DNA of 38,849 nucleotides, taken from a virus. Below the pieces are notes generated by a model that was not told the DNA's origin, searched no databases, and saw only the letters and a program-made list of their open reading frames with translations. The stretch's first letter is position 1; every line of letters starts with the position of its first letter. The stretch is from positions 1-38,849 of IMG/VR virus record IMGVR_UViG_3300008339_000161, one strand, 5' to 3'. The position numbers and the translations under genes are program-made. Shown piece after piece: positions 1 to 38,849 of this stretch.

Positions 1-611
1 CAGCGGGTCATGATCACCACGATCCGACCACCCGGCTTCAGACGGGTCAGCAGGTCGTTCGTCCACCACTCCCAGGTCTTCTCGCGCACGCGCTCGGAGT
101 CTGCGTCCTCGCGGCTGCGCACCGGGTCGTCGACCACAATCAGGTCGCCGCGGCGGCCAGTGACGGATCCACCGACACCGACAGCCGTGTACTCACCACC
201 GTGGTTCGTGCCCCACCGGCCTGCGGCCGTGCTGTCTGCTGCCAGCGCCACCTGCGGAAAGAGCGCCTTGAACTCGACATCGTCCACGCCATTGCGCACC
301 CGGCGGCCGAATCGCTCGGCCAGCTCGGCGGTGTGCGACGCCGCGATCACCGACAGCTGCGGGTTGCGGCCAACAAAGTATTCGGGAAAGTAGACGCTGC
401 CGTAGGTGGACTTCGCCGATCCTGGCGGCATCATCACCAGCAGCCGATCGCATTCGCCCTTTTCGACCTTGTCCAGCGCGTTCGTCAGCAGGACGTGGTG
501 CGGCGCCAGGCTCATGTCCTCCGGCAGGCGGTACGTGCAGTAGTGCGGGAACGACTCCCGCGCCTTGCGCCGGGAGAGCAGTTCGTTGGCGGCTTCGGCC
601 GGCGCGATCAA
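1..611 (-). CDS. terL: Terminase large subunit (TerL), partial at left edge
   Basis: This is the ATPase motor that packages phage DNA into proheads, working with TerS and the portal. Translating the minus strand from a TTG at 611 gives a continuous reading frame to the edge. A Walker A motif (PPGSAKST) lies near residues 61-68 and a Walker B-like LIVVDDP near 150, both typical of large terminases; the nuclease half is outside the window. The TTG start is supported by GGAGGA seven bases upstream and by overlap with the TGA of the preceding gene; no ATG is available in frame. It is the last visible gene of the leftward late run starting near 2021. Confidence 0.93.
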   Translation of the reverse strand, partial: MIAPAEAANELLSRRKARESFPHYCTYRLPEDMSLAPHHVLLTNALDKVEKGECDRLLVMMPPGSAKSTYGSVYFPEYFVGRNPQLSVIAASHTAELAERFGRRVRNGVDDVEFKALFPQVALAADSTAAGRWGTNHGGEYTAVGVGGSVTGRRGDLIVVDDPVRSREDADSERVREKTWEWWTNDLLTRLKPGGRIVVIMTR

Positions 612-955
612 TCTTTGTCCTCCGGCATAACGCCCTGCTCGTCGGGTCCAGCAAACGGACTCAAGCCAGCAGCCAGGCGCTTCTGCGCATGGAATACCGC
701 CTTGCCGACGATCGCATCGGTTGGCTCGCCGTCCTCGAGCAAGTGCCGGATCTCGGCCTTGGTCAGGCCCGGCACCAAGAGCGGGATCTCCAACTCCTTG
801 CCGTCGATGTTCACGCCGACCGACAGCTCGGTGGAGATGTCGCCATCGGGACGCTTCAACGCGCCAAAGAATCCCATGCCTTTCGGCGTGCCGTCAGTGC
901 GGTTGCCGAAGTTCGCCGGATCGACCGGCATCTGATCTGCGACTAGCCCTGGCAT
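608..955 (-). CDS. Conserved small phage protein between TerS and TerL
   Basis: A 115-residue soluble protein with no signal peptide or membrane segment. The middle carries a pattern I recognise from other phages (NFGNR.DGTPKG.GFFG, then STELSVGVNIDGKE and IPLLVPGL, then KA..HA..R...G.SPFA), but I know of no assigned function. The ATG overlaps the TAA of terS (TAATG) behind a GGAGG, and its own TGA overlaps the TTG of terL, so the three genes are translationally coupled. Position suggests a role in packaging or head assembly; that is inference only. Confidence 0.8.
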   Translation of the reverse strand: MPGLVADQMPVDPANFGNRTDGTPKGMGFFGALKRPDGDISTELSVGVNIDGKELEIPLLVPGLTKAEIRHLLEDGEPTDAIVGKAVFHAQKRLAAGLSPFAGPDEQGVMPEDKD

Positions 956-1446
956 TACGCGCCCTCCTGCATGCCCTTGGCAGCGATCGCCAGCAGCTCA
1001 TCGTCCGTCATGGCCAAGAGCTTGATCGGACCGCCGCCTTGCCCCGTGTGCTCGATCGTCGCCTTGTCGTTGTAGGCGGCGTTCAGCTTCGCAGCGATCT
1101 TCATGTTCGTGTCGATCGCCACCTTCAGCCCGGCTGCATCGCCCTGCGCCGCCGCCTGGCGGCCGTAGTCCAGCGACGCCTCGATCAGGTTGTGCGAGCG
1201 CAGGATGTTCGCGTTCGCGTACGTCTCGCGGGTCTCCTCCGACTCCATCAGGATCTGGCGCAGTTTCCAGCCGGCAATCTTGAACTTCAGGGTATCGGCA
1301 ATCGACTGGAAGGATTCGCCCCACACGTAGCGGTCAAAGACCTCGTCGGCGACGGCCAAGACCTCGGCCTTCAGCTCGTCTGCGGCTTTACGCTTTGGCT
1401 CGACGTGCAGCGCCGGGCCGATGTTGGTGGGTCTGCCTTTCTTCAT
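955..1446 (-). CDS. terS: Terminase small subunit (TerS)
   Basis: Small terminases recognise the phage packaging site and regulate TerL. This 163-residue protein is basic at the start and has a helix-turn-helix-like stretch around residues 40-70 (WGESFQSIADTL, then WKLRQIL), followed by long helices with ..ANILRSHNLIEASLDYGRQAAA and a C-terminal acidic tail. That arrangement is usual for TerS. It lies one small gene upstream of terL in the same operon. The assignment rests on fold pattern and context, as TerS sequences are very divergent. ATG follows GGTGA and overlaps the end of the preceding gene. Confidence 0.78.
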   Translation of the reverse strand: MKKGRPTNIGPALHVEPKRKAADELKAEVLAVADEVFDRYVWGESFQSIADTLKFKIAGWKLRQILMESEETRETYANANILRSHNLIEASLDYGRQAAAQGDAAGLKVAIDTNMKIAAKLNAAYNDKATIEHTGQGGGPIKLLAMTDDELLAIAAKGMQEGA

Positions 1447-1447
1447 G

Positions 1448-1702
1448 TCACCACTTCACTTTGTTGGCCCAGTACGCCGCAGACATCTTGCCTTTGGCAA
1501 TGTTGTCGGCGTGACGGGCTTTAAATGATTCGTTTCGCTTCGTGCCCTCGGGCGAACCTTTGACGCCCTGCTGGCCGAAGCGGATCAGCTTCACGTCGTC
1601 GCCGGACTTGGCCAGCACGACGTGCGATTTAGTCGGATGGCTGGGCGTGCGCTTCGGGCTGTTGTAGCCGGAGAACTCCATGCCGCGGTAAATGATGCCC
1701 AT
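1448..1702 (-). CDS. Small conserved phage protein (DUF6321-like)
   Basis: An 84-residue basic protein that starts MGIIYRG at 1702; an upstream extension of the frame to 1864 reads as an arginine-rich shadow and is rejected. The core (SPKRTPSHPTKSHVVLAK, then KLIRFGQQG and the ending KMSAAYWANKVKW) matches a short family I recall from podovirus and cyanophage genomes, tentatively DUF6321. Function is unknown. Stop and start positions overlap those of neighbours, so it belongs to the terminase operon. A structural or packaging accessory role is possible but not shown. Confidence 0.8.
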   Translation of the reverse strand: MGIIYRGMEFSGYNSPKRTPSHPTKSHVVLAKSGDDVKLIRFGQQGVKGSPEGTKRNESFKARHADNIAKGKMSAAYWANKVKW

Positions 1703-1709
1703 GATCAGC

Positions 1710-1883
1710 TCACTTTCTCGCGGTCTTGGCCGCAGCCTTGAAGTCGGATTCCGACGGCGCGCCCTTGGACCCAGGCTTGCGCATCTTCTCGCCGCTGCCT
1801 GCCTTGATCCGCTCACGCTTTCGATGAATGTTGGCGTACAGGCCCTGCGATGCTGCCCTGCCAATGATTCCTCTGCCGTCCAT
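1710..1883 (-). CDS. Small basic conserved phage protein, first gene of the late run
   Basis: A 57-residue, lysine- and arginine-rich protein (MDGRGIIGR..., then KAGSGEKMRKPGSKGAP and an AAKTARK tail). The start at 1883 is chosen because GGAG stands six bases upstream; the longer frame from a TTG at 1919 has no better site. The sequence resembles short proteins in T7-like and cyanophage genomes that occur beside the neighbouring 84-residue gene. No function is known. It is the first gene downstream of the operator-promoter at 2021-2049 and of its terminator hairpin. Confidence 0.72.
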   Translation of the reverse strand: MDGRGIIGRAASQGLYANIHRKRERIKAGSGEKMRKPGSKGAPSESDFKAAAKTARK

Positions 1884-1970
1884 CACCATCTCCGAAAAGG
1901 GTGGCCCCGCGATCTCCAACTTTCGTGGGAGACAGTTTCACTACGGTCAGAGCCGGGGGCCGTAGATACG

Positions 1971-1996
1971 AAAAAAGCCCGCAGATGCGAGCTTTT
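1971..1996 (-). terminator. Intrinsic terminator just downstream of the late promoter
   Basis: Read on the minus strand, a ten-base-pair stem (AAAAGCTCGC / GCGGGCTTTT, one G-U pair) with a four-base loop is followed by TTTTTT. On the plus strand the same hairpin has a C-A mismatch and a shorter T run, so it favours leftward termination. It ends only about 40 bases from the predicted start of the promoter at 2021-2049. A further GC-rich hairpin (around 1998-2019) precedes it. Confidence 0.75.
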
Positions 1997-2020
1997 CCGG
2001 GGCGCACTGCCCCGCCGGGG

Positions 2021-2049
2021 AATTTACACCAATGTGATACTTCGGTCAA
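2021..2049 (-). promoter_or_regulatory. Leftward late promoter with operator in the spacer
   Basis: On the minus strand, TTGACC (2044-2049) and TAAATT (2021-2026) are separated by 17 bases, a good sigma70 match. The spacer holds GTATCACATTGGTGTA, an operator-type site shared with many other promoters here. Transcripts would start near 2014 and meet the terminator at 1971-1996 before reaching the terminase genes, so productive transcription should need antitermination. Confidence 0.65.
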
Positions 2050-2318
2050 TCGTCGATCGTTTGCGGCAGGCGCTGCAGTCCCTGACGGGTGCAGAGCGCC
2101 AGAAAACGGATCGCCGCCTGGCACGCCTCGCGGTTGCTGGCGATGCCCCACTCCTTGCGGATGTACAGGATCGATGCCGACACGTCAGCGTCAAGAGCAA
2201 GCTGCAGCTGCCGCGTGCCCCGGTTCCTGCGCACCTTCTGCTGCCGCTCGGCGTCCGTCATCGCGTGCGGCTTGCGCGAGCGGAAGCCCATCTTCTTTGG
2301 CAAGCCGTTGTCAGTCAT
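2046..2318 (-). CDS. Ribbon-helix-helix-type DNA-binding protein (predicted)
   Basis: A 90-residue basic protein. The second half reads as a ribbon-helix-helix motif: a strand (LQLALDADV), helix SASILYIRKEWG, turn IASNREA and helix CQAAIRFLALC, followed by RQGLQRL. Such proteins usually repress phage or plasmid operons. ATG at 2318 is preferred because it overlaps the stop of the upstream 31-residue gene; an alternative ATG at 2327 has no better ribosome site. It is the last gene before the late promoter, which overlaps its final codons, so it may act on that promoter. The regulatory role is inference. Confidence 0.62.
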   Translation of the reverse strand: MTDNGLPKKMGFRSRKPHAMTDAERQQKVRRNRGTRQLQLALDADVSASILYIRKEWGIASNREACQAAIRFLALCTRQGLQRLPQTIDD

Positions 2319-2406
2319 GCTCACCATCTTTCGACATCACACACAGCGACGCCAGCAGGATGCCAGCCGCCGCACCGATCAGCATTCCAACGATTAACAT
2401 TCCCAT
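2311..2406 (-). CDS. Micro membrane protein, 31 residues
   Basis: Starts ATG at 2406 with GAGG five bases upstream and ends TGA at 2311, overlapping the start of the next gene (ATGACTGA). The product is one hydrophobic helix, MLIVGMLIGAAAGILLASL, with a short polar tail KDGEHD. It has no cysteine motif. Its coupled position in a tightly packed operon and the good ribosome site argue that it is translated. Function is unknown; tiny membrane proteins are common in phage early operons. Confidence 0.55.
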   Translation of the reverse strand: MGMLIVGMLIGAAAGILLASLCVMSKDGEHD

Positions 2407-2433
2407 GATTGCCTCGCGCAAGTATGTCAATGC

Positions 2434-2634
2434 TTATGCTGCCACTCGACGATACAGCGCGTCCATGAGCTTGGCCACATCCGCTGATCGGCCCGACTGG
2501 TTGGCGTAGATGCTGTCTGTCTTGCGTTCGATGCACATCCGGCAAACCCATCTGGCGGTGTTGCGCAAGCGGCGCTTCTCTCCGGTGCTGCCGTCGCGCA
2601 TAGCCTGGCAGCTGGTGCAGAACTTTTGGCTCAT
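2434..2634 (-). CDS. Small zinc-finger-like protein
   Basis: A 66-residue basic protein with two CxxC pairs (CTSC near residue 5 and CRMC near 31), separated by a basic stretch. This is the layout of a treble-clef or zinc-ribbon module that binds nucleic acid or protein. ATG at 2634 follows GGAG eight bases upstream and overlaps the TGA of the preceding gene (ATGA). Function unknown; context is the early leftward operon. Confidence 0.68.
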   Translation of the reverse strand: MSQKFCTSCQAMRDGSTGEKRRLRNTARWVCRMCIERKTDSIYANQSGRSADVAKLMDALYRRVAA

Positions 2635-3194
2635 GTGTTTTTCTCCTTCAAGCTCACGCAAGTACCGCACAGTGCGCCATCGTCAGGCACGATACCGTCA
2701 CCGCATGAGCAATAGACGCGCTGTGGCGGGGCGGTGCGTAGTTTGTCAATCCATTCTCTAGCTTCAGCGTCAAGTCTTTCCTGCGCTATTTCGTTAAAGC
2801 AGATGTACTGCTGCCAAAAGTCGGCGCAGTCATTCATCCACGCCACCGGCTCCGGTTCAGGTTGTGCAATACGCGCTGGTGTGACGTTCTTCAACGCCCA
2901 GTCAAGCCACTTAACGGGCGACATATCGTAATACCCATCAGGGCCGACCGTAGAAAGCTCTTCACCTAATCGCATGGCTACGCTTTTCCATGCTGTGTTT
3001 GTCCATACGCTGGGGCCAAGCTGCGCTACTGACGCACCCGTGCTGTAGATATGCGTCACGCCCGATGGAGTCATCTTTAAGTCCCATCGCGAAAGTCTGG
3101 TGCGTAGCGCCTTCATCACATCAGCGCGATCGGTGGCGCGCCCCGATTCAAAAGCGTCGAGTGCCTGCTCAAGCAGGTCGCGATCAGTCGTCAT
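2631..3194 (-). CDS. Phage early protein with C-terminal cysteine cluster, function unknown
   Basis: A 187-residue protein with an N-terminal helical part (DLLEQALDAFESGRATDRADVMKALRTRL in outline), a central PEPEPVAWM segment, and a C-terminal CSCGDG...CGTC cluster that probably binds zinc. The PVAWM pattern recalls the Ea22 or DUF551-associated early proteins of lambdoid phages, but the match is short. ATG at 3194 overlaps the stop of the upstream gene, and its own stop overlaps the next start. No enzymatic motif seen. Confidence 0.7.
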   Translation of the reverse strand: MTTDRDLLEQALDAFESGRATDRADVMKALRTRLSRWDLKMTPSGVTHIYSTGASVAQLGPSVWTNTAWKSVAMRLGEELSTVGPDGYYDMSPVKWLDWALKNVTPARIAQPEPEPVAWMNDCADFWQQYICFNEIAQERLDAEAREWIDKLRTAPPQRVYCSCGDGIVPDDGALCGTCVSLKEKNT

Positions 3195-3354
3195 CTTTCA
3201 CCTCCCAGATCACTGTCGATCCCGGTGGCATTAACGCATCAGGATTGCATTCGCATGGCATGCCTGCGCCATCGCAGAAGATGCAGTTGTGAGCTTCTTT
3301 GTTCGGATGGTTCTCGCACACCCACAGCGTGCCGTTGCAGTTGGGGCAGGTCAT
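3184..3354 (-). CDS. Small cysteine-rich zinc-binding protein
   Basis: 56 residues starting MTCPNC at 3354 behind GGAAG. It carries CPNC, then C..H, then CIFCDGAG and PCEC, eight cysteines or histidines in a DnaJ-type zinc-finger-like spacing (CxxCxG...). Such stand-alone fingers occur in phage early operons with unknown roles. The frame upstream to 3411 lacks a ribosome site and is not used. It overlaps the next gene by 11 bases. Confidence 0.68.
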   Translation of the reverse strand: MTCPNCNGTLWVCENHPNKEAHNCIFCDGAGMPCECNPDALMPPGSTVIWEVKDDD

Positions 3355-3557
3355 GATCTTCCTTCGGTCATTTTTTTCTTGATGCTCGCGGGGATCTTCG
3401 GCTTCGGACACCAGCCGAGACAGTCGTCGCTCCAGTTACCAATGATCAGCACGCCGCCAGGATTCAAGAGCAGCACGCTGGCATTGCGTGGTGGTGGATC
3501 GATGTCAGGATCACGGAACCACAGTGCGTCGGTGGTCGGGTGTAAAGGGTCGCTCAT
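3351..3557 (-). CDS. Conserved small phage protein (68 residues)
   Basis: Soluble protein with pattern ALWFRDPDIDPPPRNASVLLL then NPGGVLIIGNW and a PKIPASIKKKM ending. I recognise this layout (WxRDPxxDPPPxG..LLVLNPGGV...W) from other phage early regions, related in style to DUF551, but function is not assigned. ATG at 3557 overlaps the TGA of the preceding micro-gene, so translation is coupled. Confidence 0.72.
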   Translation of the reverse strand: MSDPLHPTTDALWFRDPDIDPPPRNASVLLLNPGGVLIIGNWSDDCLGWCPKPKIPASIKKKMTEGRS

Positions 3558-3655
3558 TCGTCCCCCATCATCAGCGTGATCCAGATCGCCATGCCGATTA
3601 GCAGCACCAGGCCGCCGGCTGCGATTAGTACGACGCCAAGAAACATAAGGGTCAT
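3554..3655 (-). CDS. Micro membrane protein, 33 residues
   Basis: ATG at 3655 has GGAG eight bases upstream, and TGA at 3554 overlaps the next start. The product is almost entirely one membrane helix (MFLGVVLIAAGGLVLLIGMAIW...) ending in GDE. It also overlaps the stop of the upstream gene (ATGA). Good ribosome site and coupling on both sides support expression. Function unknown; a holin-like or membrane regulator role cannot be judged from sequence. Confidence 0.6.
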   Translation of the reverse strand: MTLMFLGVVLIAAGGLVLLIGMAIWITLMMGDE

Positions 3656-3963
3656 GCTTGCATCTCCTTCATCAGGTATCGCAGCTCCACGGTCTGCGCT
3701 GCTTCGCGCAGCTTCGATACGTTGGTCTTCTTCATCACCTCAATCGCAATTGCAATGAACGTCTCGATCTCAGCGCGCTCTTCATCGCCCCAGCCGATCA
3801 AGCCTGCAATGGCAGACTGCATGCGCTCGTCTTTCAGCTTTGCCGCTCGCTCGACCAGGTACTCGAGATCCTCACGCGGGATGGCTGAGCGTTGCTGCAG
3901 CAGATCCGTCATGCGAGCGGCCTGCTCGGCAACGAAGTCAGCGTCGGGTCGTATGCGTCGCAT
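3652..3963 (-). CDS. Helical phage protein, function unknown
   Basis: A 103-residue, mostly helical acidic-basic protein (DADFVAEQAARMTDLLQQR near the start, then KLKDERMQSAIAGLIGWGDEE). No catalytic or metal-binding motif is visible. AAGG stands six bases before the ATG at 3963. It couples to the downstream micro membrane gene through an ATGA overlap. Belongs to the early leftward operon. Confidence 0.7.
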   Translation of the reverse strand: MRRIRPDADFVAEQAARMTDLLQQRSAIPREDLEYLVERAAKLKDERMQSAIAGLIGWGDEERAEIETFIAIAIEVMKKTNVSKLREAAQTVELRYLMKEMQA

Positions 3964-3972
3964 CGTTAGCCT

Positions 3973-4167
3973 TCACAGACGGTGTTTGTTTCTGTTCTTC
4001 CGGCACCACTCGCGGTGCTCGGTGCTGAAGTCCGGGCTGATCTCAACGAGCTGGCAAGAAGGCTTGTTCGGAACTTTGTCGAGCTGCGTTGCGAAGTACA
4101 GCGACCAACACGCGACTGCGGCCATGTACACGTACAGCAGCAGCTCTGTCGTCTTAATCTCTTTCAT
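3973..4167 (-). CDS. Single-pass membrane protein, 64 residues
   Basis: A short N-terminus (MKEIKTTE) precedes a membrane helix, LLLYVYMAAVACWSLYFA (about residues 9-26), and a polar tail with two cysteines and many basic residues. GGGGAG lies just upstream of ATG 4167. The likely topology is N-in with the tail in the periplasm, or a signal-anchor. No known family recognised. Confidence 0.62.
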   Translation of the reverse strand: MKEIKTTELLLYVYMAAVACWSLYFATQLDKVPNKPSCQLVEISPDFSTEHREWCRKNRNKHRL

Positions 4168-4177
4168 TGACTCCCCT

Positions 4178-4387
4178 TCATTCCGGTTTGCCCGTCATCA
4201 AGTCCACGAGCGCCGCATACGCAGCTTTGCTCTGCTCGTGCGTCTTGGCGCGCACCACGTCGTAGCCCAGCACGTACGCACGCGCCAGCCTTCTCAGCAG
4301 TGCTGCAGCCTCAACGTCGCCCTCGTCACGCGCACGGTCCAGCAACATGTCAGCCAACTGCTCGGCCTTTCGCTCAATCGAATGCAT
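4178..4387 (-). CDS. Small helical early protein
   Basis: 69 residues, predicted all helix (RKAEQLADMLLDRARDEGD..., then LLRRLARAYVLG). No motif of known function. A strong GGAGGAG site precedes ATG 4387. It is the first gene after the consensus-like promoter at 4414-4442, so it and the genes to its left can be transcribed separately from the rusA/Q-like genes upstream. Confidence 0.7.
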   Translation of the reverse strand: MHSIERKAEQLADMLLDRARDEGDVEAAALLRRLARAYVLGYDVVRAKTHEQSKAAYAALVDLMTGKPE

Positions 4388-4413
4388 GTCTCCTCCTTTT
4401 TTTGTGCTTTGGA

Positions 4414-4442
4414 ATTATAAGCTTTGTGATACTTCTAGCCAA
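4414..4442 (-). promoter_or_regulatory. Leftward promoter with operator in the spacer
   Basis: Minus strand TTGGCT (4437-4442), 17 bases, TATAAT (4414-4419): a consensus -10. The spacer carries GTATCACAAAGC, the common operator half-site. The -35 overlaps the stop codon of the Q-like gene. It should drive the small genes from 4387 leftward and be silenced by the phage repressor. Confidence 0.75.
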
Positions 4443-4782
4443 GGGTTTTGTCGACAAAGTCCGCGACCATCTGCACCGCCTCGACCAGCAGTCGCTCGTC
4501 GTCCTCGCCGGCCGGCAACGTCTTGCGTGACCATGGCCTGAAGTGCCGGGACAGGACGCGGTAGTGCTCCGCATGCTTGGTGTGCAGGTGCTCGACGGCC
4601 GCGGCCACCGCCTGGATCTCGGCGCTTGAGTAGCCGAACACATCGACCTCGGTGCTGATCTCGAGCAGGCCGCGGAAGGTCGGCGACACCGACGGCAGGC
4701 CAAGCCTCTGCTCAGCGTCGTGCCAGTCCGATCGCGCCCAGCCGTGCAGCAGCTCGGCAGCCCATGGCGGGTTCAGCTTCAC
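4435..4782 (-). CDS. Candidate Q-like late antiterminator
   Basis: A 115-residue protein: PPWAAELLHGWAR at the start, LGLPSVSPTFRGLL near 27-40, then a helical region with YSSAEIQAVAAAVEHLHTKH and RVLSRHFRPW. This order (WGRW-like start, YPSxSPxFR, then a helical, sigma-region-4-like part) resembles phage Q antiterminators of the PF06530 type. The match is by eye and moderate. Context supports it: lambda-like phages place Q at the end of the early operon before the late promoter, and here both late promoters have promoter-proximal terminators. Alternative: another small helical regulator. A profile search against PF06530 would decide. Confidence 0.48.
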   Translation of the reverse strand: MKLNPPWAAELLHGWARSDWHDAEQRLGLPSVSPTFRGLLEISTEVDVFGYSSAEIQAVAAAVEHLHTKHAEHYRVLSRHFRPWSRKTLPAGEDDERLLVEAVQMVADFVDKTLG

Positions 4783-5027
4783 ACACGCTCCAGCCTGCAG
4801 CCTTCCAGCTCGGTCCGCTTGACCTCGACCACGGTCCGCGTGTACGGCCAGCCTCGGCTGTCCACAAACACCACGCGCACGCGGTCGTCGCTCTGCCGCA
4901 TTGATCGCGCTGCCTTGCCGATCGCCAAGTTGGCAAGCTTGCAGCGGCCAGTGACTGTCTCCCAGGTCTTCGCGCCGTACGGCCGCACCTGGCCGATGAA
5001 ATAGCCGCTTATCTTTTTGAAAATCAT
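4779..5027 (-). CDS. Small beta-rich phage protein, unknown function
   Basis: 82 residues, basic, predicted mainly beta (RVRVVFVDSRGWPYTRTVVEVKRTELEGCRL in outline). No recognisable active site. ATG at 5027 overlaps the stop of rusA, and its own stop overlaps the start of the Q-like gene (ATGA), so the three genes are coupled. Function unknown. Confidence 0.7.
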   Translation of the reverse strand: MIFKKISGYFIGQVRPYGAKTWETVTGRCKLANLAIGKAARSMRQSDDRVRVVFVDSRGWPYTRTVVEVKRTELEGCRLERV

Positions 5028-5440
5028 CGTGTCCCCTCCTCGCTGACCTCGACCATCACCCGGCCGCCCTTCACCGGCTCGACCACCTCAAACCCGACGC
5101 GCCACTTGCTGTCGTCCACGCCCATCGCATCAGCCAGGCCATCGAGGCCGGCCTTCATGGACGCGAGCATGTTGTCCCAGTCCCTGGCCCGTTTGTCCGG
5201 CGGGAAGAACATCAGATCGACGCGTACGGCGTTTTCTGACCCCCGGAGGTATCCAAGCCCCGCCAGCTCGCCGATCGCCCTGCAGCGGGCGCGATAGACC
5301 CTTTTGAGCTTGCTCGTCACCGCCCAGTGCTCGCGCGCGTTCGGCGACAGACGCCGATCAGGCCAAGGAATTTCCAGCAGGAAACTTCTTTTGTGACAAG
5401 TCACATTATTAATTTTTTCTATCACTTTGCTGATCTCCAT
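5024..5440 (-). CDS. rusA: RusA-type Holliday junction resolvase
   Basis: RusA-family endonucleases cut Holliday and branched junctions formed in recombination and replication. The signature is clear: IPWPDRRLSPNAREHW near residue 24, then RARDWDNMLASMKAGLDGL and GVDDSKW, giving the conserved acidic residues of the family in usual spacing. The length (138) is normal. The ATG at 5440 lacks a ribosome site, whereas GGAG stands nine bases before an in-frame GTG at 5425, so the true start may be 5425. Three operator-like sites lie across its first codons and upstream (5392-5459). Confidence 0.88.
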   Translation of the reverse strand: MEISKVIEKINNVTCHKRSFLLEIPWPDRRLSPNAREHWAVTSKLKRVYRARCRAIGELAGLGYLRGSENAVRVDLMFFPPDKRARDWDNMLASMKAGLDGLADAMGVDDSKWRVGFEVVEPVKGGRVMVEVSEEGTR

Positions 5441-5460
5441 TAATCATTGTGATAGTTCTG
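5390..5460 (-). promoter_or_regulatory. Cluster of three operator-like sites at the rusA start
   Basis: Plus-strand TGTGACAAGTCACA (about 5393-5406, near-perfect dyad), TATCACTTTGCTGAT (5420-5434) and ATTGTGATAG (5446-5455) fit the operator consensus found at promoters elsewhere. A weak minus-strand promoter (TTGCGC, 17 bases, AACTAT) would overlap the last site. Repressor bound here would cover the start of rusA. Confidence 0.5.
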
Positions 5461-5514
5461 CGGTGCGGCTTTTGGCGCAAACCGGGTGGACTTTTTGTGA
5501 AGTTTTTCTGGCCT

Positions 5515-5728
5515 GTCCGCCACCCATCCGCCTCTATCCGCCACCCCTAAAGGGTGTGGCGGATTGGCGGATAGCGCCCGCCAAAGATCCGCCAACTTAT
5601 CCGCCAACTGCCACCACCTCAAAACCCGCATAAACACTGGCTTTTTTCGATGTCGCTGGCTTATCCGCCAGCTATCCGCCAAACATCCGCCAGTTGCCAA
5701 TTTGATACGTCCGCCAAGCTATCCGCCA
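5515..5728. repeat. Iteron array, probable replication origin
   Basis: Thirteen copies of a 7-9 base element, best form TATCCGCCA, lie in 214 bases. Starts: 5515, 5526, 5535, 5557 (inverted), 5565 (inverted), 5577, 5587, 5598, 5662, 5673, 5685, 5709 and 5720. Eleven are on one strand. A T-rich patch and a small GCCTA/TAGGC hairpin follow at 5729-5750. The array fills the 305-base gap between rusA and the primase-helicase gene, with no reading frame of its own. Clustered direct repeats beside a replication gene are typical of iteron origins in plasmids and some phages; function here is inferred. Confidence 0.72.
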
Positions 5729-5745
5729 ACACTTTTGCCTATTTT

Positions 5746-7782
5746 TTAGGCAGATAAATCACTCGAATTCATGGCCAGAAAACCGGTCATGGACAGGTGA
5801 TCTATTGCACTTTCGGAAAGATCCCAGCCGCCCTTGCCGCCGCTTGCGAGACCCTGATCCTTCATCGTTTTCATGATTCTGGAGATCGTCCGCTCGCTGC
5901 AACCGAGCGCGATCGCCATCGGCGGGACGCCCGGCCAGCGCGGATGCATGGCCTTGGCCACGTCCAAAGCGGTCAGATCCGTGCCGTTGGTCCGCTTGCC
6001 GACCACGAAGTCCATGGGGTTCCCGTCGACCTCGATGTAGGCGCCCATGATCTCGACATCGCATTCGTCGTTGATCCCAAGGCCGGTCTGGACGATCTTG
6101 AATCGCCGCTTGGCCGGCATCTCGGCGTCTTTCATTTTGGTAACTTGCATCTCGATCTGGCCCATCGATCCCTTGACCCAGATCTCCTGGTCCATGGCGC
6201 CTTTGAATGCGGAAGATCCCCGCGCACGGTCCATGTCATGGCCTGAGTGGTGGACGGTCATGACGTTGCACTTCCACCGCCGGCGGATGTACTCGTCCAG
6301 GTGCTCGATGAACATGTTCGCGTCCTGCTGCTTGTTCTCGTCCCCGTCGCCGAAGTTCCTGGCCAGCGTGTCGACGATCACCAGCGACGGTGCGTGCCCG
6401 GTCTGCGCGGCCAGCCGCTCGACTTCCAGCGACAGGCCTGCTGCCGCGTCAGCGTTCAGGATCATGACCGCCCGGTTGGACTTGAAGAGCGGAACGTCCT
6501 TGGACAGCTTCACGCCGCGCGCTTTCTGCCAGGCTGCGAATCGGCGTGCGAGACCGTTGTGGCCTTCGCCGGCGATGTAAAACACCGCTCCCTGCTTAAC
6601 AGGCATCCCGTGCCAGGGTGTGCCGGTGGCAACACAGCAGGCGATGTCGACCACGGTGAAGGACTTGCCCCCGCCGGAGGGTCCAAAGACCATCGACAGG
6701 GCGTCCGTCTCGAGGTAGTTCTCGACCAGCCACTGGATGGGTTTTAAGTCGTTCAGCAGCTCGTCGACCTGCGTGAACAACGGCCGGTCTGGCTCTTGTG
6801 CCTGGATCTCGCCGGTCTCTGGATCGACGAACTGCAGTGCCGGGCGTGGCGGTGGCTTGTATTTCTCCTCAGCGCCGCGCACGCAGCGAGGGATGTCTTT
6901 GTATCGGCTCTCCCAGCGATCGTCTTTGGCGCCTGGATAGGCGTTCATGAGGCCGCGCAGCATGTTCGTGACCGCCGCTGGGTGGGCGCCGGTTGAGATC
7001 ATCGATGCGGCAATGATGTTCAGTGGCTCATGAAATGAGCCTGCCATGACGGCCTGCACGGCTGCCTGCAGTTTCTCGTCCTGCGTTGTGCCGAACGAAG
7101 TCGGCATCGGAATTGAGAGGTTTGCTGCGGCCACCGATGCATTGCGCACCGAGTCCAGATCCATGCCGACCGACGCGCATGCGTCTTCCAGTGTCAGCCG
7201 GATCTCCGGGCGCCAGACCAGCAGGCGATGCTTGAAGTGCCCCGTCACCCGCGGCTTCTGGTTCGTCCCCTGCGGCAGGCGAACGTATCGAACAGAATTG
7301 TTGCCGGAGATGTCGCCGCCAATGAAGCCGCGCATGGTCATGGACTTCACGACCGCCGAGCACAGGTCTTCGTTGGCGCAATCTGGATCGTCGCCGTCTA
7401 AGAAGTAGCCAGCCTGGGTCTTGCCGGGTGATGTCTCGAGCACCCACGAGGGTGGTGAGAAGAGGCTTTCGAGGTCCACGTCGTCGACCACCAGCGCCAG
7501 CATGCGAACGAAGGTGGACTTTCGCCGGTAGAAGTAGCCGTCCTGTGCCTTGCCGACTGCAGCAACGCTGAAGTAGGTATTGAACTCTCCCCAGCTGTCG
7601 CACATTGACCGCTCGTGGTCGGCCGGCGTGTAGACCACGCCCTTCCACTTTGCGTCATCGCTGTTCGGGTTCCCGTGGAAGCGGTTGACCCACAGGCACG
7701 CGCCTTCTGGCGCACCCTGCGCCAGCTCGGCCAGGAAATCGGTGTTGGAAACTACAGCATTGTGATTCTCTTGTGTGCTCAT
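5746..7782 (-). CDS. Replication primase-helicase (PrimPol plus RepA-type hexameric helicase)
   Basis: A 678-residue replication enzyme. The N-terminal half has a primase-polymerase layout: LALVVDDVD (about 95-103, metal-binding acidic pair), ETSPGKTQAGYFL, and NNSVRYVRLPQGTNQK. The C-terminal half is a RecA-fold helicase of the RSF1010 RepA type: Walker A GPSGGGKS (367-374), Walker B LVIVDT (467-472) and TVHHSGHD (509-516). The last 65 residues hold a winged-helix-like segment (GCSERTISRIMKTMKDQG) that may bind DNA. Start 7782 follows GGGGAGGG; the frame continues to 7872 without support. An operator-like site lies in codons 5-9. It sits between cro and the iterons, as O/P do in lambda. Confidence 0.85.
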   Translation of the reverse strand: MSTQENHNAVVSNTDFLAELAQGAPEGACLWVNRFHGNPNSDDAKWKGVVYTPADHERSMCDSWGEFNTYFSVAAVGKAQDGYFYRRKSTFVRMLALVVDDVDLESLFSPPSWVLETSPGKTQAGYFLDGDDPDCANEDLCSAVVKSMTMRGFIGGDISGNNSVRYVRLPQGTNQKPRVTGHFKHRLLVWRPEIRLTLEDACASVGMDLDSVRNASVAAANLSIPMPTSFGTTQDEKLQAAVQAVMAGSFHEPLNIIAASMISTGAHPAAVTNMLRGLMNAYPGAKDDRWESRYKDIPRCVRGAEEKYKPPPRPALQFVDPETGEIQAQEPDRPLFTQVDELLNDLKPIQWLVENYLETDALSMVFGPSGGGKSFTVVDIACCVATGTPWHGMPVKQGAVFYIAGEGHNGLARRFAAWQKARGVKLSKDVPLFKSNRAVMILNADAAAGLSLEVERLAAQTGHAPSLVIVDTLARNFGDGDENKQQDANMFIEHLDEYIRRRWKCNVMTVHHSGHDMDRARGSSAFKGAMDQEIWVKGSMGQIEMQVTKMKDAEMPAKRRFKIVQTGLGINDECDVEIMGAYIEVDGNPMDFVVGKRTNGTDLTALDVAKAMHPRWPGVPPMAIALGCSERTISRIMKTMKDQGLASGGKGGWDLSESAIDHLSMTGFLAMNSSDLSA

Positions 7783-7954
7783 CACGAAATTGCCCTCCCC
7801 TGCACTGCCGTGAGCGGGAAGGAAGGTGTGTGAGCGATGATTGTTTTGACTGCCACTGATGAACCCCCTCAATGCTTGAACCTGGAAAAAGAAAGCCGAA
7901 CGGCAGGCGGCGGTTCAGTCCGCTTTTCGGGAGCTACCCTAGCCGTGGCTCAAA

Positions 7955-7984
7955 ACTTAACCATTGTGATATTCAGCTGCTCAA
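7955..7984 (-). promoter_or_regulatory. Leftward promoter for the replication gene, with operator
   Basis: Minus strand TTGAGC (7979-7984), 18 bases, TTAAGT (7955-7960); the -10 is imperfect. The spacer contains AATATCACAATGG, a close match to the operator consensus. Transcripts would start near 7948 and have a leader of about 165 bases before ATG 7782. The gap 7783-8035 otherwise contains only this and the promoter at 8015-8042. Confidence 0.5.
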
Positions 7985-8014
7985 TTTAGGTGCCAAATCC
8001 ACCATAACGAGCAC

Positions 8015-8042
8015 TTGCACAAAACTTCACAGCTGTTATGCT
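8015..8042 (+). promoter_or_regulatory. Rightward promoter antisense to cro, reading toward cI
   Basis: Plus strand TTGCAC (8015-8020), 16 bases, TATGCT (8037-8042). The spacer holds CTTCACAGCTGTTATG, similar to the operator-bearing spacers at 10742 and 11744. It would read through cro antisense and then into cI at 8320, which is the position and direction of a lambda pRE-type establishment promoter. Confidence 0.5.
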
Positions 8043-8227
8043 CTGCGCCTCAGAATCTCAGGTGATGCCTTGAGTTTGCCCTTGGTGATGTGCTCGAGCC
8101 GCAGCTGCTGCAAGTGGGGAATCTTCCCCCGAGTTCGCCACATGGAGATGGTCGGCTGCTGCACGCCGAGTGCCTGGGCGACAGCGACTTGCGATCCGAA
8201 GAACTTGATGACTTGGTCTATTTTCAT
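8036..8227 (-). CDS. cro: Cro-type repressor
   Basis: A 63-residue helix-turn-helix protein: IDQVIKFFGSQVAVAQALGVQQPTISMWRTRGKIP, with the recognition helix around QQPTISMWR, followed by a KASPEILRRRA tail. Size, motif and position divergent from the larger repressor fit Cro. Cro would compete with CI for operators and favour lytic growth. No Shine-Dalgarno is visible before ATG 8227, so expression may be weak or the start may lie close to the transcript end. Replication genes follow on the same strand, as in lambda. Confidence 0.83.
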   Translation of the reverse strand: MKIDQVIKFFGSQVAVAQALGVQQPTISMWRTRGKIPHLQQLRLEHITKGKLKASPEILRRRA

Positions 8228-8244
8228 GATGTGAATTATTGAGT

Positions 8245-8310
8245 TTGCAGGTACTTGCTCTAACAGTATAACTCTTGTGATGGCGGAAAGGGAAGCCCCC
8301 TTTTTCCGCC
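8245..8310. promoter_or_regulatory. cI/cro divergent control region with operator and leader hairpin
   Basis: Rightward: TTGCAG (8245-8250), 16 bases, TATAAC (8267-8272), toward cI. Leftward: TATACT (minus strand, 8265-8270) with a poor -35 near 8289, toward cro. The two -10 boxes overlap. TATAACTCTTGTGATGG (8267-8283) is an operator-type site covering both, and ATGATGTGAAT (8227-8237) may be a second. A hairpin with a GGCGGAAA/TTTCCGCC stem (8282-8310) lies in the cI leader. Confidence 0.6.
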
Positions 8311-8319
8311 TCTATTCCA

Positions 8320-8718
8320 ATGACAAAGCATGTTCCGCAAAACCACGTAGGCGATAAGCTTGATCCCGCATTTCAGTCCTGGGCCAAGAAGGCCTCTATA
8401 GGAGAGAGACTGAGGTGGTTACTTGAGTACCGGGACATGAAACAGACGCAACTCGCAGAGACCATTGGCACCACGCAGGCGGCGATATCGAACATCGTCA
8501 CCAACGCATCACGAAAACCCAGCGCACCGACGCTGCTCAGAATGGCAGCCGCCCTCCAGGCGTCCGCAGACTGGATCATCACCGGCGACGGGCACCCGTT
8601 TGAAGTCTCGACGGTAGGCAAGCGCGCCGAGAAAGACCTGCTGGCAGCGTTTCGGGACATGGATCCACAAGCCCAAGCGGCGCTGCTTGCTGCCGCGAAG
8701 GCGATGTCAAACAAATAA
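8320..8718 (+). CDS. CI-type phage repressor, no peptidase domain
   Basis: A 132-residue protein with an XRE-type helix-turn-helix (SIGERLRWLLEYRDMKQTQLAETIGTTQAAISNIVT, about residues 26-62, then PTLLRMAAALQASADWIITGDG) and a short helical C-terminus (EKDLLAAFRDMDPQAQAALLAAA). It lacks the LexA/CI-type S24 serine-lysine peptidase, so it should not self-cleave in the SOS response. It probably binds the operators scattered across the genome. No Shine-Dalgarno precedes ATG 8320, and a strong hairpin lies in the leader, so translation may be low or use a special mode. Divergent from cro. Confidence 0.85.
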   Translation: MTKHVPQNHVGDKLDPAFQSWAKKASIGERLRWLLEYRDMKQTQLAETIGTTQAAISNIVTNASRKPSAPTLLRMAAALQASADWIITGDGHPFEVSTVGKRAEKDLLAAFRDMDPQAQAALLAAAKAMSNK

Positions 8719-8770
8719 TTATCCTTGGCACTTCAGTAGTTGCCTCTACTTATTTACCCTTGAAAACTTC

Positions 8771-8800
8771 TTGCAAGTAACTTCACAATGGTGATATATT
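8771..8800 (+). promoter_or_regulatory. Rightward early promoter with operator
   Basis: TTGCAA (8771-8776), 18 bases, TATATT (8795-8800). CTTCACAATGGTGATAT (8781-8797) is the best-formed operator dyad (TTCAC/GTGATA). The transcript leader has two hairpins (GTGATC/GATCAC and TTCCGG/CCGGAA) before the GGAG of the first gene. It should drive the recombination operon and be shut off in lysogens. The 145-base gap after cI holds nothing else I can see. Confidence 0.72.
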
Positions 8801-8863
8801 GTCTCCGTGATCTCAACGATCACAGCTTTTCCGGGGCGACCGGAACGAGTCAAGGAGACCAAC

Positions 8864-9079
8864 ATGAGCAACTATATTCACCAGCTGCAAAATCAAGTCA
8901 ACGACTTGCAGCACGTCGTCATCACCCGCGCTGAGCGCGTCCAGGAATTCCGGCAGCACCTGCTGTCGTCGAAGTTTCCCCCGATCCAGCATGACGGCAG
9001 CCGGGGCGATCTGGTCAGTGTGGCCGAAGTTTTCAACTGGCTGCGCTACATCGAAAACCCTGCACTTGAGACCGTTTAA
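8864..9079 (+). CDS. Small coiled-coil phage protein, first gene of the early right operon
   Basis: 71 residues from ATG 8864 (GGAG six bases upstream). The first half is a probable coiled coil (IHQLQNQVNDLQHVVITRAERVQEFRQHL), followed by SSKFPPIQHDGSRGDLVSVAEVFNWL. The pattern coiled coil, then SPKF..., then a short helix is common in transposon and phage early genes of unknown function. The longer frame from 8807 lies in the leader hairpins and is rejected. Confidence 0.75.
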   Translation: MSNYIHQLQNQVNDLQHVVITRAERVQEFRQHLLSSKFPPIQHDGSRGDLVSVAEVFNWLRYIENPALETV

Positions 9080-9089
9080 GGAGACCGCC

Positions 9090-9347
9090 ATGCAAAAGCG
9101 CAACTACATCGCCGAGATCGATTCACGTGTCGCAGGCATCCCTTGCAAGATCGGCGTCGTTGAGTACTCCCGCTACGAGGGTTCGTATTCGTACAACGCA
9201 CCCAGCGACATCGACTACTACGGCTACACCGAGATGGACTTCGACGTGCTGGACCGCCGCGGCCGCCCTGCTGCCTGGCTCGAGCGAAAGCTCGACAAGG
9301 ACGAGCGCGCTGACATTGAGTACCTCATCTCTGATTACTTTTCTTAA
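9090..9347 (+). CDS. Small acidic phage protein, unknown function
   Basis: 85 residues from ATG 9090 behind GGAGACC. The sequence is beta-like and tyrosine-rich in the middle (EYSRYEGSYSYNAPSDIDYYGY), with an EMDFDVLDRRGRPAAWLERKL segment. No family with known activity is recognised. It belongs to the early operon whose members mostly start behind GGAGACC. Confidence 0.72.
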   Translation: MQKRNYIAEIDSRVAGIPCKIGVVEYSRYEGSYSYNAPSDIDYYGYTEMDFDVLDRRGRPAAWLERKLDKDERADIEYLISDYFS

Positions 9348-9366
9348 CTATCACATTGCTTATTTG
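9348..9366 (+). promoter_or_regulatory. Operator-type site before the 9376 gene
   Basis: CTATCACATTGCTTATTTG fits the operator half-site TATCACA with the spacing seen at promoters. No convincing -35 is present, so it may be a bare repressor site or part of a weak promoter (TTACTT / CTTATT). Located between two early genes. Confidence 0.4.
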
Positions 9367-9375
9367 GAGACCGAC

Positions 9376-9582
9376 ATGATCGACATGGCACAAGCAGACC
9401 GCACCCTTCGCGCCAAAGGCGACGGCAACGACAAAGTGTTTGAGAACTTTCGCACCCGCTTGCGCGGCACGAACGACCAGGAATATCAGATCTACCTGGC
9501 CTGCGCCGACGACGGCAATGGTGGCGACATCACCCGCGGCGGTGCCCCGCTGAAGACCTATCAAGAATGGTTGATGAGCTGA
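9376..9582 (+). CDS. Small phage protein, unknown function
   Basis: 68 residues from ATG 9376 behind GGAGACC. Basic N-terminal half (MAQADRTLRAKGDGNDKVFENFRTRL) and acidic middle (CADDGNGGDITRGG). It ends LKTYQEWLMS. The N-terminal pattern suggests a short DNA- or RNA-interacting helix pair, but no family is recognised. The TGA overlaps the ATG of a 29-residue membrane gene. Confidence 0.66.
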   Translation: MIDMAQADRTLRAKGDGNDKVFENFRTRLRGTNDQEYQIYLACADDGNGGDITRGGAPLKTYQEWLMS

Positions 9583-9671
9583 TGAGCCGCGCCCTTCGCA
9601 TCGCTTACGTACTCGTGTACGCCGCTGCCCTGGTGGTGGCGTACATGGACCTTTTTATCTGGAGACCCTAA
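9582..9671 (+). CDS. Micro membrane protein, 29 residues
   Basis: ATG 9582 overlaps the TGA of the preceding gene, and its TAA at 9669 overlaps the ATG of the next gene. The product is a single hydrophobic helix, RIAYVLVYAAALVVAYMDLFIW, ending RP. Its last codons contain the GGAGACCC ribosome site of the downstream gene. Coupling on both sides makes translation likely. Function unknown. Confidence 0.55.
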   Translation: MSRALRIAYVLVYAAALVVAYMDLFIWRP

Positions 9672-9961
9672 TGAGTCCATACAAAAACCACATCTTGCGC
9701 AACGCCAAGGGCATGTGCATCACGTCAGAGATCCTGCTTGACATGGTCGACATCTGCGGCCGCAGGCGTCCGTCATTCACAGGATTGAAAGATGCCGCAG
9801 TCGTTGACGGTGTTTGCAGCCTGCCGACCGCGCACACGAAGCTGCACTGGCTAATCGACAACGGTTACCTAGTCTCAGAAATTAATCAACACGATCGCCG
9901 CGCCAAGATCTTGCGCGTGACTCTTAAAGGCGATCGCTATCTGCGTGAGGTGAACAAGTGA
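9671..9961 (+). CDS. Small winged-helix regulator (MarR-like fold, predicted)
   Basis: 96 residues. The sequence AHTKLHWLIDNGYLVSEINQHDRRAKILRVTLKGDRYLREV reads as a MarR-type winged helix: recognition helix, then a wing with DRRAKxLxVTLKG, which is the signature of MarR wings. The N-terminal helices are shortened, so it may bind DNA as a minimal domain. Located in the early right operon; it may regulate early or host promoters. Starts behind GGAG. Confidence 0.66.
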   Translation: MSPYKNHILRNAKGMCITSEILLDMVDICGRRRPSFTGLKDAAVVDGVCSLPTAHTKLHWLIDNGYLVSEINQHDRRAKILRVTLKGDRYLREVNK

Positions 9962-10110
9962 AACGCTACGGCATCCTCGACGACGACGATCGCGTCATCC
10001 GCTGGGTGTGGGACAAGCCTGGCGCTGGCTACCGGTATGTCGAAGTCAAGGTGCCGCGCCGTCGCAAGCCGCGCATTGATCTGAGCCAATTTGAAGAAGC
10101 ACTTTTTTGA
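9958..10110 (+). CDS. Small basic phage protein, 50 residues
   Basis: GTG at 9958 overlaps the TGA of the winged-helix gene (GTGA) and has GAGG upstream. Product: a short protein with DDDDR, then WVWDKPGAGYRYVEVKVPRRR and a FEEALF tail, probably a small beta-sheet. The coupled GTG start, good ribosome site and structured composition support a real gene. No function recognised. Confidence 0.6.
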   Translation: MKRYGILDDDDRVIRWVWDKPGAGYRYVEVKVPRRRKPRIDLSQFEEALF

Positions 10111-10120
10111 GGAACGCAAA

Positions 10121-10282
10121 ATGAGAAAGTATGAAACCCACTACGACGACTGCGCTGCAAGTGTTTTTCCGCAACTTGCATGGGTAGCGTATGAGGAAGG
10201 CGCCTGCGGTGATGACATCCATGCTCGAGGCGCGACGCCCGAAGAAGCGATTGAGAACCTGCGCGAAATGCTGGACGACTAA
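10121..10282 (+). CDS. Small acidic phage protein, 53 residues
   Basis: Starts ATG 10121 with GAGGA upstream; a longer frame from 10091 overlaps the previous gene and is not used. Contains YDDCAASVFPQLAWVAYEE and ends GATPEEAIENLREMLDD. The ending resembles HicB-type antitoxin folds (short sheet followed by a helix GxTxEEAxxNL), but there is no HicA toxin next to it, so it is called only as a small HicB-like fold candidate. Confidence 0.6.
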   Translation: MRKYETHYDDCAASVFPQLAWVAYEEGACGDDIHARGATPEEAIENLREMLDD

Positions 10283-10300
10283 TTGACTGGAGTTTTTCTT

Positions 10301-10564
10301 ATGGGAAACAAAACAGCTCATCCTGTGTTTGATGTTTTAATTGAGCGTTTCGGTCTGAAAAACGATGTCGATATAAGCAGGCTAATTGGCTTTCAGTATT
10401 CGTATATCTGGAAGCTGCGCAATCGGATCGTTGCTGGCAGCCCTGCGGTTGCTCTGGCAATTCACGAAACATTCGGTATGCCGATCGCAGAGATCCGTTC
10501 TCTGGGCGGCGACGACTTCGTCGGCATCAGCCGGCCAACTAATCGTACGGAGGTGCAAGCATGA
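10301..10564 (+). CDS. Small helix-turn-helix protein
   Basis: 87 residues from ATG 10301 (GGAG eight bases upstream). FDVLIERFGLKNDVDISRLIGFQYSYIWKLRNRIVAGSPAVALAIHETFGMPIAEIRSL is a Cro/XRE-like fold of a kind I recognise from Burkholderiales phages and genomes (L..RFGLKND..LSR.LGV....ISK.R......). It probably binds DNA, but its target is unknown. Overlaps the next gene by four bases. Confidence 0.66.
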   Translation: MGNKTAHPVFDVLIERFGLKNDVDISRLIGFQYSYIWKLRNRIVAGSPAVALAIHETFGMPIAEIRSLGGDDFVGISRPTNRTEVQA

Positions 10565-10743
10565 ACAATCGCAAATGGCCACGAACATTGAACGAAGCTT
10601 TTCCAAACACCATTGAGTACAGCTGCGCAATCGAACGCCCCAGGCCAAGAAACTGGATTTCTTGGAATCGATTGATTGTCTGGTTTATTGTTGGCGGCCT
10701 TATCACAATGCTAATCCGAAATATCGTTTTACCCCTTGCATAA
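10561..10743 (+). CDS. Small membrane-anchored phage protein
   Basis: 60 residues. N-terminal KWPRTLNEAFPNTIEYSCAIERP is a conserved-looking segment found in many betaproteobacterial phages; it is followed by a membrane helix, LIVWFIVGGLITMLIRNIVLPL (about 38-59). ATG 10561 overlaps the previous stop (ATGA). The end of the gene contains an operator-type site (10701-10710) and the -35 of the next promoter. Function unknown. Confidence 0.72.
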   Translation: MNNRKWPRTLNEAFPNTIEYSCAIERPRPRNWISWNRLIVWFIVGGLITMLIRNIVLPLA

Positions 10744-10763
10744 CTTCACGCTTGTGATATTAT
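10688..10763 (+). promoter_or_regulatory. Tandem operator-promoters before the 10830 gene
   Basis: Main promoter: TTGCAT (10736-10741), 16 bases, TATTAT (10758-10763), with CTTCACGCTTGTGATAT in the spacer. Upstream, within the preceding gene, TATCACAATG (10701-10710) sits between TTGTTG (10688-10693) and TAATCC (10712-10717), a weaker promoter match. The leader (10770-10808) has an eight-base-pair hairpin GTGGTCAA/TTGACCAC and a second CCTGG/CCAGG hairpin, repeating the design of the 8771 promoter. Confidence 0.68.
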
Positions 10764-10829
10764 GTGTCCGTGGTCAACGCATTGACCACCTGACCTGGCA
10801 GCACCAGGCACTCTCAAAGGAGACGCATC

Positions 10830-11135
10830 ATGTTTGATCTGAACGACATCGAAGTTATCGAAGGCGACGCTGAAGTTTCTGAGCTTGAGTACTACGCCAG
10901 CATTCAGCGCGCCATCAACTCCGGCACCGCGTGGTCTTTCCAGGGCAGCTACGGCCGCGCCATGATGGACGCCATCGAAAGCGGCTACTGCCTGCTGGGT
11001 AAGGCCGGCGCCCGTGACTACTACGGCAACTACATCCCCAGCCGTGACGAAGTCATGGAAGGCACCAAGGGTTCGATCAGCTACGTCCAGGACCGCATGG
11101 GCGAAGACTGGCTGTTCGAAATGGAAAACGTCTAA
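10830..11135 (+). CDS. Acidic phage protein, unknown function
   Basis: 101 residues, strongly acidic. Segments: NDIEVIEGDAEVSELEYYASIQRAINSGTAWSFQGSYGRAMMDAIESGYCLLG, then DYYGNYIPSRDEV. It resembles small conserved proteins of unknown function in phage recombination operons; the acidic surface could suit DNA mimicry but there is no direct evidence. GGAG precedes ATG 10830; first gene after the tandem operator-promoter. Confidence 0.7.
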   Translation: MFDLNDIEVIEGDAEVSELEYYASIQRAINSGTAWSFQGSYGRAMMDAIESGYCLLGKAGARDYYGNYIPSRDEVMEGTKGSISYVQDRMGEDWLFEMENV

Positions 11136-11149
11136 CCGGAGGTATCACA

Positions 11150-11467
11150 ATGGCTATTTCCACCATCCCCTTTGCCCATGTCCGCGAGTTCTACGAACGC
11201 AACCAGCCCGACGGGCATTGGTTTGACGCGGCCACCATGCGCTTCTTTAAAACCAAGCTGCCTCAGATTGCTTACGAGTCTGAGGCCGGCATCCACTTTG
11301 TCACACGCGAAACAGACCCAGGCGGCGTGTCGGCCTACAGCGTGCGCCGCCAGCTGCCGAACGGTGAGATCAAGACTGTCGGCGAGTTTCACAGCTACAA
11401 GACGCGCGCCGCCGCTGCGACTGCCATTCGCCTGTTGAGCAAGGAGGCCAGCCATGTGGTGGTCTGA
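11150..11467 (+). CDS. Conserved phage protein (DUF7447-like)
   Basis: 105 residues: FDAATMRFFKTKLPQIAYESEAGIHFVTRE, then YSVRRQLPNGEIKTVGEFHSYKTRAAAATAIRLL. The F.TM.FF.....A.......FV.SE....G...Y.VR pattern is that of a small phage family I associate with DUF7447; function unknown. ATG 11150 lies inside a TATCACAATG operator-like site that also abuts the GGAGG ribosome site. Confidence 0.7.
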   Translation: MAISTIPFAHVREFYERNQPDGHWFDAATMRFFKTKLPQIAYESEAGIHFVTRETDPGGVSAYSVRRQLPNGEIKTVGEFHSYKTRAAAATAIRLLSKEASHVVV

Positions 11468-11741
11468 ATCCTCCGGTCGCATTGAACTCAAGATGACACT
11501 GAAGCAGGCGCAGTCCTGCAGTCATCCTGGCCGCTGCGACGACGACGTTGTTGCCCTGCGCCAGGTGCCGGCCATCAAGCGCCAGCTCGAGAAGCTGGAC
11601 CCGAAGCTGGTGGCCGACTGCCTGCGCGAGTACGGCGCCTGGGACGAAGAGCAGCTGGCCGACCATGAGTACAACTTGGACCGCCTGCTGTGGATCGCAG
11701 CGTGCGACATCGCTGAAGAAAACTTTCTGAAGACCGCTTGA
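11454..11741 (+). CDS. Conserved phage protein near the recombination genes
   Basis: 95 residues. The core LKQAQSCSHPGRCDDDVVALRQVPAIKRQLEKLDPKLVADCLREYGAWDEEQLADHEYNLDRLLWIAACDIAE (in outline) is a helical family I recognise from many phage early regions with unknown function; C.HPG.CD could bind a metal. It overlaps the preceding gene by 14 bases. Confidence 0.7.
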   Translation: MWWSESSGRIELKMTLKQAQSCSHPGRCDDDVVALRQVPAIKRQLEKLDPKLVADCLREYGAWDEEQLADHEYNLDRLLWIAACDIAEENFLKTA

Positions 11742-11765
11742 CGGACTTCACAATGCTGATATACT
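11738..11765 (+). promoter_or_regulatory. Rightward promoter with operator, before the Sak4 module
   Basis: TTGACG (11738-11743), 16 bases, TATACT (11760-11765), a strong sigma70 match. The spacer is GACTTCACAATGCTGA, the operator dyad. It overlaps the last codons of the upstream gene and would start the recombination module at 11808. Confidence 0.75.
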
Positions 11766-11807
11766 TAACCCCGGTTCATCAATAACCCACTCCCGAAAGG
11801 ACGCATC

Positions 11808-12191
11808 ATGAAACCCATGACACTGCAAGACCTCATCAATCTCCGCATCGCCGCCAAGCGCGAAGAAGACAAAGCCGTCCAGGCACGTCGCGATGTGGAT
11901 GCTCAGATCGCCGAGCTGCTCAAAGACCCTGCCAAGCCTGAAGGCGCCGTATCCCAAAAGGTCGACGGCTTCAAGATCACCTGCACCTACAAAGTCGACC
12001 GCAAAGTATCTGCTGACGAGCTGCAAAAATCGTGGGACAAGCTGTCTCCTGAAGTGCAGGCCGTGTTCAAGTGGAAGCCCGATGTGTCGACCTCAGAGCT
12101 GCGCAAGCTCGACGACAAGCAGCAGCTCGCTGCTTCGAAGTTCATCACGACAAACCCTGCTTCGCCGTCGATCAAGATCGAAGCGATCTGA
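11808..12191 (+). CDS. Phage helical protein (DUF7173-like)
   Basis: 127 residues. N-terminal coiled coil (LQDLINLRIAAKREEDKAVQARRDVDAQIAELL) followed by KVDGFKITCTYKVDRKVSADELQKSW and a C-terminal VDKLDDKQQLAASKFITTNPASPSIKIE-like part. The arrangement matches small proteins I recall next to Sak4/DUF669 recombination pairs (DUF7173); function unknown. Good GGAC ribosome site. Confidence 0.72.
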   Translation: MKPMTLQDLINLRIAAKREEDKAVQARRDVDAQIAELLKDPAKPEGAVSQKVDGFKITCTYKVDRKVSADELQKSWDKLSPEVQAVFKWKPDVSTSELRKLDDKQQLAASKFITTNPASPSIKIEAI

Positions 12192-12218
12192 TTTCTTTTC
12201 ACACTCGGAGACATCACA

Positions 12219-12905
12219 ATGGCTATATCCCTCAAGTCCACCAAGGACGCCGCCCTTGACGGCATCAAGGTTCTCGTTCACGGCCCTGCCGGCGCTGGCA
12301 AGACCAGCCTGTGCGCGACCACCGGCGAACCGACCATCATCATCAGCGCCGAGTCCGGCTTGCTGTCGCTGCGTGGCGTCGACATCCCGGTCATCGAAGT
12401 CAAGACGCTCGAGCAAATGTACGAGGCGTACGACTTCGTCGTCAACGATCCGCAGGGTCAGGCCTTCAAGTGGGTCTGCTTGGACTCCATCAGCGAGATC
12501 GCTGAGGTGGTGCTGAACCACGAGAAGAAAGTCGCCAAGGATCCGCGCCAGGCGTACGGCGCGCTGGCCGAGAAGATGACGGATCTGATCCGTGCCTTCC
12601 GCGACCTGCCTGGCCGCAACGTGTACTTCAGCTGCAAGCAGGAGCGCACGAAGGACGAGCAGTCAGGCGCGATGCTCTATTACCCGGCCATGCCCGGCAA
12701 CATGTTGAAGCAGGGCGTCGGCTACTTCTTCGATGAAGTCATGGCACTGCGCGTTGAAAAGGATGCCGACGGCAATCCCACGCGCTGGCTGCAGACCAGC
12801 CGGGATTTCAATTACGAGGCGAAGGACCGGTCCGGTTGCTTGGACATGTTCGAACCTCCAAACCTCGCGGACATCGCCGCGAAGATTTCTTCCACCGCCA
12901 ATTAA
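12219..12905 (+). CDS. Sak4-type RecA-like ATPase (phage recombinase)
   Basis: 228 residues. Single-domain RecA-fold ATPase with Walker A HGPAGAGKTS (21-30) and Walker B KWVCLDS (84-90), then CKQERTKDEQSGAMLYYPAMPG and a FDEVMALR segment, which is the pattern of Sak4-like phage proteins (AAA_24). Sak4 works as a single-strand annealing or strand-exchange protein with a partner SSB. The following gene is the DUF669 type that usually accompanies it. ATG 12219 lies within an ATCACAATG operator-like site behind GGAG. Confidence 0.85.
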   Translation: MAISLKSTKDAALDGIKVLVHGPAGAGKTSLCATTGEPTIIISAESGLLSLRGVDIPVIEVKTLEQMYEAYDFVVNDPQGQAFKWVCLDSISEIAEVVLNHEKKVAKDPRQAYGALAEKMTDLIRAFRDLPGRNVYFSCKQERTKDEQSGAMLYYPAMPGNMLKQGVGYFFDEVMALRVEKDADGNPTRWLQTSRDFNYEAKDRSGCLDMFEPPNLADIAAKISSTAN

Positions 12906-12924
12906 TCCTGAAAGGACACCCATC

Positions 12925-13446
12925 ATGGCGCAATTTCAATTCGACACCAACACCGTTGAGAAACGGGAAAACAACTTTGAGCTGCTGCCGGCAGGCTGGT
13001 ACGTCGCTCAGGTCGTTGAGAGCGACATCGTCAACCTGAAGTCTGGCAACGGCCAGGCTATCAAGCTGACGTTTGATGTGCTCTCTGAAGGCCACCGCGG
13101 CCGCAAGATCTGGGCGCAGCTGAACGTCCGTCACAACAACCCGGAAGCTGAGCGCATTGCCCAGCAGCAGCTGCGTGAGCTGTGCGATTCGATCGGCGTG
13201 GTTCGCATGAACGACACCGTCGAGCTGCACAACAAGCCGATGCAGGTCCGCGTGAAGATCCGCAAGTCTGAGAACCCTCAGTACGAAGATCAGAACGAGA
13301 TCAGCGGCTACAAGGCTGCTGGCGGTGCGGCTGCACCTGCCATGCAGATACCTGCTCGAGCTGCTGCTCCTGCTGCAGCGGCCGCACCTGCTGCTGCTGC
13401 TCCGGCTGCTGCCACGCCGCCCTGGCAAAAGAAGAGCGCAGCGTAA
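12925..13446 (+). CDS. DUF669 protein, predicted phage SSB-like partner of Sak4
   Basis: 173 residues from ATG 12925. N-terminal part: FELLPAGWYVAQVVESDIVNLKSGNGQAIKLTFDVL then GRKIWAQLNVRHNNPEAERIAQQQLRELCDSIGV, which is the DUF669 pattern, a predicted OB-like fold. The C-terminus is an alanine/proline-rich linker (residues about 130-165) ending PPWQKKSAA. A flexible tail with a short tip is typical of single-strand binding proteins, though the tip here is basic rather than acidic. Downstream neighbour of Sak4. Confidence 0.82.
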   Translation: MAQFQFDTNTVEKRENNFELLPAGWYVAQVVESDIVNLKSGNGQAIKLTFDVLSEGHRGRKIWAQLNVRHNNPEAERIAQQQLRELCDSIGVVRMNDTVELHNKPMQVRVKIRKSENPQYEDQNEISGYKAAGGAAAPAMQIPARAAAPAAAAAPAAAAPAAATPPWQKKSAA

Positions 13447-13545
13447 CGATTGCGGGGAAAGCGGATGCTGGCGTGCGGCACTGCGTGAAGCGGAGCGCAT
13501 TGCAGCCAGACGCAGCGAGTACCCCACCTTTTTTAGGAGACAAAC

Positions 13546-13695
13546 ATGTTTAAAGCGATTGTTGGACTGTGGCTTGCACTGACCGCCACGCTTGTGTGGG
13601 CCAACTGCACCACGCATACCTACTTTGTGAATGGCAAGACGGTCATTTGCACCACTTGCTGCTACGGCGGCAACTGCACCACCAACTGCTACTAA
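13546..13695 (+). CDS. Small secreted cysteine-rich peptide
   Basis: 49 residues with AGGAG upstream of ATG 13546. The first 19 residues (MFKAIVGLWLALTATLVWA) form a classic signal peptide, with predicted cleavage after VWA. The mature part NCTTHTYFVNGKTVICTTCCYGGNCTTNCY has six cysteines in 30 residues, so it should be disulfide-bonded in the periplasm. I recall similar peptides in betaproteobacterial phages (CTTHTYF..G....CTTCC...C.TNC) but no known function. The 99-base gap before it holds no gene. Confidence 0.68.
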   Translation: MFKAIVGLWLALTATLVWANCTTHTYFVNGKTVICTTCCYGGNCTTNCY

Positions 13696-13705
13696 GGAGA
13701 AAGCA

Positions 13706-13978
13706 ATGCAACAAAACCAACCACCCATCATCACCATCAAGATGGTCCCTGCCGGCGTTGAGCTGGTGCTCAATGCGCTGAATCAGCTGCCACGCGGACA
13801 AGTGGAAGGCCTGTGGCAAGAGATTGCCGGCCAGTACACCTATCAGATGCAGGAGCTGCAGAAGGCCGCACAAGCCGCGCAAGCTGCTGAGGCTGCACAA
13901 GCACCGGCCGCTGCTGAAACCGCGCCTGAAGCGCCGTCTGACGACGCTGGCGCTGTCTCGCCGGGAGGTACTGAATGA
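13706..13978 (+). CDS. Small phage protein with Ala/Glu-rich tail
   Basis: 90 residues from ATG 13706 (GGAG eight bases upstream). The first 50 residues (IITIKMVPAGVELVLNALNQLPRGQVEGLWQEIAGQYTYQMQEL) form a helix pair common to phage proteins that begin with ..VELVLxALxxxP and end in a QMxEL helix; the rest is low-complexity alanine-rich and likely disordered. Unknown function. Its TGA overlaps the start of the next gene. Confidence 0.7.
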   Translation: MQQNQPPIITIKMVPAGVELVLNALNQLPRGQVEGLWQEIAGQYTYQMQELQKAAQAAQAAEAAQAPAAAETAPEAPSDDAGAVSPGGTE

Positions 13979-14178
13979 TGTCTACCCGCATTTACGCAGT
14001 CCAGGGACTGGACACCTTTCGATTGATTGAAGCCGGCAGCAAGCAGGCCGCGATTCGTCATGCCGCAAAGGGCATCTTCTCTGCTGAAGTCGCCAATCAG
14101 AAGACACTGGTCGCTGCCATGACAGACGGCGTGCGCGTCGAGGTGGCAACGCCTGAGAAGGCTGAGGCGGAGGAGTAA
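13975..14178 (+). CDS. Small phage protein, 67 residues
   Basis: Starts ATG at 13975 or 13978 (ATGATG) behind GGGAGG. Sequence: RIYAVQGLDTFRLIEAGSKQAAIRHAAKGIFSAEVANQKTLVAAMTDG then an acidic tail. The order beta, helix, beta with ..LV.A.T.G..VE.A is found in small phage proteins of unknown role. Last gene before an intrinsic terminator. Confidence 0.7.
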   Translation: MMSTRIYAVQGLDTFRLIEAGSKQAAIRHAAKGIFSAEVANQKTLVAAMTDGVRVEVATPEKAEAEE

Positions 14179-14179
14179 G

Positions 14180-14214
14180 CCAGCCGGCGGTGCGGCTGGT
14201 TTTATGGCTTTTTC
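14180..14214 (+). terminator. Intrinsic terminator after the first recombination gene block
   Basis: Stem CCAGCC (14180-14185) / GGCTGG (14194-14199), eight-base loop, then TTTTATGGCTTTTT. It follows the stop at 14178. The next 130 bases before ATG 14346 contain no gene but two small hairpins (around 14277-14291 and 14314-14329), so the downstream gene block may depend on readthrough. Confidence 0.68.
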
Positions 14215-14345
14215 CCAGCAAACACCGGCAGCATGGGCTTGTGGCTCCTTATACGCGAGTGACCGTGCCGACTGACCGCCGTAAGCGGTGGCTGGGCCAA
14301 CAGCCTGACACCCCGGAAAGACGGGGCCAACACAATGGAGAACAC

Positions 14346-15413
14346 ATGGCAAAACCGCCCGAACCAATGCATTCAACTGCCGCCCTGATCTATCAGGCGT
14401 ATGAGAACGACGCCGACTCCGGCAACCGCCCGCACCTGGGCGCGTCCCTGATCGGCCACGCCTGCGAACGCTATCTGTGGATGACGTTCCGATGGGTCGA
14501 AGACAAGAAGTTTGACGGCCGCATGCTGCGCCTATTCCAGACCGGCGATCGTGAAGAGGCGCGCCTTGTTGCCAACCTGCGCCGCATCGGTGTGCAGGTG
14601 CATGACAAGACACCGGACGGCCAGCAGTGGCGCGTGTCCGATGTCGGCGGCCACTTCGGCGGCAGCATGGACGGCGCAGCTCTTGGACTGCCGGAAGCGC
14701 CGAAGACCTGGCACGTGCTCGAGTTCAAGACGCACAACGAGAAAAGCTTCAAAGAGCTGAGCAAGGGTGTGCGTGTGGCCAAGCCGCAGCACTACGCGCA
14801 GATGCAGATCTACATGGGTCTGACTGGAATGGACCGCGCTTTTTACATGGCGGTCAACAAGAACAACGACGAGCTGTACACCGAGCGCGTGGAGTTTGAC
14901 CCGGTTGAATTCGCCAGGCTGAAGGCGCGCGCTGAGCGTGTGATCAATGCAACCGAGCCGCCGCTGAAGATCAGCGAAGACCCGAGCTGGTACGTCTGCA
15001 AGATGTGCGACTTCCACGAGCACTGCCACGGGACGGCTGCGCCGCAGGTCAACTGCCGCACGTGCGCTCACAGCACGCCGCAGATTAACGGCGAAGCGCG
15101 ATGGTCCTGCTCTAGAGGCACCGCCGACTTGAACATCAGCAGTATTCCGATGGACCTGCAGCGCACCGGCTGCAGCTCGCACCGGTACATCCCGATCCTG
15201 CTGCAGAACTTCGCGACGCAGGCGGACTATGTCAATGGTGATGTTATGTACACCGATTGCGATGGCATTGTGTTTGGCAACGGCGAGAACCCTGGATCGC
15301 TGACCAGCCATGACATCCGCAACCTGAAAGCAAAGTCACTGGCCGGTGGCATGGCAGAGCTGAAGAAGGAAATCGACGAGGTCTTCGGACCAGGCAGCAA
15401 GGTGGTCGCATGA
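14346..15413 (+). CDS. PD-(D/E)XK exonuclease, Cas4-like with probable Fe-S cluster
   Basis: 355 residues from ATG 14346 (GGAG upstream). Nuclease core: D109 in GGSMDG and E126-x-K128 in LEFKTH, then Q152/Q154 and Y156 in YAQMQIYMG, the order of RecB-family nucleases. C40 (GHACERYLW) plus C218, C221 and C227 give the one-plus-three cysteine layout of Cas4/AddB iron-sulfur nucleases. A second cysteine group starts at C237. It probably resects double-strand ends for Sak4-mediated annealing. The upstream frame to 14190 runs through leader hairpins and is rejected. Confidence 0.82.
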   Translation: MAKPPEPMHSTAALIYQAYENDADSGNRPHLGASLIGHACERYLWMTFRWVEDKKFDGRMLRLFQTGDREEARLVANLRRIGVQVHDKTPDGQQWRVSDVGGHFGGSMDGAALGLPEAPKTWHVLEFKTHNEKSFKELSKGVRVAKPQHYAQMQIYMGLTGMDRAFYMAVNKNNDELYTERVEFDPVEFARLKARAERVINATEPPLKISEDPSWYVCKMCDFHEHCHGTAAPQVNCRTCAHSTPQINGEARWSCSRGTADLNISSIPMDLQRTGCSSHRYIPILLQNFATQADYVNGDVMYTDCDGIVFGNGENPGSLTSHDIRNLKAKSLAGGMAELKKEIDEVFGPGSKVVA

Positions 15414-15793
15414 GCAATGGACTCACATGCCCTTACTGCGAGCAACAAGCCCAGCTGACTACCGGCGACTACATCTACCCGCACCGCAAAGACCTTGCAT
15501 CAAAACAGTTCTGGGTTTGCTGGCCATGCGATGCGTATGTCGGATGCCACGGCAGCAGCAACCGTCCGCTTGGGCGCCTGGCCAACGAGGAGCTGCGCAA
15601 AGCCAGGACTGCTGCGCATGCGGCCTTCGATCCGCTGTGGAGATCAAGAAGATTCAGCCGCACGCGTGCGTATGTGTGGCTTGCCAGTCAACTCGGTATC
15701 AAAACATCCGAATGCCACATCGCAATGTTTGATGTCGAAAAGTGCAAGTCAACCGTGGCAGCCGTTTACTCACTGAGCGAGGTGGCATCGTGA
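15410..15793 (+). CDS. zf-DUF3268 zinc-finger protein
   Basis: 127 residues. LTCPYCEQQA then FWVCWPCDAYVGCHGSSNRPLGRLANEELRKARTAAHAAFDPLWRS is the DUF3268 signature: two CxxC pairs forming a zinc ribbon and the conserved GCH...PLG.LA..ELR..R..AH..FDPLW. Commonly encoded next to phage helicases and nucleases; function unknown but probably nucleic-acid binding. Overlaps both neighbours by four bases (ATGA, GTGA). Confidence 0.85.
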   Translation: MSNGLTCPYCEQQAQLTTGDYIYPHRKDLASKQFWVCWPCDAYVGCHGSSNRPLGRLANEELRKARTAAHAAFDPLWRSRRFSRTRAYVWLASQLGIKTSECHIAMFDVEKCKSTVAAVYSLSEVAS

Positions 15794-17403
15794 AGCTTCG
15801 CCCCTATCAAGAGCGCGCGCTCGACGAGCTGTGGACCTGGTTCGGTAAACACAACGACGGCAATCCGATCGTCGAGGCCTGCGTTGGCGCCGGCAAGTCG
15901 CTGATGATTGCGGCTCTCGCGCAGCGAGCTGACGCCGAGTTTCCCGGCACCCGCATCCTGGTGCTGGTGCATCAGAAAGAATTGCTCGAGCAAAACGTCG
16001 AGAAGATCCTGGCCATCTGGCCGCAGGCGAACGTGGGCCTGTACAGCGCAGGCGCCGGGCGCAAAGACCTGGGCCGGCAGATCACGTACGCCACGATCGG
16101 CAGCATTTGGAGGGACGCGCACCTGCTGGGCCGCATCGACATCGTGCTGGCCGACGAGTGCCACCTGATCAACCCGAAAGAGGAAGGCATGTGGCGGGGG
16201 TTCCTGTCGGACCTGGCCAGGTACAACCCGAGCACGCGCTGCATTGGCTGGACGGGCACGCCCTTCCGCGGCAATGGCGTGTGGCTGACGGCTGGCGACA
16301 CGCCCCTGTTCACCAACATCAGCACCCGGGTGACGATGCGCGAGCTGCTCGAGCTGGGCTTCCTGTCGCCGCTCGTGCCGGCCACCACGGTCACGAAGAT
16401 CGACGCGCACGACGTGCGAACCAGTGGCGACGATTACGTGGTCAGCGAGCTGGCCAAGGTGACCGACACCGAGGAGCTGGTCGAGGCGACGTGCGATGAG
16501 ATCGTGCAGCTGGCCGCCGATCGCCGCCGCTGGCTGGTCTTTGCCGTGACGATTGAGCATGCCCAGCACGTGCGAGACGCGTTGCGTGCGCGAGGCGTGG
16601 TGGCCGAGATGGTCAGCGCCAAGACGCCGAAGGGTGAGCGTGCGCAGCTGATTGCCGACTTCCGCGCCGGGCGCATCAAGTGCCTGGTCAATGTTGCGGT
16701 GCTGACGACTGGCTTCGATGTGCCGGCCGTGGACTTCATTGCCTTGCTGCGCGCGACCAAGTCACCGGTCCTGTACGTGCAGATCGCTGGCCGCGGGATG
16801 CGGATTGCGGACGGGAAGACCGACTGCCTGTGGGCTGACTTCACCGACACGACGATCAACATGGGGCCGGTGGATGCGGTCAAAGGCCGAGTGCCGAGCG
16901 GCGTGCGCAAGGGTGAAGCGCCGACCAAGCTGTGCCCTGAGTGCGGCAGCCAGAACCCGGCAGCTGCGACAGAGTGCATCGACTGTGGCTACCTGTTCCC
17001 GGAGCCGGAGCGCATCAAGCACGGCACACGTGCGTCGGCGGCCGCGGTGCTGAGCAGCCAGAAGGAAACGATGTTCTCGACCGTGCCGGTGAGTGAGGTG
17101 CGCTATCACCTGCATCGCAAAGAGGGCAGCCCACCAAGCCTGCGCGTGGAGTACTACGACGGCTTGATGCGCCAGGCCAGCGAGTGGGTGTGCCTCTCAC
17201 ACATCGGCTATGCGCGAAGGAAGGCAGAGGTTTGGTGGAATGCGCGCAGCACGATCGACGCGATACCAGGCAGCACCGAGCAGGCGCTCGAGTGGCTGGA
17301 ATACAGCGACGCGATCCTGCGCAAACCGGCGGCGATCATGGTCACGAAGAAGGACAAGTATCCAGAAATCGTCTCGTATCACTGGGAGAGGGAGACAGCA
17401 TGA
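15790..17403 (+). CDS. SF2 DEAD-like helicase (RadD-type)
   Basis: 537 residues from GTG 15790, which overlaps the previous stop (GTGA). Motifs: LRPYQERAL (Q-like), VGAGKS (32-37), DECH (122-125), TGTPFR (155-160), TTGFDVP (306-312) and QIAGRGMR (331-338). A zinc ribbon, C382/C385/C396/C399, follows the helicase core, as in RadD/YejH-type and phage helicases. It could unwind recombination intermediates or act at replication forks together with the nuclease and Sak4. Confidence 0.9.
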   Translation: MKLRPYQERALDELWTWFGKHNDGNPIVEACVGAGKSLMIAALAQRADAEFPGTRILVLVHQKELLEQNVEKILAIWPQANVGLYSAGAGRKDLGRQITYATIGSIWRDAHLLGRIDIVLADECHLINPKEEGMWRGFLSDLARYNPSTRCIGWTGTPFRGNGVWLTAGDTPLFTNISTRVTMRELLELGFLSPLVPATTVTKIDAHDVRTSGDDYVVSELAKVTDTEELVEATCDEIVQLAADRRRWLVFAVTIEHAQHVRDALRARGVVAEMVSAKTPKGERAQLIADFRAGRIKCLVNVAVLTTGFDVPAVDFIALLRATKSPVLYVQIAGRGMRIADGKTDCLWADFTDTTINMGPVDAVKGRVPSGVRKGEAPTKLCPECGSQNPAAATECIDCGYLFPEPERIKHGTRASAAAVLSSQKETMFSTVPVSEVRYHLHRKEGSPPSLRVEYYDGLMRQASEWVCLSHIGYARRKAEVWWNARSTIDAIPGSTEQALEWLEYSDAILRKPAAIMVTKKDKYPEIVSYHWERETA

Positions 17404-17603
17404 GTCCGGCCGAGATACAAGTGAAGATCAACATCGCTCAGCGAGAGGCGGACTTCTGGAAAGACATCCTGCAAAAGAAGTCGTGCGGATTCTGCAAGCA
17501 CTGGCAGCACCCTGGTTGCGAGCTGGCCGACGGCGCCGAGCCACCGGCGGATGTGGTGAAGGTCGGCTGCGATGTGTGGAATTGGGACGGAATTCCGTTC
17601 TAG
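17400..17603 (+). CDS. Small zinc-binding phage protein
   Basis: 67 residues from ATG 17400, overlapping the helicase stop (ATGA). N-terminal amphipathic helix (MSPAEIQVKINIAQREADFWKDILQ) then CGFCKHW, a single C in GCEL, and a later C in VGCDVWNWD, giving four probable zinc ligands. The last residues DVWNWDGIPF recur in small phage proteins downstream of such helicases. Function unknown. The frame upstream to 17184 is a shadow of the helicase. Confidence 0.72.
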   Translation: MSPAEIQVKINIAQREADFWKDILQKKSCGFCKHWQHPGCELADGAEPPADVVKVGCDVWNWDGIPF

Positions 17604-17616
17604 GGGCGACAAGGGA

Positions 17617-17659
17617 TTGCAGGGGGTGATGCCGGGCCGTACAATCACATTGCTGATAG
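17617..17659 (+). promoter_or_regulatory. xis-int promoter with operator at the start site
   Basis: TTGCAG (17617-17622), 17 bases, TACAAT (17640-17645). AATCACATTGCTGATAG (17643-17659), an operator dyad, overlaps the -10 and start point rather than the spacer. Repressor bound here should shut off excisionase and integrase in lysogens. Confidence 0.68.
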
Positions 17660-17675
17660 TTCGCAGGGGAGCACA

Positions 17676-17879
17676 ATGAGCATTGAAATAAGCGCCGCCG
17701 CACGGTATGTCAGGCTGCCTCTCTTTGAGCGGCTGACTGGCTACACGCAGAAAGCCGTGCGGCGCAAGATCGAATCGGGCGCCTGGCTCGAGGGGCGGGA
17801 GTACCGCCGCGCGCCGGACGGGCACATCATTGTCGACATGCATGGGTATCAAAAATGGGTAGAGAAATCCCCGGCGTAG
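17676..17879 (+). CDS. xis: Excisionase
   Basis: 67 residues: YVRLPLFERLTGYTQKAVRRKIESGAWLEGREYRRAPDGHIIVDMHGYQKWVE. This is the winged-helix excisionase pattern common in proteobacterial prophages (R..LF..LTGYT..AV..KI..G.W.EG.......DG...ID..G...WVE). Xis bends attachment DNA and steers integrase toward excision. It overlaps the start of int by 25 bases, so the two are co-translated. Confidence 0.88.
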   Translation: MSIEISAAARYVRLPLFERLTGYTQKAVRRKIESGAWLEGREYRRAPDGHIIVDMHGYQKWVEKSPA

Positions 17880-19048
17880 ACATCCGTGACGGCAGCCTGC
17901 GGCTGTGCTTCACGTATGAAGGCGAGCGCCATCGCAAAACCTTGCTGGTCAACGGCAAGCCCCTCGCCCCCACGAAGCCCAACATTGCCTTCGCGTCCAA
18001 GCAGATCAAAGAGATCAAGGACAAGATCCGGCTGGGCGTGTTCGTCATGGCCGAGTACTTCCCCGAGGACGGCAACGCAGGGGCGAGCCTGACAGTCGCA
18101 AGCCAGCTCGACAGCTGGCTGGCTGGCCAGCGCATCGAGAACTCCACCAAGGCCGGCTACACCAGCGCCATCAAGTTTTGGAAGAACGCGCCCTACAACG
18201 AGGCCAAGACCGGCAAGCTGGGCGATCTGCCCCTGCGCCAGCTGGTGCCCAGCCAGATCAACATAGCGATCGCCAGCAAGGCAGACCTGTCTGGCAAGAC
18301 CATCAACAATTACGTGTCCGTGCTGCGCGAGGCGCTGAACTCAGCGGTCACCGATCGCGTGCTGGCTACGAACCCGGCGGACGTGGTCAAGCGCGCCAAG
18401 TATCAGAAGCCGGTCGCGGATCCGTTCAGCGCCGAGGAGCGCGAGAAGATCATCGCCAAGGTCGCCGAGCGTCACCCGGGCCAGGTGGCCAACCTGGTCG
18501 AGTTCTGGTTCTGGACCGGGCTGCGCACGTCGGAGCTGTTCGGCCTGTGCTGGCGGCACGTAGACCTGGCGTCCGGCACGATGCTGGTGACCGAGGTGGT
18601 GGTCCGCGGCGAAGAGAAGGACCGCACGAAGACCGATGTCGCCCGGACGGTCAGGCTCAATAGTCGGGCCTTGGCCGCGCTCCAGCGCCAGCGCAAGCAC
18701 ACCCAGATGGCAGACGACGGGAGGGTCTTCCACGACCCGCGTTACGACGCCGGGTGGTATGAGGAGCGCGCCTTCCGTCGAAGCTTCTGGGAGCCTGTAT
18801 TAAAGGCGCTGGGCATGCGTTACCGCCGGCCCTACAACTGCCGCCACACGTACGCCACGGCCATGCTGATGGCCGGCATGACGCCGGCGTTCTGCGCCAA
18901 GCAGCTGGGGCACAGCGTGGAGATGTTCCTGAAGACCTATGCCAAGTGGATTGACGGCAATCAGGACGCCGCCGAGATGGCAAGACTCGAAAAAGCAATT
19001 GTCCCCGGAGTGTCCCCAGCTTCCCCTGCCGTCCCCGCAAGTGCTTGA
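17855..19048 (+). CDS. int: Tyrosine-family integrase
   Basis: 397 residues. N-terminal arm-binding domain (about 1-70, DUF3596-like: GVDIRDGSLRLCFTYEGERHRKTL), SAM-like core-binding region (80-180) and catalytic domain with R224 (GLRTSE), K259 (RTKTD), R330-H331 (NCRHTYAT), H353 (LGH) and Y362 (TYAKW). The usual HxxR histidine is replaced by Y327, as in several related prophage integrases. It inserts the phage at the attP just downstream. The tail (GVSPASPAVPASA) is low complexity; its codons include GTCCCC repeats and one arm of the inverted repeat around attP. Confidence 0.95.
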   Translation: MGREIPGVDIRDGSLRLCFTYEGERHRKTLLVNGKPLAPTKPNIAFASKQIKEIKDKIRLGVFVMAEYFPEDGNAGASLTVASQLDSWLAGQRIENSTKAGYTSAIKFWKNAPYNEAKTGKLGDLPLRQLVPSQINIAIASKADLSGKTINNYVSVLREALNSAVTDRVLATNPADVVKRAKYQKPVADPFSAEEREKIIAKVAERHPGQVANLVEFWFWTGLRTSELFGLCWRHVDLASGTMLVTEVVVRGEEKDRTKTDVARTVRLNSRALAALQRQRKHTQMADDGRVFHDPRYDAGWYEERAFRRSFWEPVLKALGMRYRRPYNCRHTYATAMLMAGMTPAFCAKQLGHSVEMFLKTYAKWIDGNQDAAEMARLEKAIVPGVSPASPAVPASA

Positions 19049-19112
19049 TTTTGTGGTGAAATTGGTGGGGTGGCTGATGGGACTCGAACCCATTCTACGG
19101 GGGAAGCTGGGG
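19014..19112. repeat. 13-base inverted repeat bracketing attP
   Basis: CCCCAGCTTCCCC (19014-19026) and GGGGAAGCTGGGG (19100-19112) are perfect inverses on either side of the tRNA-like core. GTGCTTGATT also occurs twice, at 19041-19050 and 19130-19139, and TTTGTCCCTGAG-type repeats lie at 19182-19206. These are candidate integrase or Xis arm sites. The rest of the 188-base gap contains a GATTCG/CGAATC hairpin (19136-19156). Confidence 0.55.
19066..19093 (-). other. attP: attP core: 3' end of a tRNA-His gene
   Basis: Read on the minus strand the segment is a complete T-arm (ATGGG, TTCGAGT, CCCAT) followed by acceptor strand CAGCCAC, discriminator C and CCA. A C at the discriminator before CCA is the hallmark of bacterial tRNA-His, and CAGCCAC would pair with a GTGGCTG 5' acceptor. 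No 5' half is present, so it is not a tRNA gene but the identity block used for insertion into the host gene, which would be restored on integration. It begins 18 bases after the int stop. Confidence 0.85.
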
Positions 19113-19194
19113 GTTTTGAGGGGAGCTATGTGCTTGATTCGATTTAAGCCGAATCCCCTCACTTCCCCGTCATTACCAAAGTTTGTCCCTGAGT

Positions 19195-19223
19195 TTGTCC
19201 CTGAAGTATCACAATGCTATTGA
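19195..19223 (+). promoter_or_regulatory. Rightward promoter with operator, after attP
   Basis: TTGTCC (19195-19200), 17 bases, TATTGA (19218-19223). The spacer holds AAGTATCACAATGC, a full operator half-site. Drives the 19237-21192 operon. In the prophage this promoter would lie at the end opposite int and remain under repressor control. Confidence 0.58.
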
Positions 19224-19236
19224 AATGGAGACTCCT

Positions 19237-19524
19237 ATGAACCACCCAGAAGTTCCCCAGCATCGCGCCACCGTCACCCTGTCTGACATCACCGCCAAGG
19301 TCAAGAAGACGACCTACACGATCCTGCCAGACACCACCACGACCGTCTGCCAGCTCCACATGGAGAACGGCTACGTGATCCTGGGCACCAGCGCCTGCGT
19401 TGACCCGGCCAAGTTCAGCCAGGCAACCGGCGAGAAGTTCGCCTACGAGGACGCCATCAACAAGGCCTGGCCGCTCGAGGGCTACCTGCTGGCTGAAGAG
19501 ATCTTCCAAAGGGGGAAAGCATGA
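19237..19524 (+). CDS. N4 gp49 / Sf6 gp66 family protein
   Basis: 95 residues from ATG 19237 (GGAGACTC upstream). VCQLHMENGYVILGTSACVDPAKFSQATGEKFAYEDAINKAWPLEGYLL (in outline) is the signature of the phage gp49/gp66 family (PF13876): ..M.NG....G.SACV.P..F....G...A...A...IW.LEGYLL. Widespread in phages; function unknown. Overlaps the next start by four bases. Confidence 0.88.
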   Translation: MNHPEVPQHRATVTLSDITAKVKKTTYTILPDTTTTVCQLHMENGYVILGTSACVDPAKFSQATGEKFAYEDAINKAWPLEGYLLAEEIFQRGKA

Positions 19525-19772
19525 GAGACGCAGAAATCAGACCCGGCCCCATTGAAATCACGCCACCCGCAGACCCTTGGATTCACCGCTCAGATGGCAT
19601 GCGCTGCCGCACCTGCATGTGGTTTGTAACCAAGCCGACCGACTACCCGACCAAGCCGGATGTTCGGATTGTTGGCCGCTGCCGCCGCCATGCGCCGACG
19701 ATGGGCGGCTACCCGGTCGTGTATCAAACCGACTGGTGTGGCGACCACCGAGTGGACGAGAACAAAGTATGA
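19521..19772 (+). CDS. Small zinc-binding phage protein
   Basis: 83 residues. MRCRTCMWFV, then VGRCRRHAPT, then TDWCGDH place three cysteine sites and two histidines in a spacing seen in small phage proteins (C..C.....GxCRR.aPt..G.P.v....WCG.h). A structural zinc is likely; function unknown. Coupled to both neighbours through ATGA overlaps. Confidence 0.75.
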   Translation: MRDAEIRPGPIEITPPADPWIHRSDGMRCRTCMWFVTKPTDYPTKPDVRIVGRCRRHAPTMGGYPVVYQTDWCGDHRVDENKV

Positions 19773-20410
19773 GCTTCGTCTGCCCCCTCCCACCCATCAA
19801 GGTGCTCGTCCGAGCCGAGTACCTATATGACCACCAGTCCGGCCACAACGACCTCGTGGAGGGCGTCTGGTGCAGCGTGAAGGCCCACCGCGGTGAGGCC
19901 TTCCGCTTTGAGACCTACCTGCCCCAGTACGCCGCCCTGTTCGACAAGCTACCGATCAGTGCGTTTCTGTGGACCGACCAGGTTCCCAAGGCCGATCTGT
20001 TGCCTTTGGACATGCTCCAGATCTGGGACGCCCTGTCGTACCACGTGACCGTAATTGAGAAGCCACTGCTCCAAGGGCTGCGGGCGCAGTTCTTCGGCAA
20101 GGACCGGCAGATCCACACCGGCCGGTACATGTTCACCCTGGACGGCTGCAGCCCGGATCCGCGAATCCCGGACTTCACTTTCGTGGAGACCATGGACGAG
20201 CACAAGTCCTACAACCTGCTGCAGCTGGACAACGGGCAGTTCGCCCTGCAGCCGAACAACCGCTGCCAGTTTTTTGACCCTGCGCTCAATCCGCAGGAGA
20301 TCAAGACACCCGACTTCAAGGTGGCAACCACCAAGTACACGGTTGAGGACAAGGCGAAGTGGCGGCTGGGCGATACCACCTCTGTGACCTACGACGGGAG
20401 AACCGAATGA
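19769..20410 (+). CDS. Conserved phage protein, 213 residues
   Basis: Starts ATG 19769, overlapping the previous stop; the longer frame from 19577 is a shadow. Features: VLVRAEYLYDHQSGHNDLVEGVWCSVKAHRGEAFRFETYLPQYAALFDKLPISAFLW, later LPLDMLQIWDALSYHVTVIEK, FFGKDRQIHTGRYMFTLD, and DNGQFALQPNNR. I recognise this as a common protein of Pseudomonas and Burkholderia phages with no known function. No catalytic motif identified. Confidence 0.8.
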   Translation: MSFVCPLPPIKVLVRAEYLYDHQSGHNDLVEGVWCSVKAHRGEAFRFETYLPQYAALFDKLPISAFLWTDQVPKADLLPLDMLQIWDALSYHVTVIEKPLLQGLRAQFFGKDRQIHTGRYMFTLDGCSPDPRIPDFTFVETMDEHKSYNLLQLDNGQFALQPNNRCQFFDPALNPQEIKTPDFKVATTKYTVEDKAKWRLGDTTSVTYDGRTE

Positions 20411-20739
20411 GCGCCGCCCTGTATTCCATTGCCAACGTGCAGCACGCCCTCATGGCGCTCAAAGAAAAGATCGCCCCGGAGAAGTGGGCCGAGACACCGC
20501 TCCCGATCATCGTCGCGCCAAGCTGGTGGATGGAAGAAGTCCGCAAGGAGATGGGTGTTGAAGAAGGCTTTGAACCCGGCGAGATCCACGGCTGCCACGT
20601 GACCCGCACGAACCATGTCAATGAACCGTACCTGCTGGATCACGATGGGGTGATGTATCCCATCTTGCCGGCCTGGCTGCGCGCCAGCAATTCAACCAAA
20701 GAAGAGGGAGACAAAGATGAAAGCAACAGTGACGTTTGA
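20407..20739 (+). CDS. Phage protein, unknown function
   Basis: 110 residues from ATG 20407 (overlaps previous TGA). Central PIIVAPSWWMEEVRKEMGVEEGFEPGEIHGCHVTRTN and LLDHDGVMYPILPAWL. No recognisable active site. The C-terminus is acidic (EEGDKDESNSDV) and overlaps the next small gene by 23 bases in another frame. Part of the operon after attP. Confidence 0.7.
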   Translation: MSAALYSIANVQHALMALKEKIAPEKWAETPLPIIVAPSWWMEEVRKEMGVEEGFEPGEIHGCHVTRTNHVNEPYLLDHDGVMYPILPAWLRASNSTKEEGDKDESNSDV

Positions 20740-20884
20740 AGACGAAGGCGATCAGGTCAAGGTCAGCATTGACTTCGGCGAGGACGGCGGCAACGAACTC
20801 AGCCCAGCGCACCAGATGGCAGTCATGGCCACGCAGATGGCAGCGCAGGCAATGGGATCCATGGGCGAAGGGGAAGTGCAATGA
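20717..20884 (+). CDS. Small acidic phage protein, 55 residues
   Basis: ATG 20717 has GAGGGAG seven bases upstream; TGA at 20882 overlaps the next ATG. Product MKATVTFEDEGDQVKVSIDFGEDGG..., then SPAHQMAVMATQMAAQAMGSM. A short beta hairpin followed by a methionine-rich helix is seen in other phage operons (..F.D.EGG.V.V..DFG...). It overlaps the preceding gene by 23 bases, which is consistent with this tightly packed operon. Function unknown. Confidence 0.62.
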   Translation: MKATVTFEDEGDQVKVSIDFGEDGGNELSPAHQMAVMATQMAAQAMGSMGEGEVQ

Positions 20885-21192
20885 ACCGCATGAGCTACCG
20901 AGAGGTCGAGCTGGAGATCCTGCGCTGGGCAGAAGACCGTCGCATCATCCCGAACGCAACGCCCACCAGTCAGCTGCTGAAGGCAGTCAGCGAGATGGGC
21001 GAGCTGGCCGACGCAGAAGGCAAGCGCAACAGAGAACTGATTAGGGATGCCGTCGGCGATGTGATGGTGTGCCTGATCAACTACTGTGCCCTGCGCGACA
21101 TAGACATCGTCTCGTGCATGGCAGACGCGTATGACCAGATCAAGGACCGCCGCGGCACGCTCATGCCTGACGGCACCTTCGTCAAAGAGTAA
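20881..21192 (+). CDS. MazG-like nucleotide pyrophosphohydrolase
   Basis: 103 residues. QLLKAVSEMGELADAEGKRN followed by LIRDAVGDVMVCLINYCALRDID is the MazG fold: acidic residues from the first helix (E..E..D) and the GD..V region coordinate Mg2+ in this family. MazG-type enzymes hydrolyse (d)NTPs and can affect ppGpp in phage-infected cells. The C-terminal DAYDQIKDRRGTLMPDGTFVKE is typical of phage versions. Last gene of its operon, facing the end of the giant gene. Confidence 0.85.
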   Translation: MNRMSYREVELEILRWAEDRRIIPNATPTSQLLKAVSEMGELADAEGKRNRELIRDAVGDVMVCLINYCALRDIDIVSCMADAYDQIKDRRGTLMPDGTFVKE

Positions 21193-21196
21193 AGAC

Positions 21197-21220
21197 GGGG
21201 GCATTGCCCCCATCCTTTAT
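21197..21220. terminator. Bidirectional terminator between converging operons
   Basis: GGGGGC (21197-21202) / GCCCCC (21206-21211) with a three-base loop fills the short gap between the mazG-like stop (21192) and the stop of the giant late gene (21217). T-rich tails follow on both strands (CCTTT rightward, GTCTTT leftward), so it can end transcripts from both sides. Confidence 0.7.
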
Positions 21221-24200
21221 CTCAGACCCGCCGCTCGTTCCTTGTTGTCCTGCAGTTTCTGACGGCGCTCAAGCTTGTAGTCCTGCGCCTTCTCTTGCAC
21301 CTTCTCGCTCGGTTCGTATTCCAACACTTCCTTGCTCAGGAACTTACCCGACTCAACGTCGCGCTTCATCTGCATGAAAAGCGCATTGAAGTCTCGAGCC
21401 ACGCTCACTCGCTCGCGCTGAATGTCTTTTCGCATCTGAGTGATGTCAGACTTTGACAGCGAATCATCGCTGGCAATTTCCAGCTCACGCTTGCGCAGCT
21501 CGCTCATCAAGTCGGTGTAGACCTTCGCTGCTTTACCCAGCGACTGCAGGCCGACGTTCTCTTCGTCGTACTCAAACTTGATACCCATCTTTGCACGACG
21601 GCCAGCCTCGTCGGCTGCCTTCATGACATCCGCACGGCGCTTGTAGTACTCCGACAAGTCGGTGCTCTCATCAGCCTCGCCGTAGAAAGCTTTCAGGATC
21701 GGGATGTCCTTTGAGTTGATGTCAGCAACCGGGTCCATCATCTTGCTTGGGATGTTGACGAACACTGACGACAGGAAGTCGCCGGTGCCGCCAGTCACGT
21801 TGCGCACCACGTTGCGAATCGTGCCCGGAGCTAGATCAATACCGCCGGCCACAGCCGCATCGCCACCAGTTGACGAGTTCAGCCAACGCGCCAGGCGCTG
21901 CTCCCACGAACCGGCCATCGCCGGCGTGTAGTTCTCCGAGTCCGGTCTCTGGTCGAAGGGACTCTTGGCTGGCGACGTGGGCTTGCCAAACGCATCCACG
22001 CCTGCGCCGAACTGAATGCCCACGTCGACGATCGACGGGGCCGCGGCCAGCGCCACCTCCACCGGCTTGCTCGGATCGAACGCACCACCCATCGGGTTGA
22101 ATGCACCAAAGACAACCGAGGTCATATTGATCGCAGCCTGACCCACGGTCTTGCCACGCTTGGCGTCTTCGCCGTGGCGCAGCACGTCAGCGATCTGATA
22201 GCCCAACGTGCTGAACACATTCAGTCCGTACTGGATTGGTATTTTCATGTACCGGCCGCGGCTGCCGACGCGGGCGTAACCGGTTCCAATCAGCGGGTCA
22301 CCTGGCGGCAGCATGATGATGATGTTGCGCTGCTTGATATCGTCAGGGATCTTGTCCCAGTACGCTTGACCATCGTCGTCGTCACCACCAGTAGACGCCG
22401 CCATGAACGCCAGCGCGGTGGAAAAACCAGTCAATGCAGTCATTAGACCCATCACGTACGGGTTGCGCAGATTCTTCAGTGTCTTTGCCGTACCCTGCAC
22501 GCCTGCATTGAAGAACACATAAGCCGTGTTCATCGCACTGCCCCACTCGCCCTTGCGGTTGAAGTTGGTCGACACTTCCTTCGCAATTGATGCCGCTCTT
22601 GCAGGTGACAGACCCATCTCACGGGCTGCCTTGTAGGCGGCAAAGCGGGCTTGCGTTTCGCTGTACTGGCCGACCCACTCCAGCGTGTCCAACAGACCCT
22701 TGGCCGCACGGTAGGTCGCGAACTTCGTACCGGATCCACCTTCCCAGGTCATCATCCGGCGCAGCTCTTTCTGCATGTCCTTTGTGTTGCGCATGTGCCA
22801 GCCGCCAGTGGTCGCACCTGCTGCCCGGAACTCTTCATAGATCGGGCCAGACTGTTTCGGATTGGCGTAGTTCTTGATGAACAAGGCCATTCCTTTCGGA
22901 CCCAGATCAGCCAGCATGGAAGTCGATGCAAAGCCGAAGTCCTTGACTGCGTTGGTTACGCCGAACGCCGGGTTGAATCGGGTCAAGGTGTTGCGCATCA
23001 GGTTGGTAAACCAGCCAAGGTTCTTGACCAAAAACTTCGTCACCTCGCCGGTCTCGTCCTTACCAGCCTGGCGCAGTGCGCGAACCAGCAGCGGATCGTT
23101 GACCTTGATGTAAACCTCTTTGCCGTCCACCTTGACCGACACGGTGTCTTCACCCTTGTCGATCAGCTTGTTGTACTGAACCATGCCGGTCTGCTTGTTG
23201 AACGATGCCGCTGTGCGCTTGGCATCGATCTCCCACAGATCCGGGTCAGGGTTGGTGGTGACAAGATCCAAGAACTTCTTCGCGACATTGTTGCGCTCTG
23301 CTCGAGCGATCGCACGCTCGTAGTCGCTGATGATGTTCTCGATGATGTGACCAGCGCGCGACGTTCTACCCAGAGCGCGAACAGTTTCTTTGCCGCGGAT
23401 GTTGAATCCCTTGCCGCCACCCACCCGTGGGCTGCGCACCTGCTCACCTGAAACGAGATCGCTCTCGTCAGTGATAAAGCCACGCAGCGGTACGTAGTAG
23501 CTGTATTGATTTTCGTATGCGTCGAACTCATCCTGCGAGATCAGACCCTCATCCAGCAGCACCAGTCGGGTGGTGGAGGTGATCGCCATCAGATCCTTGT
23601 GGATGTCCTGCAGATCCTGCAGTTTGCCGTCAGCCTGATACGCATTGATGATGTCGTCGGCTTCCTGATCCGTCATGCCGGAGCCTTCGTCGGATGCCAG
23701 TCGCGCGTTACGCGATGACATCTCCGCGTTGCGCTCTTTCGCATGCATCGCATAGGCGTACAGCGCCAGGTCGCTTGTCTCGAGCTTGGCCGCACGGAGC
23801 TTGGCCAGCATTGGCTTAACAGTCTTGTCCTTGAACTCAGTGAGCTGCTCTTGCAGGCGACCGTACGAAAGCGCCTCTGCAAGGTAAACGTCCTGAGCCT
23901 CGTCGACCACGCCGCCCTGCTCCGCGATCGCGTCCTGCACTTGCTTCATGCGCAGGAAATAGTCTTGCCAGATTCGCCGCTGTTTTGCCGTGAGTGTCTC
24001 GCCTTTCAGGTAGAACTTCTGACCTTGAATAGGCTGCTGCCGCGGGCTGAAGCGGATGTCGTCAAAGCTGTCCACGTTGGCCAGCATCTGAGGTGACAGG
24101 CGCTCACCTTTGCCATCGAGCACAGCCTGCAGACCGCGCAGGATCGGCGCGTCTGAGCGCAGGCCAAGCAATCCCTTGGCCTTCTGCAGCATCTCGCCCA

Positions 24201-27200
24201 ACCACTGCTTGGCCTGGCGGATCCACGAGCCTGCCTCATAGCGGCGCTTCAGGATGTCGGTCGCATTGACCGCCCAGTACTCGCTCGGGTTGACCAGCTG
24301 ATAGTGATCGTCAGCGCTTAGCGTGCCGTCGGAGAATGCATTGCGGACAAGCTTCTGCGCAGCCTGATCACCGGCCATTGCAGGCAGCATCTGCTCAAGT
24401 GCAGCGCGCTGCTTTTCGTCAGCCTTCGACAGCGCTTTGCTGTACGCATTCGCCCACTCTTTGCGGATGCCATCTTGCACAGCAGACGGCATCATCCGCT
24501 CGGTGTGGTGCAGGATCTCGTGAACAGCGGTGCCCTCGTTCGCCCTGCCTTTGAAGACCCGCATGATCTCGGCGGCAGGGTTGTAGTCGCCGGCGGCACC
24601 GCGCTGGTTGGCGGGCTGCTCGCGCACGCTGATGCCAAGACCTTCTGCCATGGCAGGGTTCTGAGCCAGCGCCCACAGCGCAAACTCGGTTGTATCGTAG
24701 TCGACCTCGTTGCGACGGCGAGCTGCCAGCAGTTTCTCGCGGACGATGTCTGCGCCACGCTCGCGCTTGCTGAGGATGCGGTTGGCTTCCTTGGTCGCAG
24801 TGACATTGGCCATGCGGTCCGCAAGCAATCGCACCTGAAGCTCGAACTCAGCAGGCGTGAGCTTGCCGTCGTCGAGCTTTTTGATGATGCCGTTTATCTT
24901 GCGCGACGCCTGCACACGCGGCGTGTCAACGATCTGGTATCCCTGGTAAGCCAGCTGGCTGATGCCGCTGCGGTCTTCGCGCTGGCTGAACGCCGGCATA
25001 TCGCCGACCAGTCCTTCGCTCCAGGTCCACTCTGGCATCAAGCCAGTCTTTTGATCAGCAAAGACGGTGTCCTCGACCTTGGCGGTACGGTTGCTCTCGC
25101 CGTAAGGACCGTAATTCAGCCAGCTGTTTTGACCGCGGGTCTCGCTGGTAATCGCGCCTCGTGCGCTGCCAGTGAACAGACGCACGTGCGCCTGCCAGGC
25201 ATTCTCTTCGCCTTGCTCCCGGAAGCCGGCGCCCTCGAGGCCATGGCCGAATGCATCATGCACTGCACGGAATAGGTCGTTGGCCAGCACACGCTTTTGC
25301 TTGCCGTACACCGAGCCGTACGGCCACGTGATGCCGGTGTCCTGCAGCATGACGTTGTCAACCGGCGCTTCGGTGGTGCCAAACCCCGCTTCGGTCGCAA
25401 AGACGCCCATACGCTTCTTGGCCCGCAGCTCGCGCATCGCGTTCCACGGATTGCCGTCGTAGGGGTCGTTGGTCTCGTCGAAGAAATAGAACTTGTAGCC
25501 AGCCTTTTCCAACGCCTTGTATTGCGCAATGGTCTGACGGACTAAGTTCTCGTAGGCTTCCTTGACCGCTGGATCTTGAGGCGCATGAGGCATGTCCTCA
25601 TACGCCTGCGCGATGCGCTTGGCGCGCTCTGGATCTACTTGGACGTATTCGGCTTGACGCTTGAGGTCGATGCCGTTGTCTCGGGCGTACTGCTCTGCGA
25701 CTGCGACGAGCTGCTCGTCTGGCCCCGTGGCGCCGTCAATGCGCGGCGCACCATCGAGCGGCGCAAGGCCTCTGCCTTGATCGCGTCCTGCTCGGTCTCC
25801 GGCGTCGCGTCGGCTGAACTTGATTTCGCCGGCATCGCCCCATCCGTACTCGTTGCTGAACTCGGTGAAGACGCGCTGGACCCTGGGCGCGAGTACAGCT
25901 CTGGCCCAGTCGAGAACATCGGATCGTCCGGCGGCACTAATCCTTTGTACGTAGCTTTCCCCATTCGGGTTCTCCTTCCAATTATTTGTCGGCATGTCGC
26001 CATCGGAAGCGAACACACGGTATTCGAACTCAGGCAACACCCCTTCAGCAACCGAGACAATGTCGGACTGAAGTATGTCGTTTGTGATTATACCAAAGTT
26101 CACAACTCTTATACCAGTGGGCGAGCTAACAAAAGCGAAGCTGTCCTGCCAGCCTTCCTTGCCGTTGTCGGCCATCCACTGGCCAACCGCCTGCTCGAGA
26201 TCCGCCGCCTCGCGGGGGTTGATCGGCCTGCCAAGGTTGATGTCCAGGCCGTTCGCGTCGCGCTTCGTGCCGGCGTAGAAGGGGCGGTGCCAGCCCACGC
26301 CCTCCTGCCGGGCGACCAAGCCGGCCACCGCGGCGTACACATTGAGCGCCTCGGCCTGCGCCGGGTCGACCTTGGATTTACCCTCTTCGCCCTTGGCCGG
26401 CGCCATGGCCACGCCAAGCTGGGTGCTCGGCGACACCTCGCCTTGCCACACGCCGGGGACCAGGATGTCGTTGTCGACAAGCAAGCCCAACCGCATGGCC
26501 AGCATGTCGTTGCCCTGCTCATCAAAGAAGGTCTTCTGGACGGCCTGCTGGAAGGCGACCTGCTGCGCATACGGCGCACTGTGAATCCCCGGCAGAACGC
26601 CTGTGGTGCGGCCAGGACGGGCCTCAAAAGAAACCTGCCCGATGTGGCGCTTCAGGCCATCGCCAAAGTCAAACTTCGCCTGCTGCGTGTCGTCCTTCGT
26701 GACATCGTGTTCGAACGAATACTTGAGCCAGTTGTCGCGATGCTTTTGCGCATCGATGATGACGCGTTTCTTCTTGCCGTCGGCGTCGCGCTCAAAGCGG
26801 ATCCAACCTTTCTTCTCGCTGCTTGCCTCGGTGCGCTTCTTAACTCCGGCGTTTTCCATCCGTGCCTTCATCGCCACCCAGATGGCAGCCTGCACTTGCT
26901 GCGGCTCCCAGCCCAGCTCAGCAGCCAAGCGGTTGGTCTCGTTCTCCATGAACGCATACTGTGTCTGGGTCGGCGCATCGTTGTCGTACTGACCGGCACG
27001 CATCATCCACATGTCGATCGTTGCGCCCTGCTTGCCGGCGGTCGAAGGATCGATCTCGCGCAGTAGGTTGAAGAAGAAGTTGCCGGTCTTCTCGCCCTTC
27101 CAGAATGCGTCGACATCCTGCATCGCCTCGGTCGCCTTGCGATCCTGGCTGCCAGTCTTAACGCTGATCGGCTGGCCGTTCTTGTACTGCGCCCACGCAC

Positions 27201-30200
27201 GCAGCGCGAACGTGGAGTTGGCATCAACTTTCGCCTGCGGTGAGTAGATCGCCAGCAGCGCAACGAACTTGCGCGCTTCCTGCACGTCGCCGCCCACCAT
27301 CTTCAGGACTTCTTTGCCGCTGTTCTCGTACCAATAGCGACCCGGCGCGCCCTCGTCCGCCAGCTGGCGCAGGATCTTGCGCAGTGTCGGAATCTTGCCC
27401 GGCGTGTTGAATTTCGCAGGCGCACCGATGTACTTGCCGTCCTTCATGGGCAGCTTGTCGAGCACCGCGCCGGCTCGGCTGTATGCAGTCTTCCTGCCTT
27501 CCAGCGCAGCCTTGACTCGAGGCGCTGCAGACGTGGTGAACACGATGCCGTCTTTGGTGACGCGACCCTTCACGTCATCCGGGATCTGCGCACGGATAGC
27601 ATCCGGGTCACCGTAGACCACGGCCGTGCCGTCCTTCATCGTGCGAACTTCAAAGTCACCTACCTGTTCTGCGCCACGGCGGGACATGACAGGCTCGGCT
27701 GTCTGCTCTGTCTGAACCTGCACTTGCTGTTCAGCCAGGTTGCCTTTGCGGAACTGGATCAGCGCATCGCGCGCCACCATCTTGGCTTTGTTCAGATCGC
27801 GGATGTACTGGTCGACCTTCGCGGACTCTTTGGTGCCCTGAGTCTTACCGCCCTTCAGCTTGGCAATCAGGTTGTCGACGACGGCCAGCCAGCGCCGCAC
27901 AAAACCTTCGAAGCCCTGCGGATCTTGCTGTGCCAGATCAATCAAGAATTCCCGGTCTTGCGCACGGTTGCCAAGGAAGTCGGCAACCATCTCCGAGCGC
28001 GTGGCCGGTGCAGTCATGAACGCCTGCACCTTAGCTTCACGCTCTGCGGGATCGGCAATCTTTGCAAGATCAGCCTTGTGCAGGAAGTTTTCGATGTAGG
28101 CGCGCTTGCCCTCATCGGTCATGTCATCAAAGATGCTGTCAAGCTGCGCGGTAAATTCCTGCGCAGACTTGCTGCCAGAAGCTGCCAGCTGCTCTGCTAC
28201 GTGACGCAGCTCGTGCAGCACCGTCTTCGGTGCATCGATCGCTGTTGAATCAAGCGACGTGTTGACGAACGCAATACCGCCCAGCGCAAACCCGTTGTCG
28301 CCCCTTGGATCGCTGTATGCGACAACGCGATTGCCGGTGCCAGTCGCATCACCAAAGATACGGCCAAGCGCGCTGACAGTGGTCTCTGCATCCGCATCGG
28401 GAGTGCCGAGCTTTGGCGCATCCGGCAAACGACCGCGGGTGACAAGATCATCTAGGTACGCTTGTACGCTGGCTCGAGAATCGGGAGCGCGTGGATTTCG
28501 GGCAAACTCTGCAAGGACGGCGTCAGGCACCGGCGACTGTCGGTCGAGGAGGTCTGGGAGCTGTCTTGCTGAGGCTGCTGGTACTTCTTGTCCTTGCGCT
28601 TCTGCTTGGACGGCTTGAGCGGTTTGAGCGACACGGGGCGTCTCCTGTGTGGGGGCGTTCAGCCCAATGGTTTCCACGGTGCCGGCGGCGGTTCCGGCGG
28701 CGGGTAATGCTTGTCTTGTGGGGGCAGCGGGTACTTGGGCATCGAACTTTTCGTATCCAGCCAAGCGGTACTTACCGCTCGGCATTTGCTCAACCTTCCA
28801 GTCGAGCGTGGGGAACATGCGCTGACGGCCAGGCAATGCCTGCCCGGCGTCAGCCTCGGTGACATAGCCATCTCCACGCCGGCCAGTCCATTGCTCAACC
28901 GGCTGTGTATTAGCATTGTTATCTTGCTGCGGATTCAAGGCAGCCTGAACACGTGCGGCCAGGTCCTGATCAGTGGCGCGCTGGTCAACCTGCGGCAGCC
29001 TACTTAGACCGGGAGGCAGTTCTCCGGCTCGGCCTCGAGCAGCCACATCCGCCCCAGCATTGGCTGTAATGCTTCCGGCATCTCCACCAATTCGTGCGGT
29101 GTCATCGATACCAAGTCCTGGAATGCCCAGGCTTCCGCCAAGCTGATCGCTCCCTGTGAGACTGCCCAAGCCAGTTGCGGCTCTAGTTGCGCTATCTGTG
29201 CTGACATCAGGAACCTCCGTAGAAGCAGGAACAATGATCGGAGCCAGGCCAGCCTTCGCGCTTGGGCTGTCGGCAGGTGTGAAGTTCATCTCGCTGCGCA
29301 TAGGCGCAGCTGTAGCAACGTCGCCGGGTGGGCGCGTTGTCTGCGAAGGGTCAATCAGTGTCGGGTCATACGTCTTGGGATCCAGCAGGTACGTGGCTGT
29401 GAGATCACCCGCGCTGGCCATCTGATCCTGCTGTTGCTGCTGCTGCGCGTCTTTGTACTGACTGCGAATGGCAGCTGCACTGAATGGCGCCGACGTGACG
29501 AGCGCGGTTCCCATTGCTTCTGGAACGCCCTCAAACAGCGACTGCTTAGGATCGACAGTGCGAGTCACCACGTTACTGCCCAGCTGCGTGCCGCCCTCCT
29601 CGAGCTGCTCACCGACCAGATCTTTGCCGGCGGTCTTTGCCATCCCCTTGACGGTCAGCGCCTCTGCCGCAGTCTTACCCAAGCCTCGAGAAGCGATCGC
29701 AGCCTCAGCACCAGCGTAGCCAAGCAGACCAAGCGGAGCGGTAATTAGAGCCGCCATCCTGGCCTTGGTCGTGGCGATCTCTTCGATCGCCTGCGACTCA
29801 GTCTTGCCTTCCTTAACCAGCTTCTGGAAGTCGGGGTTCTGCCTCCAAACGGACAGAGGAACTTTGTCCCGGTCGGTCAGGTTTTCGTACACGTTGCCAG
29901 CCGCATCACCGCCAGCCATGACCATGGATGCACCCACGCCGCCGGTCGTTGTGCCGATGGCTCTACCGGCTGTGGAAAGACCGCCGCCGGTGATTGCCTC
30001 GCTCACAGCGACAGCAGGACTCACCCGGCCAGCAACATTCACTGCGCCAGATGTAGCCGCGCCGACCACTCGTGCTGCGCCCACAATGCCAAGGAAGTTC
30101 GGCAACTGTTTGGCAGCTTCAGAAATAGTCAGCGTTGGGTCAGTGACGAGCTGCTGCACTGTCGCCACGTACTGATTGAAGAAACCTTCTTCGCTGAGAA

Positions 30201-30948
30201 CACGCTCCCTGAAACGCTCACGGCTTGCCTTCAGGACATCGGACTCTGCCGCCTGCAGTTCCTTCTGCGTCTCGCGCAGTGTCTGAGCAATCTCGCTGCT
30301 GGGCGCAATGATGTTGATGGGTAGTTGAACGAGACCGACACCACCCTGCGACAGACTTGAGATTGTGTCGATCGCCCACTCACCAGGCGTTCTAAACTCT
30401 TCTGCCTTGGCGTCGCGTGCTCCACGAATATTGACCGGGTCTTTTGCTTTCTTTACCAGCTCACCAAAGCTTGGCGCGTTGACGCGCTCCATACCTTTGG
30501 CAGTACGCTGAACGACTGCGTTGTCGCTCTTTGCCAATCCGCTGCGCACAAGGTCAGCTTGAGATGCAGTCTCGGAAGAGATGGGGCCGGCACCGTACGA
30601 CAAACGGCGATCCAAGTCAGAACGCACTTGCTCGGGCGTGGCTTTGTAACCATCCATCACGCTCTTTGGTTCCGGCTTGAAAAAGTCGGCCACGCGCTGA
30701 ATGATGCCGCGCTCATCCTTGGCAGGATTCAGCGGGTTGTCGACAGTGTCGCGCTTGCCTGGCTGGGGTGCAGCGCGGGGAACTGATGTGGTAGCAAGGA
30801 ACTGATCCCTTGCAATAGACAAATCTTCTTGCGGAACTTGAGGCGCGATCACCGATTCAAAATACTGGTTACGAGCCTCTTCCTGTTCTTCAAGAGAGAG
30901 GGCCTGGAATGCGGGGCTTCCCGCTACGTCAGACCATTTCTTTGCCAT
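21217..30948 (-). CDS. Giant polyvalent virion protein, 3243 residues
   Basis: One uninterrupted frame of 9.7 kb. In order: KKWSDVAGSPAFQAL at the N-terminus; a Gly/Ala-rich hydrophobic stretch (about 285-480); low-complexity linkers with a Q run; HELRH (912-916), a zincin-like HExxH; an all-helical region around YSPQAKVDANST (about 1235); a conserved VHDAFGHG...RGQNSWLNYGP domain (about 1896-1950); a second HExxH, HEILH (2143-2147), with downstream EYWA; and a long C-terminal domain with RFNPAFGVTNAVKDF (about 2657-2671) and a hydrophobic MGLMTALTGFSTALAFMAA (about 2835), resembling LPD38. Such polyvalent proteins are packaged and injected with phage DNA. It is the last gene of the late operon; start follows GGAA and the previous stop. 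Confidence 0.85.
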   Translation of the reverse strand: MAKKWSDVAGSPAFQALSLEEQEEARNQYFESVIAPQVPQEDLSIARDQFLATTSVPRAAPQPGKRDTVDNPLNPAKDERGIIQRVADFFKPEPKSVMDGYKATPEQVRSDLDRRLSYGAGPISSETASQADLVRSGLAKSDNAVVQRTAKGMERVNAPSFGELVKKAKDPVNIRGARDAKAEEFRTPGEWAIDTISSLSQGGVGLVQLPINIIAPSSEIAQTLRETQKELQAAESDVLKASRERFRERVLSEEGFFNQYVATVQQLVTDPTLTISEAAKQLPNFLGIVGAARVVGAATSGAVNVAGRVSPAVAVSEAITGGGLSTAGRAIGTTTGGVGASMVMAGGDAAGNVYENLTDRDKVPLSVWRQNPDFQKLVKEGKTESQAIEEIATTKARMAALITAPLGLLGYAGAEAAIASRGLGKTAAEALTVKGMAKTAGKDLVGEQLEEGGTQLGSNVVTRTVDPKQSLFEGVPEAMGTALVTSAPFSAAAIRSQYKDAQQQQQQDQMASAGDLTATYLLDPKTYDPTLIDPSQTTRPPGDVATAAPMRSEMNFTPADSPSAKAGLAPIIVPASTEVPDVSTDSATRAATGLGSLTGSDQLGGSLGIPGLGIDDTARIGGDAGSITANAGADVAARGRAGELPPGLSRLPQVDQRATDQDLAARVQAALNPQQDNNANTQPVEQWTGRRGDGYVTEADAGQALPGRQRMFPTLDWKVEQMPSGKYRLAGYEKFDAQVPAAPTRQALPAAGTAAGTVETIGLNAPTQETPRVAQTAQAVQAEAQGQEVPAASARQLPDLLDRQSPVPDAVLAEFARNPRAPDSRASVQAYLDDLVTRGRLPDAPKLGTPDADAETTVSALGRIFGDATGTGNRVVAYSDPRGDNGFALGGIAFVNTSLDSTAIDAPKTVLHELRHVAEQLAASGSKSAQEFTAQLDSIFDDMTDEGKRAYIENFLHKADLAKIADPAEREAKVQAFMTAPATRSEMVADFLGNRAQDREFLIDLAQQDPQGFEGFVRRWLAVVDNLIAKLKGGKTQGTKESAKVDQYIRDLNKAKMVARDALIQFRKGNLAEQQVQVQTEQTAEPVMSRRGAEQVGDFEVRTMKDGTAVVYGDPDAIRAQIPDDVKGRVTKDGIVFTTSAAPRVKAALEGRKTAYSRAGAVLDKLPMKDGKYIGAPAKFNTPGKIPTLRKILRQLADEGAPGRYWYENSGKEVLKMVGGDVQEARKFVALLAIYSPQAKVDANSTFALRAWAQYKNGQPISVKTGSQDRKATEAMQDVDAFWKGEKTGNFFFNLLREIDPSTAGKQGATIDMWMMRAGQYDNDAPTQTQYAFMENETNRLAAELGWEPQQVQAAIWVAMKARMENAGVKKRTEASSEKKGWIRFERDADGKKKRVIIDAQKHRDNWLKYSFEHDVTKDDTQQAKFDFGDGLKRHIGQVSFEARPGRTTGVLPGIHSAPYAQQVAFQQAVQKTFFDEQGNDMLAMRLGLLVDNDILVPGVWQGEVSPSTQLGVAMAPAKGEEGKSKVDPAQAEALNVYAAVAGLVARQEGVGWHRPFYAGTKRDANGLDINLGRPINPREAADLEQAVGQWMADNGKEGWQDSFAFVSSPTGIRVVNFGIITNDILQSDIVSVAEGVLPEFEYRVFASDGDMPTNNWKENPNGESYVQRISAAGRSDVLDWARAVLAPRVQRVFTEFSNEYGWGDAGEIKFSRRDAGDRAGRDQGRGLAPLDGAPRIDGATGPDEQLVAVAEQYARDNGIDLKRQAEYVQVDPERAKRIAQAYEDMPHAPQDPAVKEAYENLVRQTIAQYKALEKAGYKFYFFDETNDPYDGNPWNAMRELRAKKRMGVFATEAGFGTTEAPVDNVMLQDTGITWPYGSVYGKQKRVLANDLFRAVHDAFGHGLEGAGFREQGEENAWQAHVRLFTGSARGAITSETRGQNSWLNYGPYGESNRTAKVEDTVFADQKTGLMPEWTWSEGLVGDMPAFSQREDRSGISQLAYQGYQIVDTPRVQASRKINGIIKKLDDGKLTPAEFELQVRLLADRMANVTATKEANRILSKRERGADIVREKLLAARRRNEVDYDTTEFALWALAQNPAMAEGLGISVREQPANQRGAAGDYNPAAEIMRVFKGRANEGTAVHEILHHTERMMPSAVQDGIRKEWANAYSKALSKADEKQRAALEQMLPAMAGDQAAQKLVRNAFSDGTLSADDHYQLVNPSEYWAVNATDILKRRYEAGSWIRQAKQWLGEMLQKAKGLLGLRSDAPILRGLQAVLDGKGERLSPQMLANVDSFDDIRFSPRQQPIQGQKFYLKGETLTAKQRRIWQDYFLRMKQVQDAIAEQGGVVDEAQDVYLAEALSYGRLQEQLTEFKDKTVKPMLAKLRAAKLETSDLALYAYAMHAKERNAEMSSRNARLASDEGSGMTDQEADDIINAYQADGKLQDLQDIHKDLMAITSTTRLVLLDEGLISQDEFDAYENQYSYYVPLRGFITDESDLVSGEQVRSPRVGGGKGFNIRGKETVRALGRTSRAGHIIENIISDYERAIARAERNNVAKKFLDLVTTNPDPDLWEIDAKRTAASFNKQTGMVQYNKLIDKGEDTVSVKVDGKEVYIKVNDPLLVRALRQAGKDETGEVTKFLVKNLGWFTNLMRNTLTRFNPAFGVTNAVKDFGFASTSMLADLGPKGMALFIKNYANPKQSGPIYEEFRAAGATTGGWHMRNTKDMQKELRRMMTWEGGSGTKFATYRAAKGLLDTLEWVGQYSETQARFAAYKAAREMGLSPARAASIAKEVSTNFNRKGEWGSAMNTAYVFFNAGVQGTAKTLKNLRNPYVMGLMTALTGFSTALAFMAASTGGDDDDGQAYWDKIPDDIKQRNIIIMLPPGDPLIGTGYARVGSRGRYMKIPIQYGLNVFSTLGYQIADVLRHGEDAKRGKTVGQAAINMTSVVFGAFNPMGGAFDPSKPVEVALAAAPSIVDVGIQFGAGVDAFGKPTSPAKSPFDQRPDSENYTPAMAGSWEQRLARWLNSSTGGDAAVAGGIDLAPGTIRNVVRNVTGGTGDFLSSVFVNIPSKMMDPVADINSKDIPILKAFYGEADESTDLSEYYKRRADVMKAADEAGRRAKMGIKFEYDEENVGLQSLGKAAKVYTDLMSELRKRELEIASDDSLSKSDITQMRKDIQRERVSVARDFNALFMQMKRDVESGKFLSKEVLEYEPSEKVQEKAQDYKLERRQKLQDNKERAAGLR
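26081..26115 (-). promoter_or_regulatory. Operator-like pair and extended -10 inside the giant gene
   Basis: A local AT-rich island in otherwise GC-rich coding DNA holds TTTGTGATTATACC and GTTCACAACTCTTATACC, both similar to operator sites elsewhere. On the minus strand the first includes TGGTATAAT, an extended -10 (TGnTATAAT), without a good -35. It could be an internal repressed promoter or chance. Confidence 0.3.
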
Positions 30949-30951
30949 AGT

Positions 30952-31926
30952 TTATTTCCAGAGAGTTGAATAATCTTTTTTGCCAGTGTTCTTGTCACCA
31001 GTTTTTGAAGCCGATGAAGGATTAGCATCTCCCCGCGCTTCTCTCATTTGCTTCAACACATTGTCGAGATCTTGTTTCAATTGATCGCGACGCTTCGGAT
31101 CACGCTCATCCTTGATTGCTTTGCGAAGTGTCTCGGCTTGCGCCTCAAGCCGGACTTTAGGGCTGCTGCTGTTTGATCCACCACGACCAGTACGCGGGCG
31201 ACTTGCGCTGATGGTCGCTGCATCAGCCCTCTGCTGATCGATAGGAAGCTTCGCCTCAAAACGCTCTTGCTTGTTTTCAAGCTCAATCTGCTTCAGCACA
31301 CTGGTGCGAACATCCTTGTAGTAGTTGATGATGTTCTGATCAGCACCAATCTCAATCGCGGCCTTCGACTCGTCATCAATGCGTCGCAGTGCGCGCTGAC
31401 TAGGATCACCAGCACCGTCGATGTAACCAGCCTTGCGGTAGACATCGCGGTACTGCGGATTCTGTTTGATCAGCTCAGCGAACTGCTCTGGCGTGGTACT
31501 CGGAGACTTGCCTTTGATCTGCGACGACAGTCCGGCCAAGCGTTGGGTGTCAGCCTCAAGCTGGGTCGCATCACGCTGCGCCTCAACCTCATCAGCGCGC
31601 TTGCTAATGTCAACCAAGTCTTGCTTCGCTCGTGCGCGGGTGGCCTCGAGCTTCTCTTCAGCCAACTTCGCTTTCAATCGCTCAAGCGCCTCAGCCTTCT
31701 CTTGAGCAGCCTTGGCAGCCGCGTCTTGGCGGTCAAGCAGTGCAGCATCTCGAGCAGCCTGCCGCTCGGCAGCCGCTTCGTAGCTCTTCTCTTGACGCGC
31801 AGCGTAGGCATCCTCACGCGCAGCCTGGCGGCGGTCTGCAATGTCGGCAAGCATGAACCTGCCAAACGAATCGCCCGCGTCAGAAATGCCTTTACCGATT
31901 CCAGCCCAGATCAGACCGCTGCCCAT
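30952..31926 (-). CDS. Coiled-coil internal virion protein (predicted)
   Basis: 324 residues. After a short GSGLIWAGIGKGISDAGDSFGRFMLADI start, residues about 35-150 form a long, highly charged helix rich in Ala, Glu, Lys and Arg (RQAAREDAYAARQEKSYEAAAERQAARD..., AQEKAEALERLKAKLAEEKLEATRARAKQD). The middle has a TTPEQFAELIKQNPQYRDVYRKAGY segment; the end is basic and disordered. Its position between virion genes suggests an internal or tail-channel protein, consistent with podovirus ejection proteins. No enzyme motif. Confidence 0.72.
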   Translation of the reverse strand: MGSGLIWAGIGKGISDAGDSFGRFMLADIADRRQAAREDAYAARQEKSYEAAAERQAARDAALLDRQDAAAKAAQEKAEALERLKAKLAEEKLEATRARAKQDLVDISKRADEVEAQRDATQLEADTQRLAGLSSQIKGKSPSTTPEQFAELIKQNPQYRDVYRKAGYIDGAGDPSQRALRRIDDESKAAIEIGADQNIINYYKDVRTSVLKQIELENKQERFEAKLPIDQQRADAATISASRPRTGRGGSNSSSPKVRLEAQAETLRKAIKDERDPKRRDQLKQDLDNVLKQMREARGDANPSSASKTGDKNTGKKDYSTLWK

Positions 31927-31928
31927 AA

Positions 31929-32432
31929 TTACACCTCTTCTGTGTTCTCTTCCGCTGCTTGACGGAACACCGACGGATCAACTTGACTCATCGCCTGGTC
32001 AAGCTGAGACGTATCCAATCCTTGCTCTTGCAGATAGCGAAGAACCATTTGCTTGAATGCCATCGCTACATTCTCCGGCTGCGGATCAAGACCAGACGCG
32101 TTAGCGATCTCCACTACTTCTTCGAGAACTTTCATCGCCAACGGCACAAGCAGCTCGTCAGGTACTTGCCCGTTCGTTCTCTCATCTATAACTGCTGTGA
32201 TATCGTAGGCAACATTCGCCAACGCATCTGTCAGATCGCCAGCAGATTTCAACTGCTTTGATACATCCATGGCAGCTTCGTTGCTGTACAAAGACTCCAT
32301 CGCCAGCGCAAGAGCTTCCTGAAACTTCGGGTCGCTTTCGTCAACCTCTGGCTCACCTTGATTGGCACCCATTGCCATCTCTGGCGGCATGCCCTCTGCT
32401 TCCTGCATTTCATTTGCAATTAATCCGGCCAT
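31929..32432 (-). CDS. Virion-associated protein, acidic helical
   Basis: 167 residues, acidic. Segments: DESDPKFQEALALAMESLYSNEAAMDVSKQLKSAGDLTDALANVAYDITAVIDERTNGQVPDELLVPLAMKVLEEVVEIA and a C-terminal VLRYLQEQGLD. The pattern fits small conserved proteins in podovirus internal virion clusters. It contains an internal promoter and operator (32185-32212) in its coding sequence. Confidence 0.7.
   Translation of the reverse strand: MAGLIANEMQEAEGMPPEMAMGANQGEPEVDESDPKFQEALALAMESLYSNEAAMDVSKQLKSAGDLTDALANVAYDITAVIDERTNGQVPDELLVPLAMKVLEEVVEIANASGLDPQPENVAMAFKQMVLRYLQEQGLDTSQLDQAMSQVDPSVFRQAAEENTEEV
32185..32212 (-). promoter_or_regulatory. Internal late promoter with operator, inside a virion gene
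   Basis: Minus strand TTGCCT (32207-32212), 16 bases, TATAGA (32185-32190). The spacer ATATCACAGCAGT extends into TTATA, giving TATCACAGCAGTTATA, a good operator dyad. It lies within the 31929-32432 gene and would drive the coiled-coil and giant genes downstream. Confidence 0.5.
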
Positions 32433-32442
32433 GATTTACTCC

Positions 32443-33354
32443 TTATGCAGTTGGCATCGCGTACGGGTTGTAGGGCGCCAAGCGGCGGCGCATGTCTTCT
32501 GCGTACCTTTCTTGTGGCGTCATGTAACCGGCAACCAGACCGGTCTGCGGGGATTGCGCATACGTTCCAGGTGATGAAGCAGCAGGGTCTGCGTTACCAG
32601 AACCCGACCACCAGCTTGTGCCGACGTTTTCGTTGTAACGATTGCGAGCCAATTGAGCTTGCTCTTGCTCGTACCTGCGCTGCTCTTCCATCGCCTTCTG
32701 CTGACCAGCGCCTTGGATCGCGCCCCCTGCGAGCTGCATGCTGCCCTGCACAGCAGCCATCTTTCCGTAGTCACCTAAGCTGTTCCAAGCGCCGGAGATA
32801 ATGCCGGGATTGGGAGGTGGCGCAGTTACGGCTTGAGCTGGTGAAGTCCAATATGTACCTGGCGTAGTAGCGGCACTAGCCGGCGCTGAAGATAAAGTTG
32901 TGCCAGCCGCGGTCTGGCCGCTCGGGCCAACGCTTCCGTATCCACCAGCGCCAGCAGGGAAGCCGCCACCAGCAGCAGACACAGCCGCCGCATTCGCTGC
33001 GTTTACCGCAGAAGAACCAGCTGCATAAGAGCCGGTAAAGCCGCTGCCAAGCGAGCTGCCTGCTGCTGAGAATTGGCCGCCCATCGCCGCGCTTGCCGCG
33101 CCGGTTAGACCAGACCAAGCGTTTGCGATGCCAGCCGTAGCGCCCTTTAGGGCGCCCCCTATAGTCCCCATAAATCCCGTGCTGGCAGAGGCACCTCCCA
33201 TGGCCCCCATGATGGCTGCGCCACCAAAGTAAACGGTTGCCGCAGCAAGCAAGACTTTGCCGATCGGAGACTTGGCAACACTCTTGACGACGTTGACTAC
33301 ACCTTTGACGACCTTGCCAATTGCTCGGCCAACACTCTTAACAACTTTACTCAT
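32443..33354 (-). CDS. Glycine/alanine-rich internal virion protein
   Basis: 303 residues. Basic amphipathic N-terminus (SKVVKSVGRAIGKVVKGVVNVVKSVAKSPIGK), then a hydrophobic LLAAATVYFGGAAIMGAMGG segment and a long Gly/Ala/Ser-rich stretch (about 50-190), ending in a Q/R helix (QKAMEEQRRYEQEQAQLARNRY) and MTPQERYAEDMRRRLAPYNPYAM. This composition is typical of podovirus proteins that line or insert into a membrane channel during DNA ejection. Overlaps the start of the next gene by four bases. Confidence 0.75.
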   Translation of the reverse strand: MSKVVKSVGRAIGKVVKGVVNVVKSVAKSPIGKVLLAAATVYFGGAAIMGAMGGASASTGFMGTIGGALKGATAGIANAWSGLTGAASAAMGGQFSAAGSSLGSGFTGSYAAGSSAVNAANAAAVSAAGGGFPAGAGGYGSVGPSGQTAAGTTLSSAPASAATTPGTYWTSPAQAVTAPPPNPGIISGAWNSLGDYGKMAAVQGSMQLAGGAIQGAGQQKAMEEQRRYEQEQAQLARNRYNENVGTSWWSGSGNADPAASSPGTYAQSPQTGLVAGYMTPQERYAEDMRRRLAPYNPYAMPTA

Positions 33355-33791
33355 GATGCACCTCTTACGTATGTGAGATTTAGCGACTCGCGTGAGAACC
33401 CGACCCGTTTAAAGAATCGAACAAGCCTCGGATCAACACCAGGCTCAAGCTCAATGATTGCCAGCTTGATGGCTGGACGACTCTTTACCCAACGAACAAA
33501 CTCCCGCAGCAATGGCAAGCCAGCACCCGGTACACGGCTGTAGTAAAGCAGCACGGAGCACTGCATCCGTTCAAACCAGAATGCTGGCTGTACACACGCC
33601 CCCATTGCCGCCACCACCTTGCCCGCATCTTCAGCAACCCACACAAAGTGCGCCGGCCCCAAGCACGTCTTAGCCGTCTCTGCCATCGCTTCTCGGTCAA
33701 TGCGCACCGGCAGCGGGTCTTTCGACACCGACTCAACGGCGATGTCAACGATGGCTGGAATGTCGCTCATGGTTGCTTTTCTAAAGATCAT
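33351..33791 (-). CDS. GNAT N-acetyltransferase in the virion cluster
   Basis: 146 residues from ATG 33791, which overlaps the stop of the preceding gene (ATGA); the frame to 33839 is not needed. MIFRKATMSDIPAIVDIA, HFVWVAEDAGKVVAAMG, LLLREFVRWVKSRPAIKLAIIELEPG and a C-terminal FFKRVGFSRES follow GNAT strand-helix order; the usual R/Q-x-x-G-x-G/A loop is replaced by SRVPGAGLPL. Some podophages carry GNATs in the tail/internal cluster; target unknown. It may modify a virion or host protein. Confidence 0.78.
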   Translation of the reverse strand: MIFRKATMSDIPAIVDIAVESVSKDPLPVRIDREAMAETAKTCLGPAHFVWVAEDAGKVVAAMGACVQPAFWFERMQCSVLLYYSRVPGAGLPLLREFVRWVKSRPAIKLAIIELEPGVDPRLVRFFKRVGFSRESLNLTYVRGAS

Positions 33792-35266
33792 GCAGTCGGT
33801 AAACCTGGAATGGTTGTTCCGTAAAACTTGTTCGCCCACGCAATCTGCGAGTTCGCGTAATTAATCACGCTTTGAATTGCACGGCTCTTGGGGCTTGATC
33901 CAGCCGGAGCCGTTCCATCAACCTTTCCACTCAAGTTCGGATCAGCACCAATCGTGTTAATGCTGGCAGCCGTTGTGTTACTGATCTGCAAAGCAAAGTT
34001 CGCCGGAATCTGCGAGTTGGTCAGGTTTTTCTGGAAAGCTTGCGCATCGTCTTGCAAGAAGATTTGCTGCTGACGATCCAGTCCTGCCTGCGCAGCAGTG
34101 AACGACTGCTGCATCTGAGTGATCGCAACCTGATGCGCTTGCTGATCGTTCTGCATCTTCTCCTGCTGAACACGATCCAAGCTCGACTGAGAAGCGGCAA
34201 AGTCGTTCTGCGCTTTCTGCAAAGCCATCTGGTTGGCCGCGCTCTTGTCTTGCAAGAACGCCTGCTGCGCGCGCTCGAGGGCAGACTGCGAAGCAGAAAA
34301 ATCCTGCTGGAATTTTGTGAGGTCTTTCTGCAGCACTGCTTGACGCTCAACCAATGTGGTTTGCTGCGTACGGTCAAGAGCCGACTGAGCTGCATTAAAG
34401 TCGTTCTGCGCCTTCTGGAGCGCCATCTGATTTGCTGCGCTCTTGTCCTGCAAAAATGCTTGTTGAGCACGATCCAATGCAGACTGAGCGGCAGTAAAGT
34501 TTTGCTGACTGGTCTGCAGGTTGGTCTGCAGACTACGATCCAACGAAGATTGCCCGGCTTGGAACGTCTGCTGCTCGCGCTGCAAGGAGGTCTGCTGCGT
34601 ACGATCCAGCGCACTCTGCGCAGCCGCAAAGTTCTGTTGAGCCACTTGCAAAGCTTGTTGAGCTTCAATGCTCTTGTCTGCCAATGCAGTCTGCTGCGCA
34701 CGGTCAAGCTGTGCCTGAGCAGCCGTAAAGTTCTGCTTGACGTTTTCCAGAGTCGAAGTGAACGACTGCGACCCCAGACGCTCAGATGTCGTGAACTGAC
34801 GATTGATGTTGGATTGACCGGCCTCAAACTCTTGAGCACCTTTCTGCAAGCCAAACTGGTTGATGGCACCAGCGCCAAACTCGTTGGCGCGATTTGTCGC
34901 ACCCATGTTTTCAGATGCCGTCACCGCATAGGTCTGCGCATCCTGCTGCGCCATCGGCAGCGCACGGTCAACCATGGCGGCCACGCCTGCGCCCTGATTC
35001 ATGGAGCTGTTGACCAGACCCCGCTGCGCCATGCCTTGTGTGGCCAGCGTTCTGGCGCGCTGCATAAGCGGGCTGTCTTTTGACAGGATGCTGTTGACCT
35101 GCCCTTGTACCGTCTCAGTCTGGGCGTTGACTTGGCGCGTCTGTGGATCGTAAGTTGCGACACTGTTAGACGGCGGCAGCGCCGAAGCTACCAAGCCAGT
35201 CGTTGTGTTCGGATTGGTCGCAGACTTCTGCTGGGTGTCAAAGGGGTTTTGAACAGTCGTAGCCAT
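33788..35266 (-). CDS. Repeat virion protein with 11-residue periodicity
   Basis: 492 residues. Residues about 170-415 are a repeat region with LDRxQQ-type motifs whose leucines fall at 187, 220, 242, 264, 297, 330, 363 and 396, all separated by multiples of 11 (33 or 22). Residues 266-290 and 332-356 are identical although the DNA differs at third codon positions. No prolines occur in the block, so a very long straight helix is likely. The N-terminus (QNPFDTQQKS...) and C-terminus (...YANSQIAWANKFYGTTIPGLP) are non-repetitive. Probably an internal virion or ejection protein. Start 35266 follows GGAG. Confidence 0.8.
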   Translation of the reverse strand: MATTVQNPFDTQQKSATNPNTTTGLVASALPPSNSVATYDPQTRQVNAQTETVQGQVNSILSKDSPLMQRARTLATQGMAQRGLVNSSMNQGAGVAAMVDRALPMAQQDAQTYAVTASENMGATNRANEFGAGAINQFGLQKGAQEFEAGQSNINRQFTTSERLGSQSFTSTLENVKQNFTAAQAQLDRAQQTALADKSIEAQQALQVAQQNFAAAQSALDRTQQTSLQREQQTFQAGQSSLDRSLQTNLQTSQQNFTAAQSALDRAQQAFLQDKSAANQMALQKAQNDFNAAQSALDRTQQTTLVERQAVLQKDLTKFQQDFSASQSALERAQQAFLQDKSAANQMALQKAQNDFAASQSSLDRVQQEKMQNDQQAHQVAITQMQQSFTAAQAGLDRQQQIFLQDDAQAFQKNLTNSQIPANFALQISNTTAASINTIGADPNLSGKVDGTAPAGSSPKSRAIQSVINYANSQIAWANKFYGTTIPGLPTA

Positions 35267-35280
35267 CTCCGGCCTTTCAA

Positions 35281-35307
35281 ACAGAAACGCCCCGACAAAG
35301 CGGGGCG
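35281..35307 (-). terminator. Promoter-proximal terminator before the internal virion operon
   Basis: On the minus strand CGCCCCG / CGGGGCG (35288-35294 and 35301-35307) with a six-base loop is followed by TTTCTGTTTG. A preceding hairpin (GCGGG / CCCGC, about 35311-35339) lies in the same leader. Both hairpins sit between the promoter at 35345-35374 and ATG 35266, repeating the design at 1971-2049. Confidence 0.7.
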
Positions 35308-35344
35308 AGCGCGGGCTGCGAGAAAGCGCAATAACCCGCAGTCA

Positions 35345-35374
35345 ATTCTAAACCAATGTGATACTCAATGCCAA
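35345..35374 (-). promoter_or_regulatory. Second late promoter with operator in the spacer
   Basis: Minus strand TTGGCA (35369-35374), 18 bases, TAGAAT (35345-35350). Spacer sequence GAGTATCACATTGGTT is nearly the same as in the promoter at 2021-2049. Transcripts would start near 35338, overlapping the end of Rz, and face the terminator at 35281-35307. Confidence 0.7.
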
Positions 35375-35848
35375 TCATTTCTGCCTCAAGGTTTCGTACT
35401 GGGTGAGGCACTGCCGGAGGGCTGCCCGGAGTTCGTCAGCTCGGGCAGCTTCCCTTGCAAGAAACTCTGCATCCGGTCGAGAAAGCTCGGCTCCAGTACA
35501 ACTTGTGACGGCGGGTCCAGTGCTGGTGGCACCGGGCACGGGACGGGCTTCGGGGGTGGGGCGCTCGGGGCGCTGGCGCAGGCTTGCAGTAAGAGCAACA
35601 GCCCTAGCGTTAAGGTCACGGATCTCACGGTCTTTGTCCTTTCTGAGTTGATCGGCAGTTGTCTGCAGTTCCTGCTCCTTTTGCCGGGCTGCTTCCATCG
35701 CCATGGCATGCGCTTCAGCCTGCTGGGTGCGCTCTTTGTCCCACTGCTGCTGGACATGCGCCCGGCCAGCCGTGTCGCCCTTCATGTAACCGGTGACCGT
35801 GGCCACGCTTAGCGCCACCACGAACCCGACGATCAGCCACGGGTTCAT
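35375..35848 (-). CDS. Rz: i-spanin (Rz)
   Basis: 157 residues. N-terminal signal anchor (WLIVGFVVALSVATVTGYM, residues about 4-22) followed by a long periplasmic coiled coil (QQWDKERTQQAEAHAMAMEAARQKEQELQTTADQLRKDKDREIRDLNARA). This is the inner-membrane spanin, which with Rz1 fuses inner and outer membranes in the last step of lysis. Rz1 is nested in another frame. It lies downstream of holin and endolysin. ATG 35848 overlaps the stop of the small secreted gene upstream. Confidence 0.88.
   Translation of the reverse strand: MNPWLIVGFVVALSVATVTGYMKGDTAGRAHVQQQWDKERTQQAEAHAMAMEAARQKEQELQTTADQLRKDKDREIRDLNARAVALTASLRQRPERPTPEARPVPGATSTGPAVTSCTGAELSRPDAEFLAREAARADELRAALRQCLTQYETLRQK
35386..35628 (-). 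CDS. Rz1: o-spanin lipoprotein (Rz1), nested in Rz
   Basis: 80 residues from GTG 35628 behind AAAGGA. Lipoprotein signal SVTLTLGLLLLLQAC with lipobox LLQAC, then a proline-rich mature part (ASAPSAPPPKPVPCPVPPALDPP). That is the classic outer-membrane Rz1. It is encoded entirely inside Rz in a different frame, as in lambda. Its start must be internal to the longer frame (35757), whose N-terminal part is a shadow of Rz. Confidence 0.85.
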   Translation of the reverse strand: MRSVTLTLGLLLLLQACASAPSAPPPKPVPCPVPPALDPPSQVVLEPSFLDRMQSFLQGKLPELTNSGQPSGSASPSTKP

Positions 35849-36009
35849 TTCTGCCCCGGCACTTTTTTGCCTTCAAGCTTCTTGTGAACCTTGATGGTCT
35901 TGCAGACTTCCTTCTTAGTCTTCGGATCTTCCCGGCAAACCTTCTTCATCTCCCCGCCGGCAAACGCGACCAGGGGGACAAACGCAATAAGTGCAATCAG
36001 CTTTTTCAT
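35845..36009 (-). CDS. Small secreted basic protein in the lysis cassette
   Basis: 54 residues; GGAG seven bases before ATG 36009 and TGA overlapping the Rz start. Signal peptide MKKLIALIAFVPLVAFA, then a mature basic part GGEMKKVCREDPKTKKEVCKTIKVHKKLEGKKVPG with two cysteines eleven residues apart that could form one disulfide. Periplasmic location is predicted. Role unknown; its place between holin and Rz suggests a lysis accessory. Confidence 0.62.
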   Translation of the reverse strand: MKKLIALIAFVPLVAFAGGEMKKVCREDPKTKKEVCKTIKVHKKLEGKKVPGQK

Positions 36010-36025
36010 CGGGATCTCCTTTGGG

Positions 36026-36478
36026 TTATATGCGGGCAGATGGGCCGGGTTCCGACAGCTCCGGTTCGTCCGCGGCTGGTGGTGCTTTCTTGCCGGTGTA
36101 TCCCGTGGCTACCTGGCTGCTGGAAAACGTCGGCTCAATCCGGCGTGGTGCCGGCGCAGGCGCTGCTGGTGCTATCTCCGGCACGTTGTTACTGGCTGTG
36201 CCATTGAGCTTCTCCTGCGTACGGCCCCAGGCTGCCAAGCCAAGCACGGCGCCCATGGCCATGTGAAACAGGCCGGCGCCCTGCAGCGTCATCGGCTGCC
36301 ACTGCCGGAACGCGTCGTTCGCAGACTCGGTTTCCCAAAACTGGATGACCGCCCACAGAATCGGTGCCAGCACGAAGTCGAAGATGCACACGCCCATGTA
36401 CATCCAGCCCATGGCCGGACGCCACTTCGTGTTCATCCAATCGTCTTTGGCCTGCTCGCTCTTCGATTTCTTTGTCAT
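36026..36478 (-). CDS. Holin, GTA/3TM type (predicted)
   Basis: 150 residues from ATG 36478 (GGGAGG upstream). Core: DDWMNTKWRPAMGWMYMGVCIFDFVLAPILWAVIQFW, then WQPMTLQGAGLFHMAMGAVLGLAAWGRTQEK, matching the RP..GW.Y pattern of the 3TM holin family (PF11351) with two strong and one weaker membrane segment. Holins open the inner membrane at the timed moment of lysis. The tail (PAAPAPAPRR...) is disordered. Endolysin lies directly upstream. Confidence 0.8.
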   Translation of the reverse strand: MTKKSKSEQAKDDWMNTKWRPAMGWMYMGVCIFDFVLAPILWAVIQFWETESANDAFRQWQPMTLQGAGLFHMAMGAVLGLAAWGRTQEKLNGTASNNVPEIAPAAPAPAPRRIEPTFSSSQVATGYTGKKAPPAADEPELSEPGPSARI

Positions 36479-36479
36479 G

Positions 36480-37097
36480 TCAGCCTCCCAAAACATGCAG
36501 CGCGTGTTCGTAATGCTTGATGCGATCCGCCAAACCCAGCTCGCCGCCATTGATCGCACGAGTCAGACCCCGGATGTCACCCTTGTCGGCAAAGCGGTTC
36601 AGATTGTTGGTCTCCCAAAACCAGCAGGCTGACTGCGCCGCACCCTCAAACGTCATCAGGTACTCCGGCACATCATCGATGTCCATCTCGAGCGAGTCGG
36701 CAAACGCCTGGTAGTTGTTGCGGCCAGTCAACTGAATCAATCCGCGGCCGCAGAACCGCCAGCCATCGCCGCTGGCCTCGTCGCCGTTGCCCATGCGGTT
36801 CGCGTACGCCCGATTGGCGATGTGCATCTGCTTGCCGATGCGGGATGCGTAATCATTGGCGATCGCGTCGGTCGGGAAGTACCGTGGCCAGATCTTGCGC
36901 AGTGTGGCGGCTCTGTAGTTCAGGTTCTCTTTCAACGTCGTGAACCCGCCAGACTCGTGGGCGCACTGCGCGACAAATGCAGCAATGCGATTGGGGGTGT
37001 TGATGTCGTAATCGGGAAGCAGCTGCTCAAGCGCCGCGTGCCAGTCGGCGACATACGGATTCTTTGGCAAAATCTTCCTGAGTTGTGCTTCCGTCAT
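36480..37097 (-). CDS. GH19 endolysin
   Basis: 205 residues. AFVAQCAHESGGFTTLKENLNY gives the GH19 catalytic pair E48 and E57; GRGLIQLTGRNNYQAF is the GH19 signature that follows. GH19 endolysins cut peptidoglycan glycan strands. No signal peptide, so it depends on the holin. Start ATG 37097 with GGAG nine bases upstream is preferred over the TTG at 37103. Confidence 0.92.
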   Translation of the reverse strand: MTEAQLRKILPKNPYVADWHAALEQLLPDYDINTPNRIAAFVAQCAHESGGFTTLKENLNYRAATLRKIWPRYFPTDAIANDYASRIGKQMHIANRAYANRMGNGDEASGDGWRFCGRGLIQLTGRNNYQAFADSLEMDIDDVPEYLMTFEGAAQSACWFWETNNLNRFADKGDIRGLTRAINGGELGLADRIKHYEHALHVLGG

Positions 37098-37099
37098 AG

Positions 37100-37384
37100 T
37101 CAATCTCTCCTATCTATTTCCGCATCGTTTTCCTTTTTGATCTGCCTTCGCAGCTCACGCATTCGCTTGACTTCTTCTACTGCTAAACCTGTTGCTCTCT
37201 CTGCCATGTACCTTGCGTTGTTCATGTCCATGTACATGACGCCCATGACCGGCAGCGCGATCACTAGCACAAGACACAAGACCACCACGGCGACGAGTAG
37301 AGACCACGGTACGTGTGGCTCGTCCGAACTAGAAGGAGCACTCCGACGTACCACGCCACGACGAAAAGGATTGCTCCAACCCAT
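37100..37384 (-). CDS. Single-pass membrane protein overlapping the next gene
   Basis: 94 residues. Basic N-terminus (SNPFRRGVVRRS), a membrane helix VPWSLLVAVVVLCLVLVIALPVMGVMY (about 26-52), then a charged helix (RATGLAVEEVKRMRELRRQIKKENDAEIDRRD). Topology: single pass with a cytoplasmic or periplasmic coiled coil. AAGGAAG precedes ATG 37384. Its first 121 bases lie inside the 3' end of the upstream gene in another frame. A second holin or spanin-like role is possible but unproven. Confidence 0.68.
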   Translation of the reverse strand: MGWSNPFRRGVVRRSAPSSSDEPHVPWSLLVAVVVLCLVLVIALPVMGVMYMDMNNARYMAERATGLAVEEVKRMRELRRQIKKENDAEIDRRD

Positions 37385-37974
37385 ACCGCTTCTTCCTTAC
37401 GCTTTCTTTTTAACCTGCGCCTATGCACTGCCTCTGTTTGCAATCGTGCGGTCTCCCGCCTGTGCGCCTCATCCTGCTCGACAACAATTTGCTTCCACAT
37501 CTTTTCGTACTTCGTCCACAAGTCACCCAGCTCCGGTGGCGCCTTGTAGACCATCGTCTCGCGAAGCTCTGCCAGCATTGCATCCAGCCTTGAGCGGATG
37601 ATCACGCGGTTTAAAGCGCGCTTGCTTACCGACTCACTGCCGGTGTAAATCTCCTTGGCCTGAGCCTCCTGCTCGATGAACGCTTTGCCGATCGCGTCGT
37701 AGGCGTCCATCAATGCGCCCAGGTCATTGCCGATCTGCAAGAACACATCGTTCGGATCAGACCTGCCAATCTCCTGCACCCGCTGTACTTCTTCGTTGTA
37801 CTGAATCTTCTGCGCGTTCGTCGGATTCGGGATCTTCTGAAACTGCGACTTCAAATCATCCAGTACATCCTTAACCTCGCCTGCGGCGCCCTTGATGTCC
37901 TTGTAGAGCTGACATCCTTTCTTAACTGCCGCAACAGCAGCGTTGGCAGCAGCAAGTAAGGTGAGCGGATCCAC
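37264..37974 (-). CDS. Membrane-anchored phage protein (236 residues)
   Basis: GTG 37974 start. N-terminus DPLTLLAAANAAVAAVKKGCQLYKDIKG is shared with proteins of T7-like and cyanophages that I recall but cannot name. A long helical middle, then RRRLKRKRKEEAVWVGAILFVVAWYVGVLLLV (membrane helix about 198-217, with basic residues before it). The last 40 residues overlap the next gene in another frame. Membrane anchor at the C-terminus suggests a role in lysis or entry; function unknown. Confidence 0.7.
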   Translation of the reverse strand: MDPLTLLAAANAAVAAVKKGCQLYKDIKGAAGEVKDVLDDLKSQFQKIPNPTNAQKIQYNEEVQRVQEIGRSDPNDVFLQIGNDLGALMDAYDAIGKAFIEQEAQAKEIYTGSESVSKRALNRVIIRSRLDAMLAELRETMVYKAPPELGDLWTKYEKMWKQIVVEQDEAHRRETARLQTEAVHRRRLKRKRKEEAVWVGAILFVVAWYVGVLLLVRTSHTYRGLYSSPWWSCVLC

Positions 37975-37975
37975 T

Positions 37976-38242
37976 TCACTTGTCGGCTTTCTCGTTCACC
38001 CGGTCAAACAAAAGACCAATGGCGTCCTTAACTTCTTTGAAGCCCTCCCTCATGTCAGCCTTTAGTTCGCCAACGGCTTCGCGGAAATCTTGTCGACGAA
38101 CGAAGTCTTGGTTGACCTCACGGTTCAACTCTTTGACATCTTTGCGAAGCTCTGAAATCACATCCCAGATCATCTTCAAGACCCATCCCCCTGCGGCACT
38201 TGCTACGCCAATCAATATGTTGAAAAGAATCTGTCCGTCCAT
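37976..38242 (-). CDS. Small membrane and coiled-coil protein
   Basis: 88 residues from ATG 38242 (GGGG upstream); a GTG at 38248 lies too near the ribosome site. MDGQILFNILIGVASAAGGWVLKMIWDVI is a membrane or interfacial helix, followed by a long coiled coil (ELRKDVKELNREVNQDFVRRQDFREAVGELKADMREGFKEVKDAIGLLF). Resembles small proteins near phage lysis genes. Function unknown. Confidence 0.68.
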   Translation of the reverse strand: MDGQILFNILIGVASAAGGWVLKMIWDVISELRKDVKELNREVNQDFVRRQDFREAVGELKADMREGFKEVKDAIGLLFDRVNEKADK

Positions 38243-38244
38243 GC

Positions 38245-38613
38245 TCACCCCAAGAAATGAAGCTTGTAGATCGTGGAGTCGTACAGAGCCACAATCTCAT
38301 CAATAATGTTTTGCATCTGCGTCTCCTCCTTCGGCACCGCCTTGTAACGATTGGCGACAATCCATTTGCGCTGAGACTGCAGAGCCGCCTTGATCTCACT
38401 CGGAAACTCGTTGTCCAACAGCGGGATCTGAATCAGCTCCAGCATCGCGCCCTGGTACGCCTCAGCGATCTGATCAGCCAGATCAATCACTGCCGGGTAA
38501 AAGCCGCCCAACGCCTCGTGCTTGGCAAAGCTGCCCGGTCCAGTCGCGGCGAGGTGCGCCCGGTGGGCGAGGTCTCGAGCGAGAAAAAGTACTGCGATGA
38601 ATTGGCCGATCAT
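38245..38613 (-). CDS. Dps/ferritin-like helical protein (DUF5856-like)
   Basis: 122 residues from ATG 38613 (AGGAG upstream). IAVLFLARDLAHRAHLAATGPGSFAKHEALGGFYPAVIDLADQIAEAYQG places histidines, Asp and Glu (H..H...H...D..D...E) as in Dps-like proteins and in a phage family I associate with DUF5856. The remainder is helical and ends YKLHFLG. Metal binding is predicted; function in the virion or cell is unknown. The frame upstream to 38655 is not needed. Confidence 0.68.
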   Translation of the reverse strand: MIGQFIAVLFLARDLAHRAHLAATGPGSFAKHEALGGFYPAVIDLADQIAEAYQGAMLELIQIPLLDNEFPSEIKAALQSQRKWIVANRYKAVPKEETQMQNIIDEIVALYDSTIYKLHFLG

Positions 38614-38625
38614 GGTCGCTCCTAC

Positions 38626-38655
38626 ATCATTGTGATACTTCAGGCTCGACTTCAA
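38626..38655 (-). promoter_or_regulatory. Operator site with possible promoter at the right edge
   Basis: Minus strand TTGAAG (38650-38655), 18 bases, AATGAT (38626-38631), with GAAGTATCACAATG in the spacer. The operator half-site is perfect, the -10 only fair. It overlaps the last codons of the edge gene and precedes the Dps-like gene. Confidence 0.5.
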
Positions 38656-38849
38656 CCTGGATCAGGCCAGCCTCAATTGCCATCGATGTGAATTCCGCTT
38701 CGTCGGCGAAGACGTAGAAGAACGTCTCATGCCCCGCGTACACACGGCTGGGGCTGTTGGGCGTGACCTGCTTGTCGGCAAACGCCTCGACCGGCTCTGG
38801 CGTGTTGACGTGCCAGCCGGGGAGCGCGGCCATGACCGGCAGATCGTTG
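38627..38849 (-). CDS. C-terminal part of an unidentified late gene, cut by the right edge
   Basis: The frame runs open to the edge, so the ATG at 38833 is probably internal. The visible part reads NDLPVMAALPGWHVNTPEPVEAFADKQVTPNSPSRVYAGHETFFYVFADEAEFTSMAIEAGLIQVEVEPEVSQ in outline, a small mixed alpha/beta domain. I do not recognise it with confidence; its place in the late strand suggests a head or tail accessory protein. Its stop TGA lies in an operator-type site. Confidence 0.55.
   Translation of the reverse strand, partial: NDLPVMAALPGWHVNTPEPVEAFADKQVTPNSPSRVYAGHETFFYVFADEAEFTSMAIEAGLIQVEVEPEVSQ

Follow-up and report, generated by a model that had tools for sequence, protein, structure and literature searches.

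The window analysed here, i.e. the whole 38,849-nt stretch of DNA of the IMG/VR record IMGVR_UViG_3300008339_000161, carries, among others, the genes of a CI-type and of a Cro-type regulator, a primase/helicase-type gene, excisionase-like, integrase and terminase genes, and a gene for a basic 93-residue protein. Besides, a short repeated element is found around many of these genes (Table 1). This element is genuine, and it is dispersed over the genome of this tailed phage and of its relatives.

The abundance of the element can be appreciated at several levels. In the window, TGTGATA occurs 12 times against 1.46 expected, a count reached by none of 100 shuffles, ATCACAATG heads the over-represented 9-mers (8 versus 0.3) and TATCACAA ranks second among the over-represented 8-mers; the top 15 over-represented 7-mers of the window do not include the motif and are coding-type words. 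A weight matrix (PWM) trained on 12 window sites yields 19 window matches of at least 10 bits versus 0.84 in shuffles, and the unchanged matrix, applied at 12 bits to eight related viral contigs, yields 3-29 matches each versus 0-0.53 in shuffled sequence. The scan against shuffled controls suggested with the sequence-only reading therefore reveals an excess both in the window and in relatives. On G1, a contig reaching beyond the window, 25 matches are found at 10 bits, or 24 without the end-repeat copy; this copy (G1 56317, repeating G1 41) and the contig G6, which is the same as G17, were excluded from the class counts given below. In-gene matches at window positions 15224, 26070 and 28904, and at G1 5703, 8287 and 9324, are probably due to coding conservation or chance, and are still included in the match totals. 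The contigs G4 and G5, whose CI or Cro (40-42%) led to their retrieval, have no motif excess at 10 bits (8 versus 5.35 and 21 versus 16.3, respectively); at 8 bits, G4 has 29 matches versus 11.6 in shuffles (shuffle maximum 25; reversed control 17).

The sequence-only reading had listed 21 positions of near-identical operators, each of which was scored with a matrix built without that site. The pass level was set at 9.4 bits; in the shuffled window, this is the 99.9% null of the maximum score per 40-position stretch. Fifteen of the 21 pass (2031, 4421, 5446, 7754, 7961, 8781, 9349, 10744, 11143, 11746 with 9.9 bits, 12212 with 10.2 bits, 17643, 19206, 35352 and 38632), and two more, at 8024 (9.2 bits; 3' end of cro) and 8267 (3.9 bits; cro-CI gap), fall below that level and rest on their conserved position, a dyad being present at the equivalent place in relatives. 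The remaining four are unsupported as motif sites: 5393 (2.9 bits) has another architecture, a TGTGAC-AA-GTCACA dyad; 5420 has a score of 7.9 of its own, its best neighbour being the 5446 site; 10701 (3.4 bits) contains an exact TATCACAATG yet is intragenic, and so is 32187 (2.1 bits), despite a dyad of 11/12. The idea that the operators lie mostly in promoter spacers is only partly borne out. A strict sigma-70 scan of window positions 1-20000 detected seven promoters against 4.9 expected by chance, six of which overlap the motif and, since two of them share one site, correspond to five sites, but several other sites (5446, 9349, 11143, 19206 and 38632) lie in gene gaps or over start codons without any promoter.

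More precisely, the sites are not near-identical and fall into two classes. The palindromic class, TTCAC/TATCAC-N4-GTGATA, reaches the -10 of early promoters and flanks cro. The asymmetric class, TATCACAWTG, consists of the half-site TATCACAA followed by TG, in its best form TATCACAWTGCTGTAG, and is located either in a short intergenic gap, or over a start codon, or in a late promoter with a terminator directly 3'. The half-site TATCACAA is identical in both types; the right half matches at 1.6-2.3 of its 6 positions in asymmetric sites versus 4.8 in five promoter sites. The asymmetric sites (n=79) comprise 21 late, 21 gap and 12 start-codon sites, and 78 of the 79 are oriented along transcription, the sites outside this class being split 32:30. 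Among individual sites, the one at 17639..17662 belongs to a promoter recognised by eye (TTGCAG 17617-17622, TACAAT 17640-17645) with the excisionase-like and integrase genes downstream, and the 7748..7771 site has a counterpart in a similar match at G22 40598. Matches in G2, G3 and G13 likewise cover the starts of genes beginning with MAI; those of G3 and G13 are orthologs of the 12219 gene, and the G2 gene has no tblastn match to it.

Table 1. Regulatory sites, terminators and regulator genes of the window (PWM, weight-matrix score in bits; G1, coordinates on the longer contig).
Feature	Position	Strand	Evidence or remark
Intrinsic terminator, cassette 1	1972..1997	-	G1 17125-17150, -14.3 kcal/mol
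Asymmetric site, late promoter TTGACC(2049)-17-TAAATT(2021), cassette 1, before terminase genes	2020..2043	-	strict promoter
93-aa basic protein, directly upstream of cassette 1	2046..2327	-	homologs at 25 viral loci
Site in leftward promoter TTGGCT(4442)-17-TATAAT(4414)	4412..4435	-	PWM 25.0 leave-one-out; strict promoter
Asymmetric gene-gap site, no promoter	5435..5458	-	G1 20588
Asymmetric-type variant AATCACAATGCTGTAG, just within start of 5746-7782 gene	7748..7771	-	PWM 24.1
Top-scoring site, upstream of primase/helicase-type gene	7952..7975	-	PWM 29.9 leave-one-out
Dyad at cro 3' end	8025..8040		PWM 9.2
Cro-type gene, 63 aa	8036..8227	-	Pfam P22_Cro 4.9e-17, also YdaS_toxin 3.5e-9
Weak dyad TATAAC-N4-GTGATG, cro-CI gap	8267..8282		PWM 3.9 only
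CI-type repressor gene, 132 aa	8320..8718	+	Pfam HTH_3 3.2e-10
Palindromic operator, early promoter TTGCAA(8771)-18-TATATT(8800)	8777..8800	+	PWM 25.7 leave-one-out; strict promoter
Asymmetric gene-gap site immediately 3' of stop codon	9345..9368	+	G1 24498
Palindromic operator, promoter TTGCAT(10736)-16-TATTAT(10763)	10740..10763	+	PWM 17.2 leave-one-out
Asymmetric site covering the Shine-Dalgarno sequence and the start codon of the 11150 gene	11139..11162	+	G1 26292
Palindromic operator, promoter TTGACG(11738)-16-TATACT(11765)	11742..11765	+	PWM 9.9 leave-one-out; strict promoter
Site variant CATCACAATG over start of 12219 gene	12208..12231	+	PWM 10.2
Imperfect palindrome over -10	17639..17662	+	PWM 19.2 leave-one-out
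Asymmetric gene-gap site before 19237 gene	19203..19226	+	G1 34356
Intrinsic terminator, cassette before 33788-35266 gene	35288..35307	-	G1 50441-50460, -13.2 kcal/mol
Asymmetric site, late promoter TTGGCA-18-TAGAAT, cassette before 33788-35266 gene	35344..35367	-	late-class site
Asymmetric gene-gap site before 38245-38613 gene	38618..38641	-	G1 53771

The CI protein consists of an HTH_3 domain and a short C-terminal part, with no peptidase domain detected by Pfam. Its profile matches the P22 C2 and 434 repressor structures, and CI is predicted to be a repressor of this type. CI homologs are found in six other related contigs (58-76%), with Cro homologs (57-77%) beside them in the same contigs. 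A scan of genomes with the CI profile returned a single distant match (31%), in Rhizobium cremeum. The recognition helices of CI and Cro have a common Qxx[ILV]S[NM] core, the Qxx[ILV]S part of which is widespread in HTH repressors. Between the two genes, no tandem operators are seen, but a single weak dyad. A comparable dyad is present in 6/7 contigs by eye and in 3/7 by the dyad criterion, none being found in G3, and these gap dyads score 2-8 bits across contigs, under the 9.4-bit null. At the other end of cro, the 8025..8040 dyad lies inside a rightward promoter, TTGCAC(8015)-16-TATGCT(8042), antisense to cro and facing CI, and CTTCAC-N4-GTKATA occurs at the equivalent place in six other contigs.

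The 21 late-class sites are defined by an intrinsic terminator directly after the promoter, and in 20 of them the promoter is followed by a pause-like GGRnnMnKnY element. Given this element and the intrinsic terminator that accompany the late promoters, a Q-like antiterminator is probably required there, as a function distinct from that of the repressor site. The 93-aa gene is followed by promoter and terminator at 23 of the 24 readable loci, the motif being missing from the spacer in nine of these 23 cassettes, including all seven of the clade devoid of CI described below. By its position only, the 93-aa protein is a candidate late regulator. A ribbon-helix-helix fold, suggested by eye, was abandoned. 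The AlphaFold model (pLDDT 68, pTM 0.40) is all helical; this model has no match below E 0.001 among solved structures, and Pfam and PDB sequence searches with the protein gave nothing usable. In scans covering a portion of the proteins encoded in the window, neither a Q nor an AlpA homolog appears among the family matches listed, i.e. the best 25 of 36 in one list and the best 25 of 27 in another.

Among the contigs compared, asymmetric sites and CI co-occur in G1, G2, G7, G13 and G17, whereas the four contigs of the clade G20/G21/G23/G25 contain no TATCACWWTG at all. The CI profile has no match in G20, G21 and G23, the place of CI being covered only in G20 and G23, as G21 ends within cro and G25 is without that region. 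Cro is retained at 49-54% in G20, G21 and G23, and the palindromes in G20 and G23, those of G21 being not above shuffled sequence by the matrix (1 versus 1.4). The late promoter-pause-terminator units of this clade are retained without the motif. The clade is a single lineage and thus represents one event of loss or gain. In G22, the sites are kept and CI is reduced to a 21-residue remnant, which is read as a recent loss; a comparison with G17 for site decay after that loss aligned 12 of 19 G17 sites, seven kept and five changed, which is too few to indicate a faster decay. What is directly observed comprises the sites, the way they point, how they are conserved, and whether they occur along with CI or are missing together with it. 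As for named phages, DNA matches span 1-6% of a 6.8-kb query, CI and Cro reach at most 41% identity among the matches listed, and the 33788-35266 protein has no match.

In the light of these data, the reading we favour, with a probability of roughly 0.65, is that the phage has dispersed immunity-repressor sites, the early operators being common to CI and Cro and CI acting also on L5-like asymmetric stoperators. CI and Cro dimers would bind the palindromes at early -10s and on both sides of cro and thereby block initiation, while CI on the asymmetric sites would keep the prophage silent, through operators in late promoters and stoperator-like roadblocks between genes. A Q-like antiterminator would then serve the late cassettes independently of the repressor site. 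The identity of the binding protein, the roadblocking and the antitermination are what we infer here, and the absence of asymmetric sites where CI is absent, with the late units retained, is best read as favouring the immunity function. The earlier claim that one repressor controls early, replication, integration and late promoters stands in that a repressor-type signal is present at early, replication, recombination/integration and late transcription units, but it missed the two classes, the directionality of the asymmetric one and its frequent lack of a promoter, and the late terminators.

Other proteins could be responsible for part of this pattern. A Q/AlpA-type antiterminator could load at the spacer motif, board the paused polymerase and pass the downstream terminator, and the succession of spacer motif, pause-like element and terminator is indeed the layout of the 21Q and AlpA promoters in the accounts cited (PMC6606751, PMC7969949, PMC9371919). 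This was nevertheless dropped as the leading idea because the CI-less clade keeps its cassettes without the motif; with nine of the 23 cassettes behind the 93-aa gene in that state, gap and start-codon sites devoid of promoter, and no Q homolog among the matches listed for the window proteins scanned, it appears quite unlikely. As the asymmetric sites have no right half, a third phage DNA-binding protein could be their binder, e.g. the basic 93-aa protein, whose gene immediately precedes the first late cassette, leaving the palindromes alone to CI and Cro. This is unlikely too, given that the clade devoid of asymmetric sites also encodes the 93-aa protein and that one half-site is common to both site types. 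Finally, sites of a host regulator or translation-start signals seem most improbable. The TGTGA/TCACA halves are reminiscent of CRP sites, but differ from these in their order and spacing, and syntenic relatives, possibly from other hosts, lack the asymmetric site; start codons are overlapped by 12 of the 79 asymmetric sites, but gap and late sites lie away from them. Returning to the immunity-repressor reading, a more specific version is put forward tentatively, in which one short HTH repressor of a lambda/P22-type CI-Cro pair might block initiation as a dimer on palindromes and stop elongation at the directional half-site-plus-TG, with a new antiterminator, possibly the upstream basic protein, for the repeated PR'-tR'-type late cassettes.

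Several known systems can be set beside this one. As far as the cited accounts go, L5 and Cluster A phages have 20-30 dispersed asymmetric sites in promoters and short gene gaps, oriented with transcription, and a single monomeric two-domain repressor (183 aa, HTH and Stoperator domain) with no Cro analog (PMC9283540, PMC6550527). The L5 stoperators invoked by the sequence-only reading are an apt comparison, since about 20 or more dispersed predicted sites occur in G1 (24-25 at 10 bits) and the asymmetric ones, situated in promoters and in short gaps between genes, run along transcription; unlike in L5, the CI found here is a 132-aa, HTH_3-only protein of P22 C2/434 type, a cro gene is present, and there are palindromic operators as well. 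In L5-type systems, the repressor halts elongation in a way that depends on how the site is oriented, a property that the roadblocks proposed here would share. P1 C1 is described as one repressor with 22 dispersed asymmetric sites, its 17-bp consensus being unrelated to the present one and no direction rule being given in that account (PMC8546580). In SPbeta, the recombinase-fold repressor MrpR acts alone and, similarly, one repressor-type signal, SPBRE, is repeated in several promoter regions, but the account places it in promoter regions only (PMC10516654). With lambda and P22, the phage has in common divergent ci and cro with a dyad between them, a P22_Cro family protein and an antisense promoter at cro that points towards ci, but it differs by the single weak intergenic dyad instead of tandem operators and by sites extending through the genome. 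The contrast with lambda drawn earlier is correct, although such wiring is not new in kind given the dispersed sites of L5, P1 C1 and SPbeta MrpR. To our knowledge, no such late cassettes are known in P1. Lambdoid Q and P. aeruginosa AlpA units, as described, similarly have a promoter, an early pause-like element and an intrinsic terminator just downstream (PMC6606751, PMC7969949, PMC9371919), but here there are several units per genome, relatives can do without the spacer motif and no Q/AlpA homolog is found among the matches listed. In the T1-like phages Stevie and TLS and the Nostoc phages A-1/N-1, dispersed intergenic repeats were likened to stoperators by their authors; those of Stevie and TLS are directional, like the asymmetric sites here, whereas the Nostoc motifs are not consistently gene-oriented, and, unlike the presumably temperate phage studied here, T1 and Stevie are lytic, the repeats being assigned no function in these accounts (PMC4319613, PMC11447400, PMC4916379).

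Dispersed repressor sites are thus already known from L5, P1 and SPbeta, and it is their pairing with a lambda/P22-type CI-Cro module and repeated Q-like late cassettes that looks like a new variation. Taken together, the arrangement resembles a dormancy system in which the viral genome is shut down from many places and not by one master switch. Judged by titles, 15 of the 19 papers surveyed that use the term stoperator concern actinobacterial phages, and the phage papers among the others suggest stoperators, in T1-like and Nostoc phages, without going further. If the favoured reading is true, a second, apparently unrelated system, tied to a lambda-type CI-Cro pair, would indicate that an ordinary HTH repressor is enough for directional genome-wide silencing to arise. 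It would also allow one to ask how a repressor site halts RNA polymerase in one direction only, with the CI-less clade as a natural control, and a new antiterminator could be sought at the repeated late cassettes.

The window represents 38.8 kb of a tailed phage and matches the IMG/VR contig 3300008450_000048 (G1; 56,390 bp) over its full length at 99.7-100% identity, window position 1 corresponding to G1 15154. Since G1 carries an end repeat of 114 bp, its map is probably circular. An integrase (PF00589), an excisionase-like family, and the CI (repressor-type) and Cro genes mark the phage as temperate, and no close named relative was found among the matches listed in DNA and protein comparisons. 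Among the viral contigs compared (designated by G numbers), G2, G3, G7, G9, G12-G14, and G16-G18 have parts in common with the window or with one another at ~69-86% nucleotide identity, G20-G25 are related to it through common proteins, and G6 is a duplicate of G17. G1, G2, and G3 were recovered through CI, and G7, G9, G12-G14, and G16-G18 by a late-cassette pattern containing the motif and a GGG element, so that at least one cassette in each of the latter is selected.

The sequence-only reading had claimed a genome-wide set of TGTGATA/TATCACA-type operators, and matrix scans against shuffled sequences bear out their abundance. The window holds 12 copies of TGTGATA for 1.46 expected, and a 24-bp weight matrix built from 12 window sites, whose leave-one-out scores range from 9.9 to 29.9, finds 19 matches at 10 bits versus 0.84 in shuffles. 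At this threshold, G2 gives 19 matches (1.25 shuffled) and G3 8 (0.08); no excess is seen for G4 and G5, each with a CI or Cro only 40-42% like that of the window. At 12 bits, eight further relatives give 29 (G7), 25 (G17), 14 (G9), 12 (G13), 5 (G18), 4 (G16), 4 (G14), and 3 (G12) matches, for shuffled means of 0-0.53. According to a simple home-made gene caller, 12 of the 25 matches in G1 and 12 of the 19 in G2 are intergenic, such regions making up 7.3% and 5.5% of the respective genomes.

Two kinds of sites can be distinguished. The asymmetric kind, defined by TATCACNNTG, accounts for 79 of the 141 matches that 11 non-redundant contigs give at 12 bits, counts which include orthologous and hence non-independent sites. 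Of these, 78 point in the direction of the local genes (43 with minus-strand and 35 with plus-strand genes), versus a 32:30 split for the other 62 matches; the sole exception, at window 7952, lies where the caller assigned a plus-strand ORF overlapping the leader of a minus-strand primase-type gene. Eleven of the 79 are located within genes. Besides the late, gap (short gaps between genes), and start-codon classes, 24 asymmetric sites fall elsewhere. Out of the 6 positions of GTGATA, the dyad's right half agrees with 1.6-2.3 in the late, gap, and start-codon classes, compared with 4.8 for five promoter sites devoid of terminator. The 62 non-asymmetric matches include a palindrome extending into the -10 of rightward early promoters (TTCACAATTGTGATATAAT and variants), found six times in G7.

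Consensus sequences of the asymmetric site classes, and positions of other elements (window positions unless a contig is named)
Feature	Position	Sequence	Description
Late class		TATCACAATGCTGTAGnAT	21 sites
Gap class		TATCACAATGCTnTAG	21 sites
Start-codon class		AGTATCACAATG	12 sites
Element past cassette-1 terminator	~1948-1970	TACGGCCCCCGGC	Directly past the terminator, ahead of the terminase genes; common to several relatives; possible cos site
93-aa protein gene	2046-2327
Repeated words	~5505-5745	TATCCGCCA	Gap downstream of the primase-type gene; 6 copies vs 0.07 expected; iteron-like, possible replication origin
Leader	~7928-7950; G2 49229; G13 13735	CCACGGCTAGGGTAGCTCCCG	After a site, ahead of the left operon; in several phages
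Hairpin	G9 7010; G13 10166; G14 5273	GTAAAATAACGAAACCCC	Follows a recurring site, no clear T-tract; possible fourth cassette kind
Rightward genes	8864-21192		PHROGs matches, among those listed: Sak4-like annealing protein, single-strand DNA binding protein, MazG-like pyrophosphatase; also a family labelled ferredoxin (7e-83)
tRNA-3'-like stretch	~19064-19091		Just past the integrase gene, by eye; no tRNA by ARAGORN; possible attP
Long ORF	21217-30948		Single ORF, 3243 aa, a quarter of the window

The late class comprises the 21 asymmetric sites, from 10 contigs, that have an intrinsic terminator at most 110 nt further on. A GGRnnMnKnY element, which resembles the consensus elemental pause, lies 8-11 nt beyond the core in 20 of them; 17 have a promoter score of at least 8/12, and 20 are at most 17 nt from the end of the upstream gene. 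The element is found at 0/21 gap, 1/12 start-codon, and 1/24 other asymmetric sites, and is present at all six terminator-linked sites of G1 and G2, which were not recovered through the cassette pattern. Among same-strand gaps of at least 60 nt in five motif-bearing genomes, a terminator is present in 15 of the 28 that have a site and in 7 of the 51 that have none (Fisher p = 4e-4). This arrangement resembles that of the lambdoid Q and AlpA promoters, which combine a spacer element, an early pause, and a downstream terminator (PMC6606751, PMC7969949, PMC9371919).

Twenty-five viral loci, a number that includes same or duplicate phages, encode homologs of the 93-aa protein whose gene lies next to the first late cassette. 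Leaving out L081, where the gene runs off the contig, a promoter (at least 9/12) and a terminator follow the gene at 23 of 24 readable loci, no terminator being found in L075. The spacer contains the motif, in a loose form, at 14 of these 23 loci and lacks it at nine (L063, L069, L076-L080, L082, and L083). All seven members of one clade (L076-L080, L082, L083) have the promoter TTGACG-17-TATAGT without motif, the conservation of the -35 being possibly in part of coding nature since it overlaps the end of the 93-aa gene. Both G20 and G21, which come from this clade, have a second motif-less cassette on the portal side, and a motif-less promoter without detected terminator lies ahead of a late gene in G21. 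The motif is thus probably not required for loading at the late cassettes, which this one clade, lacking CI where the region is covered, keeps without it.

The contigs taken from this clade (G20, G21, G23, and G25) hold no TATCACWWTG, which occurs 13, 10, 12, 19, and 9 times in G1, G2, G7, G17, and G22, respectively. By profile, CI is intact in G1, G2, G7, G13, and G17 (the region is absent from G9) and was not found in G20, G21, and G23, the place beside cro being covered only in G20 and G23. Cro is present in G20, G21, and G23 (49-54%). Palindromes at 12 bits number 3 in G20 (0.2 shuffled) and 2 in G23 (0.3), and are not above chance in G21 (1 versus 1.4). A tyrosine integrase was found in G1, G2, G7, G9, and G17; none was found in G13 and G20-G23, among which G13, G20, and G23 are partial contigs. 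G22, which is 83.8% identical to G17 over 44.5 kb, has its CI cut to the first residues (a 21-residue remnant at 41181-41303) and no integrase match in its 59-kb contig, and keeps 17 sites versus 1.2 shuffled; it looks like a temperate phage recently turned virulent, as D29 is described.

Judged from one CI-less lineage, the asymmetric sites are present or absent together with the lysogeny repressor, the palindromes are retained along with Cro, and the late cassettes along with the late genes. This co-occurrence suggests that the motif is, most simply, the site of the immunity repressor. Where CI and Cro homologs are found together (G1, G2, G3, G7, G13, G16, and G17), a variant dyad (TATAAC or TATAGA, N4, GTKA) of low matrix score (2-8 bits) occupies the same position of the cro-CI gap in 6/7 contigs, three by the dyad criterion and the rest by eye, none being found in G3. 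Six of the seven contigs have a passing CTTCAC-N4-GTKATA dyad at the 3' end of cro; the sequence of G1 at this place is CTTCACAGCTGTTATG, within a TTGCAC-16-TATGCT promoter facing CI. Given their recognition helices, [TS]Q[AS][AS]ISN in CI and QP[TA][IVL]S[NM]W in Cro, both proteins may read a common half-site.

In their distribution, these sites are like the L5 stoperators, but the type of repressor places them outside the L5 system. In the portions of the literature consulted, P1 is described with 22 dispersed asymmetric operators (PMC8546580), SPbeta with SPBRE bound by MrpR (PMC10516654), T1, Stevie, and TLS with directional repeats whose role is unknown, and phages of Nostoc with repeats tentatively called stoperators (PMC4319613, PMC11447400, PMC4916379); the same portions yielded no description of the present phage group or of a CI-Cro pair with stoperators. 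In the window phage and its relatives, the early promoters would provide common operators for the immunity system, and the directional stoperator-like sites, together with the late operators, would ensure the silence of the prophage.
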